NCBI RefSeq assembly: GCF_012317045.1
Contig: NZ_CP051154.1
Location: 1,302,001-1,366,000, forward strand
Length of the DNA stretch: 64,000 nucleotides
From: Leifsonia sp. PS1209
Lineage (GTDB): Bacteria; Actinomycetota; Actinomycetes; Actinomycetales; Microbacteriaceae
Reading direction: 5' to 3'
In this document: positions 1-64,000 of the stretch, piece by piece
Position numbering within the stretch: the stretch's first letter is position 1
Layout: the number at the start of each line of letters is the position of its first letter
Made by a program: the position numbers and the translations under genes
The notes under the pieces: generated by a model
What the model saw: the letters and a program-made list of their open reading frames with translations, nothing else
Told to the model about the DNA's origin: nothing
Database searches by the model: none

Positions 1-1395
1 CGCTACATGGAGGTGTACGCGGCCGCCGTCGACAACGTCGACCAGAACCTCGCGAGACTCGTGGATGCGCTGCGCGAGAGCGGAGAGTACGAGAACACGA
101 TCATCGTGGTCGCCTCCGACAACGGGGGCACGGGCGAGGGAGGTACGGAGGGCACACGCAGCTACTTCAGCCAGTTCGTGCAGCTCGCCGGACTGCCCGC
201 CGACTGGGAGCGCGACGTCGACCGCGACCCGTCGCTGATCGGCGGCCCCCGCGTGTTCGCGCACTACCCGGCCGGATGGGCGTACGCGTCGAACACCCCG
301 TTCCGGCTCTACAAGGGGGCGACGTACGAGGGCGGCATCCGCGTCCCGCTCGTGGTCTCCTGGCCGGCCGGACTGCCGCGCGATGCTGGCGACGACGGCG
401 TGCGCGACCAGTACACCTACGTGACCGATCTCGGGCAGACCCTGCTGTCGCTGGCGGGCGTCGAACCGCTCGCCTCGCGCGCCGGACTCCCGGCGAAAGA
501 GGTGGACGGCGTCCCGTTCGACGCGGTGCTGCGGGATGCGGGCGCTCCGGCCACGCGCACGGAGCAGTACTCGGAGTTCGCCGGCAACCGCGCCTTCGTG
601 AGCGGCCGGTGGAAGATCGTCACCGACCACCGCTGGACCGACGCGTTCACCGACGCGGAGTGGCGGCTGTACGACCTCGCGGACGACCCCACCGAACGCG
701 TGGACCTGGCAGGGGCGCATCCGGAGCTGGTGGCCGAGCTGGCGGAGAAGTGGCGTGCGTCAGCGTGGAGGAACACGGTGTTCCCGCTCGGCGACGACGG
801 CTCGCTGTTCACGCACCGGCCGTCGACGGAGCTCGAGCTGGAGCGGCCGGTGACCCTGTACCCCGGCACCCCGACGCTGGAGCGGTTCCGGGCGAGCAAG
901 CTGACCAAGCTGCGCAGCTTCGACGTGGAGGTGCGCGCCGACCTGGCCTCGGGAGAGGGCACGCTGGTCGCACACGGCGACCAGGGCGGCGGATACGCGC
1001 TGCAGGTCTCCGACGGGCGGCTGACGCTCGCGTACAACGAGTACGGCCGGATGCACCGGGTGACGGTGCCGCTGACGGCGCTGGGCGGCCGGGACGTGAC
1101 CCTGAGCTTCGAGGCCGTGCCGGGCATCCGGTGGCTGATCGGCGTGGAGGCGGGCGGCGAGCGAGTGGCAGAGCTCGGCCCGGTGCTGCAGCTGGTCGGG
1201 ATGGCGCCGTTCACGGGCATCAGCGTCGGCGTGGACCGCGGCGGCCCCGTCGACTGGGACGTGTACGAGCAGCGGAGGTCGTTCCCGTTCAGCGGGGTGC
1301 TGCACGCGGTGCGCTATGTCCCGGGACGGAAGGCGCAGGAGAACCCCGAGGTCATCATCCCGATCGAACGGGAGCTCGCGCGCATCTACGAGTGA
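1..1395 (+). CDS. Sulfatase (arylsulfatase family), 3' part only
   Basis: The reading frame is open from the window edge, so the N-terminal half, including the C/S-x-P-x-R formylglycine site, lies outside. Visible are the C-terminal metal-site motif (VVASDNGG, near residue 40 of the fragment) and the sulfatase block LYKGATYEGGIRVPLVVSWP, with the conserved lysine and glycine pair. The last ~180 residues form a beta-rich accessory domain. The family hydrolyses sulfate esters, often in the periplasm or outside the cell. The gene runs into a strong bidirectional hairpin shared with the convergent aldehyde dehydrogenase. Its place at the edge of a monoamine-type cluster is notable because MoaF and arylsulfatase are linked in Klebsiella. 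The family call is firm; the substrate is unknown. Confidence 0.93.
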   Translation, partial: RYMEVYAAAVDNVDQNLARLVDALRESGEYENTIIVVASDNGGTGEGGTEGTRSYFSQFVQLAGLPADWERDVDRDPSLIGGPRVFAHYPAGWAYASNTPFRLYKGATYEGGIRVPLVVSWPAGLPRDAGDDGVRDQYTYVTDLGQTLLSLAGVEPLASRAGLPAKEVDGVPFDAVLRDAGAPATRTEQYSEFAGNRAFVSGRWKIVTDHRWTDAFTDAEWRLYDLADDPTERVDLAGAHPELVAELAEKWRASAWRNTVFPLGDDGSLFTHRPSTELELERPVTLYPGTPTLERFRASKLTKLRSFDVEVRADLASGEGTLVAHGDQGGGYALQVSDGRLTLAYNEYGRMHRVTVPLTALGGRDVTLSFEAVPGIRWLIGVEAGGERVAELGPVLQLVGMAPFTGISVGVDRGGPVDWDVYEQRRSFPFSGVLHAVRYVPGRKAQENPEVIIPIERELARIYE

Positions 1396-1407
1396 CGGCG
1401 CACGACG

Positions 1408-1444
1408 AAACGGCCGCGACCCCCTCGGGAGGTCGCGGCCGTTT
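1408..1444. terminator. Bidirectional terminator hairpin between sulfatase and aldehyde dehydrogenase
   Basis: A perfect 14-bp inverted repeat (AAACGGCCGCGACC and its complement) surrounds a 9-base loop. It begins and ends with A/T tracts, so each strand reads GC-rich stem followed by TTT. It lies between two convergent stop codons at 1395 and 1456. Confidence 0.88.
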
Positions 1445-1455
1445 GTGTTCGTCGC

Positions 1456-2895
1456 TCAGTAGTGCAGCCAGACCGACTTGGTCTCGGTGTACGCGTCGAT
1501 CGCCCACGGGCCCATCTCGCGGCCCCAGCCGCTGGCCTTGTATCCGCCCCACGGCGCTGCCATGTCGGGGATGGACGGCATGTTCACGAACACCGCACCG
1601 GCCTTGATGCCGTTGGCGAGGCGCTGGGAGGTGGCGATGTCCTTGGTCCAGATGGTCGCGGCGAGGCCGTACTCGGTGTCGTTGGCGCGGGCGATGATCG
1701 CGTCGAGCTCGTCCTCGTCCTCGTAGCTCGTGATCGACAGGACAGGACCGAAGATCTCGTCGTGCATGATCGTCATCTCGTCGGTGACGCCGGCGAACAC
1801 GGTCGGGGTGAAGAAGTAGCCGTCGCGGTCGGCGCGCGTGCCGCCGGTGACCAGTTCCGCCCCCTGCTGCCGCCCGATCTCGACCAGACGTTCCACGTGG
1901 CCGAGGTGCTTGGCGGAGACGAGCGGGCCGAGGTCGACGCCCTCGTCGAGGCCGTTGCCGAGGCGCAGACCGGCCACGCCGCCCGCGAGCTTCTCGACGA
2001 ACTCCGCCTCGCGCTTCTTGTCGACGTAGAACCGCGTGTACGCGGCGCAGACCTGCCCGGAGTTCAGGATGCTGCCCGCGATGTTGCCGCCGACGGCCGC
2101 GTCGATGTCGGCGTCCGCCGCGATGATCGACGGCGCCTTGCCGCCGAGCTCGAGCGTGAGCCTCTTGAGGTTCGAGTCCGCGCTCGCCCGCGTGATGATG
2201 CGGCCGACGGCGGTGGAGCCGGTGTACGAGAGGTGGTCGACGTCCATGTGCTCGCTGAGCATGGCGCCGATCGCGCCGTCGCCGGTGACCAGGTTCACCA
2301 CACCGCTCGGGATGCCGGCCTCTGCGCACAGCTGCACCAGCCGGATGGTCGTGAGCGGCGTGACCTCGCTCGGCTTGATGACGACGGTGTTGCCGGTCGC
2401 GAGCGCAGGGGCGAGCTTCCAGGCGAGGATCATCAGCGGGAAGTTCCACGGGGTGACCAGCGCGTTGACGCCGACCGGCTCGCGCCGCGTGTAGTGCAGG
2501 GTGTCCGGGAACGACACCGGGTTGACTGTGCCCTGGATCTTCGTGACCCAGCCCGCGTAGTAGCGGAAGTGCTCGGCGGCGCCGGTCACGGACACCATCT
2601 TGGAGATGCCGAGCGGCTGCCCCTGGTCGCGGGTCTCCAGCGCGGCGAGCTCGTCGTGGTGCTCGTCGATCAGGTCGGCGAGCCGGAACAGCAGCGCAGC
2701 GCGCTGGACGGGCAGGAGCCCGGCCCACTCCGCCGTGCCGAGGGCGGCGCGCGCGGAGGCGACCGCCGCATCCACGTCGGCCCTGGATGCGGTGCCGACC
2801 TCCTCGATGACCTGCTCGGTGGCGGGGTCGACGGTGGCGATGGCGCCGCCGGACGCTTCCGTCCACTCGCCGTCGATGAACAGTTTGGTGGCCAC
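1456..2895 (-). CDS. NAD(P)-dependent aldehyde dehydrogenase
   Basis: This 479-residue protein has normal ALDH length. It oxidises aldehydes to carboxylic acids in the cytosol. The catalytic glutamate lies in LELGGK (E249) and the nucleophile in SGQVCAA (C283). The oxyanion asparagine is in TPWNFPL near residue 151, and the nucleotide-binding KPSE is near 174. The GTG start at 2895 was chosen because AAAGGAG stands 7 bases upstream and the protein then begins like typical ALDHs; an upstream extension to 3003 looks non-coding. A likely role is oxidation of the aldehyde released by the amine oxidase at 20.6-22.6 kb, as in other amine pathways, but that pairing is inferred. Confidence 0.95.
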   Translation of the reverse strand: MATKLFIDGEWTEASGGAIATVDPATEQVIEEVGTASRADVDAAVASARAALGTAEWAGLLPVQRAALLFRLADLIDEHHDELAALETRDQGQPLGISKMVSVTGAAEHFRYYAGWVTKIQGTVNPVSFPDTLHYTRREPVGVNALVTPWNFPLMILAWKLAPALATGNTVVIKPSEVTPLTTIRLVQLCAEAGIPSGVVNLVTGDGAIGAMLSEHMDVDHLSYTGSTAVGRIITRASADSNLKRLTLELGGKAPSIIAADADIDAAVGGNIAGSILNSGQVCAAYTRFYVDKKREAEFVEKLAGGVAGLRLGNGLDEGVDLGPLVSAKHLGHVERLVEIGRQQGAELVTGGTRADRDGYFFTPTVFAGVTDEMTIMHDEIFGPVLSITSYEDEDELDAIIARANDTEYGLAATIWTKDIATSQRLANGIKAGAVFVNMPSIPDMAAPWGGYKASGWGREMGPWAIDAYTETKSVWLHY

Positions 2896-3095
2896 TTTCG
2901 TGCTCCTTTGCGTAGCCGGACGAGACGGGCGGACTCCGCTGACGGACGCCCACGCAAGCAGTATCCGCGGGGGAGTCGTGCGCTGTCTTGACCGGTGGGG
3001 CACGGCCGTTGTCTGCGAGCGAATGGTCGGAGGGCGGACGTTCCGCCGGGCGGGCGCGGCGTGCGAACCTCGGGGGGACTCGAAGGGGAGGACCT

Positions 3096-4685
3096 GTGGC
3101 GGAGACAGTGGATGCGAAGGCAGCGGCGACCGCAGCGGCGGTGTCGGCGGACGCAGCGGCGGAGGTGCCGCGCAGCGTGATCGTCATCGGTGCGGGTTCT
3201 GCCGGTTCCGTGGTGGCCAGACGGCTCGCGGACGCCGGTGTGGCCGTGACCGTGCTGGAGGCGGGCGGCGAGGACACCAACCCCGCCATCCACGACCCGT
3301 CCAGGATGGGCGAACTCTGGCACAGCGCAGACGACTGGGACTACTTCACGGTGCCGCAGGAGCACGCGGCCGGACGCAGGCTGCACCTGCCGCGCGGCAA
3401 GGTGCTCGGAGGCTCGCACTCGCTCAACGCGATGATCTGGGTGCGCTGCGCCCCCGCAGACTTCGACCACTGGGAGTCGCTCGGCAACGACGGCTGGGCG
3501 TGGAGGGACGTGCTGCCCGTCTACCGCGCCATCGAGCGGCACTCCGGGGGAGCATCCGAGCTGCACGGTGCAGACGGCCTGCTCGACGTGACGGACGACT
3601 ACGCGCTCGACCCCATCCAGCAGTCCATCGTGGATGCCGCGGTGGAGGAGGGGCTCGAACACAATCCGGACTACAACGGCGACCACCTCGACGGCGTCTC
3701 CCAGCAGCAGATCACCGTGCGCGACGGCCATCGCCTGAACACCTACCTGGCGTACCTCAAACCGGTGCGCGACCGGGTGGATGTGCGCACAGGATGCTGG
3801 GTGCACCGTCTGCTCACCGAGCAGGGGGACGACGGCGTCCCGAGCGTGGTCGGCGTCGAGTTCGAGCAGGACGGCGAACTGCACCAAGTGCGCGCCGACG
3901 AGGTGGTGCTGTGCGCCGGCGCGCTCGACTCCCCGCGCATCCTGCTGCGGTCGGGGATCGGCCCGGCGGACGAGCTGACGGCGGTCGGGATCCCGTCGCT
4001 CGTCGACCTGCCGGGGGTCGGCAAGAACCTGCACGACCACCTGCTCTCCCCGGTGATCTTCGGCACGGAGCGCGAGGTCGGCGCTCCACGCCCCGGCGTC
4101 TCGGTGACCCAGTCCCACCTGTTCTGGAAATCCGACCCCGAGCTGGAGGTGCCGGACACTCAGCCCATCCACTTCTCCGTCCCGATGTACCAGGACGGCA
4201 TGACCGGCCCGGCCGACGGGTTCAGCCTGATGGCGGGCATCGTCTCCCCGAAGGCGCGCGGCAGCGTCACCCTGTCCGGTCCGGGCCCGCGCGACCCCCT
4301 GCTCATCGACCTGGATGCGCTCGGTCACCCGGACGACGTCGCTTCGCTCGTGGCCTCTGTGCGCCAGTGCCGCAGCATCGGCACGCGTCCGGCGCTCGCC
4401 GCCTGGGGTGCGACCGAGCTCTACCCGGGGCCGGAGGTGGGCGACGGGGACGACCTCGCCGACTACGTCCGCTCCACCGCCGTCACCTACCACCACCAGG
4501 TGGGGACGTGTGCGATGGGGGTGGATGCGCAGGCCGTGGTGAGCCCGCGGCTGCGCGTCCACGGCGTGCACGGGCTGCGGGTGGCGGACGCGTCGATCAT
4601 GCCGCGGGTGACGACAGGGAACACCAACGCGCCGAGCGTGCTGATCGGCGAGAAGGCCGCGGCGTTCATCCTCGCGGGGGAGTGA
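3096..4685 (+). CDS. GMC-family FAD oxidoreductase (choline/alcohol dehydrogenase-like)
   Basis: This is a 529-residue flavoprotein. It has the N-terminal FAD-binding VIGAGSAGS (G32, G34, G37), GMC signature 1 (GKVLGGSHSLNAMIW) and signature 2 (GALDSPRILLRSGIG). The C-terminal substrate domain carries the active-site histidine in YHHQVGTCAMG (about 466-467). The family oxidises alcohols or choline-like substrates to aldehydes. The GTG start at 3096 follows a GGGGAGG ribosome site by 4 bases; a longer frame from 2988 is possible but has Arg/Gly-rich, non-homologous-looking sequence. The 3' end overlaps the convergent MFS gene by 20 bp. With the divergent aldehyde dehydrogenase it could form an alcohol-to-acid pair. 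Confidence 0.93.
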   Translation: MAETVDAKAAATAAAVSADAAAEVPRSVIVIGAGSAGSVVARRLADAGVAVTVLEAGGEDTNPAIHDPSRMGELWHSADDWDYFTVPQEHAAGRRLHLPRGKVLGGSHSLNAMIWVRCAPADFDHWESLGNDGWAWRDVLPVYRAIERHSGGASELHGADGLLDVTDDYALDPIQQSIVDAAVEEGLEHNPDYNGDHLDGVSQQQITVRDGHRLNTYLAYLKPVRDRVDVRTGCWVHRLLTEQGDDGVPSVVGVEFEQDGELHQVRADEVVLCAGALDSPRILLRSGIGPADELTAVGIPSLVDLPGVGKNLHDHLLSPVIFGTEREVGAPRPGVSVTQSHLFWKSDPELEVPDTQPIHFSVPMYQDGMTGPADGFSLMAGIVSPKARGSVTLSGPGPRDPLLIDLDALGHPDDVASLVASVRQCRSIGTRPALAAWGATELYPGPEVGDGDDLADYVRSTAVTYHHQVGTCAMGVDAQAVVSPRLRVHGVHGLRVADASIMPRVTTGNTNAPSVLIGEKAAAFILAGE

Positions 4686-5898
4686 GCGGAGCCGGCGCGC
4701 CGCTGGCGCGTGTGCGGCTGACCCGCATCCCGGCCAGGCGCGGCACGACCGCCCAGGCGAGCAGCCCGGCGACCGTGGCGGCGATGGCGATGGTGAGCGC
4801 CATCGCCAGCGCGGTCGAACCGCCGAGCGAGGCGAACGGCCCGACGATCGGCCCGACCGTGAACGTGACCGTGCCGAGCACGGCGGCGGCCGTCCCCGCC
4901 CTGGCGGAGTGGGCGCCGAGGGCGAGCGTCGTGCCGTTCGGGCCGCCGACACCCGACGAGAACAGGAACAGGGCCAGCGAGGACAGCACACCGGCCAGCC
5001 CCCAGCCGAGCAGCACCGACGCCAGCAGCAGGAGGGCGGCCGCCGCCGTCGCGAGCTGGCCGATGAGGTACATCCTGCCCGGTCCGACGCGTCGAACCAG
5101 CAGCCGGCTGACCTGAGCGCCGAGCAGGTTGGCGAGCGCGTTGATCGCGAAGAACAGGCTGAACAGCTGCGGGCTCAGGCCGAACTGGTCCTGCAGCACG
5201 AAGCTCGACATCGACAGGTAGGCGAAGAACGCCGCCCCTCCCGCCGCCGCGGCGATCACGATTACGACGAACAGCCGGTCGCGGAACAGTTCGCGCAGGT
5301 GGCCGCCGGTGGTCCGCAGCCCACCGCTGTGCCGCATCCCGGGCGGCAGCGACTCCTTCAGGCCGGTGAGCGCGATGACGAACAGGGCGAGGCCGATCCC
5401 GGTCAGCACCAGAAAGATCCCGCGCCAGTCCATGAGGAGCGCGAGCGTTCCGCCGACGACCGGCGCCACGATCGGCGCGGACGCGCTGACCACCGCGAGC
5501 AGCGACAGCATCCGCGACAAGTCGACGCCGCTGTACATGTCGCGCGCGACCGCCATCGTGATCACCAGCCCGGCCGAACCGGCGAGTCCCTGCAGCAGCC
5601 GGGCGACGAGCAGCACCTGGATGTTCGGCGCGAGCACGCACGCCAGCGAGAGCAGCGTGAACAGCGCGACCCCGACCAGCAGCGGAGGACGGCGGCCGCA
5701 CCGGTCGCTGAGCGGACCCGCCACCAGCTGGCCGACGCCGAGCCCGACCATGCAGACCGACATCGTCGCCTGGGCGAGCGCGTCGCTGGTGCCGAGCGAT
5801 GCGGCCAGCTGCGGCAGCTGAGGAAGATAGAGGTCCATCGACAGCGGCCCGAACGCTTCGAGCAGGCCGAGCACCAGGATGCTGCGGCGCACGCTCAT
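4666..5898 (-). CDS. Bcr/CflA-family MFS transporter
   Basis: A 410-residue protein with twelve predicted membrane segments. It opens with the family's typical N-terminus (LEAFGPLSMDLYLPQLPQ) and has the loop-2/3 motif GPLSDRCGRRPPLL. The family exports drugs and small metabolites using proton motive force. The ATG at 5898 has only a poor ribosome site. A GTG at 5928, 14 bases after the stop of the upstream esterase, would add ten residues, and translation may be coupled. It is the last gene of the leftward run from 10.34 kb. It could export a product or by-product of that pathway, which is inference from position. Confidence 0.9.
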   Translation of the reverse strand: MSVRRSILVLGLLEAFGPLSMDLYLPQLPQLAASLGTSDALAQATMSVCMVGLGVGQLVAGPLSDRCGRRPPLLVGVALFTLLSLACVLAPNIQVLLVARLLQGLAGSAGLVITMAVARDMYSGVDLSRMLSLLAVVSASAPIVAPVVGGTLALLMDWRGIFLVLTGIGLALFVIALTGLKESLPPGMRHSGGLRTTGGHLRELFRDRLFVVIVIAAAAGGAAFFAYLSMSSFVLQDQFGLSPQLFSLFFAINALANLLGAQVSRLLVRRVGPGRMYLIGQLATAAAALLLLASVLLGWGLAGVLSSLALFLFSSGVGGPNGTTLALGAHSARAGTAAAVLGTVTFTVGPIVGPFASLGGSTALAMALTIAIAATVAGLLAWAVVPRLAGMRVSRTRASGAPAPLTPPRG

Positions 5899-5941
5899 CA
5901 CGGGAGCGACCGCGCTGGACGTGGTCACGGGCGCGACGCCG

Positions 5942-6934
5942 TCACGAGCGGGGCAGGCGCAGGGTGCGGCGCAGCCAGCTGTCCCTGGCGGCGATGGCGG
6001 CCTTCGACACGATGGCGTCCGGGGAGAAGCCGGAGAAGCCGTGGTACGCGCCGGACCAGACGTGCAGTTCGGCCTGGCCGCCAGCCGCCCAGATCCTGCC
6101 CGCGTATTCGATGGACTCGTCGCGGAACACCTCCGCGGCGCCGACCTCGATGTATGCGGGAGGCAGGCGGGACAGGTCGGTGGCGCGGGCAGGGGCGGCA
6201 TACGGCGAGACGGCGTCGGTGAACCTGTCGGAGCCGAGGATCGCATCCCAGGCCGTGTCGTTGTTGTTGCGGTCCCACGCGCCGATCCCGTCGTACTGCC
6301 TGGCTGAGACGGTCTCGTTGCGGTCGTCGAGCATCGGGCAGTTGAGGAGCTGCCCGGCCAGGCGTGGGCCGTTCCTGTCCCTCGCCATCAGCGCGACGGC
6401 CGCGGACAGGCCGCCTCCCGCACTCGCGCCCGACACGAGGAGGCGCTCCGGATCGATGCCGAGGTCGGCGGCGTTCGCGGCCAGCCAGAGCAGCCCGGCG
6501 TAGCAGTCCTCTCCCGCCGCCGTCCCGGGATGCTCGGGGGAGAGCCGGTACTCCACGGCCACGCCGACGGCGCCGTACTGCTCCGCGAGCTCGATCAGCT
6601 CTCCCGTGCCGAAGAAGCGGGTGCCGAGCACCTGCCCGCCGCCGTGTATGCTCAGCACGCCCGGCGCATCCGGAGCCTGCCGCACGGGACGCACAATGGT
6701 GATCTCGATGTCCGCAGCACCGGCAGGGCCGGGGATGACAGCGTTCTCCGCGGTGACGGCGCGCCCCGCGACCTGCTGCTCGATCGGCGGGATGATCGTG
6801 GCGAAGTGCGCGCGGTTGGCGAGGATCGTGTCCGCCCGCAACGGGATGCGCTCCACCAGCTCGCGGAACGCGGTGAGGCCGGGCACCAGGGCCGGGTCGT
6901 ACGGCACCGGGTGGTGGGGCGATGCGAGCGTCAT
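5942..6934 (-). CDS. Alpha/beta hydrolase, HSL-type esterase (paralog 1)
   Basis: 330 residues with the hormone-sensitive-lipase family hallmarks. The oxyanion-hole HGGG is at 97-100 and the nucleophile is S171 in GASAGG. The C-terminal acid and histidine are in FRDESIEYA and YHGFSGF. It hydrolyses carboxylic esters in the cytosol. The ATG at 6934 is preceded by GAAAGG. The next gene upstream (6996-8024) is a clear paralog with the same order of motifs and a near-identical phrase, ELHVWSG, before the catalytic histidine, so the pair arose by tandem duplication. It sits in a leftward operon with an aldo/keto reductase and a zinc dehydrogenase. The substrate is unknown. Confidence 0.93.
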   Translation of the reverse strand: MTLASPHHPVPYDPALVPGLTAFRELVERIPLRADTILANRAHFATIIPPIEQQVAGRAVTAENAVIPGPAGAADIEITIVRPVRQAPDAPGVLSIHGGGQVLGTRFFGTGELIELAEQYGAVGVAVEYRLSPEHPGTAAGEDCYAGLLWLAANAADLGIDPERLLVSGASAGGGLSAAVALMARDRNGPRLAGQLLNCPMLDDRNETVSARQYDGIGAWDRNNNDTAWDAILGSDRFTDAVSPYAAPARATDLSRLPPAYIEVGAAEVFRDESIEYAGRIWAAGGQAELHVWSGAYHGFSGFSPDAIVSKAAIAARDSWLRRTLRLPRS

Positions 6935-6995
6935 TGCTGTGCCTTTCGTTGGGGTGGGCTGGGCTGCCGGGGCCGGGGCCGGGGCAGTAGGCGGG

Positions 6996-8024
6996 TCAGA
7001 GGCCGAGGATGCGGCGCAGCCAGGAGAACCGCGCGGCGAGCGCAGCCCTGGTCAGCTCGCTGCCCGGTGCGTAGATGTCGAACCCGTGGAAGCCGCCCGA
7101 CCAGACGTGCAGCTCCGCCTCTCCGCCGACCGCCCAGATCCGGGACGCGTACTCCACGTCCTCGTCCCGGAACGGCTCGGCGGCGCCCACCTCCACGAAC
7201 GCGGGAGGGAGGCCGGAGAGATCGGTGGCGCGGGTAGGGGCCGCGTATTCCGGCGCATCCGGGCTGTACGCCAGCTCGGCGCCGAGGACGCAGTCCCAGG
7301 CGAGCAGGTTGGCTTCGCGCGTCCAGGTGCCGACCCCGGAGTACTGGTGGCTCGACACGGTGGTGTTGGTGTTGTCGATCATCGGGCAGAGCAGCAGCTG
7401 GCCGGCGATGGCCGGTCCGCGACGGTCGCGGGCCATCAGCGAGACGGCGGCGGAGAACCCACCTCCCGCGCTGCCGCCCATCACCACGATCCGGTCCGGA
7501 TCGACGCCCAGTTCGGCGGCGTGCTCCGCCAGCCAGGCGATCCCGGCGTAGCAGTCCTCCACCCCGGCGGGGAACGGATCCTCCGGCGCGAGCCGGTACT
7601 CCACGTTCACGGCGATCACGCCCAGCTCGGCGACCAGCTCGACCAGCCGCGCGGTCTCCCAGCTGCGGTGTCCGACGATCATCCCGCCGCCGTGGATGTT
7701 GTACAAGGCTGGCAGCGCTGCGGAGGTCGCGTCGTGGCCGCGCGGGGTGAGGACGGTGATCTCCAGGTCCGGCGCACCGGCCGGGCCGGGGATGACGAGG
7801 TCGACGGCGTCGATCGGAAGGTCGCCGATGACCTCGGCGGCGCTCGGGGACAGGCCGGACGCTCCGACCCTGCTCAGGTGCAGAGTCTCCCTGCTGAGCG
7901 CCGGCTGGGGGTTCTGCGCCAGTGCGTCGAGCACCGGGGCGATCTCCGGATCGAACGGGACGCGGGGGATGGGGGTGGTGGCGGTGCCGGTGGTTGCGGT
8001 GCGGTCGTCTTCTGCGATGGTCAT
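6996..8024 (-). CDS. Alpha/beta hydrolase, HSL-type esterase (paralog 2)
   Basis: 342 residues. The oxyanion motif HGGG is at 111-114, the nucleophile is S185 in GGSAGG, and the catalytic acid and histidine are in FRDEDVEYA and FHGFDIY. It is a tandem paralog of the gene at 5942-6934. The ATG at 8024 was chosen because AGGAG lies 6 bases upstream; the longer frame reaching 8186 runs into the aldo/keto reductase gene and is not needed. The N-terminus starts with a Thr-rich stretch, a feature shared with several neighbours. Two paralogs in one operon suggest either two related ester substrates or dosage, which sequence alone cannot decide. Confidence 0.93.
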   Translation of the reverse strand: MTIAEDDRTATTGTATTPIPRVPFDPEIAPVLDALAQNPQPALSRETLHLSRVGASGLSPSAAEVIGDLPIDAVDLVIPGPAGAPDLEITVLTPRGHDATSAALPALYNIHGGGMIVGHRSWETARLVELVAELGVIAVNVEYRLAPEDPFPAGVEDCYAGIAWLAEHAAELGVDPDRIVVMGGSAGGGFSAAVSLMARDRRGPAIAGQLLLCPMIDNTNTTVSSHQYSGVGTWTREANLLAWDCVLGAELAYSPDAPEYAAPTRATDLSGLPPAFVEVGAAEPFRDEDVEYASRIWAVGGEAELHVWSGGFHGFDIYAPGSELTRAALAARFSWLRRILGL

Positions 8025-8085
8025 GGCTGCTCCTGGTGGTGTGGTGGGTGTGGTGTCTGCGTCTCGGCGTGATGCCCGGCGCCGC

Positions 8086-9123
8086 TCAGGGACCTTCGGG
8101 GTCGACGACGCCCTTGTCCGCCCAGAACGGCTCCACCCTGGCGCGCAGCTCCGCCGCGCCGACGCGCTCGACCAGGGCGACAGCATCCAGGTTCTGCTGC
8201 ACCTGTTCGAGACGGCTCGCGCCGAACAGCGTCGTCGTGGTGGCCGGGTGGGTGAGTGTGAAGGCGACGGCGAGCTGCGCCGGGGTCGTGCCGAGCTCGT
8301 CCGCGACGGCGGCGAACGCCGGAACGTCGGCGACGATCCGCTCCCTGATGGATCCCGGATCGCGGCCGACCTCGCGGCCGACCTCGCGGCCTGGTGTGAC
8401 GTTTCCGGCGAGGATGCCGCCCTCCATCACGTCCGACGCCTGCATCGTCAGGCCGTCGGCGAACAGGCGCGCGAACGGTTCCCCATCCGGGATCGACCGG
8501 CGGGCGACGCTGTACTTGAGCTGCGCGATCTGCGGCCCGGCGACCCCCTCCGCCGCTGCGATGTCGCTCAGCCTCCGGATGTTCGCCGCAGACCAGTTGT
8601 TGACGCCCCACGCCCTGATCAGCCCGGCGTCCGCCAGCGCGGCCAGGTCGACGACGAGGTCGCGCAGGTCGACGTCGTCCCTGCGGAGGTCGCCGAGGAT
8701 CACCAGATCGGCGTACTCGCTGCCCACCCGGAACAGCGCGTGCTCCAGTTGCGGCCGGAACCCGTCGTCGCCGAACCCCTCCAGCCACAGCTTCTCCGAC
8801 AGCAGGTAGTCCTCGCGCGGGATGCGCGCAGCGCGGACGATCGCGGAGAACAGCACGTCGGTGAACACCGGAGGCTGCATGCCGCGGAACCCGTACACGC
8901 CGACGTCGAACAGGGTGATGCCGTGCTCGACGGCGAATGCCACCATGTCGACGGCGTCGGCGAAATCCATCCTGTCGTAGGTGTGCCACGAGCCGAGCGA
9001 GAGCACGGACGCCTCGATGCCGGAGGTGCCGATGAGGCGGCGCGGGAGGCGGGTGGGAGTGGGTGATGGCGTGGTGCCGGGGGCTGCGGCGGGTGCCGGT
9101 GCCGGGCTCGGTGTCGTGGTCAT
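8086..9123 (-). CDS. Atypical aldo/keto reductase (paralog 1), catalytic His replaced
   Basis: 345 residues with an aldo/keto reductase TIM-barrel pattern: LFDVGVYG after strand 2 (D73, Y77), LLSEKLW (K111) and WGVNNWSAANI near residue 160. In canonical members the histidine of the tetrad follows the lysine by 33 residues. Here that position is G144, in DLVILGD. The Asp-Tyr spacing is four residues instead of the usual five. The paralog at 13239-14219 has both changes. The N-terminal ~25 residues are a Pro/Ala/Thr-rich tail, so the true start may be internal. It sits between the dehydrogenase and the esterases of the leftward operon. Reductase activity is therefore uncertain. Confidence 0.88.
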   Translation of the reverse strand: MTTTPSPAPAPAAAPGTTPSPTPTRLPRRLIGTSGIEASVLSLGSWHTYDRMDFADAVDMVAFAVEHGITLFDVGVYGFRGMQPPVFTDVLFSAIVRAARIPREDYLLSEKLWLEGFGDDGFRPQLEHALFRVGSEYADLVILGDLRRDDVDLRDLVVDLAALADAGLIRAWGVNNWSAANIRRLSDIAAAEGVAGPQIAQLKYSVARRSIPDGEPFARLFADGLTMQASDVMEGGILAGNVTPGREVGREVGRDPGSIRERIVADVPAFAAVADELGTTPAQLAVAFTLTHPATTTTLFGASRLEQVQQNLDAVALVERVGAAELRARVEPFWADKGVVDPEGP

Positions 9124-9173
9124 GGCGTCTCCTTCGTCGTCGTGCTCGGGGTGCTACTGCGCGCATCCATTGG

Positions 9174-10340
9174 TCAGCCGATGCGCGGGTCGATGACGGC
9201 CTTGATCTCGCCGAGCCCGGCCATCGCCGCCACCTTCTGCGACGCCTCCGCCAGGCCGACCGGTGCGCTGAACAGCTCGTCCCACGGCAGGCGGTCGGCG
9301 AAGCTGCGGAAGAACTCGATGGCGCGGTAGTAGTCGGAGATGTCGCCGTTGAGCGAGCCGACCACGGTCAGCTCCTTGCCCATGATCGTGCTGAGCGCGA
9401 CCGGCTCTCCCACCGGTCCCGTGCTGCCGACCACGACGAACGTGCCGCGCTGCGCCGCCATCGCGAGCGCCTCCGGCCCGACGCTCGGTGCTCCGGCGAC
9501 GTCGACGATCAGGTCGGCGCCCTGCCCGTCGGTGAGGTCGAGCACCCGCTGCACGGTGGCGTCGGAGCCGTCCGCGATGTCGACCACGTGATCGGCGCCG
9601 AACCTCCGGGCGACGGCCAGCCGCTCGGCGGGCGCGCCGACGGTGATGACCGTCCCCGCTCCGGACAGGTGCGCGACGGCGGTGGCGAAGATGCCGAGAG
9701 CGCCAGACCCCTGCACCACCACGCGCGAACCGGGACGCACCCCGCCCGCCCGGTGGAATGCGCGCAGCACGGTCTTCGCCGCGCATCCGGCCATCGCCGC
9801 CCAGGTGTCCGTGACCTCGTCCGGGATCAGCAGCTTGACCGCGCCCGGCGTGACATACGCGTAGTCGGCGAGCCCGGCCGTCGCGTACGGAGGAACGTCG
9901 GAGCGCTGCAGGAAGCCGTAGCCGCGCTTCGAGCAGGCGACCGGCTCCCGCAGCACCGTGCAGCCGAAGCACTCGCCGCAGGTGGACTCCGACCAGCCGA
10001 TCCTGTCGCCGACGCTCAGCGCGCGACCGAGCGCATCCCGGGTGTCGGGGCCGAGCGCGACGACCTCGCCCACCATCTCGTGCCCGAGAACCATCGGCAG
10101 CATCCCGGGGAAGCTCATCTTCCCCGACCAGATCTCGATGTCGGTGCCGCAGAGGGTCGCACAGTGGATGCGCACGAGCGCCGCGCCCGGCTCGAGGGTC
10201 TCGGGGAGGGGGATGCGCTGCAGTGTGAGCGGCTCGCCGTGCGCCGTGAGGACGGCGGCGCGGGTGGAGGTGGGGGTGGGGGTGGGGGTGCGCGTCTCAG
10301 TGCTGGTGCCTGGGTCGGTGCTGGTGCCTGGGTTCGCCAT
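9174..10340 (-). CDS. Zinc-dependent alcohol dehydrogenase (MDR family)
   Basis: 388 residues. The catalytic zinc site is suggested by CATLCGTDIE and GHEMVGEV. The structural-zinc cysteine lobe reads STCGECFGCTVLREPVACSK, and the Rossmann motif is GSGALG. It interconverts alcohols and aldehydes or ketones with NAD(P). The first ~27 residues are repetitive Pro/Thr (two copies of PGTST, then TPTPTPTST), so a start nearer residue 27 is possible. It leads the leftward operon 10340-4666 and is divergent from the amidohydrolase at 10453. The 14-bp motif shared with two other promoters lies 70-83 bases upstream. Confidence 0.92.
   Translation of the reverse strand: MANPGTSTDPGTSTETRTPTPTPTSTRAAVLTAHGEPLTLQRIPLPETLEPGAALVRIHCATLCGTDIEIWSGKMSFPGMLPMVLGHEMVGEVVALGPDTRDALGRALSVGDRIGWSESTCGECFGCTVLREPVACSKRGYGFLQRSDVPPYATAGLADYAYVTPGAVKLLIPDEVTDTWAAMAGCAAKTVLRAFHRAGGVRPGSRVVVQGSGALGIFATAVAHLSGAGTVITVGAPAERLAVARRFGADHVVDIADGSDATVQRVLDLTDGQGADLIVDVAGAPSVGPEALAMAAQRGTFVVVGSTGPVGEPVALSTIMGKELTVVGSLNGDISDYYRAIEFFRSFADRLPWDELFSAPVGLAEASQKVAAMAGLGEIKAVIDPRIG
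10262..10336 (-). repeat. Simple repeats encoding the Pro/Thr-rich N-terminus of the dehydrogenase
   Basis: On the plus strand, 10262-10288 holds GGG, a 7-base loop, then three GGGGG runs separated by single T, a potential G-quadruplex. 10300-10336 holds two near-identical 18-bp units containing GCTGGTGCCTGGGT. Both lie within the first ~27 codons of the zinc dehydrogenase and are prone to slippage. Confidence 0.6.
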
Positions 10341-10409
10341 CGAAGTCTCCGTTCCGTTCGACGGATTCCGGGGGCTTCGCTGCGCATCCGGTCGTCGATG
10401 TGGGTTATT

Positions 10410-10423
10410 CTACATACGTTGAC
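10410..10423. promoter_or_regulatory. Shared 14-bp motif, site A (putative TetR operator)
   Basis: CTACATACGTTGAC lies in the 112-bp divergent control region between the dehydrogenase operon and the amidohydrolase. The identical 14-mer, reverse-oriented, is at 15169-15182, and a version with three changed central bases is at 17989-18002 upstream of the TetR gene. For the leftward genes, TAGAAT just beside it could be a -10 element. The binding protein is inferred, not shown. Confidence 0.55.
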
Positions 10424-10452
10424 CAAAATAGCGAGCCTCTCGAGGAGGAGAA

Positions 10453-11883
10453 GTGCAGCGACGCGACACCCCAGACCCCAGCGCAGATCTCGTACTGCGC
10501 GGCGGCACCGTGCACACCCTCGACCAGGACGACACGACGGGCACGGCCATCGCCATCCGCCACGGCCGCATCCTGCGGGTCGGCGGAGACGCCGAGGTCA
10601 CCGCATCCATCGGCCGCCGCACCCGCGTGATCGACCTCGACGGCCGCGCGGTCATCCCGGGCATCAACGACTCCCACCTGCACGCCACCTGGCTGGGGGC
10701 GATGTGGCCGAACACGGTGTTCGGGGCGATGGATGCGGGGGCCGCCGCACCGCCGCCCGTCGACGGCGACCCGCACGACACCTCCCACTCCGCGCCGCTC
10801 CTCACCACGCGCGCCGAGCGCCGCGCCGCCATCCTGCGCGCAGGGGAGCTGATCGCCTCCCTCGGCATCACCAGCTACACCGAGCCGGGCATCGGCCCCG
10901 GCGAGGACGGCGGTGCGACCGGCTGCTTCGGCCAGGACGTCTTCGACGCGTACGTCGAACTCGAAGCCGAGCGCCGCCTCACCGCCCGCGTGAACGTGCT
11001 CGCCCTGTTCGGCGTGCTCGACGGGCCGAGCACCCTCCGCGACGTGACGACCGGGCTCCGGTCCCTCGAACGCGAGACCACCCGCCCCACCTGGCTGCGC
11101 GTCGCCGGGGTCAAATTGTTCGCGGACGGCATCCCGCCCATGCACCAGGCCTGGACGCGTCACCGCTACCCGGACGGGACCTCCGGCGGCCTCCTCGTCG
11201 CCGGCCTCGACGAGGAGGAGCGGGCGGAGAACCTGCGCAGGATGATCGTCGAAGCCAACCGTCTCGGCTACCAGGTGGGCATCCACGCGACAGGCGACCG
11301 CACCATCGACACCGCCATCGCCGCCGTCGAGGACGCCCTCCGCGACAGCAGGGCGGAACTGCGCCACTACATCATCCACGGCGACCTCGTCGGCCCGGGC
11401 GAGCTCGCCCGCATGGCGACACTCGGGATGGGCCTCAACGTGCAGCCGGGCATCGCCGTGAAGACCGCATCCTGGCTGGCGGCGGTCCTCGGCGACGACG
11501 TCGCCGCCTCCGCATGGCCCATCGGCGAGGCGGCACGCGCCGGGGTGTCCGTCTCGCTCAGTTCCGACGCCCCCATCCTCGCCCCCGACTGGCGTCAGGG
11601 CATCGCCGACGCCGACGCCTGGCTCGGCGCCCCGCTGAGCGGACCCACCGCGACCGCCGACCGGATGCGCGCCCTCCTCCGCGGATACACCGTCGCCCCC
11701 GCCCGCCAAGACGGCGCAGAGCCCTGGAAGGGCACCCTCGAACCCCGCAAGGTCGCCGACCTCTGCGTGCTCGAAACCGATCCGCTGAACGTGGCGGCGT
11801 CGGAGCTGCCCACGGTGGGGGTGGAGCTGACCGTGGTGGACGGGGAGCTCGTGTACGAGCGGGAGCCGGTGTATATGCGGTGA
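10453..11883 (+). CDS. Amidohydrolase family 3 (YtcJ-like), paralog 1
   Basis: 476 residues. It shows the YtcJ-type layout: an N-terminal beta-sandwich (LVLRGGTVHTLD), metal ligands in GINDSHLHA, HATGDRTIDTA for the second histidine set, and LSSDAPIL near residue 375 for the barrel-end aspartate. The family hydrolyses amide or related C-N bonds using one or two metal ions, and substrates are mostly unknown. The GTG start at 10453 follows GAGGAGGAG. It is divergent from the dehydrogenase operon and shares its control region, including the 14-bp motif. A second YtcJ-type enzyme is at 18035-19702. Confidence 0.92.
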   Translation: MQRRDTPDPSADLVLRGGTVHTLDQDDTTGTAIAIRHGRILRVGGDAEVTASIGRRTRVIDLDGRAVIPGINDSHLHATWLGAMWPNTVFGAMDAGAAAPPPVDGDPHDTSHSAPLLTTRAERRAAILRAGELIASLGITSYTEPGIGPGEDGGATGCFGQDVFDAYVELEAERRLTARVNVLALFGVLDGPSTLRDVTTGLRSLERETTRPTWLRVAGVKLFADGIPPMHQAWTRHRYPDGTSGGLLVAGLDEEERAENLRRMIVEANRLGYQVGIHATGDRTIDTAIAAVEDALRDSRAELRHYIIHGDLVGPGELARMATLGMGLNVQPGIAVKTASWLAAVLGDDVAASAWPIGEAARAGVSVSLSSDAPILAPDWRQGIADADAWLGAPLSGPTATADRMRALLRGYTVAPARQDGAEPWKGTLEPRKVADLCVLETDPLNVAASELPTVGVELTVVDGELVYEREPVYMR

Positions 11884-12396
11884 GGCGGGCTCGGGGGATC
11901 GGGTGCGGTGTGCGCGGTCGCCGCGCCGTGCGCGGTTCCGCTCTAGCGGTGTTCGTGTCCGCCGCGCCGCGCGTAGCTCCGCTCGAACGGAGTTCGCGGC
12001 GACGGCCGCGGGCTATTCCGTTCGGACGGAGACGTGCCTATCGCGCTCGACCCGATCACCACCCGCGCGACTCGCGCGTTCCCTCTCCGCTCGAACGGAG
12101 TTCGTGCCAGGAGGCCGCGCGTATCTCCGCTCCAACGGAGACACGCGCGGCGTGTCGGCTGCGTTCTCCTGCGTTGCTGATGCGCGAAGGCTCCCTGGCT
12201 TGGGGTAGTCGCCCGACCCCGCGACCACACGGGAACGCGGCCCGCCCACGGCGAGCGCATGGGAACGCGAAGCGGCGCATTCAGGCCGCCCCGCGCATCC
12301 CGCGTACTTGCTGCTCCAGCACCGCGCACACGCGGGAGCGCGCGGCGGCAGACCTGTCGCAACCCCGGGCATCCCGCGCGCCGCCGAACTACCGAA
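11884..12396. other. 513-bp gene-free stretch with mini-hairpin cluster
   Basis: No frame here looks coding: the open frames on both strands are Arg/Ala-rich without a start, ribosome site or recognisable family. The left half holds five short hairpins (separate entry). The right half has a small direct repeat, ACGGGAACGCG at about 12230 and ATGGGAACGCG at about 12260, and then runs into the stop of the SDR at 12397. The 3' ends of the convergent amidohydrolase and SDR flank it. Confidence 0.7.
11936..12140. repeat. Five 16-bp mini-hairpins at about 40-bp spacing
   Basis: Units start at 11936, 11977, 12016, 12085 and 12125. The core is CTCCGCTCGAACGGAG (exact at 11977 and 12085). Variants are CTCCGCTCCAACGGAG (12125), TTCCGTTCGGACGGAG (12016) and TTCCGCTCTAGCGGTG (11936). 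Each can fold a 5-bp stem. Two are preceded by GCGCGTAG or GCGCGTAT, suggesting a longer decayed repeat unit. Steps are 41, 39, 69 and 40 bp. Confidence 0.75.
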
Positions 12397-13137
12397 CTAC
12401 ACCAGCAGCTGCCCGCCGTCGACCGCCAGGCTCGTGCCGGTGATGTGCGCCGCCCCCGGGCCCGCCAGGAATAGCACCGCCGGGGCGATGTCCTCCACGT
12501 CCGCGAGTCTTCCCAGCGGGATGCGCGACGACCAGACCGCGCGCTCGGGCGAGCCTTCCGGCATCCCCAGCTGCAGCATCGGCGTGAGCACCGGCCCGGG
12601 GGCGACCGCGTTGACGCGGATGCCGTTTGCGGCGAGTTCGATGGCGGCCCAGCGGGTGATCGAGTCGACGGCCGCCTTGCTGGATTCGTATGCTCCCATG
12701 CCCGGCGTCGGCTGGCGGCCGCCGATGGAGGAGATGTTGACGATCGCGCCGCGGGTGCCGGTGGCGGTCATGTGTCGGGCGACGGCCTGGGTGACCGCGA
12801 AGGTTCCGAGGATGTTGACGCGCACGATCGCGTCGTAGTCGGCGACGCTGAGGTCGGTGAGGCGTCCGTGCACCGACAGGATGCCCGCGTTGTTGACGAG
12901 GACGTCGATGGGTCCGTGGTCGGATGCGATCTCGTCGACGGCTGCCGCCACGGCCGCCTCGTCGGTGATGTCGAGGGCGATCGCGGAGGCGCCGATCTCG
13001 CTCGCCACGCGGGCGACCGTGTCGGCGTCCACGTCGGCGAGGACGACGCGGTCGCCGTTGTCGATGAAGGCTTCGGCGATGCCGCGGCCGATGCCGCCGC
13101 CACCTCCGGTGATGAGCACAGTGCGGGTTTCGGTCAC
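12397..13137 (-). CDS. SDR-family oxidoreductase (classical)
   Basis: 246 residues, standard length for a classical short-chain dehydrogenase. The cofactor loop is TGGGGGIGRG (about 11-20), followed by NNAG. The catalytic Ser is in NISSIGG, and the YxxxK motif is in YESSKAA. D-rich VVLADVD after strand 2 suggests NAD rather than NADP. The GTG start at 13137 follows GGAGAG. It is divergent from the aldo/keto reductase at 13239, with about 100 bp between them. On its strand TATAAT lies ~55 bases upstream, within the AT-rich segment. It likely oxidises or reduces a hydroxyl/keto group in the pathway; the substrate is unknown. Confidence 0.93.
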   Translation of the reverse strand: MTETRTVLITGGGGGIGRGIAEAFIDNGDRVVLADVDADTVARVASEIGASAIALDITDEAAVAAAVDEIASDHGPIDVLVNNAGILSVHGRLTDLSVADYDAIVRVNILGTFAVTQAVARHMTATGTRGAIVNISSIGGRQPTPGMGAYESSKAAVDSITRWAAIELAANGIRVNAVAPGPVLTPMLQLGMPEGSPERAVWSSRIPLGRLADVEDIAPAVLFLAGPGAAHITGTSLAVDGGQLLV

Positions 13138-13186
13138 GGATCTCTCCTTGTCAGGCGTCGCGCCACCACGTCATGGCGTCGAATGC

Positions 13187-13215
13187 AGTTATATTATACA
13201 AACGTAGAAAAAAGC
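13187..13215. promoter_or_regulatory. AT-rich divergent promoter segment
   Basis: An unusually AT-rich stretch in the SDR/aldo-keto reductase divergent region. The minus strand reads CTACGTTTGTATAAT, which contains a perfect TATAAT for the SDR. It weakly resembles the 14-bp motif at 10410 and 15169 (CTAC, then GT at positions 9-10). The match is too loose to call a fourth copy. Confidence 0.45.
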
Positions 13216-13238
13216 GAAGCTGCTTCAGGAGGCCAGTC

Positions 13239-14219
13239 GTGTCATTCACCGGAACCGTCCCCACCCGCGCGCTCGGCCCAGGCGGCCCCGAGGTGCCGGT
13301 CTTCGCCCTCGGATCCTGGAACACCTGGGACAGGATGGAGTTCGACGACGCCGTCTCGCTCATCCGCAGGGCGCACGAGGTCGGCGCGGCGTTCTTCGAC
13401 GTGGCGCACTACAACATGGGCCCGCACGCCGAGAACGCGAGAACCGACCTGATCTTCGGCGAGGCGGTCCGCGCATCCGGGATCGCACGCGACGACTACC
13501 TGCTCTGCGGAAAGCTGTGGCTGTGGGAGTACCCGCACACCACCTTCGCCGACCAGATGCGCACCTCCGTCGACCGCATCGGCGTCGACAAGGCCGACCT
13601 GGTGGTGGTCGGCGACTACTTCGGTGAGGTGGATGTGCGTGCGATCGTCACCGACGTGGCTGCCGAGATCGCGGCCGGCCGGTTCGACGGCTGGGGCGTG
13701 AACAACTGGGCGATCGACGACGTGCGCCTCGCCATCGACTTCGCGCAGGATGAGGGACTCACCCCGCCCACGTTCGCGCAGCTCAAATACGGCCTGGTGC
13801 GGCGCACGATGGCGGAAGGCTCCCACTACGGCGAGCTGTTCGCCTCCGGTGCGCTCGCGCTGCAGGCCTCCGACGTGTTCGAGGGTGGCATCCTCGCGGG
13901 CAAGCTGTCGCCGTCGCGCAAGATCGGCGCGGATGTCGGCGGCATCCGGGATCGCATCGTCGCCGCATACCCGCGCGTCCAGCAGATCGCGCACAGCCTC
14001 GACGCCACCCCGACGCAACTCGGACTCGCGTTCGTGCTCGCCCACCCCGCGACGGCGAACGTGCTCTTCGGCGTCAGCCGCGCGGAGCAGTTGGAGGACA
14101 ACCTGGGGGCGCTGGCGCTGCTCGACCGGGTGGGTGCGGAGGGGATTCGCGCGGTCACGGCGGACCTGTGGCTCGACCGCGAGGTCAACGCGGACGGGAC
14201 GTGGCCGATGCAGGCGTGA
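13239..14219 (+). CDS. Atypical aldo/keto reductase (paralog 2), catalytic His replaced
   Basis: 326 residues and clearly paralogous to 8086-9123. FFDVAHYN gives D54 and Y58, GKLW gives K92, and WGVNNWAIDDV follows. The position 33 residues after the lysine, histidine in canonical members, is G125 in DLVVVGD. The GTG at 13239 was chosen because AGGAGG lies 6 bases upstream; the ATG at 13173 would extend into the promoter. The last codons (ADGTWPMQA) are echoed 60 bp downstream by a decayed tandem copy. It is probably co-regulated with the divergent SDR. Confidence 0.89.
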   Translation: MSFTGTVPTRALGPGGPEVPVFALGSWNTWDRMEFDDAVSLIRRAHEVGAAFFDVAHYNMGPHAENARTDLIFGEAVRASGIARDDYLLCGKLWLWEYPHTTFADQMRTSVDRIGVDKADLVVVGDYFGEVDVRAIVTDVAAEIAAGRFDGWGVNNWAIDDVRLAIDFAQDEGLTPPTFAQLKYGLVRRTMAEGSHYGELFASGALALQASDVFEGGILAGKLSPSRKIGADVGGIRDRIVAAYPRVQQIAHSLDATPTQLGLAFVLAHPATANVLFGVSRAEQLEDNLGALALLDRVGAEGIRAVTADLWLDREVNADGTWPMQA

Positions 14220-14274
14220 GGTGGCGGGATGAGGCTGGCGCAGGGTGATGCGGACGGAATGTGGCCGGTGCAGG
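14190..14274 (+). repeat. Decayed 60-bp tandem duplication at the aldo/keto reductase 3' end
   Basis: The 25 bases 14190-14214, which encode the protein's last residues, recur at 14250-14274 with three changes and exactly 60 bp offset. In the same frame the second copy would read DADGMWPVQG, beyond the stop codon. It looks like an old tandem duplication or a shifted stop. Confidence 0.6.
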
Positions 14275-14292
14275 GGTCAGCGCGCGGATGCG

Positions 14293-15117
14293 TCACTCGC
14301 CCAGGAACGCCACCGCCGCCGCCCGGAACTCGGCACTGTCGAGCGCACCCCGGTGATCGCCGGGCACCCGCACGATGGCCGCGCCGGGCACTGCGGCCAC
14401 CAGCTGGTCGATCCCACCGGACATCGGGTCCTCCGCCCCCGCCGCGAACAGGACGGGCACGTCGGGCGCGCCGGACTCCGGCGCGAACGGCTCGGACCCC
14501 AGCCCGGCGATCAGCGCGACCAGGGATGCGGTGTCCGCGCCCGGTGCAGACACCATCGCCGCCATCATCCCGGTGAGCGGGTCGGTGGCGGTGGGCGCAG
14601 AGTCGGCAGCAGTGGCCGCCGGGTTCCCGTCCACCCCCACCCCGGTGAGGCGGCGCAGCGCATCCAGGTCGACGGCGGTGAAGGGCTCGAACGGACTCAA
14701 GCCGCCCAGCACCATGCGTCGCACACGGCCAGTGGATGCGGCGGGCAGCTCCCACGCGAGCCGCGCGCCGAGCGAGTACGCCACCACATCCACCTGGTCG
14801 GCGCCGAGGAAATCGATGGCGGCGGCGATGGCGGCGACGACCGACGTTGTGGTTCCGGATGCGGCATCCGCGACGGCGGGGGAGCGGCCGTGGCCGGGCA
14901 GGTCGATGACGTGGGTGGTGCGTCCGGCGTCGGCGAAGGTGCGCGGCCAGCCGGTGGCGGTGAAGTCGTCGTCTCCGCTCGACGCGAAGCCGTGAAGGAG
15001 GATCACAGGCGGAAGATGGTCGGCGGAGGCGGCGGCGACGGTCGTACGGACCGCGAGCGGCCCGTCGATCCCTGCGCCCGCGGCGGGCGTCCCTGGCTCG
15101 TTCTGCGGTGTCGGCAT
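14293..15117 (-). CDS. Alpha/beta hydrolase fold protein
   Basis: 274 residues. It has HGFASSG for the oxyanion region, DLPGHGRS, and a nucleophile elbow AYSLG (A-x-S-x-G rather than G-x-S-x-G). A late aspartate/histidine pair is likely in VRVPGDHRG. This resembles MhpC/MenH-type C-C or ester hydrolases. The ATG at 15117 is followed by a Pro-rich N-terminus. It faces the methyltransferase-like gene at 15273. On its strand a TTGACG/17 bp/TAGAAA promoter overlaps the shared 14-bp motif. The substrate is unknown; a ring-cleavage or ester product of the aromatic pathway is possible. Confidence 0.88.
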   Translation of the reverse strand: MPTPQNEPGTPAAGAGIDGPLAVRTTVAAASADHLPPVILLHGFASSGDDDFTATGWPRTFADAGRTTHVIDLPGHGRSPAVADAASGTTTSVVAAIAAAIDFLGADQVDVVAYSLGARLAWELPAASTGRVRRMVLGGLSPFEPFTAVDLDALRRLTGVGVDGNPAATAADSAPTATDPLTGMMAAMVSAPGADTASLVALIAGLGSEPFAPESGAPDVPVLFAAGAEDPMSGGIDQLVAAVPGAAIVRVPGDHRGALDSAEFRAAAVAFLGE

Positions 15118-15143
15118 CCTGGTCTCCTTCGACGGTGAGGTGT

Positions 15144-15182
15144 TTTTCTATGTTAGTAGAAAATAAACGTCAACGTATGTAG
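15144..15182. promoter_or_regulatory. Promoter with palindrome and shared 14-bp motif, site B
   Basis: On the minus strand TTGACG (15173-15168), a 17-bp spacer and TAGAAA (15150-15145) make a good promoter for the hydrolase. The -35 is inside the 14-mer GTCAACGTATGTAG (15169-15182), the exact reverse complement of site A. A second palindrome, TTTTCTA-6-TAGAAAA (15144-15163), covers the -10. Both could be operators; the protein is inferred to be the nearby TetR. Confidence 0.6.
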
Positions 15183-15272
15183 AGTCGTGGCATCTCCACT
15201 CAGACATCGCCGTCCGGAGAGGCTCATTCCGGAGCAGACTGCGGCGGCGCCACGACAGAAAGAGCGTGACAA

Positions 15273-16262
15273 GTGACCTCAACCCGTGCAGCAACGCCCG
15301 AGGCGATCGTCGACATCGCGATCGGTTTCATGGGAGCGAAGCAGCTGTTCGCCGCCAGCCGCGTCGGACTGTTCTCCGCCCTCGCGGACGGGCCGCTCGA
15401 CGTGGCCGGGCTCGCGGCGGCGACCGGTGTCTCCGAGCAGCAGATCCGCATCCTGGCCGACAGCATGGCCGCCCAGGGACTCCTCAGCAGGACAGACGGA
15501 CGGTATGCGCTCACCCCCGACGCCGCCGCCTACCTCACCGGCGACCGCGCCGAGCTCGACCTCGCGCCGTTCCTCGCCTTCCTCAACGCCACCAGCTACA
15601 GCCAGTGGCTCGGCTACGACTCGACCGTCGACACCAACGACGCGGGAACGCTCGACCTCGACGATGCGGGCTGGGGTGCGTTCCTCGACGGCGTGATGAC
15701 GTACAACGAACTGCACGCGGCGATGCTGGTGCAGAACTTCGACTTCACGCCGTACCGCAACGCGCTCGACCTCGGCGGCCTGAGCCCCGCGTTCGCGGCG
15801 AAGGCGATGGCGGCGAACCCCGAGCTGCGCACCCGGTTCGTGTTCGACCCGCAGTCCGTGCCGTCCGTGCAGGCGGCGGTCGAGGCGGCCGGGCTGGCCG
15901 ACCGGTCGGTCGTGGAGGGGGCGGAGACCGCGACGGCGGAGCCGGGCGGGGAGCACGACCTCATCCTCGTCAACCACGTCATCCACCGTTTCGACGACGC
16001 CCAGAACCGCGGCATCTTCGAGCACGCCCGTGCCGCCGCCGCGCCGGGCGCGACGCTGCTGGTGCTCGACTTCTTCCTCGACGACGACGCCGAGCAGCGC
16101 AAGATCGACGCGCTGCACGCGGGGGAGTACTACAACATCGACGGAACGGTGGTCTACCAGGAGAGCGTCGTGCGCGACTGGCTCACTGCCGCCGGATGGA
16201 CCCCGCGCGGCACGGTCGCGCTGCCGGGCAGCCCGCGCATCCTGATCGCCGACGCCGCCTGA
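15273..16262 (+). CDS. O-methyltransferase-like protein (winged-helix dimerisation domain)
   Basis: 329 residues. Residues 1-90 form a winged-helix dimerisation domain (FSALADGPLDVAGLAAATGV, ILADSMAAQGLL), as in acetylserotonin/caffeate-type methyltransferases. The C-terminal Rossmann-like half keeps NPELRTRFVFD and the late VNHVIHRFDD and PGATLLVLDFFL. SAM motif I reads LDLGGLSP instead of the usual DxGGGxG, so cofactor binding may be altered. The GTG at 15273 starts the frame. Related degenerate members include proteins that decarboxylate or hydroxylate instead of methylating. It is divergent from a hydrolase and under the shared motif; its role in the cluster is unclear. Confidence 0.82.
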   Translation: MTSTRAATPEAIVDIAIGFMGAKQLFAASRVGLFSALADGPLDVAGLAAATGVSEQQIRILADSMAAQGLLSRTDGRYALTPDAAAYLTGDRAELDLAPFLAFLNATSYSQWLGYDSTVDTNDAGTLDLDDAGWGAFLDGVMTYNELHAAMLVQNFDFTPYRNALDLGGLSPAFAAKAMAANPELRTRFVFDPQSVPSVQAAVEAAGLADRSVVEGAETATAEPGGEHDLILVNHVIHRFDDAQNRGIFEHARAAAAPGATLLVLDFFLDDDAEQRKIDALHAGEYYNIDGTVVYQESVVRDWLTAAGWTPRGTVALPGSPRILIADAA

Positions 16263-16283
16263 CCAGGCGAGCGGACAGTGGAT

Positions 16284-16328
16284 GCGCGGGTGGCGCGGCC
16301 GGGCACGTTCCGGCCGCGCCACCCGCGC
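16284..16328. terminator. 19-bp perfect hairpin after the methyltransferase-like gene
   Basis: GCGCGGGTGGCGCGGCCGG (16284-16302) pairs perfectly with 16310-16328 around a 7-base loop. There is no T-tract, as is common for high-GC actinobacterial terminators. It lies between the stop at 16262 and the start at 16357 and should insulate the MBL gene. Confidence 0.75.
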
Positions 16329-16356
16329 GCACACCACACCCCGATACCCTGAAGCG

Positions 16357-17343
16357 GTGACCGGGCAGCTGCGAGAACTCCACCCCGGCGTGCACGCCCT
16401 GCGCGTCCCGATGCATCCGGGCGGGCTGCCGTACAGCCTCTGCTACCTCATCGAGGACGCCGACGGCCGCATCCACATCGTCGACCCCGGCACGGCTGGC
16501 AGCGACAACCTCGCCGCCCTCGACGCCGCCCTGCGCAGCATCGGGCACGGGATGCACTCTGTCGCGTCCGTCATCGCCACGCACCTGCATCCCGACCACC
16601 TCGGGCTCGCGTTCGAGGTGAGTGCGGCGTCCGGCGCGCCCGTCGTGCTGCACGAGCGGGAACGGGATGCGCTGCTCGCGCCACCTGTGCCCGCTCCCGA
16701 CCCCGCCGCGCAACTCGAGGCGTGGGGCGTGCCGGAGCAGCGGCGTCCCGAACTGCTCGCCGCGGCGGGCAGACCCACAGCGGCGACGACGCTCCCCGAC
16801 GGGGCCGCCGACCGGATCGCCGGGGTGCGGGACGGCGACATCCTCGCGATCCCCGGCAGGAGCATCCGGGTGCTGTGGACGCCCGGCCACACCGCGGGCC
16901 ACCTCTGCCTGGACGACGCCGAGCTCGGGATGCTCTACACCGGCGACCACGTGCTGCCGACCGTCAACCCGGGGATCGGGCTCGGCCCGGGGTTCACCAG
17001 GAACCCGATCGCCGACTACCTGGACTCGTTGGAACGGGTCGCGGCGCTGGGTGAACGCGAGGTGGCGCCAGGACACGAGGACGTGTTCACCGGGCTGGCG
17101 GAGCGCTGCGCGGAACTGTCGCGACACCAGCTGCGGCGCACCCAGGAGGTCGCCGCAGGGCTCGCATCCGGAACCGCCGCCGCGGAGGAGCAGACCGTGT
17201 GGGAGCTGGCGCGCACGCTCACCTGGACGAGCGGCTGGGACGGCCTCTCCGGCTTCACCCTGCTGTCCGCTCTCACCCAGACCGGGATGCACGCCGCGTT
17301 CGCGCGCTCACCGGAGGGGCGCGACCACCTCAGGCGGTCGTGA
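16357..17343 (+). CDS. MBL-fold metallo-hydrolase
   Basis: 328 residues. The metal-binding motif is THLHPDH (about residue 70), followed by the third histidine in WTPGHTAGHLCL and the bridging aspartate in YTGDHVLP. The C-terminal helical domain (LSRHQLRRTQEVA) is like that of LACTB2/thioesterase-type relatives. It acts as a hydrolase of thioesters, lactones or phosphodiesters; the substrate cannot be read from sequence. The GTG at 16357 was chosen because it lies just after the terminator hairpin and starts a family-like N-terminus; the ribosome site is weak. Its 3' end overlaps the convergent TetR gene by 14 bp. Confidence 0.9.
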   Translation: MTGQLRELHPGVHALRVPMHPGGLPYSLCYLIEDADGRIHIVDPGTAGSDNLAALDAALRSIGHGMHSVASVIATHLHPDHLGLAFEVSAASGAPVVLHERERDALLAPPVPAPDPAAQLEAWGVPEQRRPELLAAAGRPTAATTLPDGAADRIAGVRDGDILAIPGRSIRVLWTPGHTAGHLCLDDAELGMLYTGDHVLPTVNPGIGLGPGFTRNPIADYLDSLERVAALGEREVAPGHEDVFTGLAERCAELSRHQLRRTQEVAAGLASGTAAAEEQTVWELARTLTWTSGWDGLSGFTLLSALTQTGMHAAFARSPEGRDHLRRS

Positions 17344-17923
17344 TCCGCTCGAAGAACGCGTCCAGCTGCGCCTCAAGCAGTGCCGGGGTGGAGAGGTGCG
17401 GGGCGATCAGGCTCATCACGTTGGCTCCGACGTTGATCAGGACGATCTCGTCGACGAGCTGCTCGTCGGGGGTGGAGGTGACGATGTCGCCGGCCGCCCT
17501 GCCCTGCTCGATGTACGTGCGGAGGCCGCCGCGCCAGCTGGTGAGGTGGGAGAGGTACGCCTGGTGGAGGTCGTCGTTCGACATCGCCCGCTCCCAGAAG
17601 CTGAGCAGGACGCGGCCGGCGACGATGGCCTCCTCGGTGAGCGGGGCGGAGGCGTAGACGATCGCGCGGAGGGCTTCGAGGCCGGTCGCGTCGCCGACAG
17701 CGGTGGCCACGCCCTCGCTCATCATGCCGAGGGCGCGGTCGTACGTGCCCTGGATGATCTCGTCCTTGCCGGGGAAGTAGTGCTTCAGTGCCCCGTTGGC
17801 GAAGCCGGCCTCGCTGGCGATCTCCCGCATCGTCGCAGCTTCCAGGCCGCCTTTGACGATCAGCGCCCAGGTGACGTCGATGATGTCAGAGCGCCGCTGA
17901 TCGTGGTCGATCACCTTGGGCAT
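17330..17923 (-). CDS. TetR-family transcriptional regulator
   Basis: 197 residues. The N-terminal helix-turn-helix is clear: MREIASEAGFANGALKHYF at about 32-50, then FPGKDEII. The ligand domain is all-alpha and resembles the BetI/C-terminal TetR group. It most likely represses until a pathway ligand binds. A variant of the 14-bp motif lies 66-79 bases upstream of its start, the arrangement expected for autoregulation, with two further exact copies at the divergent promoters near 10.4 and 15.2 kb. It sits between the MBL gene and the amidohydrolase/MoaF/amine oxidase run. Target assignment is inference. Confidence 0.93.
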   Translation of the reverse strand: MPKVIDHDQRRSDIIDVTWALIVKGGLEAATMREIASEAGFANGALKHYFPGKDEIIQGTYDRALGMMSEGVATAVGDATGLEALRAIVYASAPLTEEAIVAGRVLLSFWERAMSNDDLHQAYLSHLTSWRGGLRTYIEQGRAAGDIVTSTPDEQLVDEIVLINVGANVMSLIAPHLSTPALLEAQLDAFFERITTA

Positions 17924-17988
17924 ACGTCTCCCCTCGAAACGCGCTGGGACTCGGCCACGATGGTGTGGCCGGCATCGACAGCCGCGTA

Positions 17989-18002
17989 GTCAACAAGTGT
18001 AG
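17989..18002. promoter_or_regulatory. Shared 14-bp motif, site D (upstream of TetR gene)
   Basis: The plus strand reads GTCAACAAGTGTAG. It equals the site B sequence except for the three central bases. It lies upstream of the TetR gene in the 111-bp gap to the amidohydrolase. No convincing -10 follows at the right distance on the minus strand, so the motif is better read as an operator than as a -35 box. Confidence 0.5.
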
Positions 18003-18034
18003 GGTAACCGCTCCGCCCGGCACCGGAGGACGCG

Positions 18035-19702
18035 TCACTCCCGCGAGAACACCTGCTCACCCTCGAAAAACGTCTGCAGCACCCTGATGCTGTGCAGCTC
18101 GTGCTCCTGCACCGCGAACGGGTCGCGGTCGAGCACGACGAAGTCGGCGGACTTTCCGGGTTCGAGGGAGCCCGTCACGTCTCCGAGGCCCATCGCCGTC
18201 GCGCCGTTCACGGTGAACACTTCGATGGCCTCCGGCAGCGTGATGGCCTGTTCGATCCCGAGCACGCCGCTGCGCTGCCCGGACGGGTCTGCCCTCGTCA
18301 CGAGCCCCTCGATGCCCTCCCAGGCGTTCGGGGTCTCGCTCACCGGCCAGTCGGACCCTCCGGCCACCAGGGCGCCCGAGTCGATCAGCGACCGGTTCGG
18401 CTGCAGCCCGGCGACCTCCTCGGCCGGCCGCACGGTGCTGAGGGCGTCGGCGATCACGCCGGGGAACCACAGGAACGGCGAGATGTCCGCAGAGACTCCC
18501 AGCTGCGCGAAGCGTGGCAGGTCGCTCTCGGCGATGAACTGCCCGTGGGCGATCTGGTAGAGCGGAGCGGTGTGGCCTTCCGCGCGAACCGTCTCGACCG
18601 CATCCAGGACCATCCGGACGGCGGCGTCTCCCGAGCAGTGGATCTTGGCCGAGATGCCCTGGGCGGCGGTGCGTCGCAGCCAGCCGAGCAACTCGTCGGC
18701 GGGCATCGTGGTCGTGCCGTGGAAGTGGGCGCCGTGCGCGTCGGACGGAAGGTAGGGTTCGAGGAACGCGCCGCTGTGCGCCGGCGGCGTTCCGTCGAGG
18801 AAGATCTTGATGAAGTCGGGGCGGTGGTGCTCGCCCGTCAGCTCCGCACGGTGCGCGATGAGCGCGTCTCCCAGCTCGGCGTATCCGAAGATCTGGTCGT
18901 TGACGGTCATCGAGGAGACGACCCACGCGCTCAGCGCCCCACGGTCGTCGAGCGCCTTGAGCGCCCGCATCTGGTCGAGCGAGATCGCCGCATCCTGGAA
19001 CGCGGTGATGCCGTAGGAGTGCACGATCTCGATGGCGCGCGCCGACGCCTGCTCCTGCTGGGCGGCGTTCAGGGCGACGGCGGGCTGCGCCACCTCTTCG
19101 ACGAGCAGGCCGGCCGCTTCGAGCAGCACGCCGCTCGGCTCCCCGGTCTCCGGGTCGCGCACGATCACGCCGCGATCCGGATCCGGTGTGGATGCGTCGA
19201 TCCCGGCGAGCTCCAGCGCCCGTGAACTCACCCACCGGTTGTGGTGGCTGTCGTCGGTGAGGAGCACGGGACGGCCCCCTGCCGCTTCGTCGAGCCCGCG
19301 CCGCGCCTGGGCGTGCCCGAGCCGGTCGAGGAGTCCCGTGCCCCAGCTGCTGCCAACGATCCACTCGTCCGGACCGCGGGTCGCGGCGTATGCGCGCACC
19401 GCGTCGAGGATCTGGTCGTAGCTCGCGCCGTTCGAGAAGGTGAGCTCGAACAGTTCCGCCCGTCCGGCGTGGGCGTGGTGGTTGTGCACGTCGACGAGGC
19501 CGGGCATCACGAACGCGCCTGCCGCATCGAGCACCCGCGTCTCCGGCCCGCGCAGGCCGGACAGCTCCGCCGCAGAACCGACGGCGACGATCCGGCCGCC
19601 GCGCACGGCGAACGCCTCCGCCCGCGAGCGATCGGGGTCCACGGTGTACACGGTGGCATTCGTGACCAGGAGGTCGGCCGCGCCCTCACCGACGGTGCTC
19701 AT
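18035..19702 (-). CDS. Amidohydrolase family 3 (YtcJ-like), paralog 2
   Basis: 555 residues with the full YtcJ layout. There is an N-terminal sandwich (LLVTNATVYTVDPDRSRAEA), metal ligands in VDVHNHHAHA (about 70), the second histidine set in KIHCSGDAAVRMVLD, and GGSDWPVSE near residue 440. The family hydrolyses C-N bonds of often unknown substrates; N-acyl amines or formamides would fit an amine pathway. The ATG at 19702 overlaps the MoaF stop as ATGA, so it is translationally coupled to MoaF1 and the amine oxidase upstream. A longer frame merging into the MoaF region is an out-of-frame shadow. Confidence 0.94.
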   Translation of the reverse strand: MSTVGEGAADLLVTNATVYTVDPDRSRAEAFAVRGGRIVAVGSAAELSGLRGPETRVLDAAGAFVMPGLVDVHNHHAHAGRAELFELTFSNGASYDQILDAVRAYAATRGPDEWIVGSSWGTGLLDRLGHAQARRGLDEAAGGRPVLLTDDSHHNRWVSSRALELAGIDASTPDPDRGVIVRDPETGEPSGVLLEAAGLLVEEVAQPAVALNAAQQEQASARAIEIVHSYGITAFQDAAISLDQMRALKALDDRGALSAWVVSSMTVNDQIFGYAELGDALIAHRAELTGEHHRPDFIKIFLDGTPPAHSGAFLEPYLPSDAHGAHFHGTTTMPADELLGWLRRTAAQGISAKIHCSGDAAVRMVLDAVETVRAEGHTAPLYQIAHGQFIAESDLPRFAQLGVSADISPFLWFPGVIADALSTVRPAEEVAGLQPNRSLIDSGALVAGGSDWPVSETPNAWEGIEGLVTRADPSGQRSGVLGIEQAITLPEAIEVFTVNGATAMGLGDVTGSLEPGKSADFVVLDRDPFAVQEHELHSIRVLQTFFEGEQVFSRE

Positions 19703-20577
19703 CGCGCGGTGTCCGCTCCGGCATCCTGAGCGTGGGCGCCCGCCGTGGGAGCAGGCACCGCAGGATCGTACGGGTCCGGATGCACGGTGTTGCTCAGCAG
19801 CCGCCCGTACGCCCCGAAGGTGAAGTGCGTCGGCACGGTGCCGGACTCGTCCAGCCCGAACAGCACGCCGTGCGACCGGATGGCGCGCACGTTGCGGTGG
19901 TCGGCGATGGTCACCGACGCGCACGGAATGACCTTCTCGCGCCAGGTGAACACGTAGATGCCGGGGCGGATCTCCCAGACCGAGTTCTCGTCGGTGTCGG
20001 CGAGACCCTTCTCCGGTCCGGCCAGGCACTGCCACGAGTACCACTGCGGGCTCAGGTAGACGTGCTCGTACGCGTGCTCGCTGCTGTACACCCACATCAC
20101 CCGGCGGCCGATCAGCGCGGTGGTCGGCGCCGGTTCCGCCCCGCCGGTCTCGACGCCCTCGATGAGCGACGGCACGAACAGCTGACGCACCGCGGTGTTC
20201 CCGGGGAACTGGTCTCCGATGGCCTGGATGATCGACAGCGCCCGGCCGTTCGTCAGGTCGATGACGAGCGACACCGCCTCGTCGGGCTTGTGCTGGTGGT
20301 GGAACTGCGCGAAGTACAGCCCGGTGTCGACCTCGAACGCCTCGTACGGGTCGATGCCGGAGGACGCGGCGATCGGATCCCCGTCTCCCGGCTGGTACTC
20401 CCACTCGACGCTGTCCGCGCCGAAGCGGTGCACGATCCTGGTGCCGCGCTCGTCGACGAGCGCGACGGTGCGCCCGGTGAGGTCGGCGGTCGGCTCCGCC
20501 TTGTTCGCGTCGAAGCCGGGGGCCAGCCCGTCCAGCGGGAGCCAGGTGGAGGTGTCAGACAGGGTGAGAGCGCTCAT
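19699..20577 (-). CDS. moaF: MoaF protein (monoamine regulon), copy 1
   Basis: 292 residues. The N-terminal MoaF domain (about 10-140) and C-terminal domain (about 150-275) are both present. Hallmarks are LIGRRVMWVYSSEHAYEHVY, YSWQCLAGPEKGLADTD and YVFTWREKVIP, followed by FTFGAYGRLLSNTVHPDPYD. In Klebsiella, MoaF is induced by tyramine and is linked to derepression of arylsulfatase. Its fold is lipocalin-like and its biochemical role is still unclear; it is not a molybdopterin enzyme despite the name. It lies 50 bp after the amine oxidase and overlaps the amidohydrolase by 4 bp, so the three form one operon. Confidence 0.93.
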   Translation of the reverse strand: MSALTLSDTSTWLPLDGLAPGFDANKAEPTADLTGRTVALVDERGTRIVHRFGADSVEWEYQPGDGDPIAASSGIDPYEAFEVDTGLYFAQFHHQHKPDEAVSLVIDLTNGRALSIIQAIGDQFPGNTAVRQLFVPSLIEGVETGGAEPAPTTALIGRRVMWVYSSEHAYEHVYLSPQWYSWQCLAGPEKGLADTDENSVWEIRPGIYVFTWREKVIPCASVTIADHRNVRAIRSHGVLFGLDESGTVPTHFTFGAYGRLLSNTVHPDPYDPAVPAPTAGAHAQDAGADTAR

Positions 20578-20627
20578 GTGATGTCTCCGTTCGGTGAGGG
20601 GTGGTGCAGAGGGATGCCGTCAGGTGG

Positions 20628-22631
20628 TCAGTGCTCGCAGCGGCACTCGCCGCCGCCGTGCTCGCCGCTGTCGCCGCCCGCGCAGCAGGATGACGCGGCA
20701 GCGCCATCCGGCAGGTCGAGCGCCGGGTTGCGGTCGAGGAAGCCGTACGGCTTGAACAGGAAGCCGGAGTAGTCGACCGGCATGATCGGCCAGTCCTCCG
20801 GGCGCGGGATGTGCGTCGGACCGAAGACGTGCCAGAGCACGATGTCGGTGTCTTCCAGCGAGCGGTCGGCGGCCGTCCAGGCGGGGAGGCCCGCCCCTCC
20901 GGCGTGTGCGTTGGGGTAGTCGCCGGCCGGGAAGCGCTCGGCCGGATCGAACGCCGTCGCCCACAGGTGCTTGGTGGCGAACATCGCGCGCCCGAACACG
21001 GTCGATTCCGGCTGCGCCATCAGCGTCGCCCCCGGCTGCGGCACGAGGTGGTACGCCGTCGGCTTGCCGACCAGGTTGCGCCTGTTGGAGCTGGTCACCT
21101 CCCACACTCGCGACGATGCGGTGTTGGCCAGGCGTCCGGCCTCCCGTTCGCTGCGGATGGGCGTGGTGGTCCAGGTGAACGCGTTGCCGTACGGGTTGTC
21201 CTCGCCGATCGGGATGCCGACCACGTCGACCTCCGCGAGCGAGTTGCGCTCCCCGTCGATCGCCACGTCGAGCCGCGCGCAGAACAGGTGCTGGTGCGCG
21301 GGAGCGAACAGCCCTGGCGCGATCTCGGTCGCGTGCGGGTCGTCGGAGCCCGGGATGCCGGCTCCCGCGAACACGATGCCCGTCGCCTTCGCCTCCACCT
21401 GGATGGTGCCGTCGAGGTAGAAGTACCAGAAGAAGCCGTAGTCGTAGTTGCCGATGGTGGAGAAGTACGACACGACCAGGCGGCGGGAGCGCCGCACCTC
21501 CGCTTTGCCGGTGAGGTCGGTGTGCTTCCAGAGCACGCCGTAGTCCTCCTCGTGCATACACACCACCTGGGGGATGGTGACCGGGTTTCCGTGGTCGTCG
21601 GCGACCACGCCGTCGAAGTAGTGGATGACGCCGAGGCAGTCGCAGCCGAGGGTCAGGCTGTTGGCGTTCTTGCCGAGCAGGTACTCGCCGGCGTCGAAGT
21701 AGCTGATCCAGAACCGGGTGGGCGTCGTGTCGCCGTACGGCACGACCATCTCGGGAACGGACGCACGAGAGAGCACCGGCCGGTCTTCGTCGCCGTCGCG
21801 GAACGTGACCTGGTTCAGCACCAGGCCCTCGCGCGCGTTGAAGCCGACCCGGAACTTCCAGTTCTCCCACTTCACCGCCTGGCCGTCCACGTGGAAGCTC
21901 GGCCCTTCCGGCTGCGTGATCTCGATCGGCTTCAGCGAGGTGCGGGCCGGTCCGACCGTCGCTGCGTCGTAGTTGCCGTCCATCGCGGGCACGGGGACGT
22001 CGCCCTCGTCCTCGACCCGGATCACCGTGCCGGCAGTGAGGTCGATGTGCACGATCAGCCCCTCCACCGGATGCGACCACGGCGAGTCGTCGATGCTCGA
22101 TCGCAGGAACGTCAGCGACCGGATGGCGCGCCTGCCCACTTCGTCCGCCCGGTTGAAGTGCCCGGGCGCGAGCGGTGCGCAGAACGCCAGCTCCATGCGG
22201 TCGGCCAGCCCGCGACGCGTCATGGCCGCCTGCCACTCCGGGGACGCCTTGGCGATCCGCTCGGCCGCCTCGTACTCCTCGAAGAGGTATTGCGGCTGCC
22301 CGTACGGCGCGGCGCCCGTCGACAGCGGCGTGTGGCTCACGAGTTCCGAAGTGGTGAGGGAGACGACAGCCTCCGCCGACTGCCCGGTGGCAGTGTCCAG
22401 CAGCACGAACAGGATGCGCCGCTCGATCGCATCCCCTGGGCGGAAGGAGGCGACGGCCTCCTTGGCGGGCTCGACGGGGAGCACGGACGGGAACCGCGTG
22501 CCGGGCCCGATGAGCCCCGCTGCGTCGAGGATGTCGCGACCGCGCGCGAGCTCGGCGGCCGTCAGCGAATCGAGGGGATGCGCGACCGTGGTCGGTGCGG
22601 TCGTTGTGCTGGTGTGGTGGTGCGCGGACAT
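20628..22631 (-). CDS. tynA: Copper/topaquinone primary-amine oxidase
   Basis: 667 residues. It oxidises primary monoamines to aldehydes with release of ammonia and H2O2. The TPQ precursor is Y396 in IGNYDYG. The catalytic base is D313 in YFDAGEYLLG. Copper ligands are H446 and H448 in HQH, and H607 in PTHIPRPEDWP, all with spacing like the Arthrobacter enzymes. There is no signal peptide, so it is cytosolic. The ATG at 22631 has AGAAGGA 6 bases upstream; an ATG two codons earlier overlaps the ribosome site. The tail carries an extra Cys/His-rich end (C649, C650, C663, C665). It heads the operon with MoaF1 and the amidohydrolase and is divergent from an APC permease. Confidence 0.97.
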   Translation of the reverse strand: MSAHHHTSTTTAPTTVAHPLDSLTAAELARGRDILDAAGLIGPGTRFPSVLPVEPAKEAVASFRPGDAIERRILFVLLDTATGQSAEAVVSLTTSELVSHTPLSTGAAPYGQPQYLFEEYEAAERIAKASPEWQAAMTRRGLADRMELAFCAPLAPGHFNRADEVGRRAIRSLTFLRSSIDDSPWSHPVEGLIVHIDLTAGTVIRVEDEGDVPVPAMDGNYDAATVGPARTSLKPIEITQPEGPSFHVDGQAVKWENWKFRVGFNAREGLVLNQVTFRDGDEDRPVLSRASVPEMVVPYGDTTPTRFWISYFDAGEYLLGKNANSLTLGCDCLGVIHYFDGVVADDHGNPVTIPQVVCMHEEDYGVLWKHTDLTGKAEVRRSRRLVVSYFSTIGNYDYGFFWYFYLDGTIQVEAKATGIVFAGAGIPGSDDPHATEIAPGLFAPAHQHLFCARLDVAIDGERNSLAEVDVVGIPIGEDNPYGNAFTWTTTPIRSEREAGRLANTASSRVWEVTSSNRRNLVGKPTAYHLVPQPGATLMAQPESTVFGRAMFATKHLWATAFDPAERFPAGDYPNAHAGGAGLPAWTAADRSLEDTDIVLWHVFGPTHIPRPEDWPIMPVDYSGFLFKPYGFLDRNPALDLPDGAAASSCCAGGDSGEHGGGECRCEH

Positions 22632-22818
22632 GGACATCCTTCTGCTGGTGGTCTGTTCAGTATCGAAGCCGTACTCCATCCTGGGGAATGCGCACCGGCG
22701 CGATGTGCCTGTTGAGTCAAGTTGTGTGCAGTTGGAGCCAAGCCCGATCTGTGGAGGAAGCGGGAATATCGCTGATAGCCGTGGCGAATCCTGTGCCGCG
22801 CCGACCGAGGAGTACCCC
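22632..22818. promoter_or_regulatory. Divergent control region of amine oxidase and permease
   Basis: This 187-bp spacer separates the amine oxidase from the rightward permease. GATACT near 22668 on the minus strand is a possible -10 for the oxidase. GTTGAGTCAAGTTGTGTGC at 22711-22729 contains GTCAA and TGTG in the same spacing as the shared 14-bp motif but is too divergent to call. No perfect inverted repeat was seen. Confidence 0.4.
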
Positions 22819-24354
22819 GTGACTTCCACAGATCAGGCAGCCAACGCCGTCGCCGCCACCACGCCGTCCGCGCACCGGCGGCGCCTCGGCGTCCCCGCCG
22901 TCACGTTCATGATCATCGCGGCGTCCGCGCCGCTCACCGTGCTCGCCGGCGGCGTCACCACCACGTTCGCGGTCACCGGCGTCACGGGGGTGCCGCTCTC
23001 GTTCCTCATCCTGGGCGTGACGCTCGCGATCTTCGCGGTCGGCTACGCGGCGATGAGCCGCTTCGTCACCAACGCAGGCGCCTTCTACTCCTACGTCGCC
23101 CGCGGCATCTCCCGCCCGGCCGGCGTCGGCGTCTCGATCGTCGCGCTGGTCTCGTACAACGCCATGCAGATCGGCGTGTACGGCCTGTTCGGCTTCCAGG
23201 TCTCCTCCCTCCTGAACGCGAAGTTCGGCTGGGATGTGCCGTGGTGGCTGCCGATCCTCGTCTGCATCGCACTCATCGCCGTCCTCGGTGTCAACAGGGT
23301 GGACCTGTCCGCGAAGGTGCTCGGCGTGCTGGTCGCCCTCGAGTTCGTGGTGGTCATCGTCTACGACGTCGCCGCGTTCATCGTCGCGCCGGAGGGCGTC
23401 AGCGCCGAGGCGCTCAGCCCGTCGAGCCTGTTCGTCACCGGCATCGGCGCCGTCTTCGCCTTCGGCATCGCAGCATTCATGGGCTTCGAGTCCGCCGCAA
23501 TCTACGGCGAGGAGTCCAAGGACCCGAAGCGCACGGTCGCGCGGGCCACCTATACCGCCGTCGGCATCATCGCGCTGTTCTACGCCCTCTCGTCCTGGGC
23601 GATGACGGTCGGCTCCGGCCCGAGCAAGGTCATCGCGGACGCCACCAAGCAGGGCCCCGACCTCATCTTCACCTTCCTCTCCACCAACGTCGGCGTCGTG
23701 GTCAGCGACATCGCCCAGCTGCTCTTCGTCACCAGCCTGTTCGCCTCCCTGGTCAGCTTCCACAACGCTGTCTCGCGCTACTTCTTCTCGCTCGGCCGCG
23801 AAGGCGTGCTGCCAGGCTGGCTGTCCAGGGTGCGCGCCAGCAGCGGAGCACCGTGGGCAGGATCGGTGACGCAGACGGCGCTCGCCGTGGTGGTGATCGC
23901 CGTCTTCGCCATCGCGAGCGTCGGCTGGGTGCCGCCGGAGGGTGCTCCGGCCGCGCTGTTCCCCGTGCTGACGCTGTTCTCCTGGCTGACCAACAGCGGG
24001 GCGATGGGGCTCGTGCTGTTGATGGCGGTGGTGTCTGTCGCCGTGATCGGCTTCTTCCGCCGCGACCGGCACGGCGTCGGGGTCTGGCAGCGGCTGGTCG
24101 CCCCCGTGGTCTCCGGCGTCGCCCTGCTCGTGGTGTTCGTGCTCATCCTGGTCAACTTCAATGTGCTGCTCACCAGCGACCCGACCGCCCCAGCCACCGC
24201 GACCACGTTCATCTTGCCCGCCGTGGTGATCGTGCCCGGCATCCTCGGGATCGTCTGGGGAGCGATCCTGAAGCGACGCAACCCACGCGTGTACGCGCAG
24301 ATCGGCCACGGCACAGAGGAGACGGGCGCTCCCGAGCTGGTGCCGGAGGACTGA
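22819..24354 (+). CDS. APC-superfamily amino acid/amine permease
   Basis: 511 residues with twelve to thirteen hydrophobic segments. Segment 1 has the unwound APC motif (IIAASAPLTVLAGG), and segment 6 has GFESAAIYGEESKDPKRTVA, the classic loop. It probably imports the amine or an amino acid by ion symport or exchange across the cell membrane. The GTG start at 22819 has CGAGGAG 6 bases upstream; the larger frame from 21973 overlaps the oxidase antisense and is false. Its stop overlaps the next SDR's ATG by one base (TGATG), so the two are coupled. Divergence from the amine oxidase makes it the best uptake candidate for the oxidase substrate. Confidence 0.93.
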   Translation: MTSTDQAANAVAATTPSAHRRRLGVPAVTFMIIAASAPLTVLAGGVTTTFAVTGVTGVPLSFLILGVTLAIFAVGYAAMSRFVTNAGAFYSYVARGISRPAGVGVSIVALVSYNAMQIGVYGLFGFQVSSLLNAKFGWDVPWWLPILVCIALIAVLGVNRVDLSAKVLGVLVALEFVVVIVYDVAAFIVAPEGVSAEALSPSSLFVTGIGAVFAFGIAAFMGFESAAIYGEESKDPKRTVARATYTAVGIIALFYALSSWAMTVGSGPSKVIADATKQGPDLIFTFLSTNVGVVVSDIAQLLFVTSLFASLVSFHNAVSRYFFSLGREGVLPGWLSRVRASSGAPWAGSVTQTALAVVVIAVFAIASVGWVPPEGAPAALFPVLTLFSWLTNSGAMGLVLLMAVVSVAVIGFFRRDRHGVGVWQRLVAPVVSGVALLVVFVLILVNFNVLLTSDPTAPATATTFILPAVVIVPGILGIVWGAILKRRNPRVYAQIGHGTEETGAPELVPED

Positions 24355-25148
24355 TGGAGCTGGGACTCGCCGGCCGCGGCGTCATCGTGACGGGCGCGGC
24401 CAGCGGCATCGGCCGGGCGTGCGCGCTGGCGTTCGCCGCCGAGGGCGCGCGGGTGGCGCTGCTGGACCGGGATGCGCCGGGGCTGGCCGCCGCCGGCGAC
24501 GAGCTGCGCGCATCCGGAGCGGTCGGCGCCGTCGGAGCCGACGGCGCCGTCGAGGCCGCGGAGTTCGTGGTGGACGTCACGGACGAGTCCTCCGTGGCAT
24601 CGGCCGTCGCGTCGGCGGCGGCCGCCCTCGGCACCGTGGATGCGGTGGTCGCCTGCGCGGGGATCTCCGGCCCGTTCGGTTCCCGCGTCGACGAGATCGC
24701 GCTGGCGGACTGGAACGCGGTGCTCGCTGTCAACGTCACCGGACCGTTCCTCGTGGTCAAACACGCGCTCCCGTGGCTGCGGCTCACCTCGTCGCCGTCC
24801 GTGGTGCTGCTCGCGTCGGACTCCAGCTTCGTCGCGGCTCCCGGGATGGTGCCGTACAACGCGTCGAAAGGCGCTGTGCTGCAGCTGATGCGCGCCCTGT
24901 CCGTCGATCTCGCCGCCGATGGCGTGCGGGTCAACGCCGTATGTCCGTCGATTGTGGACACCCCGATGGCGCGCGCCGATCTGGGCGTCGAGCCCGGGGG
25001 ATTCGCGGACGCGGATTTCCCCGTGCAGAGCCCGGACGAGGTCGCCAGACACGTGCTGTACCTCGCGTCGCCGGCATCGAGGCCGGTCAACGGGCACGCC
25101 CTGGTCTCCGACTTCGGCTATCTGGCGCGATCGTCCTTCCCGGCGTGA
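24354..25148 (+). CDS. SDR-family oxidoreductase
   Basis: 264 residues. The cofactor loop is TGAASGIGRA, NNAG is replaced by ACAG, and the catalytic motif is YNASK with an upstream serine in LLASDSS. RDAPGLAAA after strand 2 suggests NAD preference. A Gly/Ala-rich insert near residue 60 (VGAVGADGAV) makes it slightly longer than usual. It is translationally coupled to the permease (TGATG) and followed 53 bp later by a second SDR. It probably acts on a hydroxyl or keto group of the imported compound or its breakdown product. Confidence 0.92.
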   Translation: MELGLAGRGVIVTGAASGIGRACALAFAAEGARVALLDRDAPGLAAAGDELRASGAVGAVGADGAVEAAEFVVDVTDESSVASAVASAAAALGTVDAVVACAGISGPFGSRVDEIALADWNAVLAVNVTGPFLVVKHALPWLRLTSSPSVVLLASDSSFVAAPGMVPYNASKGAVLQLMRALSVDLAADGVRVNAVCPSIVDTPMARADLGVEPGGFADADFPVQSPDEVARHVLYLASPASRPVNGHALVSDFGYLARSSFPA

Positions 25149-25201
25149 CCGCCGGCGTCACCACCCACAGCGTCACCACCCAGCACAGAAAGCAGGCAGC
25201 C

Positions 25202-26005
25202 GTGCCCCTGAGCCGAGCATCCATCGACGGCAAGGTCGTCGTCATCACCGGGGGAGGCACCGGCATCGGCGCCGCGACCGCCCGCCGCTATGCGGCAGAG
25301 GGTGCGCACGTCGTGCTCGTCGGCCGCCGTCGCGGGCCGCTCGACGCCGTGGCCGCGGAGACCGGAGGGCTCGCGATCGTCGCGGACGCCAGCGTGCGCG
25401 AGGACGCGGAGGCCGCCGTGCGCCAGGTCGTCACCGAGCTGGGACGCATCGACGTTGTCGTGGCCAACGCCGGAGGGCACGGGCTCGGCACCGTGGACGA
25501 GACGGACGACGCCGCGTGGGAGCTGTCCTTCCGCACCAACGTGACGACGGCGTTCGTGCTCGCCCGGGCCGCCCTGCCGCAGCTGGTCGAGTCGCACGGG
25601 CAGATCGTGGTGGTGTCGTCGCTCGCCGGGCTTTTCGCAGGTCCTGGCGTTGCCGGATACACGGTCGGCAAGCACGCGCTGATCGGGCTGACCCGGTCTC
25701 TCGCCCGCGACTACGGCCGGTTCGGCGTGCGCGTGAACGCGGTCTGCCCCGGCTGGGTGCAGACGCCGATGGCCGACGAGGAGATGGACGACTTCGCCAG
25801 GGCGTCCGGGCTGGCGAGCCGCGAGGAGGGCTACCGCATCGTGACGGCCGCCGTCCCGCTCGCGCGCCCGGCCCAGCCGGAGGAGATCGCCTCCGTCATC
25901 CGCTTCCTCGGTTCCGCCGAATCCTCGTACATCACGGGCGCCACCATCGTCGCCGACGGCGGCGCCCACATCGTCGACGTCCCCACCATCCCCCTCGACG
26001 CCTGA
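25202..26005 (+). CDS. SDR-family oxidoreductase
   Basis: 267 residues. The cofactor loop is TGGGTGIGAA and GRRRG after strand 2 suggests NADP preference. ANAGG replaces NNAG, the catalytic serine is in VVVSSLAGL, and the YxxxK is in YTVGKHA. The GTG start at 25202 follows a weak AAGCAGG. It is the last gene of the rightward permease-SDR-SDR run and is terminated by the long palindrome at 26021-26095. The pairing of an NAD-type and an NADP-type SDR could give epimerisation or sequential redox steps, but this is only inferred. Confidence 0.92.
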   Translation: MPLSRASIDGKVVVITGGGTGIGAATARRYAAEGAHVVLVGRRRGPLDAVAAETGGLAIVADASVREDAEAAVRQVVTELGRIDVVVANAGGHGLGTVDETDDAAWELSFRTNVTTAFVLARAALPQLVESHGQIVVVSSLAGLFAGPGVAGYTVGKHALIGLTRSLARDYGRFGVRVNAVCPGWVQTPMADEEMDDFARASGLASREEGYRIVTAAVPLARPAQPEEIASVIRFLGSAESSYITGATIVADGGAHIVDVPTIPLDA

Positions 26006-26020
26006 CCGTCCGTCCCGCCC

Positions 26021-26095
26021 CCAGATAATCGAGTCGGGACTTATGCACGCGACACGCCGGTGGAGGCGTGCATAAGTCCGGACTCGATTATCTGG
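26021..26095. repeat. Palindromic element, copy 1 (likely terminator)
   Basis: A 30-bp arm (26021-26050) pairs with 26066-26095 with one mismatch around a 15-base loop that can itself fold (CACGCC/GGCGTG). The core ATCGAGTC-GGACTTATGCACGC is shared with 34085-34146 and 40340-40405. It lies between convergent stops at 26005 and 26106. Confidence 0.85.
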
Positions 26096-26105
26096 GAGCG
26101 CGGGA

Positions 26106-26807
26106 TCAGCCGCCGAGGTAGGCGCGGTGGAGGATCTCGGGGGAGGCCTGCAGGGTGGTGGCATCGCCCGCGTACGTGACCCGCCCGCCGGCGACGACGA
26201 GCGCGTCGGTCGCGACGCCCAGCGCCAGGTGCGTGAACTGCTCGACGAGCAGCACGCCCACCCCGGATTCGCTGAACTGCTTGATCATCGGCAGCAGCCG
26301 CATGAACACCACCGGCGCGAGCCCGAGCGACATCTCGTCGATCAGCAGGAACCTCGGCTTCGACGCGAACGCGCGCGCCAGCACCACCATCTGCTGCTCG
26401 CCGCCGGACAGCAGCCCGGATGCGCTTGTCCGCCGCTTCTCCAGCTCGGGGAACTGCGCGAGCGCCTCGTCGACGCCCTCCTGCGTGCCGGCGGTGAGCC
26501 GGATGTTCTCCTGCACCGTCAGCGACGGGAAGATGGCGCGCCCCTGCTCGATGTGCACGATGCCGCGCCGGGCGCGCTGCACCCGGGAGAGCCGCGCGAT
26601 CGAGTCGCCGTCGACGCTGACCGTGCCGCCGCACGGAGACACGATCCCCGAGATGGCTTCGAGCAGACTCGTCTTCCCCGCGCCGTTCGGCCCGACCAGC
26701 GCCGTGATCCTGCCCGGCTCGACGCGCAGGCTCACCTCGCTGATCACCGGTCCTGCGCCACGGCTGACCGTGACCGCATCCAGCACCAGCTCGTTGTCCG
26801 CGTTCAC
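26106..26807 (-). CDS. Branched-chain-type ABC transporter ATPase (LivF-like)
   Basis: 233 residues, standard LivF length. It has Walker A GPNGAGKTS (about 39), Q-loop EQGRAIF, signature LSGGEQQ and Walker B FLLIDEM, with a switch-region EQF in place of the more usual EQN/H. It powers import with the fused LivM-LivG subunit. The GTG start overlaps the stop of that gene as GTGA. It is the last gene of the leftward eight-gene run beginning at 33954. HAAT-type importers carry amino acids, amides, urea or aromatic acids; the substrate is not assigned. Confidence 0.95.
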   Translation of the reverse strand: MNADNELVLDAVTVSRGAGPVISEVSLRVEPGRITALVGPNGAGKTSLLEAISGIVSPCGGTVSVDGDSIARLSRVQRARRGIVHIEQGRAIFPSLTVQENIRLTAGTQEGVDEALAQFPELEKRRTSASGLLSGGEQQMVVLARAFASKPRFLLIDEMSLGLAPVVFMRLLPMIKQFSESGVGVLLVEQFTHLALGVATDALVVAGGRVTYAGDATTLQASPEILHRAYLGG

Positions 26808-28567
26808 AGCATCTCCGTTTCACCCATGTACGCCTTCACGACGGCGGGGTCGGCGAGCACCTCCGCCTGCGGACCGCTGGCGAGCACCTCGCCGAAGTCG
26901 AGCACCGTGAGGCTCGAGCAGACGGAGCGCACCAGGTCGAGGTCGTGCTCGATCAGGACGATGGACATCCCGAACCGTGCGGGTGCCTGCAGCAAGCGTG
27001 CTCCGAGTTCGAGGTGCTCCTCGTGCGACAGTCCGGCCGCCGGCTCGTCCAGGATCAGGATGCGCGGCCGGGCCAGCACGTTGGCCGCCACCTCCACGAG
27101 CCGCCTGGTGCCCACATCCACGTTCTGCAGGCGGGTGCGGGCGGTGGGGCAGCCGAAGAACGCGAGCGTCTCGTCGAGCTCGGCCGTGCTGAGGCGGCGG
27201 CGGGCGACGAAGCGGACGTACGCGTCGACCGTGAGCGTCGGCGGAACCCTGTCCTGCTGGAAGGTGCGGCGGAGGCCGAGCCGGGCGCGCGCCGTGGCGG
27301 ACAGCCCGCGCAGGTCGCGGCCGTCGAGGCTGACCCGTCCGGTGTGCTGCGGCAGGAAGCCGGTCACGGCATCCACGAACGTGGACTTGCCCGCGCCGTT
27401 CGGGCCGATGAGTCCCATGATCGTGTTCTCCGGCACCACCAGGCTCACGCCGTTCAGCGCCTTCACCTGCCCGAAGGCCACGCCGAGGTCCTCGACCACC
27501 AGCACGGGCGCTGCGGCCGGGTCCGGCGCGGGCGGCTGGGCGGGGGAGAGCACGGCATCCCGCACCGCGTCCGCGTCCGACAGCGGGGCGGCCACCTCCA
27601 CCGGACGCCGCGCCGCCTGCCGCTTCCACCAGGCGTTCCGGATGCTCTGCCCCAGGTTCGACCCGCTGGTCAGCGCCTGCACGCCGAGCACACCGAAGAT
27701 CACGAAGCCCCAGTCCTGCGGGATGCCCCAGCGCTTCAGCAGCTCCGGCACGGCGATCCAGACGATGCCGCCGAAGATCGCCATGTCGATCAGGTACGCG
27801 CCGGACATGATCGCCAGCACGTACAGCGCGAGCGACTGGATGGGCGTGAAGCTGCTCGCGAACGGCAGCCCCACCTGCCCGGCGATCAGGCCGCCGCTCA
27901 CCCCGCCGAGGGTGGCGCTCACGGCGAAGGCGGTGAGCTTGGAGCTGCGCACGCTCGCTCCGACAGAGGCCGTGCCCCGCTCGGAGAACGCGACGGACTT
28001 CCAGCTGGACCCCCAGCGGCCGTTCTGCAGGAAGTACACCGCGATGCCGCAGACCACCAGCACGAGCACGCTGAAGAAGAAGTACGAGCGGTCGTCGCTG
28101 AACGCGTCGGGCCGGAGCACCGAGATGCCGTCCGTCGAGCCGGGGAACTGGATCTGCACCAGCGTCACGTCGGCCGCTGCGGCGAAGCCGAGCGTGACCA
28201 CCGCGAGGTTGACCCCGCGCAGCCGCAGGGCCGGCAGGCCGACGAGCACGCCGACAACCCCGGCGGCCAGGCCGCCGACGATGAGCCAGACGATGAACCC
28301 GCCCGGCGCGTTCAGCACGTTGAGCAGCGAGACGATCCACGCTCCCACCGCGGCGAACGTCAGCTGGCAGAGCGCGATCATCCCGGCGCTGCCGGTCACG
28401 ATGCCGAGCCCGAGAATCGCGATGGCGGCGACGACGGCGCTCACCGCGAGGAAGACGAAGTAGCCGGAGAGCGAGACGCTGAGCGCGTATCCGGCGCCCA
28501 GGCCGACGGCTCCGACGATGAACGGCAGGGCGATCCGTGCCGCGGGGGTGCCGCTAACGCGCCGCAT
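26804..28567 (-). CDS. Fused ABC permease-ATPase (LivM-LivG)
   Basis: 587 residues. Residues 1-310 form a LivM-type permease with about nine membrane segments and the coupling-helix region FSERGTASVGASVRSSKL. A Pro/Ala linker follows near 320-350. Residues 350-587 form a LivG-type ATPase with Walker A GPNGAGKST, signature VDVGTRR, Walker B ILILDEP and switch EHD. Such fusions occur in some actinobacterial and proteobacterial HAAT systems. Its start overlaps the LivH stop by 14 bp. The full transporter would be LivH plus LivM-G plus LivF with the lipoprotein at 29483-30670. Confidence 0.95.
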   Translation of the reverse strand: MRRVSGTPAARIALPFIVGAVGLGAGYALSVSLSGYFVFLAVSAVVAAIAILGLGIVTGSAGMIALCQLTFAAVGAWIVSLLNVLNAPGGFIVWLIVGGLAAGVVGVLVGLPALRLRGVNLAVVTLGFAAAADVTLVQIQFPGSTDGISVLRPDAFSDDRSYFFFSVLVLVVCGIAVYFLQNGRWGSSWKSVAFSERGTASVGASVRSSKLTAFAVSATLGGVSGGLIAGQVGLPFASSFTPIQSLALYVLAIMSGAYLIDMAIFGGIVWIAVPELLKRWGIPQDWGFVIFGVLGVQALTSGSNLGQSIRNAWWKRQAARRPVEVAAPLSDADAVRDAVLSPAQPPAPDPAAAPVLVVEDLGVAFGQVKALNGVSLVVPENTIMGLIGPNGAGKSTFVDAVTGFLPQHTGRVSLDGRDLRGLSATARARLGLRRTFQQDRVPPTLTVDAYVRFVARRRLSTAELDETLAFFGCPTARTRLQNVDVGTRRLVEVAANVLARPRILILDEPAAGLSHEEHLELGARLLQAPARFGMSIVLIEHDLDLVRSVCSSLTVLDFGEVLASGPQAEVLADPAVVKAYMGETEML

Positions 28568-29414
28568 CCCACACCTCCTTGCGCTGCGTCCACAGCAGGA
28601 ATCCGATGATGAACAGGAACGGCAGGAAGTTCCGGATGAACGACACCTCGTCGATCTGCGCCACCAGGCCGCTGAGCAGCCCGAGCACGAGGCCGCCGAT
28701 CACGGCGAGGTCGAGCCGTTTGAACGCGCCGAGCAGCGCCGCCGCCGACGCCGGCACGATGAGCATCGACAGGCTGGTCGCGTCGTTCGACTGCGACGGG
28801 GCGACGATGATGATGACCAGGGCGGAGATGAGCCCGGTGACCGCCCACACTGCGACACTTAGCGGCTTGGCCGGGATGCCGATCAGCTCGGCCGTCGTCG
28901 GCCGCTCCGACAGTGCGCGCAGCTTGGTGCCGATCGAGGTGCGGGTGAGCACCAGCCGGCAGGCCACGGCCACGACGACGGCGAGCACGACGGTCGCGAC
29001 CGTCACCTGGCTGACCACCACGCCGCCGATGGAGAACGCCGGGCCGGAGAGTATGGGGCTGAACGGCTGCGGCTTGTTGCCGAACAGGATGAACGACAGC
29101 GAGATGAGCAGCAGCAGCGGCCCCACCGTCACCGCCGAGCGTGTCGTGGTGTCCGCCTCCGGCAGCCAGGTGGCGATGATCAGCCCGATCAGGGCGCTCA
29201 GAGCCCCGCCGATGAGCACGCCGGCCAGCGAGCCGAGCCAGATCGGCCAGCCGCCGTGACTCACCAGCCACACGGCGACGAATCCGCCGAACATCCCGGT
29301 CGCGGCCTGGGAGAAGTTGACCACCCGCACCAGGCGGGACATCAGGGTGAGGCACACCGCGAGCACGGCGTACAGTCCACCGGCGGCGAGGCCGGCGAGG
29401 GCGCCCTGCAGCAT
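28554..29414 (-). CDS. Branched-chain-type ABC permease (LivH-like)
   Basis: 286 residues, about eight membrane segments. It begins LAAGGLYAVLAVCLTLM with the LivH-typical RVVNFSQAATGMFGG. The coupling region is LRALSERPTTAELIGIP. The ATG at 29414 follows GGAGCC. Translation of the fused LivM-G subunit starts inside its 3' end. It lies 68 bp after the binding protein gene, in the same leftward operon. Confidence 0.95.
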   Translation of the reverse strand: MLQGALAGLAAGGLYAVLAVCLTLMSRLVRVVNFSQAATGMFGGFVAVWLVSHGGWPIWLGSLAGVLIGGALSALIGLIIATWLPEADTTTRSAVTVGPLLLLISLSFILFGNKPQPFSPILSGPAFSIGGVVVSQVTVATVVLAVVVAVACRLVLTRTSIGTKLRALSERPTTAELIGIPAKPLSVAVWAVTGLISALVIIIVAPSQSNDATSLSMLIVPASAAALLGAFKRLDLAVIGGLVLGLLSGLVAQIDEVSFIRNFLPFLFIIGFLLWTQRKEVWDAAR

Positions 29415-29482
29415 CCGGGGCTCCTTTCAGAAACGGTGGATGCGGGGCTCGCCTCCGCGAGGGAGCCGAGCCCCGCCGGTGG

Positions 29483-30670
29483 TCACTTCTTCGGGATGGT
29501 GATCCAGTCGTCGCCGTTCAGCTCCCAGGCGTTCTTGCCGGTGACGAGCTTGATCGGCCAGCCCGCGGTGTTCCCGTCGTGCACCTTGGCCGTGCCGAAC
29601 GTGTACGGCGTTCCGACCATCGGGTTCTCGATCGGCTTCATGTCGTGCAGAGCCTTCGTGACCGAGTCCCTCGTCACATCGCCCTTGATGCCCTTCGCGA
29701 CCTCGATGAAGTACTTGGCCGCGAGGTATCCGCCCTGCGAGAACGAGGTGAGCGGGATGTCGTTCTTGGTCATCAGGTCGCGCCAGTCCTTGTTGATGTC
29801 ACTGGATGCGTCGGTGAACGGGTAGAACTCGGCGGGGACGTAGATCCCGGCTCCCGCATCGCTGACCGCCTTGGCGAAGTTGTCGCTGTACACGCTGGTC
29901 AGGTAGAGCCAGTTCACGTCCTTCCAGCCCTGCGCGTTCGCCGCCTTGACCTGGGCGATGGCGTCCGGCTCGACCGGGTTGATCGCGAGAGCCTTGCAGC
30001 CGGCGTCCTTCGCCTTCACGATGTACGGCGTGTAGTCGCTGGCCCCGTACGGCACCGTGTCGTCGACGTAGAGCGGCTTCTTGCCGGTGATCTCGGTCCA
30101 CTTGTCGATGGCCTTCTGGTAGGCGGGGCGGGTGCTTCCCGCGATCTCCAGCAGCACGCAGATGTTGTCGAGCTTGGCGACCTCGGAGCCCCAGTACAGG
30201 GTGAGGGTCATGTCGTTGAACGGCCCGACGTTGGCCGGCGAGATGTTGGGGCTGTCGAAGCAGCCGGTGTCCACCCCGACGCCCGGGATGGAGAGGATCT
30301 TCTGCTGCTCGTAGTACTTGGCGTTGATCTCGCACTCGATCAGGCTCGCCGAGCCGACCATCGCCACGGCCTCGTCGCTGCCGACGATCTCCCGGGCGTT
30401 GGCGGATGCGGTGGCCGGGTCGCCCTTGTCGTCGAGCGCCTTGTAGTCGATCGGGTGGCCGTTGATGCCGCCCTTGGCGTTCTGGTCTTTGAAGACCGCA
30501 GCGGCGGCGAGCGATGCCTCGGGGAACGTGGCTGCGCCGCTCTTGGTGTTGACCGATCCGACCACGATCGGGGACTTGCCGTCGCCGCTGCCTCCGCCGC
30601 TGCAGCCGCTCAGCACGAGTGCTGTTGATGCCGCGAGCGCCGCCGCCGCGTAGATCAGGTGTTTCCTCAT
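29483..30670 (-). CDS. ABC substrate-binding lipoprotein (LivK/HAAT type)
   Basis: 395 residues. The lipoprotein signal peptide ends at LVLSGC (C23) and is followed by a Gly/Ser linker. The type I periplasmic-binding fold (PF13458-like) covers the rest, with VGSVNTKSG at the first strand and an internal YYEQQKILSIPG. The ligand pocket cannot be read reliably. The ATG at 30670 has AGGGAAG upstream; a longer start at 30718 would disrupt the signal peptide. A hairpin lies just upstream, between SnoaL and this gene. It delivers the substrate to the LivH/LivM-G/LivF membrane complex. Confidence 0.94.
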   Translation of the reverse strand: MRKHLIYAAAALAASTALVLSGCSGGGSGDGKSPIVVGSVNTKSGAATFPEASLAAAAVFKDQNAKGGINGHPIDYKALDDKGDPATASANAREIVGSDEAVAMVGSASLIECEINAKYYEQQKILSIPGVGVDTGCFDSPNISPANVGPFNDMTLTLYWGSEVAKLDNICVLLEIAGSTRPAYQKAIDKWTEITGKKPLYVDDTVPYGASDYTPYIVKAKDAGCKALAINPVEPDAIAQVKAANAQGWKDVNWLYLTSVYSDNFAKAVSDAGAGIYVPAEFYPFTDASSDINKDWRDLMTKNDIPLTSFSQGGYLAAKYFIEVAKGIKGDVTRDSVTKALHDMKPIENPMVGTPYTFGTAKVHDGNTAGWPIKLVTGKNAWELNGDDWITIPKK

Positions 30671-30694
30671 GCGCTTCCCTGCCTCTCGGGTTGC

Positions 30695-30716
30695 GCCACG
30701 ACCACTTCGTCGTGGC
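30695..30716 (-). other. Hairpin between the SnoaL-like gene and the binding-protein gene
   Basis: GCCACGAC pairs with GTCGTGGC around a 6-base loop. There is no T-tract. It lies 25 bases upstream of the binding protein start, within the operon. It could be a partial attenuator or an mRNA end-protector that raises binding-protein expression; this is a guess from position. Confidence 0.4.
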
Positions 30717-30800
30717 ATCTCGACTGAAACCTATGGCCGGGTGTGTCTCCGGGTGTTGCCTGTGGCTGCACCCTTCTTGCCCGTCCGCGCTCTCCCGTCG

Positions 30801-31190
30801 CTACTGCACCGCATCCCGGACCAGCGCGGTGTCCGTGAACTGCTCGAACGCGACGACCTTGCCGTCCGCGAGCCGCCAGACGTGGGCGACGCGGGCCTCG
30901 AAGAAGCGGCCGGTGGCCCTGTTGGTGCCGCTGTACGTGCCGAGGCCGACGATGGTGTCCCCGCCGTCGACGAGGTCGGTGATGGCGGCCGTGTAGCCGT
31001 CCCACTCGGCACCGATGCGTTCGAAGACGCCCGCGCGCACCTCGTCCGGTCCGATGTACGTGCCCGCGTACGGGAACCCGGCCATCTCGGTCCAGCGGGC
31101 GTCGGCGGCGAGCGGGGCGAGCATCCCGTCGATGTCTCCGCGGTCGGAGGCGGCGTAGTGCGCCGCGATGATGTCGTGATTGCGTGTCAT
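30801..31190 (-). CDS. SnoaL-like / nuclear transport factor 2 fold protein
   Basis: 129 residues, standard for a SnoaL-like NTF2 domain. It begins HYAASDRGDIDGMLAPLAADARWTE, then the helix FERIGAEWD, and ends in the beta-sheet run VAHVWRLADGKVVAFEQFTDTALV. Family members include ketosteroid isomerases, cyclases and small hydrolases that use the conical pocket. The ATG at 31190 starts the frame. It lies between MoaF2 and the binding protein in one operon, so a catalytic step on the imported compound is plausible but not demonstrated. Confidence 0.88.
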   Translation of the reverse strand: MTRNHDIIAAHYAASDRGDIDGMLAPLAADARWTEMAGFPYAGTYIGPDEVRAGVFERIGAEWDGYTAAITDLVDGGDTIVGLGTYSGTNRATGRFFEARVAHVWRLADGKVVAFEQFTDTALVRDAVQ

Positions 31191-31243
31191 GCTGCTGCTC
31201 CAGTCAGTGGATGCGGTGGGTGTAGGTGTTGCGGTGGATGCGG

Positions 31244-32056
31244 TCAGACCGGCTGCGCGTCCGGGTACGAGACGGAGCCGAGCGGGTAGATGTGGCCGCC
31301 CGCGCGGGAGTGCTCGGACTCGCCCGCGCCGTTCAGCCCGAGGAAGATGCCCGTGGTGCGCAGGTCGTAGCCGAGGTCGTGCAGCCACACGCTGGCGACG
31401 GCGATCCGGAACTCGCGGAAGCAGAACAGGTACAGTCCGTCGGCGAACTTCCACACGGTGGAGAGGTCCATGTCGCCGTGCCCGCGCTGCACGCCTTCCA
31501 GGCACTGCCAGGCGTAGCGCTGCGACGACACGTAGACGTGCTCGTAGAGGTGCTGCGGGCTGTAGCGGTAGATGTTCCTCTTGCCGATCAGGTCGCGGGA
31601 CGGAGCTGGCGCCTCCCCGGTGGGATCGCCGGCATCGGTCACCGCCGCGTGGAATGTCTGCCGCACCCGCGGGGTGCCGTCGACGTCCTCCTCGCCGATC
31701 ACCGAGTGCGCCACCAGCGCGCGGTGCGTCCGTGTCGAGTAGACCACCGTGATCGCCTCCCGCTCCACGCTCGTCAGCGGCAGGTTGACGAAGACGACGT
31801 CGTCGCGCACCGCGACAGCGTCGTACGGGTCCGTCCCTCCGGAGCCGATGGCGCCGGAGGCGGTCCAGGTCACTGCGTCGGTGTCGAACGCCAGCGACAG
31901 TGTCGAGTCGTCGTCGAGCGTCAGCGAGAGCGCGGTGCCCGCCAGGTCGGTGTTCGGCAGCCGGTAGGTGTCGATGCCCGCGGCGAACTCGTCGTAGGTG
32001 CGCCACTCGTCGGTTGCCGGGTCGTGGGTCGCCTGGTCGTGCTGGATGTCCGTCAT
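31244..32056 (-). CDS. MoaF protein, copy 2
   Basis: 270 residues, a divergent paralog of the MoaF at 19699. Conserved are LIGKRNIYRYSPQHLYEHVY, YAWQCLEGVQRGHGDMD and LYLFCFREFRIAVASVWL, plus an N-terminal domain of the same layout. The C-terminal FTFGAYGR segment is replaced by SRAGGHIYPLGSVSYPD. The ATG at 32056 follows GAAAGGAATGC. It sits in the operon dehydrogenase-SDR-MoaF2-SnoaL-ABC importer, not next to an amine oxidase. A second MoaF tied to an uptake system argues for a direct role in ligand handling rather than only in amine oxidase regulation. Confidence 0.9.
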   Translation of the reverse strand: MTDIQHDQATHDPATDEWRTYDEFAAGIDTYRLPNTDLAGTALSLTLDDDSTLSLAFDTDAVTWTASGAIGSGGTDPYDAVAVRDDVVFVNLPLTSVEREAITVVYSTRTHRALVAHSVIGEEDVDGTPRVRQTFHAAVTDAGDPTGEAPAPSRDLIGKRNIYRYSPQHLYEHVYVSSQRYAWQCLEGVQRGHGDMDLSTVWKFADGLYLFCFREFRIAVASVWLHDLGYDLRTTGIFLGLNGAGESEHSRAGGHIYPLGSVSYPDAQPV

Positions 32057-32080
32057 CGCATTCCTTTCGTGGTGCGCGTC

Positions 32081-32824
32081 TCAGCGCAGGGAGTATCCGC
32101 CGTCGATCAGCAGGTCGGTGCCGTAGCAGTACCCTGCGTCGTCGGACAGGAGGTAGAGGGTGCCTGCCGCGATCTCCTCGATGGTCGCGAAGCGTCCAGG
32201 CACCGTGTTCGGCAGCCACTGCGCGTGCAGGGCGCTGTCGCCGTCGAGGAAGGGCGTGGAGACGTAGCCGGGGGAGACCGTGTTGACCCGAACGCCGCGC
32301 GTGCCCCACTCGACGGCGAGCGTGCGCACCATCGCCGTCACTCCCGCCTTCGCCGTGTTGTAGTGCACCGTGCGTTGCGGCACATTCACCACCCGGTTGC
32401 CCGACATGGATGCGACGGCCACCATGCTCCCTCGCCCCGCCGCGAGCATGGCGGGCGCGAACGCCTGCAGGGTCAGGAACACCCCGCGCAGGTTCACCGC
32501 GAGCACCGCGTCGAACTCCGCGATCGGAAGCTCCTCGGCGGCCGTGTCCGACCCGCGGATGCCCGCGTTGGCGACCACGTGGTCGATCCGCCCTCCGCTG
32601 AGCGCGAGCAGGTCGGCCGCCGCATTGGCGACGCTGTCCGCGTTGGAGACGTCGCAGGGGATGTGCTCGCCGATCCCTCCCGGTTCGACGTCGAGCCCGA
32701 ACACCGTCGCGCCCTCGGCGGCCAGCGTGGAGGCGATGCCCCTCCCGATGCCGCTCGTGGTGCCGCTGACGGCGACAACGCGCCCGCCGAACCGCCCGGC
32801 CCGTCCGGCCCGCTCGCCGGTCAT
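32081..32824 (-). CDS. SDR-family oxidoreductase
   Basis: 247 residues. The cofactor loop is SGTTSGIGRG, D in LDVEP after strand 2 suggests NAD, ANAG stands for NNAG, the serine is in AVASMSG and the YxxxK is in YNTAKAG. The C-terminal LLIDGGYSLR is typical. Its ATG overlaps the stop of the zinc dehydrogenase as ATGA, so both are made together. It is one of four SDRs in the cluster. The substrate is unknown. Confidence 0.93.
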   Translation of the reverse strand: MTGERAGRAGRFGGRVVAVSGTTSGIGRGIASTLAAEGATVFGLDVEPGGIGEHIPCDVSNADSVANAAADLLALSGGRIDHVVANAGIRGSDTAAEELPIAEFDAVLAVNLRGVFLTLQAFAPAMLAAGRGSMVAVASMSGNRVVNVPQRTVHYNTAKAGVTAMVRTLAVEWGTRGVRVNTVSPGYVSTPFLDGDSALHAQWLPNTVPGRFATIEEIAAGTLYLLSDDAGYCYGTDLLIDGGYSLR

Positions 32825-33954
32825 CGCGAGACCACGCTCACGCCGGGGTCGATCACGGCTTTCAGCACTCCGCCGTCACGCCGGTCGATCACGTCGTACG
32901 CCGCACGCACCTCACCGAGCCCGAACCGGTGGGTCACCAGGGACTCGTAGTCGAAGTCGCCGCGTTCGAGCATCCGGATGGCCGGCTCGAAGCCTCCGGC
33001 TGACAGGAACGACGGCAGCAGGTCGATCTCGCGGGTCAGCAGCTCCTCGTCGGCGAGGAAGGTCACCGGAGCGTTCGCACCGCACGCACCGGCGAGCACC
33101 ACGCGCCCTCCGCGCCGCACCAGCCGTACGGCCTGCTGCTGCGCAGCGGTGGCTCCCGCGATCTCGATGACCACGTCGGCCAGGCGTCCACCGAGCTCGG
33201 AGGTGACCGCAGCCACCGGGTCGGTCTCGCGGGAGTTCACCACGGCGTCCGCGCCGAACCGCATCGCGAGCTCTAGCCGGTTCGCGCGGGTGCCGACGAC
33301 GATCACGCGTCCTGCGCCAGCCGACCGGGCGGCAGCGGCGGCGAGAATGCCGACCGGGCCCGGCCCGATCACGATCACGGACTCGCCCGGCGCCACCCGC
33401 CCCCGCGCGATGGCGCGGCAGGCGACGGCGAGCGGCTCGGTCAGCACGGCGCGCTGCCAGGGAAGCGCATCGGGAAGCCGGTGCACCACCGCCTCGCGCG
33501 GCACGAACAGGTGCTCGGCGTATCCGCCCCACAGGCCGGGCGCGACCGTGCGCGGGATGTTCACGCCCAGCTGGCGGCCGTGCGGCAGCCCGGAGGCCGG
33601 GTCGTCCGCCTCGCACAGGTTGTAGCGGCCTTCGCGGCAGCGCGCGCAGACCTGGCAGGGCAGCAGCATCTCGACGGCGACGTGGTCGCCGACCGCCAGC
33701 CCGCGCGCCTCGGCGGCCGCGTCGCCGATGGCCGCGACCTCCCCGACGAACTCGTGACCGGGCACGAGCGGGAACGGGTCGCCGATGTGCCCGGCGAGCA
33801 GGTGCAGGTCCGTCGCGCACACGCCGACGAGGGCGACGCGCAGGATGAGGTCGTCCCGCCCCGGCGCAGGCAGCAGCTGCTCGGCGGTCTCGATCACACC
33901 AGCGGACGGGAAGACCACCTGTCTGCTGGTCGGGGGAAGGGCGGTGCCTGGCAT
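32821..33954 (-). CDS. Zinc-dependent dehydrogenase (MDR family)
   Basis: 377 residues. The catalytic zinc ligands are in GVCATDLHL and GHEFVGEV. The structural-zinc lobe reads CQVCARCREGRYNLC, and the Rossmann motif is GPGPVG. It resembles threonine/sorbitol-dehydrogenase types. The ATG at 33954 gives the usual MDR N-terminus; a frame from 33996 would add 14 Arg/Gly-rich residues. It is first in the leftward operon that continues to 26106. The preceding 190 bp hold the second palindromic element but no clear -35/-10 pair. Confidence 0.92.
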   Translation of the reverse strand: MPGTALPPTSRQVVFPSAGVIETAEQLLPAPGRDDLILRVALVGVCATDLHLLAGHIGDPFPLVPGHEFVGEVAAIGDAAAEARGLAVGDHVAVEMLLPCQVCARCREGRYNLCEADDPASGLPHGRQLGVNIPRTVAPGLWGGYAEHLFVPREAVVHRLPDALPWQRAVLTEPLAVACRAIARGRVAPGESVIVIGPGPVGILAAAAARSAGAGRVIVVGTRANRLELAMRFGADAVVNSRETDPVAAVTSELGGRLADVVIEIAGATAAQQQAVRLVRRGGRVVLAGACGANAPVTFLADEELLTREIDLLPSFLSAGGFEPAIRMLERGDFDYESLVTHRFGLGEVRAAYDVIDRRDGGVLKAVIDPGVSVVSR

Positions 33955-34084
33955 GCGGGTTCCGTTTCCGCCCGCGCTGCGTCGCGCGGGTCGCACCCAT
34001 CGTGCTCACGCGCATCCATCGGCCTCAACCGCCCGGCCGCGATCGTGCCCCGACCGTCAAGCCCCGTTCCCTCCCCGACAAAGA

Positions 34085-34146
34085 ATCGAGTCCGAACTTA
34101 TTCACGCGACACGCCGGGGCGGGGCGTGAACAACTTCGGACTCGAT
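34085..34146. repeat. Palindromic element, copy 2
   Basis: Arm 34085-34107 pairs with 34124-34146 with two mismatches. The internal GCGACACGCCGG is identical to copy 1. It ends two bases before the stop codon of the AraC gene (34149) on its downstream side, and may act as that gene's terminator. Confidence 0.82.
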
Positions 34147-34148
34147 CG

Positions 34149-35204
34149 TCAGGCGGCGCGACCGGAGGCGCGCAGTTCGCTCGGCGACTCGGCGTACGTC
34201 GCCTTGAACACCCGGGAGAAGTGTGCGGCGTCCACGAACCCCCAGCGGGCGGCGATCGCGGCCACGGGACGGTCGCCGTAGAGCGGGTTCAGCAGGTCGC
34301 GCCGGCAGCGTTCGAGCCGCCGGGTGCGGATCCACGACGACACCGTCGTGCCCTGTTCGCGGAACAGCCCGTGCAGGTGCCGCGTCGAGATGAAGTGCGC
34401 TGCGGCGATCTGCGTCGGACCGAGGTCGGTGGACGCCAGGTTCGCGTCGATGTAGCCCCGGATGCGCTGCATCAGCGCCTGGTGCGGGTTGCCGGGTCCG
34501 CTGGTCACGTCGAGCTCGTTGGCGAACATCGTCGTCACCAGGTCGAGCGCGCTGTGGGCGAGCCTGGCGCCCGTCGCGCCGTTGAGCTGCTCGAGATTGC
34601 CGACCAGCTGCGCGAGGAACGGGACGATGATGCTGCCCACGCCGGACTTGCCGCTCATCTTCACCGCGGTGAGCTGGGCAACCACGTCGGCGGGCAGGTC
34701 GATGAGGTGCTTCGGGAACATGACGACCATCGTGCGGAAGTCGTCGTCGAACACCAGCGAGTACGGCCGGTGTGTGTCGTAGACCGCCAGATCGCCCGGC
34801 TGCAGCACGGCTTCCCGGTTGTCCTGGATGAGCAGACCGGTGCCGGACAGCTGCAGGCTCAGCTTGAAGTAGTGCCGATCGGAGCGCGCGATCAGCTCCG
34901 GCGTACGCTCGACGACGTGCTCGGCGGCGCTGACCTCGGAGACGTGCACCTCGTCGGCGCCCGCCGACCGGATGCGCCCCCAGAACGGGTCGGGACGCGA
35001 ACTGGTCACGTGTAGCGGCACGAACGACTCGGACACCGCGGTGCGGAACTCGCTGAAGTTCCTGGCGATGGATGTGGTCACGCGGTTGGCGCGCGGCTGA
35101 CCGGTGGCCTGCGTGCCCTGGCCGGGCTGCGTGGTCTGGCCGGGCTGGATGGTCTGGCCAGGCTGCATGGTCGGGTTGACGGCCTGCGTTGTCGGGTTGA
35201 GCAC
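34149..35204 (-). CDS. AraC-family regulator, FeaR-like
   Basis: 351 residues. Residues ~55-230 match the AraC_binding_2 sensor domain found in FeaR (the activator of phenylethylamine and tyramine oxidase genes): YFKLSLQLSGTGLLIQDNRE and QPGDLAVYDTHRPYSLVF. The C-terminal ~105 residues carry two helix-turn-helices (STRHLHGLFREQGTTVSSWI; VDAAHFSRVFKATYAESPSE). The GTG at 35204 has GAGGTAA upstream. The first ~35 residues are a tandem PGQT-type repeat, so a later start is possible. A perfect inverted repeat lies just upstream. It probably activates the amine oxidase and transport operons; this is inferred by analogy. Confidence 0.92.
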   Translation of the reverse strand: MLNPTTQAVNPTMQPGQTIQPGQTTQPGQGTQATGQPRANRVTTSIARNFSEFRTAVSESFVPLHVTSSRPDPFWGRIRSAGADEVHVSEVSAAEHVVERTPELIARSDRHYFKLSLQLSGTGLLIQDNREAVLQPGDLAVYDTHRPYSLVFDDDFRTMVVMFPKHLIDLPADVVAQLTAVKMSGKSGVGSIIVPFLAQLVGNLEQLNGATGARLAHSALDLVTTMFANELDVTSGPGNPHQALMQRIRGYIDANLASTDLGPTQIAAAHFISTRHLHGLFREQGTTVSSWIRTRRLERCRRDLLNPLYGDRPVAAIAARWGFVDAAHFSRVFKATYAESPSELRASGRAA

Positions 35205-35237
35205 GGGGTTACCTCACCTGATCGGGACGACACTGTA

Positions 35238-35260
35238 TACGATCCGTGATACGGATCGTA
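35238..35260. promoter_or_regulatory. Perfect 10-bp inverted repeat upstream of the AraC gene
   Basis: TACGATCCGT, three bases, then ACGGATCGTA. On the minus strand it is followed at once by TATACA, a likely -10 for the AraC gene, so a bound dimer would sit over the -35 to -10 region. It is symmetric, unlike typical AraC direct-repeat sites, which suggests a different regulator such as a GntR-type protein. Confidence 0.7.
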
Positions 35261-35363
35261 GCACGCGAACCCCCGCGCGCTCCGGCCGGAACCGTGCGGG
35301 CGCGGGCAACAGGGATGCGCGGGCGGCACACCGGGAGAACGGCGGCCTTCGTAGCCTGGCGGT

Positions 35364-35891
35364 ATGACCAGTGCGACCGTCTCGCCGCGCCCGGCCGCGC
35401 GCCGCATCCCGAGCGTTCCGCTGATCGTGCTGCCGGTGCTCTCGCTGCTCGCGACGGCGGCGATGGTGGCGGACATGGCGGGTTCTGCGATCGCCGTCCC
35501 TCTGCTTCCCGGAGCCGTCTGGGCCGCTGGGCTGTTCGTCGTCGCCGCGGTGGTGGCGGCCGCGGGGCGCAGGCGCGGCCAGGCGCGGTTCGCGGTCGAG
35601 CCGTTCACGATGGCGCTCATGGTCGTGCTCGCGGCGCTCCACGGTCGCGACGGCGCAGCGTCCGGTGCCGCATCCGGCGTAGCAGTCACCGCATCCAGCG
35701 ATCCGCACGCCGCCCACCTCGGCGGCTCCTGGCTGCTGCTCGTCATCGCCGTCGCGGTCGCAGCGCTTACTGTCGTCTGCCTCACCTGCGCCGTGCGCCT
35801 GGCAGCGACGCACGGCATCGTCGCGGCCCTGCTCCCCGTCGTCTCCGCCGTCGCGATGTGCGCGATGACGACCTGGATGCTCGTCGCCTGA
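35364..35891 (+). CDS. Small integral membrane protein of unknown function
   Basis: 175 residues, about five hydrophobic segments (roughly 17-37, 42-65, 78-92, 120-145, 150-172). A His/Gly/Ala-rich loop near 95-117 contains DPHAAHLGG. No family was recognised. The ATG at 35364 has no strong ribosome site. It is divergent from the AraC gene and convergent with the DUF1905 gene, so it probably marks the right border of the catabolic region. Confidence 0.75.
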   Translation: MTSATVSPRPAARRIPSVPLIVLPVLSLLATAAMVADMAGSAIAVPLLPGAVWAAGLFVVAAVVAAAGRRRGQARFAVEPFTMALMVVLAALHGRDGAASGAASGVAVTASSDPHAAHLGGSWLLLVIAVAVAALTVVCLTCAVRLAATHGIVAALLPVVSAVAMCAMTTWMLVA

Positions 35892-35908
35892 CCCGACACG
35901 CCTGACCC

Positions 35909-36211
35909 CTACAGCAGCGTCTCGATCCCCAGCCTCACCACGTCGCCGAGCCCGACGCCCTCCTTCTGCCGCACGGAACCCTTGATCGCGACGATGTACG
36001 ACCCGTCCGCCGACTCGGGGAACACCGACGTCGACCACCGCGAGCCGCCGAGCGTCACCATCACCTTCACCGAGCCGAACCCGGCGGGTGGATGCGGTTG
36101 CAGCCGGATGTCCTCCGACACGTCGAGCGGCAGCCTGGCGAACACCCACAGGTCCCGCCGGGCCTCCCACCGCCACAGTTCCGCTTCGAATTCGTATCGC
36201 ACACCGGCCAT
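35909..36211 (-). CDS. DUF1905 domain protein
   Basis: 100 residues. YEFEAELWRWEARRDLWVFARLP, GSVKVMVTLGGSRWSTSVFP and the ending GDVVRLGIETLL match the small beta-barrel DUF1905 family. The biochemical function is unknown. The start at 36211 (MAGVRYEF) fits family members; a 6-residue longer frame is possible. Confidence 0.82.
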   Translation of the reverse strand: MAGVRYEFEAELWRWEARRDLWVFARLPLDVSEDIRLQPHPPAGFGSVKVMVTLGGSRWSTSVFPESADGSYIVAIKGSVRQKEGVGLGDVVRLGIETLL

Positions 36212-36306
36212 GCCACCACTCTGCCTCACCGACGCGGTTTTCCGACAGAATGGAAGGGCAGGGCGGCGCCGCTCCTTTCCGCGCCGCCTGCGATCCGAGG
36301 AGAGGG

Positions 36307-36930
36307 ATGCGCTGGCCGAACTGGTTCCGCAAGCGCGCGGTCACGCCGCGCACCCGGCCGTTCGACGAGGACGCGCTCGAGGAAGCGGCTCCGCCGACCC
36401 TCGAACAGTCCGTGGAGGAGGGGATGCTCCTCGCCGACTACGCCACGAGGATGGCGGTGAAGAACCACATCGTGGTCGACACCATCCAGCAGGACAACCC
36501 GTTCGACCCCGCCAGGCACACGGCGCAGGCCGCCGAGATGCTGCGGGAGCTCGCCGACGAGCAGGACCAGGCCGCCGAGCGGGCGGCCGAGGCGCGGCTC
36601 GCGGTGGCGGGGCTGGGCGGCGACGCGACGCACCCGCACGACTACCGCGACGTCGACGCGGGCAACCTGGCGTTGCGCGAGGAGGCGGCCAGGGCGCTGG
36701 CGACGGCACTGCGCGCGAAGGCGGACTCCGAGGAGGAGCTGCTGAGGATCGTGGAGCGCGCCAGGCAGGACGCCTGGGACGAGGTGGGCCGCGCCATCCA
36801 GGCCGGACTCGACGCGTTCTCCGGCGCGGAGGCGCTCAAGGCCAACTACGAGGAGGAGCGCCCCGCTCGGCTGCGGCTGCTGATCTGGCGCGACCTGGCC
36901 AAGCTGGAGGAGGAGCGCGGCGGATACTGA
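36307..36930 (+). CDS. Hypothetical acidic, helical protein
   Basis: 207 residues, not recognised. After a basic N-terminus (MRWPNWFRKRAVTPRTRPF) it is highly charged and helix-prone, with Ala/Glu-rich coiled-coil stretches around 60-110 and 120-195 (AARALATALRAKADSEEELL). There are no membrane segments or signal peptide. The ATG at 36307 has GAGGAGAGGG immediately upstream; the longer frame from 36088 overlaps the DUF1905 gene antisense. It is convergent with the LMF1-like gene at 36964. Confidence 0.75.
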   Translation: MRWPNWFRKRAVTPRTRPFDEDALEEAAPPTLEQSVEEGMLLADYATRMAVKNHIVVDTIQQDNPFDPARHTAQAAEMLRELADEQDQAAERAAEARLAVAGLGGDATHPHDYRDVDAGNLALREEAARALATALRAKADSEEELLRIVERARQDAWDEVGRAIQAGLDAFSGAEALKANYEEERPARLRLLIWRDLAKLEEERGGY

Positions 36931-36963
36931 GCCGGTCGCGCTGGCGCGCAGCTGCGCTGCCGC

Positions 36964-38409
36964 TCAGCCACGCAGCGACACCGGAGGGACGAGGTCGGCG
37001 ATCTCCTCGCGCATCCACCGGTCCCCGGATGCGCGTTTCTCCTCCCGCGTCGTGAACCGGTAGAGGAACATCTCGGCCCGCACCGCCCGCGGCGCCCGTC
37101 CGTCGAACGGGTCGGCGCGCAACAGGCGCAGTGTCGGCCTGTCCGCCTCCAGCAGCCGCAGCAGGAACATCTCGAACCACTCCGTGTCCCTCGACCCGAG
37201 CGCGAGGAACCACATCAGCCAGTCGAGTCGCAGATGGTACGGCGCGAACTGTCGCGGGAGCCGCTTCACGTCGCCCGGCTTTCCTTTGAACGCGTACTCC
37301 CGCCAGCGCGCATCCGGATCGGTGGGGTCGTCCTCGGTCCCTTCGACGATCACCTCGAACCGCTCCTGCGTGACCGTGCCGAACGCCCCGTACGCGTTGA
37401 CGAGATGCCACCGGTTGAAGCTCGCGTTCATCAGCTGCCTGCGCGCGAACAGGTTCCGCAGCGGCTGCCAGCTGAGGCCGACGATCAGGATGCTCGCCAC
37501 CAGCACCACGACCGCGTACCAGCCGGGCACGCCCTCCGCCCCGATGCCGCCCAGCCGCGCGCCGCCGAACAGCCACGAGAACGACGCGTCGTCCACCGCC
37601 GAGAACGCGAGCACGATGGTGATGACGTTCAGCCAGGCGAAGTTGCCCGTCGCCACCAGCCACAGCTGGGTGAGGATCACGACCGCCGCCGCGATGCTGG
37701 CCACCGGCTGCGGCGCGAACAGCAGCCACGGGACGATCAGCTGCGCGAAATGGTTGCCGAGCACCTCCAGCCGGTGCCACCACTTCGGCAGCAGGTGGGC
37801 GGTGCGGCTCAGCGGGTTCGGCATCGGCTGGGTCTCGTGGTGGTAGTACAGCGCGGTGAGGTCGCGCCACGACCGGTCGCCGCGCATCTTGATCATCCCC
37901 GCGCCGAACTCGAGCCGGAAGACCAGCCAGCGCAGCAGGAACACCACCGTCACCGGGGGAGCGGTGTCGAGAGCGCCGAGCAGCGCGACGGTGAACCCCG
38001 CCTCGCAGAGCAGGCTCTCCCAGCCGAACCCGTAGAACGTCTGCCCGATGTTCACGATCGAGAGGTAGAGGAACCAGACGAGCAGGAAGACGGGCAGGAA
38101 CACCCAGGTCGGCGCGAGCTGCGGAACGCCGGCGACGATCAGCGCCGAGAGCGCTGCGCCGGTCCAGGCGACGGCGAGGAGCATCCGGTCGGAGTATCGG
38201 CGGCGGAAGATGGTGGGCTGGCTGCGCGCGTATGCGCTTCGCAGGAAGCGCGGGGCGGGGAGCAGCCCGTGCTCACCGAGCAGCGCGGGGAACTGGTTGA
38301 CCGCGGAGACGAACGCGATCAGGTAGATGGCGGCGACGCCCCGCTCGAGGATCTCGCGCGCGATCGTGTAGTCGGTAGCGGCCAGCCACCCGAGAACGTC
38401 CACGCGCAT
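36964..38409 (-). CDS. Lipase maturation factor (LMF1)-like membrane protein
   Basis: 481 residues with about nine membrane segments and a soluble C-terminal region (~330-481). It has the family block RLEFGAGMIKMRGDRSWRDL and YYHHETQPMPNPLS near 170-210, and later YAFKGKPGDVKRLPRQFAPY and HLRLDWLMWF. The animal homolog matures secreted lipases in the ER; the bacterial role is unknown, perhaps folding of exported enzymes. The ATG at 38409 was chosen; GTG at 38412 and GTG at 38403 are alternatives because the GCGAGG site is close. Confidence 0.92.
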   Translation of the reverse strand: MRVDVLGWLAATDYTIAREILERGVAAIYLIAFVSAVNQFPALLGEHGLLPAPRFLRSAYARSQPTIFRRRYSDRMLLAVAWTGAALSALIVAGVPQLAPTWVFLPVFLLVWFLYLSIVNIGQTFYGFGWESLLCEAGFTVALLGALDTAPPVTVVFLLRWLVFRLEFGAGMIKMRGDRSWRDLTALYYHHETQPMPNPLSRTAHLLPKWWHRLEVLGNHFAQLIVPWLLFAPQPVASIAAAVVILTQLWLVATGNFAWLNVITIVLAFSAVDDASFSWLFGGARLGGIGAEGVPGWYAVVVLVASILIVGLSWQPLRNLFARRQLMNASFNRWHLVNAYGAFGTVTQERFEVIVEGTEDDPTDPDARWREYAFKGKPGDVKRLPRQFAPYHLRLDWLMWFLALGSRDTEWFEMFLLRLLEADRPTLRLLRADPFDGRAPRAVRAEMFLYRFTTREEKRASGDRWMREEIADLVPPVSLRG

Positions 38410-38469
38410 CACCTCGCCAGGAAACGCGCTTCACGATACGCCGCGCCCGGCGGGCGGTCCAGGTGCGGG

Positions 38470-39141
38470 TCAGGCGGCGAGTTCGGCGTCCAGGCTGATC
38501 GCCCGGTGGTCGGAGGCGCCGCGCGGCAGCACATCCACCCGCTGGATCTCGAACCCCGTCGACGTGACGAAGTCGAAGTATCCGGTGAAGAACTTGTAGC
38601 GCAGGTAGGTCGGCTCTGTACTACGGCTGAGCGCGTAGCCCGCCGTCGTCAGGTGCCGCTCCAGCCCGCGGATGAACCAGGGGTAGTTGAAGTCGCCGAC
38701 CATCACAGAGGGGATGTCGGCGGCCAGGGAGCGCATCCCGGCGTGGGCGGCGGCGATCTGCTTGCGCCGCAACGAGTTGGATGCGGTCAGCGGCGCAGCG
38801 TGGAACGACCCGACGAGCACGTCCTCCTCGGTCTCCCTGTCGTGCAGGCGCACTGCGAGCAGGCGCTCATTCGCCGGGGCGAGCACGCGGTCGTGCACCG
38901 ACTTCTGCACGGCGAACACCTTGGTGTCGAGGATGTCGTAGCGGTCTTCGCGCACGTAGACGGCGAGGCCGAGACGGTTGGTCCTCGTCGCGTCGGCGAG
39001 GATCAGGTGGTGGAGACGCTCGGGAAGCGCCTCACTGTCGCACTCCTGCAGGCACAGCGCGTCGACGTCGTAGGTTGCAGCGATGTCCGCGAGCTCGTGG
39101 CCTGCTGCGTGCTTGCGCAGGTTGTAGCTGACGATCTTCAG
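38470..39141 (-). CDS. Endonuclease/exonuclease/phosphatase (EEP) family protein
   Basis: About 223 residues. It has the EEP fold motifs: IVSYNLRKH at the start, LCLQECDS with the metal-binding glutamate, GSFHAAPL, GDFNYPW and ASDHRAISL with the catalytic Asp-His at the end. It hydrolyses phosphodiesters or phosphomonoesters, with the substrate open. The start is unusual. The only well-placed ribosome site (GAGGAG) stands 5 bases before a CTG (39141), where the protein begins LKIVSYNL. A GTG at 39198 would add 19 residues but lacks a ribosome site. Confidence 0.86.
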   Translation of the reverse strand: MKIVSYNLRKHAAGHELADIAATYDVDALCLQECDSEALPERLHHLILADATRTNRLGLAVYVREDRYDILDTKVFAVQKSVHDRVLAPANERLLAVRLHDRETEEDVLVGSFHAAPLTASNSLRRKQIAAAHAGMRSLAADIPSVMVGDFNYPWFIRGLERHLTTAGYALSRSTEPTYLRYKFFTGYFDFVTSTGFEIQRVDVLPRGASDHRAISLDAELAA

Positions 39142-39289
39142 GGGAACTCCTCGTGTCTCGCACCCCGTCTTCGGGGACGCCTCATCATTCTCACCCACAA
39201 CGGTGCCGAGACGCGCTCGCGCGCCGCTTCGCACACGGAATTCACACGAGTGCCATCGGCTTCGGCGACCGGACGGGTACGGTGTGAGC

Positions 39290-40309
39290 ATGGCAGGCGA
39301 CGCAGTTGTCCTCACGGTCCCCGGTCCGCACGGCGAACGCGAGGTGCGGGTCTCCAGTCCCGGCCGCGTGCTGTGGCCGGAGCTCGGCATCACGAAGCTC
39401 GACCTCGCGAACTACTTCGTCGCGGTCGGCGACGCGTTCGTCCGCGCCAACGGCGACCGGCCGGTGTCGCTGCAGCGTTTCCCGGAGGGCATCGACGGCG
39501 AGCAGTTCTTCTCGAAGAACCCGCCGAGGGGCGCGCCGGACTACGTGCGCTCGGTGATGGTGGTCTACCCGAGCGCCCGCTCGCATCCCCAGCTCGTCAT
39601 CGACGAACCGGCCGCCGCGGTGTGGGCGGTGCAGATGAACACGGTGGTCTTCCACCCGTGGCCGTCGCGCGCGGAGAACTCGGACAACCCCGACCAGCTC
39701 CGCATCGACCTCGACCCGCAGCCCGGCACCGACTTCGGCGACGCGATCCCCGCGGCCATCGAGCTGCGCGCCGTGCTGCGCGAGGCCGGCCTGGATGCGT
39801 TCATCAAGACCTCCGGCAACCGCGGCCTGCACGTGTTCGCCCCGATCGAGCCGACCCACGAGTTCCTGGATGTGCGGCACGCTGTGATCGCCGCCGCCCG
39901 CGAACTGGAGCGCAGGATGCCCGACAAGGTCACGACGGCGTGGTGGAAGGAGGAGCGCGGCGAGCGCATCTTCGTCGACTTCAACCAGGCCAACAGGGAC
40001 AGGACGATGGCGGGCGCATACAGTCCGCGCGCTCTCGCCCACGCACCGGTGGCCACGCCGATCACCTGGGACGAGCTGGAGTCGACGGACCCGCGCTCCC
40101 ACACCATCCTGACCATCCCGGAACGGCTGGCGACGGTCGGCGACCCGTGGGAGACGTTCGGCGACAAGCCGGGCCGCATCGACGAGCTGCTCGGCTGGTG
40201 GCAGCGCGACCTCGACGACGGCCTCGGCGAACTACCGTTCCCTCCCGACTACCCGAAGATGCCCGGCGAGCCGCCGCGCGTGCAGCCGAGCCGCGCCAAG
40301 AAGCCCTAG
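39290..40309 (+). CDS. LigD-type NHEJ polymerase/primase domain protein
   Basis: 339 residues, a stand-alone archaeo-eukaryotic primase-type polymerase as in LigD PolDom. The metal-binding DLDPQPGTDF is near residue 145, KTSGNRGLHVFAP near 175, and VFVDFNQ-type IFVDFNQANRDRTMAGAYS near 225. It fills gaps with ribo- or deoxynucleotides during non-homologous end joining, partnering Ku and a ligase. The ATG at 39290 was chosen; a GTG two codons earlier is possible. The ligase domain is encoded separately on the opposite strand at 40413. No Ku gene or nuclease domain is present in the window. Confidence 0.94.
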   Translation: MAGDAVVLTVPGPHGEREVRVSSPGRVLWPELGITKLDLANYFVAVGDAFVRANGDRPVSLQRFPEGIDGEQFFSKNPPRGAPDYVRSVMVVYPSARSHPQLVIDEPAAAVWAVQMNTVVFHPWPSRAENSDNPDQLRIDLDPQPGTDFGDAIPAAIELRAVLREAGLDAFIKTSGNRGLHVFAPIEPTHEFLDVRHAVIAAARELERRMPDKVTTAWWKEERGERIFVDFNQANRDRTMAGAYSPRALAHAPVATPITWDELESTDPRSHTILTIPERLATVGDPWETFGDKPGRIDELLGWWQRDLDDGLGELPFPPDYPKMPGEPPRVQPSRAKKP

Positions 40310-40339
40310 CCGCGCCCATCCATCCCCACACGGGCGAAA

Positions 40340-40405
40340 CCATCGAGCCGGGACTTATGCACGGGTGCGACCGGCGTGTCGCGTGCACAAGTCCCGGCTC
40401 GATGG
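40340..40405. repeat. Palindromic element, copy 3 (likely terminator)
   Basis: Arm 40340-40362 (CCATCGAGCCGGGACTTATG and on) pairs with 40383-40405 with one mismatch, and the pairing continues weakly outward. The loop holds GACCGGCGTGTCGCG. It shares ATCGAG and GGGACTTATGCACG with copy 1. It lies between convergent stops of the LigD polymerase (40309) and ligase (40413). Confidence 0.84.
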
Positions 40406-40412
40406 CTTCGGG

Positions 40413-41504
40413 TCAGCTGAGGACGTTTCCGAGGTCGTAGGCGATCGGGCGGTCGAGCTGCTCGTACGTGCAGGAGCGGGCGTCGCGGTCTGGACGCCAG
40501 CGCTCGAACTGGGCCGTGTGGCGGAACCGCATCCCCTCCATCTGGTCGTAGCGCACTTCGAGCACGCGCTCCGGCCGCAGGCGCACGAACGACACGTCTT
40601 TGCCGGACGAGAACCTGCTGCGCTCCGTCTCGCCGGTGACGGTCTGCCCGTCGTCGTCCCGGAGCACGAGCGGGTCGAGTTCGTCCACCAGTTCCAGCCT
40701 GCGCTTGTCGGTGAACGCGGAGACGCCCCCGATGTTGCGCAGCTCGCCGTCGGAGTCGTACAGGCCGACGAGCAGGGACCCCACCCCTCGCCCGCTGGTG
40801 TGGATGCGGTAGCCGAGCGCCACAACGTCGGCCGTGCGGTGGTGCTTGACCTTCAGCATCGTGCGCTTGTTCTGCGCGTACGGCGCCGCCAGCGGTTTGG
40901 CGACGACCCCGTCGAGCCCGGCGCCCTCGAACTCGACCAGCCAGCGGCGGGCGAGGTCGACGTCGGTGGTGGTCCTGGTGAGTTCGATGGGCGCGGGGAG
41001 GTCGCCCGCGAACGATTCGAGCGCGGCACGCCGCTCCGAGAACGGCCGGTCGAGGTACGACTCGTCGCCGAGCGCGAGCAGGTCGAATGCGACGAAGGTG
41101 GCCGGGGTCTGCTCGGCCAGCAGCTTCACCCGGCTCGCGGCGGGGTGGATGCGCTGCGACAGCGCCTCCCAGTCGAGCCGCTGCGCGCCGGGCTCGCCGG
41201 TCGGCACGACGATCTCGCCGTCGAGCACGCACGGCCCGGGCAGGATGCGCGTGAACGCCTCGACGAGTTCGGGGAAGTACCGCGTGAGCATCTTGGAGCC
41301 CCTGCTGCCGATCTCGACGCTCTCGATGGTGCCGGTGCCGTCTGGGTTGCTGGTGCCGGTCGCGTAGACGATGGCGCGGAACCCGTCCCATTTGGGTTCG
41401 TAGCTGAGCCCGCCGTCGACCTTGTCCGGATCCGGCACGGTGGGGACGGCTTTCGCCAGCATGGGGGCGACCGGTTGGGCGGGCGACGGGTGCGTTGGCT
41501 CCAT
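40413..41504 (-). CDS. ATP-dependent DNA ligase (LigC/LigD ligase type)
   Basis: 363 residues. The adenylation lysine is K38 in EPKWDGFRAIV. Further nucleotidyltransferase motifs are CVLDGEIVVP, FVAFDLLAL, EGAGLDGVVAKPLAAPYA and the motif V lysine in KVKHHRTADVVALGYR. The C-terminal OB domain (~230-363) has GRGVGSLLVGLYD. It seals strand breaks in NHEJ or repair. The ATG at 41504 starts the frame. It is convergent with the stand-alone polymerase, the reverse of the mycobacterial single-chain LigD arrangement. Confidence 0.95.
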   Translation of the reverse strand: MEPTHPSPAQPVAPMLAKAVPTVPDPDKVDGGLSYEPKWDGFRAIVYATGTSNPDGTGTIESVEIGSRGSKMLTRYFPELVEAFTRILPGPCVLDGEIVVPTGEPGAQRLDWEALSQRIHPAASRVKLLAEQTPATFVAFDLLALGDESYLDRPFSERRAALESFAGDLPAPIELTRTTTDVDLARRWLVEFEGAGLDGVVAKPLAAPYAQNKRTMLKVKHHRTADVVALGYRIHTSGRGVGSLLVGLYDSDGELRNIGGVSAFTDKRRLELVDELDPLVLRDDDGQTVTGETERSRFSSGKDVSFVRLRPERVLEVRYDQMEGMRFRHTAQFERWRPDRDARSCTYEQLDRPIAYDLGNVLS

Positions 41505-41613
41505 GCGTCGATCATCCCGCGTCGGCCGGCCGGGCGGAACCCTTGCGTTCGCCAGCGTGCGCTCGGCGCCCCTGCTGGCCGGTCGCTGGGCATCCGCTCG
41601 GAGCCCTTCGGTG

Positions 41614-41632
41614 TTAGGTAAGGCTCGCCTAT
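41614..41632 (+). promoter_or_regulatory. IdeR/DtxR-type iron box overlapping a -10 element
   Basis: TTAGGTAAGGCTCGCCTAT matches the 19-bp iron-box consensus (TTAGGTTAGSCTAACCTAA) at about 15 positions. A good -10, TATACT (41630-41635), overlaps its right end. Repressor with Fe(II) would block transcription of the SIP-domain gene. The transcript would start at or within a few bases of the ATG at 41645, so the mRNA may be leaderless. Confidence 0.8.
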
Positions 41633-41644
41633 ACTGAGAACACG

Positions 41645-42091
41645 ATGTACCGACCCGATCACGCGAACCACACCGCGACCACCGCCCACCACGACGACCG
41701 TGTGCAGTTCCTCGTCGTCGGTGACGAGTCGTCGCTGACCGAGCTCGAAGCCGAGCTCGCGCTGCTTCCGCTGTGCGCTCGCGGCCGGGTCTTCGTGGAG
41801 GTCGGAGACGCGGACGAGATCGTCCAGCTGGCCACCCCGATGCGCATGACCGTCACCTGGCTCACCCGCCACAACCGCAGCGGCCGCCCGGGAACCGGCG
41901 AACGCTGCGCTAGGGGAGAGGCCGCCACCCGCGCGGTCCGCGCCTGGACCACCGAGATGCTCTGCGATGGACCGGGCGAGACCCGCGTCATCCTGACCGG
42001 CGGCTTCGCCCTGGTCTCCGAGGTGCGCGACCACCTCGAATCGGTCGTCGGCATGCCCGCCGACGCCATCGTCGCCCCCGCCTACCACTGA
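41645..42091 (+). CDS. SIP-like (siderophore-interacting, NAD(P)H-domain) protein
   Basis: 148 residues, corresponding to the C-terminal SIP domain of siderophore-interacting ferric reductases: VQFLVVGDESSLTELEAELALLP, RVFVEVGDADEI and the late WTTEMLCDGPGETRVILTGG. The N-terminal FAD-binding domain is absent, so it may partner another flavoprotein or bind only the nicotinamide cofactor. It has no ribosome site, consistent with a leaderless message. The upstream iron box places it in the iron-limitation regulon. Confidence 0.87.
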   Translation: MYRPDHANHTATTAHHDDRVQFLVVGDESSLTELEAELALLPLCARGRVFVEVGDADEIVQLATPMRMTVTWLTRHNRSGRPGTGERCARGEAATRAVRAWTTEMLCDGPGETRVILTGGFALVSEVRDHLESVVGMPADAIVAPAYH

Positions 42092-42146
42092 CGGCGCCCC
42101 GCGCACCCTCACGGCGCTCCCCTGACCTCACGGCGTCACCGCGGCG

Positions 42147-43013
42147 TCACACGCGGGTGTCCACCCCCACGAGCTGTTCGGTGATCGTCCACAGGTCGCG
42201 GCCGAGCTGCGCGTCTTTCGCCTGCGCGGCGGTGGGACCGTTGGCGCTGAGGCGGTCGAAGTACGTTCCGCTCGGCGCACCGACCGGAGCCTCCGCGGCG
42301 AGGCGGACGAGCGGAGCCGCCCCGGCCTCGACGGGGACGCCGTAGCCGTTGCGGGTGACGAACGCCCCGAACCGGATCAGCGGCGACGTGCGGCCGAAGT
42401 TGGTCGCGATCGTGCCCGGATGGAACGAGAACGCGTCGACGCCCGTGCCGGTGAGACGCTCCGCCAGCTCCCTGATGAACAGGATGGTCGCCAGCTTGGC
42501 CGTGCCGTATGCCCGCCAGCCGCCCAGCCAGGCGCGCTTCTCCCAGTCGAGGTCGTCGAGGCGGAGGTGACCGAAGCGGTTGGCGAGGCTGGCCGTGGAC
42601 ACGACCCGCACATCCCGGCCCAGCGCCGCCGTCTGTTCCAGCCGGGGCCGCAGCAGGTGGGTGAGCAGGAACGGCGCCAGATGGTTGGCCTGGATGGTGC
42701 GCTCGTGGCCGTCGACCGTGAGCTCGCGCTTGGCGTTCAGGCCGCCGGCGTTGTTGGCGAGGACGTCGATGGTGTCGTAGCGGTCGAGCAGCGCGCTGGC
42801 GAGCGCCCGCACCTCGTCGAGCTTCTCGAAGTCGGCGAGGAACGGCGTCGCCCCGATCTTCTCCGCGATGCCCCTGGTGCGCTCCGGGTTGCGCCCGACC
42901 ACCGCCACCTCGTTGCCCTGCTCGGAGAGCCGCTGGGCGGCGACCAGCCCGATCCCGGAACTCGCACCGGTCAGGACGATCGTGCGCCGGGAACCCTCGG
43001 ACGCTGCGGTCAT
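42147..43013 (-). CDS. SDR-family oxidoreductase (retinol-dehydrogenase-like)
   Basis: 288 residues. The cofactor loop is TGASSGIGLV, GRNPER after strand 2 suggests NADP, then NNAGG and the extended TVDGHERTIQANHLAPFLLT typical of the RDH/WWOX group. The catalytic YGTAKLA follows a serine in VSTASLA. The ATG at 43013 has AAAGGTGG upstream and overlaps the stop of the next upstream gene (ATGA). It is coupled to the small HExxH protein and the flavoprotein. The substrate is unknown. Confidence 0.91.
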   Translation of the reverse strand: MTAASEGSRRTIVLTGASSGIGLVAAQRLSEQGNEVAVVGRNPERTRGIAEKIGATPFLADFEKLDEVRALASALLDRYDTIDVLANNAGGLNAKRELTVDGHERTIQANHLAPFLLTHLLRPRLEQTAALGRDVRVVSTASLANRFGHLRLDDLDWEKRAWLGGWRAYGTAKLATILFIRELAERLTGTGVDAFSFHPGTIATNFGRTSPLIRFGAFVTRNGYGVPVEAGAAPLVRLAAEAPVGAPSGTYFDRLSANGPTAAQAKDAQLGRDLWTITEQLVGVDTRV

Positions 43014-43375
43014 CGGTAGCCACCTTTCTCGAGGCCGGCCTCGATTTCGAAACGGTTCTTCAGCGGATCCCGTCCGGAGACGAGGTAGAGCAGAGGGAAC
43101 ACCATGCCGTAACGCTGCCACTGACGCTTGTGAATCGCCTCGTGCTCCAGGATGTCGTCCGAGACGTTCTGCGCGGTGAGGTAGCAGCCTCCGACGCACG
43201 AACCGCCCCTGCCGAACGTGCGCTCCGGCATCCCGCGGAACACGAACAGCCCGGCGCGGCGCTCGACGCGGCCCGTGCTCCAGATGAAGCCCCAGACCAA
43301 GCCGACGGCCGTGGCGTAGAGGTAGCCGAGTGTGCTGATCGGGGAGTCGAACAGCACGCGGGTGATCACGCGCAT
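43010..43375 (-). CDS. Small HExxH-motif membrane protein
   Basis: 121 residues. One or two hydrophobic segments occupy about 10-33. There is a CVGGC pair (C60, C64) and the zinc-protease-like HEAIH at 78-82. A glutamate in NRFEIEAG lies 27 residues later, as in gluzincins. Homologs in actinobacteria are often labelled Fe-S oxidoreductase without obvious basis. The ATG at 43375 lies 4 bases after the stop of the flavoprotein gene, and its stop overlaps the SDR start, so it belongs to a three-gene operon. Protease activity is plausible but unproven; it lacks a typical full protease domain. Confidence 0.82.
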   Translation of the reverse strand: MRVITRVLFDSPISTLGYLYATAVGLVWGFIWSTGRVERRAGLFVFRGMPERTFGRGGSCVGGCYLTAQNVSDDILEHEAIHKRQWQRYGMVFPLLYLVSGRDPLKNRFEIEAGLEKGGYR

Positions 43376-43379
43376 CCCG

Positions 43380-44828
43380 TTATTCCTTCGGCCGGCCGTA
43401 CGTTTCGAGCAGCCGCAGCCAGACCTCGCTGAGAGTCGGGTACGACGGCACGGCGTGCCAGAGGCGGGAGAGGGGGACCTCGCCGACCACTGCGATGGTG
43501 GCCGAGTGCAGCAGCTCGCCGACATCCTGCCCGACGAAGGTGACCCCGAGGACGACCTGACGGTCCTCGTCGACGACCATCCTCGCCTTCCCCACGTAGT
43601 TGTCCGCGGCGATGCTCGCGCCAGAGACCCCGCTGATCTCGTAGTCGACCACCCTGGTGCGGTATCCGGCCTTCTCGGCGGCTGCGGCCGTGAGGCCGAC
43701 GGACGCGACCTCCGGGTCGGTGAACGTGACCTGCGGCACCGACTGGTGATCGGCCGTCGCCACGTAGGTGCCCCACGGCTCGAGGGAGACCGTCGCCCCC
43801 TTCGCCCTGGCCGCGATCGCGTCTCCCGCGGCCCGCGCCTGGTACTTGCCCTGGTGGGTGAGCAGCGCGCGGTGGTTGACGTCGCCGACGCCGTAGAGCC
43901 ATCCACCGTCGACCGGCTCGCCGTCGGCGCCGAGGACGCGCATCGAGTCGTCGACGTTCAGCCACGCCCCGCCTTCGAGACCGAAGGCCTCCAGGCCGAG
44001 GCCCGCGGTGTGCGGGATGCGTCCCGTCGCCACGAGGAGTTCGTCGGTGCGGATGGTGGTGCCGTCGTCGAGCGTGAGCTGGAAGCCGTCGTCGTCCGTG
44101 CGCTCGACGGCGGTCGGGGACACGTCGAGGTGCAGGTTCGCGCCGAGTTCGCGCAGCGAGTCCGCGACGAGTTCCCCGGCGAACGGCTCGTTCGCGCCGA
44201 GCAGGCCGCTGCGGGAGACGAGGTGCACCTCCGTGCCGAAGCCGGCGTACGCCGTGGCCATCTCGACCCCGACGACACCGCCGCCGAGGATCGCGAGCGA
44301 CACGGGCACGCGCTGGACGCTCGTGGCGTCCCTGCTCGTCCACGGCTCGCTCTCGCGGAGGCCCGGGATGTCGGGAAGGAGGGAGGCGGAACCGGTGCAG
44401 ACGGCGACGGCGTGCTTTGCCGTGAGCACCGTCTCTGTGCCGTCCTCGGCCGTCACGGTCACCTCGCGGACACCGGTGATGACGGCGTGGCCCCTGACGA
44501 GGTCGATGCCCGCTCCGTTCAGCCACTCCACCTGCCCGTCGTCTTTCCAGTCGCTCGTCATGACGTCGCGGCGCCGGAGCACCGCCTCCACGTCGAGCCG
44601 GCCGGTGACGGCCTCGCGCGTCCCGCCGACCCGTTGCGCCGCGCGCAGCAGCGCTCCGGAACGGAGCAGCGCCTTCGACGGCATGCAGGCCCAGTACGAG
44701 CACTCGCCTCCGACCAGCTCGGCCTCCACGATCACGGTGCGCATCCCGCCCTGCACCGCCCGGTCGGCGACGTTCTCGCCCACCGCTCCCGCTCCGATCA
44801 CGATCACGTCGTATTCGTTGCTGCTCAT
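43380..44828 (-). CDS. Dihydrolipoamide dehydrogenase-like pyridine nucleotide-disulfide oxidoreductase
   Basis: 482 residues. It has FAD-binding VIGAGAVGEN, redox disulfide GGECSYWACMPSK (C43, C48), NAD-binding ILGGGVVGVE and YGVGDVNHRALLTHQGKYQA. At the C-terminal dimer site the usual HPTLSE reads YPTLSE, so the catalytic histidine is tyrosine, as in soluble transhydrogenase-type members. Electron transfer to quinones or other acceptors is therefore more likely than classical lipoamide chemistry. The ATG at 44828 follows an AGGAGAG site. It is in an operon with the HExxH protein and SDR. Confidence 0.91.
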   Translation of the reverse strand: MSSNEYDVIVIGAGAVGENVADRAVQGGMRTVIVEAELVGGECSYWACMPSKALLRSGALLRAAQRVGGTREAVTGRLDVEAVLRRRDVMTSDWKDDGQVEWLNGAGIDLVRGHAVITGVREVTVTAEDGTETVLTAKHAVAVCTGSASLLPDIPGLRESEPWTSRDATSVQRVPVSLAILGGGVVGVEMATAYAGFGTEVHLVSRSGLLGANEPFAGELVADSLRELGANLHLDVSPTAVERTDDDGFQLTLDDGTTIRTDELLVATGRIPHTAGLGLEAFGLEGGAWLNVDDSMRVLGADGEPVDGGWLYGVGDVNHRALLTHQGKYQARAAGDAIAARAKGATVSLEPWGTYVATADHQSVPQVTFTDPEVASVGLTAAAAEKAGYRTRVVDYEISGVSGASIAADNYVGKARMVVDEDRQVVLGVTFVGQDVGELLHSATIAVVGEVPLSRLWHAVPSYPTLSEVWLRLLETYGRPKE

Positions 44829-44881
44829 GCTCTCTCCTGTCGATTCGTTGTCGTGCGGGGTGGTCGGGGAGGGGGACGCCA

Positions 44882-45667
<786 letters not shown>

Positions 45668-45689
45668 GTCTCCCAAGCTACCTCCGCCG

Positions 45690-46673
45690 TCAGGACGCGT
45701 CATCGGCAGGGCGCGGATCTGTGGAGAGATGGCGAGCGGCGCCGCCTGTGGAGGAACCGCCGCCCGCGCCAGCCGCGCCGCCCGCGCCGCCCGCGCCAGC
45801 CGCGCCGCCCACGCCGCCAGCGCCGCCGCCCAGCCGCCCGGTCAGCGCGCCCAGGATCCGCAGGATCACGGCCATGTCGCGCCCCGCCGCATCCGGGGAC
45901 TCCGGCGCGAACTCCGTGATCGCAGCACCGGCCAGCTCGAACCGCCCGCGCAGCGCCCGCACCGCGTCGCACAGCGCCTCCGGCTGTACCCCGAACGGCT
46001 CCGGGTGTCCGATGCCGCTGATGGTGGCCGGGTCGAGCACATCCAGGTCGATGTGCACGTACACAGACGTCGCTCCCGTCGCCTCGACAGCCGCGACCAG
46101 GGCGGCCGGGTCGTCGAGGTCGGCCGGGCCGAGCATCCGGATGCCTGCCTCGTCGATGTACGCCGACTCGTCGTCGTCGAGTGCGCGCGTCCCGGCCAGG
46201 ATCACCTGCGCGGGGGAGAGGAGGGATGGTCCGGTAGACGCGAGCCCGTCCGGTGCGTCGCCGAGGAGGGCGCGCACGACCATGCCGTGGAAGGCGCTCG
46301 ACGGGGAGGATCCCACGTCGTTGATGTCGGCGTGCGCGTCGAACCAGACCAGGGCGACCGATCCCGGCTCTGCGACGGCGACCGCGTGCTGGACGCTGGC
46401 GAGGTCGGCGGCGCAGTCCCCGCCGATCGTGACCACCGGCGCGTCGAGCAGCATGAGCTCGGCCGTCGCAGCGTCGCGCACGGTCGTGAGCGCGGAGAAC
46501 CGGTGCACGCCGGTGCCGAGGGATTCGCCCGCCGCGGCGGGGACGGGCACCACGGTGGTCGCGGCGGCGGGCAGGTCGCCCCTGATCGCCTCCGCCCCGT
46601 CGATCAGCCGCATGGCCCGCGACGATCCGGACCCCTGCCACTGCGGCACCACCAGGAAGGACGCGCCGCTCAT
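45690..46673 (-). CDS. Arginase/agmatinase-family protein with His-to-Cys change
   Basis: 327 residues. Metal-binding motifs are WFDAHADIN and HIDLDVLDP. The first motif, normally GGDH, is GGDC here (GGDCAADLAS), replacing one manganese ligand. The last ~55 residues are a low-complexity Gly/Ala stretch rich in GGAGG units, then STDPRPADDAS. The family cleaves guanidino compounds to urea. The substitution occurs in some actinobacterial homologs and may change metal or substrate. The ATG at 46673 follows GGGAGAC. Confidence 0.87.
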   Translation of the reverse strand: MSGASFLVVPQWQGSGSSRAMRLIDGAEAIRGDLPAAATTVVPVPAAAGESLGTGVHRFSALTTVRDAATAELMLLDAPVVTIGGDCAADLASVQHAVAVAEPGSVALVWFDAHADINDVGSSPSSAFHGMVVRALLGDAPDGLASTGPSLLSPAQVILAGTRALDDDESAYIDEAGIRMLGPADLDDPAALVAAVEATGATSVYVHIDLDVLDPATISGIGHPEPFGVQPEALCDAVRALRGRFELAGAAITEFAPESPDAAGRDMAVILRILGALTGRLGGGAGGVGGAAGAGGAGGAAGAGGGSSTGGAARHLSTDPRPADDAS

Positions 46674-46699
46674 CCGTCTCCCGCCTCCGCCGCCACCCG

Positions 46700-47476
46700 T
46701 CACTGACCGGGGGTGTACGGCGCCGACGACGCCGGGTCGGCCGTCACGGCGGGCTGCGCGGGTGCTCCGCCGGTCTTGAGGGCGGCGAGGCGCGCCTCGA
46801 CCTCCGTCATCTCGCCGAGGTCGTCGAGCTGGTTGAACTGCGCGTCCAGGCTGGAGGCCGCGAGCTCCGACGCTCCGCGGACCCTCGCCTCCTCGCGGCG
46901 GATCTTCTCCTCGAAGCGGCTGACCTCGCTGGTGGGGTCGAGGATGTCGACGCTCTTGACCGCATCCATCACCTGCGACTGCGCCTGGGCGCTCTTGGCC
47001 CTGGCGATCAGCTCGGAGCGCTTGCTCTTGAGCTGTTCGAGCTTGGTCTTCATGCCGTTGAGGCCGGACTTCAGCTTCTCGACCACCTCGGTCTGCGCCG
47101 CGATCTGCGGCTCAGCGGCCTTCGCCTCGTTCTCCGAGGAGATCTGGCGCTGCAGGGCGACCTTCGCGAGGTTGTCGAACTTGTCGGCGTTCGCGGTGTC
47201 GCCGCCGGAGCGGTACGTGTCGGCCTGCTTGCTCGCCGCGAGGGCCTTCTGGCCCCACGACGATGCCGCTTCGACGTCTTCCGCGTGGTCGTCTTCGAGC
47301 AGGCGGAGGTTGCCGATCGTCTCCGCGATGGCGCTCTCCGCGTCGGCGATGCTGTTGGTGAAGTCGCGGACCATCTGGTCGAGCATCTTCTCCGGGTCTT
47401 CCGCCTGGTCGATGAGCGCGTTCACGTTCGCTCTCAGCAGCTGTGAGATCCGACCGAAAATGGACTGTTTTGCCAT
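46700..47476 (-). CDS. PspA/IM30-family protein
   Basis: 258 residues, almost wholly alpha-helical coiled coil. It begins IFGRISQLLRANVNALIDQAEDPEKML and continues with QMVRDFTNSIADAE, the diagnostic PspA N-terminus. The last ~20 residues are flexible and Pro/Ala-rich. It forms membrane-associated assemblies that guard cell-envelope integrity. The ATG at 47476 has GAAAGGAAAAC upstream. It follows the TPM-domain gene by 37 bp on the same strand, a common actinobacterial pairing that suggests joint work at the membrane. Confidence 0.95.
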   Translation of the reverse strand: MAKQSIFGRISQLLRANVNALIDQAEDPEKMLDQMVRDFTNSIADAESAIAETIGNLRLLEDDHAEDVEAASSWGQKALAASKQADTYRSGGDTANADKFDNLAKVALQRQISSENEAKAAEPQIAAQTEVVEKLKSGLNGMKTKLEQLKSKRSELIARAKSAQAQSQVMDAVKSVDILDPTSEVSRFEEKIRREEARVRGASELAASSLDAQFNQLDDLGEMTEVEARLAALKTGGAPAQPAVTADPASSAPYTPGQ

Positions 47477-47513
47477 CGTGTTTTCCTTTCGCTGAGGCCC
47501 CCGGTCAGGCGCC

Positions 47514-49589
47514 TTAGAACCGTCCGCCTCCGCGGCGCGAGCGGGTTCCGCCCCCGCCGAAGCTTCCCGAGCTGAACCCGCCGCCGCCGCTGCGACTGCG
47601 GCTTCCTCCGCCACCGCCGCCTCCGCCGAAGAGTCCGCCGCCTCCACCGCCGCCGCCGAGCACGGAGTTGATCAGGATGCCGCCGAGGATCGCCCCCATC
47701 GCTCCGTTCCCTCCGCCGCGATTGCCGCCGCCGGAGCCGCCTCCGCTGAACCCGCCGCCTCCGAACAGGCCGCCGAGGTCGCCAAGGCCGCCGGAATCCG
47801 GCTGGAACCCGCCAACGTCGCGCTGGGCGAGCTGCGTCGCCTCCTCGGCCAGCTGGGCGGCGCGCTGCGCCTGGGCGAGTGCGGTCACCGGGTCGGCCGT
47901 TGCCGTCGCCTCGGCCTGCACGACCAGCCGTCCTGCCTCGGCCAGCCGGGTGCGTGCCTCCGGTCCGACGGCTCCGCGGCGAGCGGTGATGAAGTCTTCG
48001 CACGCGGACACCCGGGAGCGCGCGGCGAGGAGCGTCTGCTGCAGCGACGCCTGGGCGCGCTGGGTCTGCTGTCGCGCATCCCGCACGTTCTGCAGCACGC
48101 CGTCGATGTTCTGATTGGCGGCTGCAAGTCGCTGGGCGATCTCCAGCGGGTTGATCGGGCCGGCTGCGATCTTCGATCTGACGTCGGCGACCGTCTGCTC
48201 CGTGGCGGCGACGACCCCGGCGACGGCCCCTGTCGCGTCGTCGGTCGCCGCGATGGTGCGCGCCTCCGCGAGGTCGCTCTCCAGCTCGGAGATGGTGGAG
48301 TCGATGGTCTGCTGCGCCGTCCCGAGGTCTGCGCCGACCCTGTCGACCGCGTCGAGCAGCAGCTTGGCCTGGTCGACGGACTCTTCGGCCGCCCGGACGC
48401 CGATCGCCGCGGCGCTGGTGTCCCCGGCATCGCTCTTCTGCTTCGCGGCCGTCAGAGCCGTTGTCACGAACGCGAGCCGCTCCGTCGCCTGGTGGATGTT
48501 GTCCTGCACGGTCGCGAGGGATGCCGCCGTGTACGTCGAGGACAGGGTGGCGAAGGTGGCGGCCGTCTGGTCGAGCCTTCCGTGGACCGTGTCCGCTGCT
48601 GTCTGCACCTCCGCCGTCGCCTGCGGGATGCGCTTCTCCAGCGCGCGCAGTTCGTCGAACGCGTCCGCCTGCTTGTCCAGGGCGTCGTTGGCCGCCGCGC
48701 AGAGCTGCACGATCTGGGCGTTCCACTCGCGCTTCTGCTGGTCGGTGTCCGGTTCGGCGTCGTCGAGCCTCTGCTTGAGGGTGAAGGCGTCTCTCAGCTG
48801 CGCTTTCGCCGCATCCAGTGCCGCCTGGAACGGCACGACGGAGTCTGCTCCGTACTGCGCCGTCGCGAAGCCCAGCTCCTCCTCGCTGGTGCGGATGGCG
48901 TCGTCCGTCTGCACCAGGGCGGACCCCGCGCGACGTTCGAGATCGACGAGCGGAATGGTCTGCAGCTCGCTCTGCGGGGTCTGCGGCTGCCCGCCGGCGG
49001 CGACCTTCTTCCGCGAACGCGAGCGGACCACGAAGAAGATGATGACGCCGATGACCACGACGGCGATGATGAACACCCAGAAGAACCCTGCGCCGCCCCC
49101 TCCGCCTCCGACGGCGTCTCCGAGCCCGGTGGCAGCCGCGACGGCGGCGCCCGACCAGTCGCCTGCGCGCAGTTTCGGCTCGATGTCGTTCTGCTCGATC
49201 TGCGTGAGCTGGTCGGCGGACACCGGCCCTGCGTCGTCCCCGGACAGGTAGTACGCACGCCCGTCCGTGGCGACGGCCAGCAGGTAGTCGGACGGACCGA
49301 GGTTGTTCTGCGCCGCGGTCTCGTTGGCCCAGTCCGCCGCATCCGTCGGGTTGGTGAACCGGTCGACGTAGACCACGAACAGGTCGATCTTGTGGTCGGT
49401 GTACAGCTTGTCGGTCGCCGCCTCGATGGTCGACACCTGCGACGTGACCACCCCGGCCTGATCGACAACGTGGCCGGAGCCGAGGTCGACCGGGTCGACA
49501 GCGCTCGCCATCGACGCTGTGCCGAGGGCAGAGCCGAACACCAGTCCGATCGCCAGCAGGAATCCGCCACGTACGCGTCGTCGGTGCAT
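47514..49589 (-). CDS. TPM-domain membrane protein with long coiled coil
   Basis: 691 residues. A signal peptide ends near residue 30 (ASMASAVDP), followed by an extracytoplasmic TPM domain (~35-160; VVDQAGVVTSQV, DLFVVYVDRFTNPTD, YLLAVATDGRAYYLSGDD). A membrane helix follows (~165-190, FFWVFIIAVVVIGVIIFFVV) and then a cytosolic ~400-residue coiled coil. The end is a Gly/Ser/Arg-rich tail with GGGG runs. TPM domains occur in photosystem II repair and unknown bacterial proteins. It is upstream of PspA in one operon, so an envelope-stress role is likely. Confidence 0.92.
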   Translation of the reverse strand: MHRRRVRGGFLLAIGLVFGSALGTASMASAVDPVDLGSGHVVDQAGVVTSQVSTIEAATDKLYTDHKIDLFVVYVDRFTNPTDAADWANETAAQNNLGPSDYLLAVATDGRAYYLSGDDAGPVSADQLTQIEQNDIEPKLRAGDWSGAAVAAATGLGDAVGGGGGGAGFFWVFIIAVVVIGVIIFFVVRSRSRKKVAAGGQPQTPQSELQTIPLVDLERRAGSALVQTDDAIRTSEEELGFATAQYGADSVVPFQAALDAAKAQLRDAFTLKQRLDDAEPDTDQQKREWNAQIVQLCAAANDALDKQADAFDELRALEKRIPQATAEVQTAADTVHGRLDQTAATFATLSSTYTAASLATVQDNIHQATERLAFVTTALTAAKQKSDAGDTSAAAIGVRAAEESVDQAKLLLDAVDRVGADLGTAQQTIDSTISELESDLAEARTIAATDDATGAVAGVVAATEQTVADVRSKIAAGPINPLEIAQRLAAANQNIDGVLQNVRDARQQTQRAQASLQQTLLAARSRVSACEDFITARRGAVGPEARTRLAEAGRLVVQAEATATADPVTALAQAQRAAQLAEEATQLAQRDVGGFQPDSGGLGDLGGLFGGGGFSGGGSGGGNRGGGNGAMGAILGGILINSVLGGGGGGGGLFGGGGGGGGSRSRSGGGGFSSGSFGGGGTRSRRGGGRF

Positions 49590-49757
49590 CTACTCACTCT
49601 CTCGAGTCGGTGGTACCAGCCGAGTCTATTGGGGGCTCGGGAAGACGCGCCAGGGCTCCGCCGCCGCCGTGTGTTTCACCCTGTTACACGCGGGATGCGT
49701 CCTCCTCCGCCTCCGAACAGAATGGACGGGACGCACACCAATGGGAGAGGAGCAGGC

Positions 49758-50507
49758 ATGGGCATCCAGGGTCGCTCCCTCGCCGTGGTCGAGGCCACCC
49801 GTTTCCGCGGTGACGACCCGGAGTACCACGGCTACGTGCAGCTGCTCGTCGGCGCCGTGATCGCCGAAGCCCAGTCGCAGGGCTGGGCCGTGTCGAGGCT
49901 CGCCGCCGACGACGGCGTGGATGCGCTCCTCGCCCGCACGGAGGCGGCCGACGCCATCGTGGTGATGGGCGGCGAGGACATCGCGCCCCGCTTCTACGGC
50001 GGAAGCACCGGATATCCGGGGGAGAGCCGCCACCTCGAGACGGCGGACGAGGCACAGCTCGCGCTGGTGCGCCGCGCCGTCGAGCGGGAGACGCCGCTGC
50101 TCGGAATCTGCCGCGGCCTGCAGATCCTCAACGTCGCCTTCGGCGGCACCATCGTGCAGCACCTCGGCGACGACAGCACGCACAGGAACCACGGCGTCCC
50201 GATCCGCCAGATCATGGCGTCGCATCCGGTCGCCATCGCCGAGGACAGCCTCACGGCCGACCTGCTCGGCGCGACGTCGGTGGACGTGCAGAGCGCCCAC
50301 CACCAGGCAGTGGATGCGGTGGGCTCCGGCCTCCGCGTCACCGGCCGCGCTCCCGACGGCCACGTCGAGGCGCTCGAACACGAGACGGCGCCGGTCATCG
50401 CGGTGCAGTGGCACCCGGAGGACCCGGGAGCGCCCGCCGGCCAGCTGGCCGCGCTGATCGCGCACCTGTCCGGCGTCCAGTCGGCCGCCGTGGCCGCCGT
50501 CGCCTGA
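49758..50507 (+). CDS. Class I glutamine amidotransferase, gamma-glutamyl-GABA hydrolase (PuuD)-like
   Basis: 249 residues. The nucleophile is in LGICRGLQILN (Cys ~117), and the His-Glu pair is in VQWHPEDP (~217-219). GGEDIAPRFYGG at ~74 and QSAHHQAVD at ~174 are typical of peptidase C26/PuuD. It hydrolyses gamma-glutamyl amides, for example in putrescine breakdown. The ATG at 49758 has GAGAGGAGC upstream; the longer frame overlapping the TPM gene antisense is false. It stands alone between divergent TPM and convergent pcm genes. Confidence 0.92.
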   Translation: MGIQGRSLAVVEATRFRGDDPEYHGYVQLLVGAVIAEAQSQGWAVSRLAADDGVDALLARTEAADAIVVMGGEDIAPRFYGGSTGYPGESRHLETADEAQLALVRRAVERETPLLGICRGLQILNVAFGGTIVQHLGDDSTHRNHGVPIRQIMASHPVAIAEDSLTADLLGATSVDVQSAHHQAVDAVGSGLRVTGRAPDGHVEALEHETAPVIAVQWHPEDPGAPAGQLAALIAHLSGVQSAAVAAVA

Positions 50508-50549
50508 CCCGGCCCAACCGGCCGGACCAGCCCCGACCGGCCCGAGCCG

Positions 50550-51176
50550 TCACCCGCCGTCCGGCCCCCACCCCGCCTCGCCGACCAGCGGCACGAACGC
50601 CACAGCGCCCAGGTTCGTCGACACCAGCCCGCCGTCGTCCGTCCGCGTGAACGCCGCGAGGTGCTGCGCCCCGCCTGCCCGCCCGATCGGCATCACGATC
50701 CTGCCGCCCGGCGCGAGCTGGGCGACCCACGCCCGCGGCACATCCGGGCCGGTCGCCGCCGCGACGATCACGTCGTACGGAGCACCCCCCGGCCAGCCGA
50801 GCGTGCCGTCGCCCGTGACCACGTTCACCCGGTAGCCCAGAGCTTCGAGGGTCGCCGCCGCGGTGACCGCGAGATCCGGATGCCGTTCGACGCTGACCAC
50901 GCGGTGCCCGAGCTCCGCCGCGACGGCCGCCGCGTACCCGGAGCCCGTCCCGATGTCGAGCACGGCGTCCTCCGGACCGATCCGCGCTGCTTCCAGCATG
51001 AGAGCCACGATGTACGGCTGCGAGATGGTCTGTCCGTCGCCGATCGGCAGGGGATGGTCGTCGTACGCGTATCGCGCCTGCTCGTCCGGCACGAACAGGT
51101 GCCGTGGCACACGCCGCATCGCGTCGAGGACCCGCTGGTCCTCGATCCCGCGGGGGACGAGCTGCTGCTCGACCAT
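50550..51176 (-). CDS. pcm: Protein-L-isoaspartate O-methyltransferase
   Basis: 208 residues. It opens with the family's MVEQQLVPRGIED and RVPRHLFVPDEQARYAY. SAM motif I is LDIGTGSGYAA, preceded by DGQTISQPYIVALML. It methylates isoaspartyl residues in damaged proteins using SAM, starting their repair. The ATG at 51176 gives a slightly short N-terminus compared with some homologs, but no better upstream start exists in frame. It is 37 bp downstream of the sugar kinase gene on the same strand. Confidence 0.95.
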   Translation of the reverse strand: MVEQQLVPRGIEDQRVLDAMRRVPRHLFVPDEQARYAYDDHPLPIGDGQTISQPYIVALMLEAARIGPEDAVLDIGTGSGYAAAVAAELGHRVVSVERHPDLAVTAAATLEALGYRVNVVTGDGTLGWPGGAPYDVIVAAATGPDVPRAWVAQLAPGGRIVMPIGRAGGAQHLAAFTRTDDGGLVSTNLGAVAFVPLVGEAGWGPDGG

Positions 51177-51213
51177 CCGCCTGCGTTCGTCGGCGAATTC
51201 GGTGTTCGTACCG

Positions 51214-52236
51214 CTATTGAACCACCGCGGGAGCGGCCGCGACAGGCAGTCCGGCCGCCGCCTGACGCGACGCCAGCTGTTCGCGCGCCTTCGCGAGCGC
51301 CGCCGCGTCCGCGCCTGCCGCTTCGAGCGCGAGCAGCCCCGCCCCGAGGATCGGCGCCGCCGTCACCAGCCGGATGCGCGCGAGCGGCGCGGTCTCGGAG
51401 AGCCCGGTCTCGATCGCGGACAGCAGCCGCGCATCCCGGGCGCCGATCACGCCGCCGCCGAGCACCACGGGCACCGGCCGGTCGAGCAGTTCCAGCCGCC
51501 GGAGCGTCGTCGCGGCGAACACCACGATCTCCTCCGCCTGCCGGTCGACGAGCGAGCCTGCCACCGCATCCCCAGCCCGCGCGGCGTCGAACACCGACGG
51601 CGCGATCCGGGAGAGGTCGCTGTTCGGGATGCGCTGGAAGTGCAGCGCCTCGATCACGTCGGTGACGCTGTCCAGCCCGTAGACCGCAGGGATGTCCGTG
51701 ACGAGCCTCGTCGCAGGCCCTCGCCCGTCCACCGCGCGCGCCGCGTGCCAGAGCGCCTGCTCGCCGAGGTGCCAGCCGCCTCCCCAGTCTCCGGACATGA
51801 TCCCGAGCGACGGGTAGCGCACAACGCGGCCGTCTCCGCGCACGCCGACGCAGTTGATGCCGGTGCCGCAGACCACGGCCACCGCATCCGGTTCGCTCGT
51901 GCCCGCGCGCAGCAGCGCGAACAGGTCGTTGTCGACCACCGCGTCCGCCCAGGCGTACCCGGCGATCCCGTCGCGGAACGCGGCGACCTCCGCCGGCAGG
52001 TCGAGCCCGGACAGATAGATGTTGGCCGCGGCGATCTGCCGCTGCCCGGTCTGCGCGAGCAGTTCCTCGATCAGGCCGTCGACCAGCGCGGCCGCCTCCG
52101 CCATCCCGATGATGTGCGGGCTGGAGGTGGTGCTGCGCGCGCTGGCGATCACGGTTCCGTCGAGGTCGATGGCTACGGCGTCCGTTTTCGACCCTCCGCC
52201 GTCGACCGCGATGGCGATCGGCCGCGCGTCGCTCAC
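51214..52236 (-). CDS. BadF/BadG-type sugar kinase (N-acetylglucosamine kinase-like)
   Basis: 340 residues, ASKHA fold. The phosphate-1 loop is VDGGGSKTDAVAID, phosphate 2 is VVCGTGINCVG, and SGDWGGGWHLGE and LGGGVIGARD (adenosine motif) follow. These match the eukaryote-type GlcNAc kinase/BcrAD group. The GTG start overlaps the glycosidase stop as GTGA. It ends the sugar operon 57962-51214. It may phosphorylate an imported sugar or disaccharide so that the GH4 enzyme, which prefers 6-phosphorylated substrates in many members, can act; this order is inferred. Confidence 0.9.
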   Translation of the reverse strand: MSDARPIAIAVDGGGSKTDAVAIDLDGTVIASARSTTSSPHIIGMAEAAALVDGLIEELLAQTGQRQIAAANIYLSGLDLPAEVAAFRDGIAGYAWADAVVDNDLFALLRAGTSEPDAVAVVCGTGINCVGVRGDGRVVRYPSLGIMSGDWGGGWHLGEQALWHAARAVDGRGPATRLVTDIPAVYGLDSVTDVIEALHFQRIPNSDLSRIAPSVFDAARAGDAVAGSLVDRQAEEIVVFAATTLRRLELLDRPVPVVLGGGVIGARDARLLSAIETGLSETAPLARIRLVTAAPILGAGLLALEAAGADAAALAKAREQLASRQAAAGLPVAAAPAVVQ

Positions 52237-53504
52237 TTCGCCCACGAGAGGTGGTCCCTGTTCCCGGCGATGAGCAGGTCGGTGAGCTTCTCCGCCTTCT
52301 CGTACTGCCCGACGAGGGGATGCGCGAGCATCGCCCGCACCACCCGCTCGCGTCCTCCGTGCACCGCGGCGTCCAGTGCCAGCCGCTCGTAGCCGGCGAC
52401 ATGCGAGACGAGCCCGCGGATGTCGTCCGGCAGCGGCTCGATCGGCAGCGCGGTCACCCCGTTCGCGCCGACCGTGGCCGGCACCTCGATCACGTGGTCG
52501 TCCGGCAGGAACGGCAGGGAGCCGTCGTTGCGCAGGTTGACCACCTGGGTGTCGCCGCGGTCGCTCGTGAGCGAGGCGATCAGGTCGACGGCCGCCTCCG
52601 AGTAGAAGGCGCCTCCGCGCTTCGCGAGCTGGTCCGGCTTGGTGTCGACGGCCGGGTCGGCGTAGAGCGCGAGCAGTGCGCGCTCGACCTCCTGCACGGC
52701 CTCCGCGCGGGTGGGGGAGCCGAGCTGTTCGCGCAGCACCTCGTCGTGCGCGTAGTAGTAGCGGAGGTAGTAGCTGGGGACGTTCCCGAGCATCCGGATG
52801 AGGGATGCGGGGAGTTCGATCTCCTCGGACAGCTCGGCCAGGTGCGTGGAGAGGAGGGCGGGGAGCGCATCCCTCGTCCCGGCTTCGTCCGTCACGTATG
52901 CCGCGCGCTCCCAGGTGAGGTGGTTCAGCCCGACGTGACCGAGCGTCACCTGCGTGTGGTCGACGCCGAGCAGGTTCGCGAAGCGCCGCTGGAAGCCGAT
53001 GGCCACGTTGCAGAGCCCGACGGCGCGGTGACCCTCCTGCAGCAGGGCGCGGGTGACGATGCCGACCGGGTTGGTGAAGTCGACGATCCAGGCGTCCGGC
53101 TTGGCGTGCGCGCGCACGACGTCGGCGACGCGCAGCACCACCGGCACCGTGCGGAGGGCCTTCGCGAAGCCGCCGGGACCGGTCGTCTCCTGCCCGATGC
53201 AGCCGCACTCGTGCGGGAAGGTCTCGTCTCCGTGCCGGGCGTTCTGGCCTCCGACGCGCAACTGGATCAGCACGGCGTCCGCATCGGAGACCCCGGCGAC
53301 GAGGTCGCTCGTCGGCACGATGCGGCCGGTGTGGCCCGCGGCGCGGAACATCCGTTCGCTCATCCCGCCGACCAGCCGCAGGCGGTCAGGGTCGGTGTCG
53401 ACGAGCCACAGCTCCTCGATGGGGAGGAGGTCGCGCATCCTGGCGAATCCGTCGATGAGTTCGGGGGTGTAGGTGGAGCCTCCACCGACGACTGCGAGTT
53501 TCAC
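52233..53504 (-). CDS. GH4-family 6-phospho-beta-glucosidase
   Basis: 423 residues. The NAD-binding start KLAVVGGGSTYTPELIDG is diagnostic for GH4. It also has GQETTGPGGFAKALRTVPV, the metal-ligand cysteine in GLCNVAIGFQR, and LGHVGLNHLTW. GH4 enzymes use NAD and Mn(II) in a redox-elimination mechanism on cytosolic 6-phospho-glycosides. The GTG at 53504 has AAGGGA 7 bases upstream and lies two bases after the permease stop. It is in the operon with the ABC importer and kinase rather than with a PTS. Confidence 0.94.
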   Translation of the reverse strand: MKLAVVGGGSTYTPELIDGFARMRDLLPIEELWLVDTDPDRLRLVGGMSERMFRAAGHTGRIVPTSDLVAGVSDADAVLIQLRVGGQNARHGDETFPHECGCIGQETTGPGGFAKALRTVPVVLRVADVVRAHAKPDAWIVDFTNPVGIVTRALLQEGHRAVGLCNVAIGFQRRFANLLGVDHTQVTLGHVGLNHLTWERAAYVTDEAGTRDALPALLSTHLAELSEEIELPASLIRMLGNVPSYYLRYYYAHDEVLREQLGSPTRAEAVQEVERALLALYADPAVDTKPDQLAKRGGAFYSEAAVDLIASLTSDRGDTQVVNLRNDGSLPFLPDDHVIEVPATVGANGVTALPIEPLPDDIRGLVSHVAGYERLALDAAVHGGRERVVRAMLAHPLVGQYEKAEKLTDLLIAGNRDHLSWAK

Positions 53505-53506
53505 TG

Positions 53507-54409
53507 CTATCCCTTCACGCCTGTGAGTGTGATGCCCTCGACGAAGACGCGTTGGGCGAAGAAGAAGATGAGGACGACGGGGATCGTGACGAGCATCGTC
53601 ATCGCCATCGTGAGTCCCCAGTCGGTGCCGTGCACCCCGCGGAACGACGCCAGCCCGTATGCCACCGGCCACGCGGCCGGGTTCTCCGACGTGTAGAGCA
53701 GCGGGCCGTAGTAGTCGTTCCACGAGTTGAAGAACATGAAGATCGCTGTCGCGGCGATGCCCGGCTTCGCCATCGGAAGCACCACGCGCCAGAGCACGCC
53801 GAACTCGCCGTTGCCGTCGATCCTCGCCGCGTCGGCGTACTCGCTCGGGATGGTGAGGAAGAACTGCCGGAGCAGGAAGATCGAGAACGCGTCGCCGAGC
53901 AGGTTCGGCAGGATCAACGGCCAGAGCGTGCCGGTCAGGTTGAGCTGCGACCACATCACGTAGATCGGGATGGCCGTGACCTGCGGGGGGAGCAGCATCG
54001 CGATGATGATCACCGTGAACAGCGCACCGGAGCCGCGGAACTTGATCTTGGCAAGCGCGTACGCGGCCGGGACGCTCGACACGAGCATGAAGGCCGTGGC
54101 GAGGATCGCGTACAGCGCCGAGTTGCCGAACCACTGCAGCAGCGGCACGGTCGTGAACACCTTCACGTAGTTGTCCCACTGGAACGGCTGCGGCCAGAGC
54201 GACGCGGTGAGCGTCTGCTCGCTCGACATCAGCGACGTGAGGAACACGAACACGATCGGTGCGGCGAACAGGATGCCGAGCGCGACGAGCACGATGTGCT
54301 CGGCGATCCAGGCCAGCACGCGCCTGCTGCGGAGCGACCGCGGGGTCGGGATGCGTCCCTGCCGCTGGGCGGGGGGAGCCTGCGGCTTGGTCAGGGTTGC
54401 GGAGGTCAT
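53507..54409 (-). CDS. Sugar ABC transporter permease (MalG type)
   Basis: 300 residues, six membrane segments. The coupling motif EYADAARIDGNGEFGVLWRV followed by VLPMAKPGIAATA is the classic EAA loop. The N-terminal 35 residues are cytosolic and basic. The ATG overlaps the stop of the MalF-type gene (ATGA). It imports an oligosaccharide or disaccharide together with the MalF-type permease and the lipoprotein. The operon has no ATPase gene, so a shared MsiK-like ATPase elsewhere is likely. Confidence 0.95.
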   Translation of the reverse strand: MTSATLTKPQAPPAQRQGRIPTPRSLRSRRVLAWIAEHIVLVALGILFAAPIVFVFLTSLMSSEQTLTASLWPQPFQWDNYVKVFTTVPLLQWFGNSALYAILATAFMLVSSVPAAYALAKIKFRGSGALFTVIIIAMLLPPQVTAIPIYVMWSQLNLTGTLWPLILPNLLGDAFSIFLLRQFFLTIPSEYADAARIDGNGEFGVLWRVVLPMAKPGIAATAIFMFFNSWNDYYGPLLYTSENPAAWPVAYGLASFRGVHGTDWGLTMAMTMLVTIPVVLIFFFAQRVFVEGITLTGVKG

Positions 54410-55383
54410 TGTGCGCCTTCCGGGGTGAACGCCTTGAAGCGGCGCAGCAGGAGGATGAGGATGACGGCGGCGACGACGAACAGCAGCACGGCGAGCGCGG
54501 ACGCGTATCCGAGCTGGTATGTGCCGAAGCCGCGCACGTAGAGCCACTGCGTGTACGTCAGCAGCGAGCCGTCCGGATAGCCGAGGTTGTTGCTGATGCC
54601 CTCGCCGATCACCGCTTTGCCGGAGGCGACCCCGGAGGCGACGGCCGCCTCCGTGAAGTACTGGATGGCCGCGATCACACCGGTGACCACCGAGAACAGC
54701 AGCACGGGGGCGATGCTCGGCAGCGTGACGTATCGCACCTTCTGCACGCCGTTCGCGCCGTCGAGGGATGCTGCTTCGTACTGCTCCTTGGAGACGTCGA
54801 GCAGGGCGGCGAGGAAGATGATCATGATGTCCCCCATCACCCACACGCCGAGGAGCACGAGCGACGGCTTCGACCACGCAGGGTCGTTGAACCAGAGCGG
54901 TCCCTGGATGCCGAAGAACTTGAGCACCTGGTTCACCGGTCCCGTTCCCGGGTTGAACAGGAACACGAACGCCACGACGCTCGCCACCGGCGGCACGAGC
55001 GCCGGCAGGTAGAACAGCGTCCGCCAGAATCCGGATGCGCGCTTCGCCCGGGCGAGCAGCCCGGCGATCAGCAGCGCGAACGCCACCTTCACCGGCACCC
55101 AGATCACGACGAACCAGAGCGTGTTGAGGGTGGCCTGCCAGACGTTCGGGTCCTGGGTGAACAGGTACTGGTAGTTGCGCAGGCCGATCCACTGCGGTGA
55201 CGACACGAGGTCGAACCGGGTGAACGAGTAGTAGACGGATGCGATCAGCGGGTACACGAAGAAGATCGCGAGGCCGAGCAGGGCCGGCGCGAGCAGCGCC
55301 AGCGTGACGAGCTTCCGCTTGGTGCGGGCCCGCGAGGGGCGGACGCGTGCCGCCCGCCCCTCCCGGAGTGCCGTTGTCGTCAT
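54406..55383 (-). CDS. Sugar ABC transporter permease (MalF type)
   Basis: 325 residues, six membrane segments after a basic N-terminus. The coupling loop is KEQYEAASLDGANGVQKVRY followed by VTLPSIAPVL. The ATG at 55383 lies two bases after the stop of the binding protein gene, so translation is coupled. It pairs with the MalG-type permease to form the membrane channel of a CUT1 importer. Confidence 0.95.
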   Translation of the reverse strand: MTTTALREGRAARVRPSRARTKRKLVTLALLAPALLGLAIFFVYPLIASVYYSFTRFDLVSSPQWIGLRNYQYLFTQDPNVWQATLNTLWFVVIWVPVKVAFALLIAGLLARAKRASGFWRTLFYLPALVPPVASVVAFVFLFNPGTGPVNQVLKFFGIQGPLWFNDPAWSKPSLVLLGVWVMGDIMIIFLAALLDVSKEQYEAASLDGANGVQKVRYVTLPSIAPVLLFSVVTGVIAAIQYFTEAAVASGVASGKAVIGEGISNNLGYPDGSLLTYTQWLYVRGFGTYQLGYASALAVLLFVVAAVILILLLRRFKAFTPEGAQ

Positions 55384-55385
55384 CG

Positions 55386-56723
55386 TTACGGACCGGTCGT
55401 CAGCGCGAGCGCGTCGTTGATCTGCTTGTCGACGTTCTTGAGTCCTGCCTGCAGGTCTCCGCCCTGGCTCTGGTACTTGTTCCAGAAGTCCTGGAACGAC
55501 TGCTGGTATCCGGCGCCGAGCGGGCTGGCCGGGGTGGTGGCGACATTCTTGTCCGACGCGATGTCGAGGAAGGTCTTGTACTGCTCGGAGACCTCGAGCT
55601 TCGGCGAGTTCAGCGCGTCTTTCGTGGTCGGCACGTTCTTGAGGCCGTTGGCGAGCTTGACGACGGCATCCGTGTCCGTGGTCAGGTACTTCAGCAGCGC
55701 CCAGGCGAGCTCCGGGTTCTTGGAGCCCTTCGAGATGCCGATGATGTTGCCCGTCATGTATCCGCCGCCGTACAGCTCGGTGTGGTCGTCCGCCGTCGGG
55801 AACGGCGCTGTGCCGTAGTCGAGGTTCTTCGCCTGGTCGGCGATGAAGGCGGTGCGGTACTCGCCGTCCATGTTCATGGCGACCTGGCCGGTCTGGAACG
55901 CGTTGTCGGCGGAGAACTCCTGGCCGAGACCGGAGGTGTACGTGTTCAGCTTGTCCCAGCCGATCTTGTCGACGTAGGCCTTCTGCCACTCCATCAGCTC
56001 GGTCCAGCCCTGGCTGGACGAGATCGCGCTCTTTCCGTCCGGCTTCAGCCACTCGGCTCCCGCCGCTGGGCCGTAGTGCGCTGCCGCGTTCTCGTACCAG
56101 CCCATCGTCGGGTTGAACCCGAGGGTCTTGATCGAGCCGTCCGGGTTGAACGTGGTCAGCTTCTCCGCCATCGACTCCAGCTCGGACAGCGTCTTGGGCG
56201 GTGCGGTGAACCCGGCCGCGGACAGCAGTGCCTTGTTGTAGTAGAGGCCGTAGACGTCGGCCAGCATGGGCATCGCGCAGCGGGTGCCCTTGAACTCGGT
56301 GTACGACTTCACGGTGGGCGAGAACTGGCTCATGTCCACCCCGTCGCGCTTGATCACCGTGTTGAGGCTGCGGAACGCGCCGTTGGAGCAGAAGTTGCCG
56401 ACGATGTCGGTGGAGTACGAGAGCCCGACGTCCACCTTGCTCCCGGTGGCGATGGCCTTCTGCAGCTTCTCGTCGTCCTGGCCGGAGTGCACCTCGACCT
56501 TGACCTTCGGGTTCTTCTTCTCGAAGTCGTCGACCACAGACTGGATGACCTTCGCCTCCCTGTCGGAGAAGAAGTGCCAGAACGAGACGGTGCCGGACAG
56601 CTCCTTCGGAGTGCTCGCGTCGAAGGAGGCGCTGCTGCCGCCGCCGGAGCATCCGGCGAGGGTCAGAGCCGCCGCCGCGGCGACCGCGACGGTGGCGATG
56701 ATGTGACGTTGACGGTGTTTCAC
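55386..56723 (-). CDS. Sugar-binding lipoprotein of ABC transporter
   Basis: 445 residues. The signal peptide ends at the lipobox LTLAGC (C25). Family 1 solute-binding features are GTVSFWHFFSDREAKVIQSV and, later, YGGGYMTGNIIGISKGSKNP and AWALLKYLTT. It captures the sugar outside the cell and passes it to the MalF/MalG pair. The GTG start at 56723 has GAGGAAC upstream; a frame from 56762 would put extra residues before the signal peptide. It is 57 bp downstream of the ROK gene. Confidence 0.95.
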   Translation of the reverse strand: MKHRQRHIIATVAVAAAAALTLAGCSGGGSSASFDASTPKELSGTVSFWHFFSDREAKVIQSVVDDFEKKNPKVKVEVHSGQDDEKLQKAIATGSKVDVGLSYSTDIVGNFCSNGAFRSLNTVIKRDGVDMSQFSPTVKSYTEFKGTRCAMPMLADVYGLYYNKALLSAAGFTAPPKTLSELESMAEKLTTFNPDGSIKTLGFNPTMGWYENAAAHYGPAAGAEWLKPDGKSAISSSQGWTELMEWQKAYVDKIGWDKLNTYTSGLGQEFSADNAFQTGQVAMNMDGEYRTAFIADQAKNLDYGTAPFPTADDHTELYGGGYMTGNIIGISKGSKNPELAWALLKYLTTDTDAVVKLANGLKNVPTTKDALNSPKLEVSEQYKTFLDIASDKNVATTPASPLGAGYQQSFQDFWNKYQSQGGDLQAGLKNVDKQINDALALTTGP

Positions 56724-56780
56724 GGGTGGTTCCTCACTGATTCCAGTTCGTGATGCGTGCAATGGACGGGTGGTGCTGTG

Positions 56781-57962
56781 TTACGCGGAGATCCTCGAGA
56801 CTTCGGCGAAGAGGGCGTTGCGCACCTCGGCGAGCAGGTGCTCTCGTGCGCCTCTGAGCACGGGATGGGCGGGGACGCCGGTTGCGACGACGGTGGACGA
56901 CCCCCAGGATGCGCGGAGCTCCGCGCTCACGAGCTCGGCGAGCCTGTCGCCGCCCGCGCGTCCTGTCGGCCCTCCGAGCACGACGAGTTCCGGGTCGAGC
57001 AGGGCGAGGACGGGGACGACCCCGACGGCGATGCGCGGCGCGAGTTCGGCGAGCAGCGCATCCCGGGCCGGCGAGCCGGGGATGGCCTCGACGGCGGCGG
57101 TGTAGTCGGCGGCGTGGATGCCGTGGCGCTCGGCCAGACGCGCGACGGTCGGGCCGCCGATCAGGTCTTGCAGGTCGTGGGCGTCCTGGTCGAGTTCGGC
57201 GGCGCTGCGGGGGATCGGCAGATAGCCGATCTCGCCAGCGCCTCCCGACGCACCCCGGTGGACAGAGCCGCCCTGGTCGACGGAGAGGCCGAGGCCGTCT
57301 CCCATCCAGAGCAGCGCGAAGCCGCCGGTGTCACGCCCGACGCCGTCCGTGCGCTCGGCGATGGCGGCGAGGTTGACGTCGTTGTCGATGTGCACGGAGA
57401 TGCCGAGAGCGTCTTCGAGGTGCGCGGTGATGCCCTGCATCGGCCAGCCGGGGAGCGTTTCGATGAACGTGAGCTCGTCGGTGCGGGGGTCGAGGGCGCC
57501 CTGCACGCCGACGCAGACGGCGCTGACCCTGTCGCTCGCGACGCCCGCCGCCTCGCACGCGCCGTCGATTGCGGCGCGCACGTCGGACTCCGGCGTGCGG
57601 TCAGGATCGGTCACCCGCAGGGGAGTGGCGGCGATGGGATGCTCCGTGCCGCTCGCGTCGACGACGGTGGAGCGGATCGTGGTCGCGTCGATGTCGACGG
57701 CGACGCCGAGCACCCGGTCGGTGCGTACGGCGTAGCTGGCCGCGTTCGGGCCGCGGCCACCTGACACCTCGCCCACCGCGTGGATGAGCCCGGCGGTTTC
57801 GAGCCGGGAGACCATCTGGGCCGCAGTCGGCTTGGAGAGGCCGGAGAGCTCGCCGATCCTGTTGCGGGTGAGCACCCCGTGCTCGAGCAGCAGGGACAGG
57901 GCTGTGCGGTCATTGGTCTCGCGGAGCCAGGAGGGGGTTCCCGGTACTGGTCTGGTGGCCAT
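56781..57962 (-). CDS. ROK-family transcriptional regulator
   Basis: 393 residues. Residues ~20-75 are a winged helix (LTRNRIGELSGLSKPTAAQM), and the rest is a sugar-kinase-like ROK domain with DIDATTIRSTVVD, HIDNDVNLAAIAE and GGAGEIGYLPI. The zinc-binding CxCGxxGC motif of sugar-kinase ROK proteins is absent, which fits a pure regulator. The ATG at 57962 has GAAGGGA 8 bases upstream; a start three codons earlier is possible. It leads the sugar operon and is divergent from RidA. It likely represses the operon until the sugar or its phosphate binds. Confidence 0.94.
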   Translation of the reverse strand: MATRPVPGTPSWLRETNDRTALSLLLEHGVLTRNRIGELSGLSKPTAAQMVSRLETAGLIHAVGEVSGGRGPNAASYAVRTDRVLGVAVDIDATTIRSTVVDASGTEHPIAATPLRVTDPDRTPESDVRAAIDGACEAAGVASDRVSAVCVGVQGALDPRTDELTFIETLPGWPMQGITAHLEDALGISVHIDNDVNLAAIAERTDGVGRDTGGFALLWMGDGLGLSVDQGGSVHRGASGGAGEIGYLPIPRSAAELDQDAHDLQDLIGGPTVARLAERHGIHAADYTAAVEAIPGSPARDALLAELAPRIAVGVVPVLALLDPELVVLGGPTGRAGGDRLAELVSAELRASWGSSTVVATGVPAHPVLRGAREHLLAEVRNALFAEVSRISA

Positions 57963-57999
57963 CGCGCACATCCCTTCGTTGGAACAATCGTGCGTGGTG

Positions 58000-58029
58000 A
58001 ATGTATCAGGAAAGTTTCTTAATAGTAAA
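58000..58029 (-). promoter_or_regulatory. Promoter and ROK-type operator of the sugar operon
   Basis: On the minus strand TTTACT, an 18-bp spacer and TACATT form a plausible promoter. Between them lies AGGAAAGTTTCTT (plus-strand 58008-58020), an imperfect copy of the AGGAAA-TTTCCT palindrome bound by many ROK regulators. The segment is sharply AT-rich against its surroundings. Confidence 0.6.
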
Positions 58030-58097
58030 GAGGCTGTTTCGATGTCGGGGGATGCGGGCACAATCGGACGCACGTATCGCGACGAGGGGAGCACGCC

Positions 58098-58487
58098 ATG
58101 ACCGCACGACCGACGCCCGTCGACCCGCCGGGCCTGCACGCCAGTCCGGCGTTCGCCCAGGGGATGCTCGTGGAGCAGGGGCGCACGCTCTACGTCGGCG
58201 GGCAGAACGGCACGGACGCAGAGGGAGCACTGCTCGACGGCCTGCAGGCGCAGACCGAGCAGGCGCTACGGAACGTCCTCGCCGTGCTCGCCGAGGCAGG
58301 CAGCGGCCCCGAGTACGTGGCCAAGCTCACCATCTATCTCGCGGTGGGCGTCGACCCCGGCGAGGCGTACGCGGCCACCGGCGCCGTGTGGGGAGCGCAC
58401 CGCACAGCGGTGACAGTGCTCTCCGTCACCCCGGCACGCGCAGGCGCGCTCGTCGAGATCGAAGCGGTGGCCGCCGTTCCCGACTGA
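58098..58487 (+). CDS. RidA-family protein (enamine/imine deaminase-like)
   Basis: 129 residues. It matches the YjgF/RidA fold (FAQGMLVEQGRTLYVGGQNG, QTEQALRNVLAVLAEAG, VYLTI-type AKLTIYLAVG). The late VTVLSVTPARAGALVEIEAVA lacks the conserved arginine in its usual R-x-x-V/P context (PARAG is near it). RidA proteins destroy reactive enamines. The ATG at 58098 opens the frame without a strong ribosome site. It is divergent from the ROK gene. Confidence 0.88.
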   Translation: MTARPTPVDPPGLHASPAFAQGMLVEQGRTLYVGGQNGTDAEGALLDGLQAQTEQALRNVLAVLAEAGSGPEYVAKLTIYLAVGVDPGEAYAATGAVWGAHRTAVTVLSVTPARAGALVEIEAVAAVPD

Positions 58488-58494
58488 TCCTGCT

Positions 58495-59490
58495 CTACCC
58501 GAAGGCGCGCGCGTGCTCAACCAGCCGGTCGAACGCGGTGTCGAGGTCCGGATCGAGACGCTGACGGGACGGATCGGCGAGGAACCACTCGACGATCTCG
58601 CCTGCACCCTTCGCGAACGGCACCGTCGCGCGGAACTCGGGCACGAGCGCCTTCACCTTGCTGTTGTCGAACACCATCGAGTTGGCCTTGTCGCCGATCA
58701 GACCGGGGCCGAGCTCCGGCACCACGGCCGCGATGGACTCGCTGGCGACGTGCACCAGCTCCGCCTCGACTCCCAGGCCCTCCGCGAGGTACGCGTAGAT
58801 CTCGTTCCAGGTCGGCGCCTCGTCCGACGTGATGTGGAACGCCTCGCCGACCGCCTCCGGGCGGCCGAGAAGGCCGACGTACGCGACGGCGAAGTCGGTG
58901 TTGTGCGTGATGGTCCAGAGGCTCGACCCGTCGCCGTGCACCACGACGGGGGCGCCGCGGCGCATCCTGGCCAGGTCGGTCCAGTGCCCGCTCGTCGGGA
59001 TCATCGTGCGGTCGTAGGTGTGCGACGGGCGCACGATCGTGATCGGGAACGCCCGCTCGCGGTACGCCTCGACGAGCAGGTCCTCGCAGGCGATCTTGTC
59101 GCGGGAGTACTGCCAGAACGGGTTGCGCAGGGGTGTCGACTCCGTCACCGGAAGGCGGGACGGCGGCGTCTGGTACGCCGAGGCCGAGCTGATGAACACG
59201 TACTGCCCGACCCGGCCCTCGAACAGCCGGAAATCGGTCTGGATGTGCTCGGGCGTAAAGGCCAGGAACTCCGACACCACGTCGAAGCTGCGCTCGCCGA
59301 GCACCGCGTGCACGCTCTCCGGCTCCCGGATGTCCGCGTGCAGCACCTCCACCCCGTCCGGGAGCGGCCGGATGCTCGAATTGCCGCGATTGATGACGGT
59401 CACCTCGTGTCCCGCCTCGAGAGATCTGGCGACGCAGGCCGAGCTGATGACCCCCGTGCCGCCGATGAAAAGTGACCGTGTCGCTGCCAT
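58495..59490 (-). CDS. NAD-dependent epimerase/dehydratase (extended SDR)
   Basis: 331 residues. The cofactor loop is FIGGTGVISSACV (GGTGxIS variant, as in atypical extended SDRs), and HADIRE gives the adenine-site aspartate. The catalytic motif YSRDK replaces YxxxK, with serines in ISSASAYQ. Typical products are reductases or epimerases of nucleotide sugars or flavonoid-like compounds. The ATG at 59490 follows AAGGAG. It is convergent with RidA (gap 7 bp) and divergent from the MscS gene. Confidence 0.92.
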   Translation of the reverse strand: MAATRSLFIGGTGVISSACVARSLEAGHEVTVINRGNSSIRPLPDGVEVLHADIREPESVHAVLGERSFDVVSEFLAFTPEHIQTDFRLFEGRVGQYVFISSASAYQTPPSRLPVTESTPLRNPFWQYSRDKIACEDLLVEAYRERAFPITIVRPSHTYDRTMIPTSGHWTDLARMRRGAPVVVHGDGSSLWTITHNTDFAVAYVGLLGRPEAVGEAFHITSDEAPTWNEIYAYLAEGLGVEAELVHVASESIAAVVPELGPGLIGDKANSMVFDNSKVKALVPEFRATVPFAKGAGEIVEWFLADPSRQRLDPDLDTAFDRLVEHARAFG

Positions 59491-59581
59491 GCGTACTCCT
59501 TCGTCGTCGACTTCCCCCGATGCATCAGCGTAGCCCGCGCGTACACTCCGGGGCACACCCGATCCCCGATAAGGAGCCCCC

Positions 59582-60784
59582 GTGTTCGTCCTGCGTTCCT
59601 GGCCAGGTCTCGCCGTCGCCTGCGTGGTGGCCGTCCTGGCCGCCATCGTGATCACCGCCATCGTCGGCGCCGTCTTCCGCACCATCGCGCGGCGCAGGGC
59701 GTGGGCGGCCCTGCTGATCACGCGGGCGCGCATCCCGTTCCGGATCCTCCTGATGGTGATCGTGCTCTGGATCGCCGTCGCCATCACCCTGCCGCGGGAC
59801 GTGCCGGCCGGATGGCGTGACGCCGTCCAGCACACCTTCCTCATCCTCACCATCGCCGCCGGCGTCTGGTTCGCAGCCGCCCTCGCCGTCTATGTGGAGG
59901 ATCTCGGCCTCGCCCGCTACCGGCTGGATGTGCCGGACAACCGCTACGCGCGCAAGGTGCGCACCCAGGTGCTCATCGTGCGGCGGCTGACCATCGTCGC
60001 GGCGGTCGTGATCGGCCTCGGCGCGATCCTGCTGACCTTCCCCGCCCTGCAGGCGGCCGGCGCGAGCATCCTGGCCTCCGCCGGTGTCATCGGCATCATC
60101 GCCGGTGTCGCGGCCCAGTCGACGCTCGGCAATCTGTTCGCCGGGCTCCAGCTGGCGTTCAGCGACGCCATCCGGATCGACGACGTGGTGGTGGTGGAGC
60201 AGCAGTGGGGCACGATCGAGGAGATCACCCTCACCTACGTGGTCGTGCACATCTGGGACGACCGCCGTCTCGTGCTTCCGTCCAGCTACTTCACCACCAA
60301 GCCGTTCGAGAACTGGACGAGGCAGCACAGCGAACTGCTCGGCTCCGTCGAGTTCGACCTCGACTGGCGGGTCTCGCCGGGAGGGATGCGCTCGGAGCTC
60401 AACCGCGTGCTCGCCTCGACGGACCTCTGGGACGGCCGCACCGGCGTGCTGCAGGTGACGGATGCGGTCTCCGGCTGGGTGCGCGTGCGCGTGTTGGTGA
60501 CGGCACGGGATGCCCCCACCCTGTTCGACCTGCGCTGCCTGGTGCGCGAACGCCTGATCGACTGGATGCAGCGGTACAGCACCGCATCCCTCCCGCGCAC
60601 GCGGGTGGAGATGGTGGAGGCGCCCGACCAGCTGACGCCGCCTCCGCGCGCCAGGGCGCAGCAGGAGGCCGGCCTGTTCAGCGGCACCCCGGAGGGCGAG
60701 CAGAGGGCCGCGCAGTTCACCGAGTCCATCCCGATCGTCCGTGACGACGAACCGGATGGGGTCGACGAGCCCGACCCCCGGTGA
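59582..60784 (+). CDS. Small-conductance mechanosensitive channel (MscS family)
   Basis: 400 residues. Four membrane segments occupy roughly 8-30, 55-75, 90-110 and 130-150. The pore helix is AGASILASAGVIGIIAGVAA followed by QSTLGNLFAGLQLAF. The beta domain contains GTIEEITLTYVVVHIWDDRR and the stop-type LVLPSSYFTTKPFENWTR. It opens on membrane tension and releases solutes during osmotic downshock. The GTG at 59582 follows AAGGAG. The ~60-residue C-terminal tail is acidic and disordered. Confidence 0.95.
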   Translation: MFVLRSWPGLAVACVVAVLAAIVITAIVGAVFRTIARRRAWAALLITRARIPFRILLMVIVLWIAVAITLPRDVPAGWRDAVQHTFLILTIAAGVWFAAALAVYVEDLGLARYRLDVPDNRYARKVRTQVLIVRRLTIVAAVVIGLGAILLTFPALQAAGASILASAGVIGIIAGVAAQSTLGNLFAGLQLAFSDAIRIDDVVVVEQQWGTIEEITLTYVVVHIWDDRRLVLPSSYFTTKPFENWTRQHSELLGSVEFDLDWRVSPGGMRSELNRVLASTDLWDGRTGVLQVTDAVSGWVRVRVLVTARDAPTLFDLRCLVRERLIDWMQRYSTASLPRTRVEMVEAPDQLTPPPRARAQQEAGLFSGTPEGEQRAAQFTESIPIVRDDEPDGVDEPDPR

Positions 60785-60814
60785 CGGCGCGGCCCCGCCG
60801 CCCGACTTCGCTGC

Positions 60815-61543
60815 TCAGCTCACCGCATCCACCGCCGCCAGGATCGCGTCGATCGCGGCCTGGGGATGCGACACCATCGAGACGTGCGACGCCGCGACCT
60901 CGGTGATCGTGGAGCCCGCCCGCTCCGCCATGCTGCGCTGCGTCGCAGGCGGGATCACCTTGTCCTCCGTGCCGATGACCGTCCAGGAGGGCAGGGTGCG
61001 CCAGGCGGGGGCGCCCATCGGCGTGGTGTTCGCCGCGAACGTGATCGGGCGCTGGCCGGCGGCGATGAGCAGCCGGTCGGCCTCCGGGAGGTCCTGCGCG
61101 AACGCCGTGTGCACGGTCGCCGGCTTCAGGAACGCCTCTGCGTCGCCCTCCGGCGCTCCCGGGTAGCCGGCGACGTCGAACACCGTCGACGGGTCCGGAA
61201 CGTCGAACGCCGATCCGGAGCCGCCCAGGATCGAGAACACCGTCTCGCCCTCCTCCGGGATGAAGGCGTCCACGTAGACGAGCGCCTTGACGTCCCCGCC
61301 GCCGAGCCCGGCCCCGCTGATCACGGCGCCTCCGTAGGAGTGGCCGACGAGCACGACGGGACCGCTGGTGCGCTGCGCGACGTACGAGGCGACGTAGGCC
61401 GAATCGCTGATGGGGTTGCGGAGCAGGTTGGTGGGGGCGAGCACCTCGAAGCCCTGCTGCTGCAGGGCACTGGCGACGGCGTTCCAGCTGGAGGCGTCTG
61501 CCCAGGCTCCGTGGACGAGGACGATGGTGGGTTTCGCGGACAT
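60815..61543 (-). CDS. Alpha/beta hydrolase (AB hydrolase, EstC-like)
   Basis: 242 residues, compact. It begins TIVLVHGAWADASSW (oxyanion HG). The nucleophile is in VLVGHSYGGAV (Ser ~79), the acid likely in TEDKVIPP and the histidine in ASHVSMVSHP. It resembles EstC/salicylate-esterase-like small hydrolases common near regulators. The ATG at 61543 lies after a GAAGGAACC site. It stands alone between MscS (convergent) and MarR. Confidence 0.93.
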   Translation of the reverse strand: MSAKPTIVLVHGAWADASSWNAVASALQQQGFEVLAPTNLLRNPISDSAYVASYVAQRTSGPVVLVGHSYGGAVISGAGLGGGDVKALVYVDAFIPEEGETVFSILGGSGSAFDVPDPSTVFDVAGYPGAPEGDAEAFLKPATVHTAFAQDLPEADRLLIAAGQRPITFAANTTPMGAPAWRTLPSWTVIGTEDKVIPPATQRSMAERAGSTITEVAASHVSMVSHPQAAIDAILAAVDAVS

Positions 61544-61669
61544 GAAGGTTCCTTCGTTCGTGCCGGTCCGCGGCCGCTCCCATCGGGGTACCGCGTGCTC
61601 AGCGGTGGGTGTGGTGGTGATGGAACGTGCACAGACTAGACCGGCCGGGGGAACGAGCGGAAGAGGGCG

Positions 61670-62173
61670 TCAGCGGGGGAGAGACTCCTGGTCGGGCTCT
61701 GGGTCAGGCTCCGCGTCGCGCTCCACGTCGCCGCCGCGCAGGGAGGCGATCATGCTCTGCAGGCTGCGGAACGCGTCCGCCTGCTCCGTCGCCGTCATGC
61801 CGCCCAGCATCCTGAGCTCGACGGAGCGGACGGCCGCCGTCGCCTTCTCCAGCTCGCGCCGCCCGCGCGCGGTGAGCCGCGCGGGGAGGGCCTTGCCGAC
61901 GGGCGCCTCGGCGGGCCGGGTGACGACGCCGTCGCGTTCCAGGGCCTGGAGCAGCACGTTCATCGTCTGCCTGGTGACGAACGCGCCGCGGGCGAGTTCG
62001 GAGTTCGACAGCCCCGGCCGCTGCGCGAGCAGTTCCAGGCAGGAGTAGTGCGTCACGCTCATCCCGAGGGGACGAAGCACGTCCTCCATCGCGGATCGCA
62101 GCGCGCTCGACGCCTCTTTCAGCAGATAGCCCAGTGACGTCTCCAGGTCGACGCCGGCACCGTCTTGACTCAT
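61670..62173 (-). CDS. MarR-family transcriptional regulator
   Basis: 167 residues. The winged helix is LGMSVTHYSCLELLAQRPGLSNSELARGAFV followed by the recognition helix TRQTMNVLLQALERDGVV and wing RPAEAPVGKALPARLT. MarR proteins repress divergent genes until a phenolic or oxidant ligand binds. Two identical-core operators lie directly upstream, one overlapping its own start codon. The partner is the VOC protein at 62236. A highly acidic tail ends the protein. Confidence 0.94.
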   Translation of the reverse strand: MSQDGAGVDLETSLGYLLKEASSALRSAMEDVLRPLGMSVTHYSCLELLAQRPGLSNSELARGAFVTRQTMNVLLQALERDGVVTRPAEAPVGKALPARLTARGRRELEKATAAVRSVELRMLGGMTATEQADAFRSLQSMIASLRGGDVERDAEPDPEPDQESLPR

Positions 62174-62216
62174 GTCAGTAGTCTGACATAGAGTCAGCCA
62201 TGTCAGAAAACTGACA
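62173..62216. promoter_or_regulatory. Twin MarR operators
   Basis: TGTCAG-4-CTGACA occurs at 62173-62188 and again at 62201-62216, centres 28 bp apart. The first covers the MarR start codon, the second lies 20 bp before the VOC gene. The arrangement fits autorepression and control of the divergent gene by the MarR protein. Confidence 0.85.
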
Positions 62217-62235
62217 CGACAAGAAGGAACACACC

Positions 62236-62604
62236 ATGCCAGCCATCGGCCCAGACTTCATCTCCATCCAGGTGCGCGACCTCGACGCATCCCAGGCGTT
62301 CTACGAGCAGTACCTCGGGCTCGTCCGCTCCCCGGCCGGCCCTCCGCACGCCGTCGTCTTCGACACGAAGCCGATCGCGTTCGCGCTCAGGGACATCGTG
62401 GAAGGCACCGACCTGGCCTCGGTCTCGCAGCCGGGCATCGGCGTCGCGCTCTGGCTGCACGCCACCGACGTCCAGGACATCCACGACGCCCTGGTCGCGG
62501 ACGGCCGCACGATCGTCTCCGCGCCCATCGATGGCCCGTTCGGCCGCACCTTCACCTTCGCCGACCCGGACGGCTACCAGGTCACCCTGCACGACCGCGC
62601 CTGA
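62236..62604 (+). CDS. VOC-superfamily protein (glyoxalase/bleomycin-resistance-like)
   Basis: 122 residues, two beta-alpha-beta-beta-beta units. The first is ISIQVRDLDASQAFYEQYLGL; the second begins VALWLHATDVQDIHDAL and ends FTFADPDGYQVTLHD, with likely metal or substrate residues. The family includes dioxygenases, antibiotic-binding proteins and isomerases. The ATG at 62236 has AGAAGGAAC upstream. It is divergent from MarR and controlled by the twin operators, so it probably detoxifies or binds a MarR ligand. Confidence 0.92.
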   Translation: MPAIGPDFISIQVRDLDASQAFYEQYLGLVRSPAGPPHAVVFDTKPIAFALRDIVEGTDLASVSQPGIGVALWLHATDVQDIHDALVADGRTIVSAPIDGPFGRTFTFADPDGYQVTLHDRA

Positions 62605-62719
62605 TCGGTCATTGCCAGGGAACACACAGTTTCAGCGGGACCAACCGTCCGCCTCGCCGTGTTCTATTCTCTGACGGCCCAGCAGCCAGCTGCGCCGGAA
62701 CCCCGTCGAGGAGGATCAC

Positions 62720-63181
62720 GTGTCACACGATTACCGCAAGACCCAGGATGCAGTCTCCCGCCTGACCCCCGAGCAGTACGCCGTCACGCAGCGCGAGGCA
62801 ACGGAGCCGGCGTTCCGCAACGAGTTCTGGGACAACAAGGAGGCGGGTCTCTACGTCGACATCGTCTCCGGAGAGCCGCTGTTCGCCTCGGTGAACAAGT
62901 ACGACAGCCGGTCGGGCTGGCCGAGCTTCACCGTGCCCGTCGACCCGGCCAACATCGTCGAGAAGCGCGACAGGACGTTCGGGATGGTGCGCACCGAGGT
63001 CCGTTCGGCTCACGGGGACAGCCACCTCGGCCACCTGTTCGACGACGGCCCCGCCGAGGCGGGAGGGATGCGATACTGCATCAACTCCGCCGCCCTCCGT
63101 TTCATCCCGCTCGCCGACCTCGACACCGAGGGCTACGGCGACTATCGTCACCTGTTCGAGAATGAGGAGGTCACCCGATGA
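62720..63181 (+). CDS. msrB: Peptide-methionine (R)-S-oxide reductase MsrB
   Basis: 153 residues. The catalytic selenocysteine-position cysteine is in [13 protein letters not shown] (Cys ~128). [15 protein letters not shown]-type [12 protein letters not shown] and [13 protein letters not shown] are conserved. The zinc-binding CxxC pairs are absent, as in the zinc-free subgroup. It reduces R-methionine sulfoxide with thioredoxin. The GTG at 62720 has GAGGAGG upstream. Its stop overlaps msrA (ATGA), giving a two-gene oxidative-repair operon. Confidence 0.96.
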
Positions 63182-63723
63182 CCGACGCAACACCCACCAC
63201 CCCCGCCACTCCCGCCACGGAGAAGGCCATCCTCGCCGGTGGCTGTTTCTGGGGCATGGAGGACCTGATCCGCAAGCGCCCCGGCGTGCTCGACACCCGT
63301 GTCGGCTACACCGGAGGCGACGTGCCGAACGCCACGTACCGCAACCACGGCAGCCACGCCGAGGCCATCGAGATCGTCTTCGACCCGTCGAAGGTCAGCT
63401 ACCGCGACCTGCTGGAGTTCTTCTTCCAGATCCACGACCCGTCGACGAAGAACCGCCAGGGCAACGACGTGGGCACCAGCTACCGCTCCGCGATCTTCTA
63501 CGAGACCGACGAGCAGCGCCGCGTGGCGGAGGACACCATCGCCGACGTCGACGCCTCCGGACTCTGGCCGGGCCCCGTGGTAACCGAGCTGTCGCCCGCC
63601 GGTCCGTTCTGGGAGGCGGAGCCCGAGCACCAGGACTACCTGGAGCGCATCCCGTGGGGCTACACCTGCCACTACGTGCGCCCCGGCTGGAAGCTCCCGC
63701 GCCGCGAGGAAGTCGCTTCGTAG
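63178..63723 (+). CDS. msrA: Peptide-methionine (S)-S-oxide reductase MsrA
   Basis: 181 residues. The catalytic cysteine is C23 in [10 protein letters not shown]. Conserved stretches are [20 protein letters not shown] (residues ~41-60) and EVVEF-type [13 protein letters not shown], with YRSAIFY and HEDYLEx-type HQDYLER near the end. It reduces S-methionine sulfoxide, the complement of MsrB. The ATG overlaps the msrB stop. A strong hairpin follows the gene. Confidence 0.97.
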
Positions 63724-63745
63724 CGGAACCCGTTCCTGAAACACA

Positions 63746-63777
63746 CGAGAGGCCGTCCCGTTTGGGGCGGCCTCTCG
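63746..63777 (+). terminator. Intrinsic terminator of msrBA
   Basis: CGAGAGGCCGTCCC pairs with GGGGCGGCCTCTCG around a GTTT loop with one G-T wobble. It is followed by TCGTCGTAT. It lies 23 bp after the msrA stop and also ends 8 bp before the tRNA 3' end on the opposite strand, so it may serve both. Confidence 0.85.
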
Positions 63778-63784
63778 TCGTATC

Positions 63785-63860
63785 TGGTGCCCCCAGTAGG
63801 ATTTGAACCTACGGCCTTCTGCTCCGGAGGCAGACGCTCTATCCCCTGAGCTATGGGGGC
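63785..63860 (-). tRNA. tRNA-Arg (anticodon CCG), CCA encoded
   Basis: The minus strand folds a full cloverleaf. The acceptor GCCCCCA pairs with TGGGGGC. The D-arm is GCTC/GAGC, and the anticodon stem TCTGC/GCAGA holds the loop CTCCGGA (anticodon CCG, codon CGG). The T-arm GTAGG/CCTAC holds TTCAAAT. The 3' CCA is encoded. Confidence 0.97.
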
Positions 63861-63918
63861 CAGGGTGCATCCAGGCTAGCATCCCGCGGGACGCACCTTT
63901 CGCACCTTCTGGTGGGCG

Positions 63919-64000
63919 CTACTTCGGCAGGTTGGCGAGCACCGATTCCATCAGCGGAGCTGCGTCGCCCGGCTCGAAGAAGGCGGCCGAGTCGGAGACG
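63919..64000 (-). CDS. C-terminal fragment of an unrecognised leftward gene
   Basis: The last 26 codons of a minus-strand gene, ending FEPGDAAPLMESVLANLPK before TAG. The rest lies beyond the window. The segment is a plain helix-forming tail and no family can be named. Codon use matches the neighbours. It ends ~60 bp from the tRNA, transcribed in the same direction. Confidence 0.55.
   Translation of the reverse strand, partial: VSDSAAFFEPGDAAPLMESVLANLPK

Follow-up and report, generated by a model that had tools for sequence, protein, structure and literature searches.

Gene content of the locus

The window analyzed here is a 64,000-nucleotide stretch of DNA from Leifsonia sp. PS1209, a soil-type actinobacterium, and its features are collected in Table 1. 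Sixteen genes were called within 17330-35204, with third-position GC of 0.90 to 0.95. Their Pfam domains included those of a TetR regulator, Amidohydro_3, MoaF (N and C domains, each twice), copper amine oxidase (CuAO), an APC permease, three short-chain dehydrogenases (SDRs), HAAT importer components, SnoaL_2, a zinc dehydrogenase (ZnADH), and an AraC regulator. An earlier sequence-only reading had described an amine-catabolic cluster at 17330..35260, and gene calling and Pfam recovered every gene it named, including an APC permease with two SDRs, a full HAAT importer (LivF, a LivM-LivG fusion, LivH, and a Peripla_BP_6 substrate-binding protein, SBP), and a YtcJ gene overlapping MoaF1 by 4 bp. 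As claimed, there is far more here than an oxidase and its dehydrogenase. A TetR gene (17330-17923) also lies inside that span and was absent from its list.

Table 1. Features of the locus (genome-set counts refer to 48 sets picked for possessing a MoaF gene)
Feature	Position	Strand	Evidence
Sulfatase	1..1395	+	Extends ~956 nt left of window, 783 aa total; 6/48 sets
Aldehyde dehydrogenase (ALDH), phenylacetaldehyde-dehydrogenase-like	1456..2895	-	Aldedh 554 bits; divergent promoter common with GMC
Predicted operator, ALDH/GMC divergent promoter	2988..3027	-	34.4 bits, rank 1
GMC alcohol oxidase/dehydrogenase	3096..4685	+	Predicted operator at promoter; 26/48 sets
Second block: esterases, AKR1, ADH1, amidohydrolase, SDR0, AKR2, ABH1, OMT	5942..16262		Own promoter word
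TetR/BetI-like regulator	17330..17923	-	Pfam; 10/48 sets
YtcJ-type Amidohydro_3 metal-dependent hydrolase	18035..19702	-	Amidohydro_3 302 bits
MoaF1	19699..20577	-	MoaF 113, MoaF_C 150 bits
CuAO (copper/TPQ), phenylethylamine-oxidase (AGAO) type	20628..22631	-	NF008559; 32/48 sets
Weak predicted operator, CuAO/APC divergent promoter	22702..22741	+	8.3 bits, rank 10
APC-family permease	22819..24354	+	AA_permease_2 84 bits
SDR1	24354..25148	+	Pfam; 27/48 sets
SDR2	25145..26005	+	Pfam; 33/48 sets
LivF ATPase	26106..26807	-	ABC_tran
LivM permease-LivG ATPase fusion	26804..28567	-	BPD_transp_2 + ABC_tran, single ORF
LivH permease	28554..29414	-	BPD_transp_2
HAAT-type SBP	29483..30670	-	Peripla_BP_6 177 bits; 30/48 sets
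Predicted operator upstream of SBP/HAAT operon	30756..30795	-	17.5 bits, rank 5
SnoaL/NTF2-like small protein, putative enzyme	30801..31190	-	SnoaL_2 63.5 bits; 32/48 sets
MoaF2	31244..32056	-	MoaF 76.5, MoaF_C 122 bits; 33/48 sets
SDR3, variable member	32081..32824	-	Pfam, YNTAK motif; 2/48 sets
ZnADH, variable member	32821..33897	-	ADH_N + ADH_zinc_N; 5/48 sets
Predicted operator upstream of ZnADH-SDR3-MoaF2-SnoaL	34042..34081	+	26.1 bits, rank 2
FeaR-like AraC regulator	34149..35204	-	AraC_binding_2 + HTH_18; 28/48 sets
Two overlapping predicted operators upstream of feaR	35270..35330	+	17.9, 20.3 bits; ranks 4, 3

The CuAO scored 503 bits with Pfam and 875 bits with NCBIfam NF008559 (cut-off, 651), and its best PDB match was the phenylethylamine oxidase 1rjo (E value, 1e-188). 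The visibility of TPQ and copper residues was borne out by motif positions (NYDY at 395, with tyrosine 396; HQH at 446-448; the GPTHI histidine at 607; the YFD aspartate at 313) and by alignment, where each of these residues is conserved in at least 97% of 26 sequences, one of them from the window itself. We take the NYDY tyrosine to be TPQ, the histidines to be copper ligands, and Asp313 to be the catalytic aspartate. The enzyme is probably of the AGAO type, with a phenylethylamine-type substrate predicted. CuAO is not part of every relative's cluster, as it was not seen in the examined segments of Actinocrispum, Kutzneria, Pseudonocardia acaciae, G014, and four Microbacterium-like sets. The AraC regulator resembles FeaR, as previously proposed, but falls below the FeaR equivalog cut-off (NF007243, 163 versus 199 bits).

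This genome has only two MoaF genes, both of which lie in this region, and both proteins carry N and C Pfam domains over the gathering threshold. MoaF1 has a structure-solved relative, 4q51, which is uncharacterized. PDB sequence matches of the SnoaL protein were 3ec9 and 3grd, both uncharacterized NTF2-like proteins, and, more weakly, TerC (6d34). In alignments, SnoaL and MoaF show numerous invariant polar positions, a pattern typical of enzymes. SDR2 is 50% identical to a MoaE stretch of Klebsiella aerogenes and 54 to 57% identical to MoaF-adjacent SDRs of Rhizobium and Azoarcus. In YtcJ, H73, H75, K299, H355, H386, and D451, presumably the metal ligands, are each conserved in at least 97% of the 33 sequences aligned. 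The best PDB matches of the GMC protein were 3t37 and 4ha6, pyridoxine 4-oxidase. The ALDH reached 520 bits with the StyD model (cut-off, 850) and was below cut-off for all 25 models listed; clusters of Amycolatopsis, Actinocrispum, and G155 encode versions 77 to 82% identical to it.

Gene order in relatives

Neighborhood comparison was the refuting test that the sequence-only reading had set for its single pathway. The blocks were conserved together, and that reading survived: the order LivF-SDR2-(SDR1, APC/CuAO)-MoaF1 was kept in 22 of 32 mapped loci from Microbacteriaceae and Pseudonocardiaceae. Among the 10 loci without this order, two end early (L037 and L044), five hold parts of it (G155, L043, and L065-L067), and three hold little (L047, L057, and L064). 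YtcJ adjoins MoaF1 in 25 of the 32 loci, and both occur in 33 of the 48 genome sets. Amycolatopsis bullii carries most of the set in one uninterrupted stretch together with homoprotocatechuate genes, and Actinocrispum has a similar stretch, also with homoprotocatechuate genes and without CuAO. Two MoaF genes over cut-off lie at most 14 kb apart in 18 of 25 named genomes, one of which, Pseudonocardia, has a second MoaF only 44% like MoaF2.

There was also some dispersal. The MoaF1 and MoaF2 parts are far apart or on different contigs in several genomes, and nearly all of the context is missing from four MoaF genomes (G118, G018, G225, and Mycobacterium sp. AT1). Separation of the MoaF1 and MoaF2 parts would fit two unrelated pathways that are neighbors by chance, as would the rarity of SDR3 and ZnADH and the layout of the locus, with genes on both strands, more than one operon, and a pair of regulators. 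However, synteny across families and a predicted operator common to both blocks contradict this explanation, which we regard as very improbable. The unity of the blocks, left as inference by the earlier reading, gains support from the same two observations, and the blocks apparently form one conserved, co-regulated unit.

A predicted direct-repeat operator

The operator model, a direct repeat, was trained solely on non-window promoters of other genera, with the window held out. In the held-out 94 kb, the five best sites fell at ALDH/GMC, ZnADH, FeaR (two sites), and SBP, where ~0.05 sites that good would be expected by chance. One of these sites lies in the 130-bp gap between SnoaL and SBP, so the "second operon" of the earlier reading, whose genes are all present, may be two transcripts rather than one. 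The site at the CuAO/APC promoter is weak, and strong sites are predicted before CuAO elsewhere (G129, 22.9 bits; G240, 22.2 bits; G381, 28.5 bits; also G523 and G596).

Other held-out segments, 550 kb in all, contained 17 sites of at least 14 bits, 14 of them in gaps beside GMC, CuAO, or MoaF and two inside genes. No such site was present in 18 of these 32 segments, including the one with the Leifsonia CuAO/APC promoter (L033), CuAO-MoaF1 segments (L078, L081, L085, and L086), and GMC segments (L091 and L095). The predicted operator was found in 16 of 16 further segments, 12 times in the FeaR/MoaF2 gap, although two (L132 and L133) repeat training sites, and in 4 of 5 class-level loci. We infer that the FeaR-like protein acts as the activator at these sites. 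GMC and ALDH are joined to the regulon by their predicted promoter site, and the unit exceeds the coordinates first given to it, extending to GMC/ALDH at 1456-4685 and, beyond the left edge of the window, to an operon for homoprotocatechuate. The operator sequence is supplied as a predictor of regulon members.

Homoprotocatechuate linkage and the proposed pathway

A homoprotocatechuate ring-cleavage operon lies 6.5 to 12.9 kb left of the window. HpaD (430 bits; cut-off, 321), HpaE (659; 638), and HpaH (380; 351.5) all exceeded their cut-offs; HpaI did not (315; 369), although HpaI is still the best family for that gene, which lies within the operon. Across 199 family genomes, HpaD was present in 19 of 20 with MoaF and in 61 of 179 without (Fisher P = 9.7e-8, uncorrected for kinship), and in 15 of those 20 genomes no more than 40 kb separates it from a MoaF. 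Because HpaD co-occurs with MoaF and the operon is near the window, the region is most likely an arylethylamine-to-homoprotocatechuate regulon, with MoaF2 at the core of the homoprotocatechuate-linked module. The cluster contains no ring hydroxylase. A candidate is located at 936 kb, and there was no HpaB_N match.

The name of MoaF in databases, which refers to the molybdenum cofactor, does not fit this amine-catabolic setting. Apart from the name, that role is backed only by an inference from neighboring genes in Pseudomonas (PMC8546723). Against it stand the strong association of MoaF with HpaD and a scan of 49 of the 61 window proteins and of 6 upstream proteins, which turned up no molybdopterin gene, and we think a part for this MoaF in cofactor synthesis almost certainly wrong.

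Comparable systems are known. The tynA-feaB-FeaR system of E. coli likewise has a TPQ amine oxidase, a phenylacetaldehyde-type dehydrogenase, and an AraC regulator, but to our knowledge no MoaF, SnoaL, HAAT, YtcJ, or GMC. The monoamine (moa) regulon of K. aerogenes (LR134125) has a MoaE-type SDR beside MoaF, as here, along with arylsulfatase genes and an annotated monoamine-regulon regulator. Unlike here, no HAAT importer, SnoaL, YtcJ, or homoprotocatechuate genes are annotated in that 20-kb stretch, and MoaF1 is only ~30% identical to its MoaF. The 3,4-dihydroxyphenylacetic acid catabolon of Pseudomonas putida U reportedly takes biogenic amines (tyramine and dopamine) to homoprotocatechuate. 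Plasmids of Rhizobium etli (pRetNXC12e) and Roseateles sp. XES5 carry SDR-MoaF-NTF2-AraC-HAAT-GMC-ALDH with hpa genes, and the route is thus not peculiar to this genome. They differ in that neither CuAO nor YtcJ is annotated in the parts examined, in carrying class-III PLP enzymes and a phosphotransferase, and in having an unfused HAAT permease and ATPase in place of the LivM-LivG fusion.

From gene content, conserved order, the common predicted operator, and the links with homoprotocatechuate genes, both statistical and physical, we think it likely that a FeaR-type regulon imports arylethylamines, takes them to the arylacetate level, and ends in homoprotocatechuate. APC and HAAT proteins are importers and would take up the amines. 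CuAOs turn primary amines into aldehydes, releasing ammonia and H2O2, as this one may do with arylethylamines; GMC and ALDH enzymes oxidize alcohols and aldehydes and could carry these on to arylacetate. Opening and breakdown of the ring are the work of HpaD, -E, -G, -H, and -I, and homoprotocatechuate (3,4-dihydroxyphenylacetate) would be cleaved by the operon left of the window. The linkage points to a phenolic or catecholic substrate.

SDR-MoaF-SnoaL would deal with side chains absent from plain tyramine, most likely a beta-hydroxyl, and we favor octopamine- or noradrenaline-type amines as putative substrates. We read the module this way because a class-III PLP enzyme and an APH-type kinase occur near MoaF clusters in G014, G158, Paenarthrobacter pTC2, Rhizobium, and Roseateles. 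NCBIfam matches of the G158 PLP enzyme include PRK06148 and 1-hydroxy-2-aminoethylphosphonate ammonia-lyase, both below cut-off. Against this reading, a search of the present genome, run without a positive control, did not find that class-III PLP enzyme (0 of 396 at E <= 1e-110). The SDRs might oxidize or invert the carbinol, and SnoaL and MoaF might remove the hydroxyl. YtcJ may set the amine free from an amide or formamide. Quite tentatively, MoaF, SnoaL/NTF2, and the MoaE-type SDR could act on octopamine, synephrine, and noradrenaline by a para-quinone-methide-type dehydration that gives the arylacetaldehyde. "Synephrinase" (synephrine dehydratase, EC 4.2.1.88) takes beta-hydroxy arylethylamines to arylacetaldehydes, a removal observed long ago, and we know of no gene assigned to it. 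If SDR-MoaF-SnoaL does remove the beta-hydroxyl, this step would gain its enzymes, and MoaF, filed under cofactor synthesis, would be a catecholamine-degrading enzyme across Actinomycetota and Pseudomonadota. Aromatic-amine catabolism offers this misleadingly named family a testable home, and the named strains and genes allow direct study of the fate of noradrenaline- and octopamine-type amines in actinobacteria.

Alternatively, this may be a plain tyramine/dopamine regulon in which CuAO and ALDH do the work, no beta-hydroxyl is involved, and MoaF, SnoaL, and SDRs are accessory (aldehyde detoxification, binding, or regulation). The closeness of CuAO to phenylethylamine oxidase, the K. aerogenes gene neighborhood, taken as its annotation was deposited, and two clusters with FeaR-CuAO-ALDH-SDR1-SDR2-APC-MoaF1 and without MoaF2, SnoaL, and HAAT (G523 and G596) are consistent with this. 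Yet the invariant polar residues of SnoaL and MoaF look enzymatic, and five segments (L079, L089, L091, L092, and L096) hold MoaF2-SnoaL-GMC beside homoprotocatechuate genes with no CuAO in the same segment, so MoaF2-SnoaL-GMC is not physically tied to CuAO. Three of those genomes (G046, G012, and G172), however, have CuAO-MoaF1-YtcJ elsewhere (L078, L085, and L081). We hold the plain reading to be rather unlikely.

The earlier reading had suggested a larger amine, for example an N-acyl or ring-substituted phenethylamine. For the N-acyl part, the sole evidence is the presence of YtcJ. N-substituted formamide deformylase, a relative of YtcJ, hydrolyzes N-substituted formamides. Perhaps with the neighboring amidohydrolase and esterases, YtcJ might release the amine from an amide, hydroxycinnamoyl amide, or alkaloid. 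YtcJ's presumed metal ligands are intact and its pairing with MoaF1 is frequent, but Amidohydro_3 substrates are many, and none can be read from the YtcJ matches; we consider an N-acylated or larger substrate rather unlikely. In A. bullii, Actinocrispum, G063, G129, G240, and G381, the amine regulon is accompanied by the OMT/AKR/esterase block, in line with such a substrate. Against this, OMT lies near HpaD without MoaF in G047, and the block has a promoter word of its own, TCTACATACGTTGAC, at 10409 and 15169. The block looks like a second regulon that co-travels with the first in several genomes.

Gene content and conserved gene order

The observation of an expanded monoamine-type cluster in this genome (4.09 Mb, single contig) was right, and its gene list is borne out: the cluster holds 16 genes, all with a strong codon signal and with families that agree with those listed. 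By the calls of a home-made gene finder, whose start positions may be off, there are 4-bp overlaps of YtcJ with MoaF1, SDR1 with SDR2, SDR3 with the zinc dehydrogenase ZnADH, and LivF with LivMG, along with overlaps of 1 bp (APC permease/SDR1) and 14 bp (LivMG/LivH). These overlaps suggest four or five transcripts besides that of TetR. Just past the feaR stop, a long and strong hairpin (-43.3 kcal/mol, z -5.6) is probably a terminator; the predicted ZnADH/MoaF2 operator follows it directly.

Two protein features are also worth recording. LivM and LivG form a single fusion protein of 587 aa, with homologues of 565 to 621 aa in most actinobacterial relatives, unlike the separate genes of Rhizobium and Roseateles. 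The copper amine oxidase (CuAO) ends in a tail rich in Cys and His (CCAGGDSGEHGGGECRCEH), with C665 kept in at least 97% of the 26 aligned sequences, which suggests a possible role in metal binding or copper loading.

Coordinates of the features discussed (window positions unless a G000 contig, that is, the window's own genome, is named)
Feature	Coordinates	Strand	Remark
GMC and ALDH genes	1456-4685		alcohol oxidase/dehydrogenase and aldehyde dehydrogenase
OMT block	5942-16262		esterases, aldo-keto reductases, ADH1, amidohydrolase, SDR0, OMT
TCTACATACGTTGAC, exact	10409	+	span 10341-15272
TCTACATACGTTGAC, exact	15169	-	span 10341-15272
Palindrome-bearing gap	11884-12396		513 bp
TCTACATACGTTGAC, looser form	13138-13238		by eye
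16-gene cluster	17330-35204
YtcJ	18035-19702		Amidohydro_3 hydrolase
MoaF1	19699-20577
CuAO	20628-22631
CuAO C-terminus	20628-20700		Cys/His-rich tail
LivM-LivG fusion	26804-28567
MoaF2	31244-32056
Hairpin	34084-34148	-	predicted terminator
FeaR	34149-35204		AraC-type regulator
Phenol 2-monooxygenase-like gene	G000:C1:936336-938219		L114
SBP_bac_5 importer	G000:C1:1295833-1301047		peptide-type ABC

The sequence-only reading suggested that the blocks form one pathway and named neighbourhood comparison beforehand as a way to refute it. We ran that comparison on 25 loci from a MoaF1 scan of genomes plus seven more, all 32 being mapped with the window's proteins. The order FeaR-(ZnADH-SDR3)-MoaF2-SnoaL-SBP-LivH-LivMG-LivF-SDR2-SDR1-(APC, CuAO)-MoaF1-YtcJ-(TetR), in which SBP to LivF encode the HAAT importer, recurs whole or in part in Microterricola-like, Microbacterium, Amycolatopsis, Actinocrispum, and Kutzneria genomes, the last two belonging to the Pseudonocardiaceae. 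LivF-SDR2-MoaF1 is kept in 22 of the 32 loci, and MoaF1 adjoins YtcJ in 25, the long cluster of A. bullii having the two set apart. Two MoaF genes above the cut-off lie within 14 kb of each other in 18 of the 25 genomes of the scan. Among close kin, MoaF1 is 90% identical in L. lichenia (Microbacteriaceae), and two stretches of Leifsonia sp. Root227 (L033 and L141; L numbers denote fetched loci or segments) correspond almost gene for gene to the window. Four window genes tested to the right of FeaR had no counterpart in the 32 loci, several of which end before that point; the close relative Root227 does carry them.

MoaF occurs in 20 of the 199 family genomes surveyed and in 9 of 393 drawn class-wide. 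We tallied 48 genome sets picked for having MoaF, leaving out the window's own genome, G069 and G367 (G numbers denote surveyed genomes; the contigs of these two are those of L043 and L035, respectively), and G549, whose MoaF match is weak (E 1.4e-5). The fetched segments are unequal in length and the counts are lower bounds: YtcJ was present in at least 36, SDR2 in 33, CuAO and SnoaL in 32 each, SBP in 30, FeaR in 28, SDR1 in 27, GMC in 26, HpaD in 22, TetR and OMT in 10 each, ZnADH in 5, and SDR3 in 2. At class level, G240 and G381 repeat most of the order, OMT block included, without SDR1; G523 and G596 carry FeaR-CuAO-ALDH-SDR1-SDR2-APC-MoaF1; and G225 shows little of it. An apparent loss of CuAO in six Microbacterium loci was rejected, as flanks too short had hidden a CuAO upstream of FeaR. 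No CuAO was seen in the compared segments of four further Microbacterium-like sets, Actinocrispum, Kutzneria, Pseudonocardia acaciae, and G014.

A shared predicted operator

A Gibbs sampler was given 36 promoter stretches (MoaF2, SDR1, ALDH, and GMC) from other genera and none from the window. It found a direct repeat of approximately TGCGCT-N3-GGACAA with a 21-bp period; AraC-family regulators usually bind direct repeats. The matrix was built from 22 of the 36 sites, excluding 10 weak ones (14.1 bits or less) and four duplicates or near-duplicates, and was scanned over the held-out window and 30 kb to its left. The top five sites lay between ALDH and GMC (34.4 bits), between ZnADH and FeaR (26.1), upstream of feaR (20.3 and 17.9), and between SBP and SnoaL (17.5), against a chance expectation of 0.05 sites at 17.5 bits or more in 60 simulated sequences, whose highest single score was 25.9. 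At the CuAO/APC promoter the predicted site was weak (8.3 bits, rank 10), and the scan gave none for the hpa (homoprotocatechuate ring-cleavage) operon or the OMT block. In the order just given, the five best sites stand at 2988, 34042, 35270-35330 (the two before feaR), and 30756, and the weak one at 22702.

Scans of other genomes, which count related genomes as independent, gave 17 sites of at least 14 bits in 32 further non-training segments (550 kb), two inside genes and 15 intergenic, 14 of the latter adjoining GMC, CuAO, or MoaF. An additional 16 segments had a site without exception; for 12 it fell in the FeaR/MoaF2 gap, and in L132 and L133 it repeats a training site. At class level, four of the five loci had sites, those at the CuAO promoters of G240, G381, G523, and G596 among them. 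Because orthologous promoters may keep their sequence through descent alone, we put the weight on differing promoters inside one genome.

Synteny and the shared predicted operator strengthen the idea of a single pathway. The rival explanation, two unrelated pathways that are neighbours by chance, draws on segments lacking the operator or CuAO: sites of at least 14 bits were absent from 18 of the 32 further segments, most of which hold no promoter of the set, yet L033, L078, L081, L085, L086, L091, and L095 hold CuAO or GMC genes and have no such site. With these taken into account, we consider the rival very improbable and one FeaR-type regulon leading from arylethylamines to homoprotocatechuate distinctly likely. 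The system is a known kind of amine-oxidase regulon in a new form.

Limits of the unit and the link to homoprotocatechuate

The single-pathway core of the sequence-only reading stood; the limits of the unit and its end product had escaped it. A gene for 3,4-dihydroxyphenylacetate dioxygenase stands 12 kb outside the window on its left, in the run HpaH-HpaI-HpaG-GntR-HpaE-HpaD, where HpaD, HpaE, and HpaH score above their family cut-offs and HpaI below its own. Among the 199 family genomes, HpaD (E <= 1e-60) is found in 19 of 20 that have MoaF and in 61 of 179 that do not (Fisher p 9.7e-8, related genomes counted as independent), the exception being G156, a draft in 370 contigs. MoaF and HpaD lie within 40 kb of each other in 15 of the 20, and hpa genes continue directly into FeaR-MoaF2 in six Amycolatopsis genomes. 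As the hpa operon of the congeneric G055 and G178 stands among other neighbours (20 kb covered) and MoaF is missing from both, the peripheral cluster appears to have been added by a separate gain.

The search for a ring hydroxylase gave no HpaB_N match. A phenol 2-monooxygenase-like gene, 58% identical to the type beside MoaF/hpa genes elsewhere, is a candidate 4-hydroxyphenylacetate hydroxylase; with its neighbour it forms a pair also seen near hpa or MoaF in G155, G119, G042, G014, and G158. Between the hpa operon and a sulfatase gene lies a peptide-type importer that recurs close to the cluster in G063, G129, and G164; A. bullii, A. eburnea, and Kutzneria have a less similar one beside it.

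A single regulon over the whole 1 to 35 kb was rejected, since the OMT block has, instead of the operator, a 15-base word of its own in two promoters. Four of 100 shuffles matched that count at up to three mismatches, both real matches being exact. An 11-base core of the word recurs in four of 151 loci (L033, L059, L113, and L144), and the gap within the block holds, by eye, several copies of a palindromic unit resembling CTCCGCTCGAACGGAG. The block accompanies the regulon in A. bullii, Actinocrispum, G063, G129, G240, and G381, and OMT is present in five of the 199 family genomes. Four of these have MoaF as well; the fifth, G047, has OMT close to hpa genes and no MoaF. We read the block as a second feeder into homoprotocatechuate.

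MoaF and the proposed side-chain chemistry

MoaF1 and MoaF2, the sole MoaF proteins found in the genome, are ~33% identical and share Y164, S165, YEH 170-172, W182, D194, D196, and E214 (MoaF1 numbering). Public records label MoaF a 'molybdenum cofactor biosynthesis F family protein', and a study of Pseudomonas LuxR solos takes Moa-like proteins as molybdenum-cofactor-related (PMC8546723). We reject such a role for MoaF, as the genomic context speaks otherwise. Nothing on what MoaF does in the breakdown of amines turned up among the open-access papers listed.

Judging by family, the APC permease and HAAT system would import the amine, CuAO would deaminate it, ALDH and GMC would oxidise the product, and the Hpa enzymes would cleave the ring. 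MoaF and SnoaL, with the SDRs, may act on a side-chain group, most probably a beta-hydroxyl, a step needless for plain tyramine. The catalytic motifs of the SDRs are intact, and the PDB sequence matches of SnoaL include TerC (E 1.2e-6), which presumably acts in a dehydroxylation. YtcJ, with intact metal ligands, may free the amine from an amide. Given the clusters without visible CuAO, the SDR-MoaF-SnoaL set may also serve amines removed in another way; this conserved set is the most interesting part of the system. An ephedrine-type pathway was rejected: 6qhe, which we take to be an ephedrine dehydrogenase structure, ranks 56th of the best 60 SDR1 matches (84 bits) and does not appear in the best 60 for SDR2, and nothing relevant was found in the open-access literature.

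Related clusters occur outside the family. Plasmids of Rhizobium and Roseateles likewise carry hpa genes together with GMC, ALDH, and HAAT genes and with genes for a MoaF2 relative, an AraC regulator, an NTF2 protein, and an SDR that shares 54-55% identity with SDR2. In K. aerogenes, the neighbours of MoaE (an SDR) and MoaF include arylsulfatase genes and a gene whose annotation names it a monoamine-regulon regulator. In the MoaF clusters of Rhizobium, Roseateles, Paenarthrobacter pTC2, G014, and G158, a class-III PLP enzyme is accompanied by an APH-type kinase; the two may be a kinase/phospholyase pair for 1-hydroxy-2-amino compounds, model matches being below cut-off. That SnoaL and this pair replace each other is unsupported, as Rhizobium and Roseateles have both; in G014 and G158 the pair stands in MoaF2 clusters from which SnoaL is absent.
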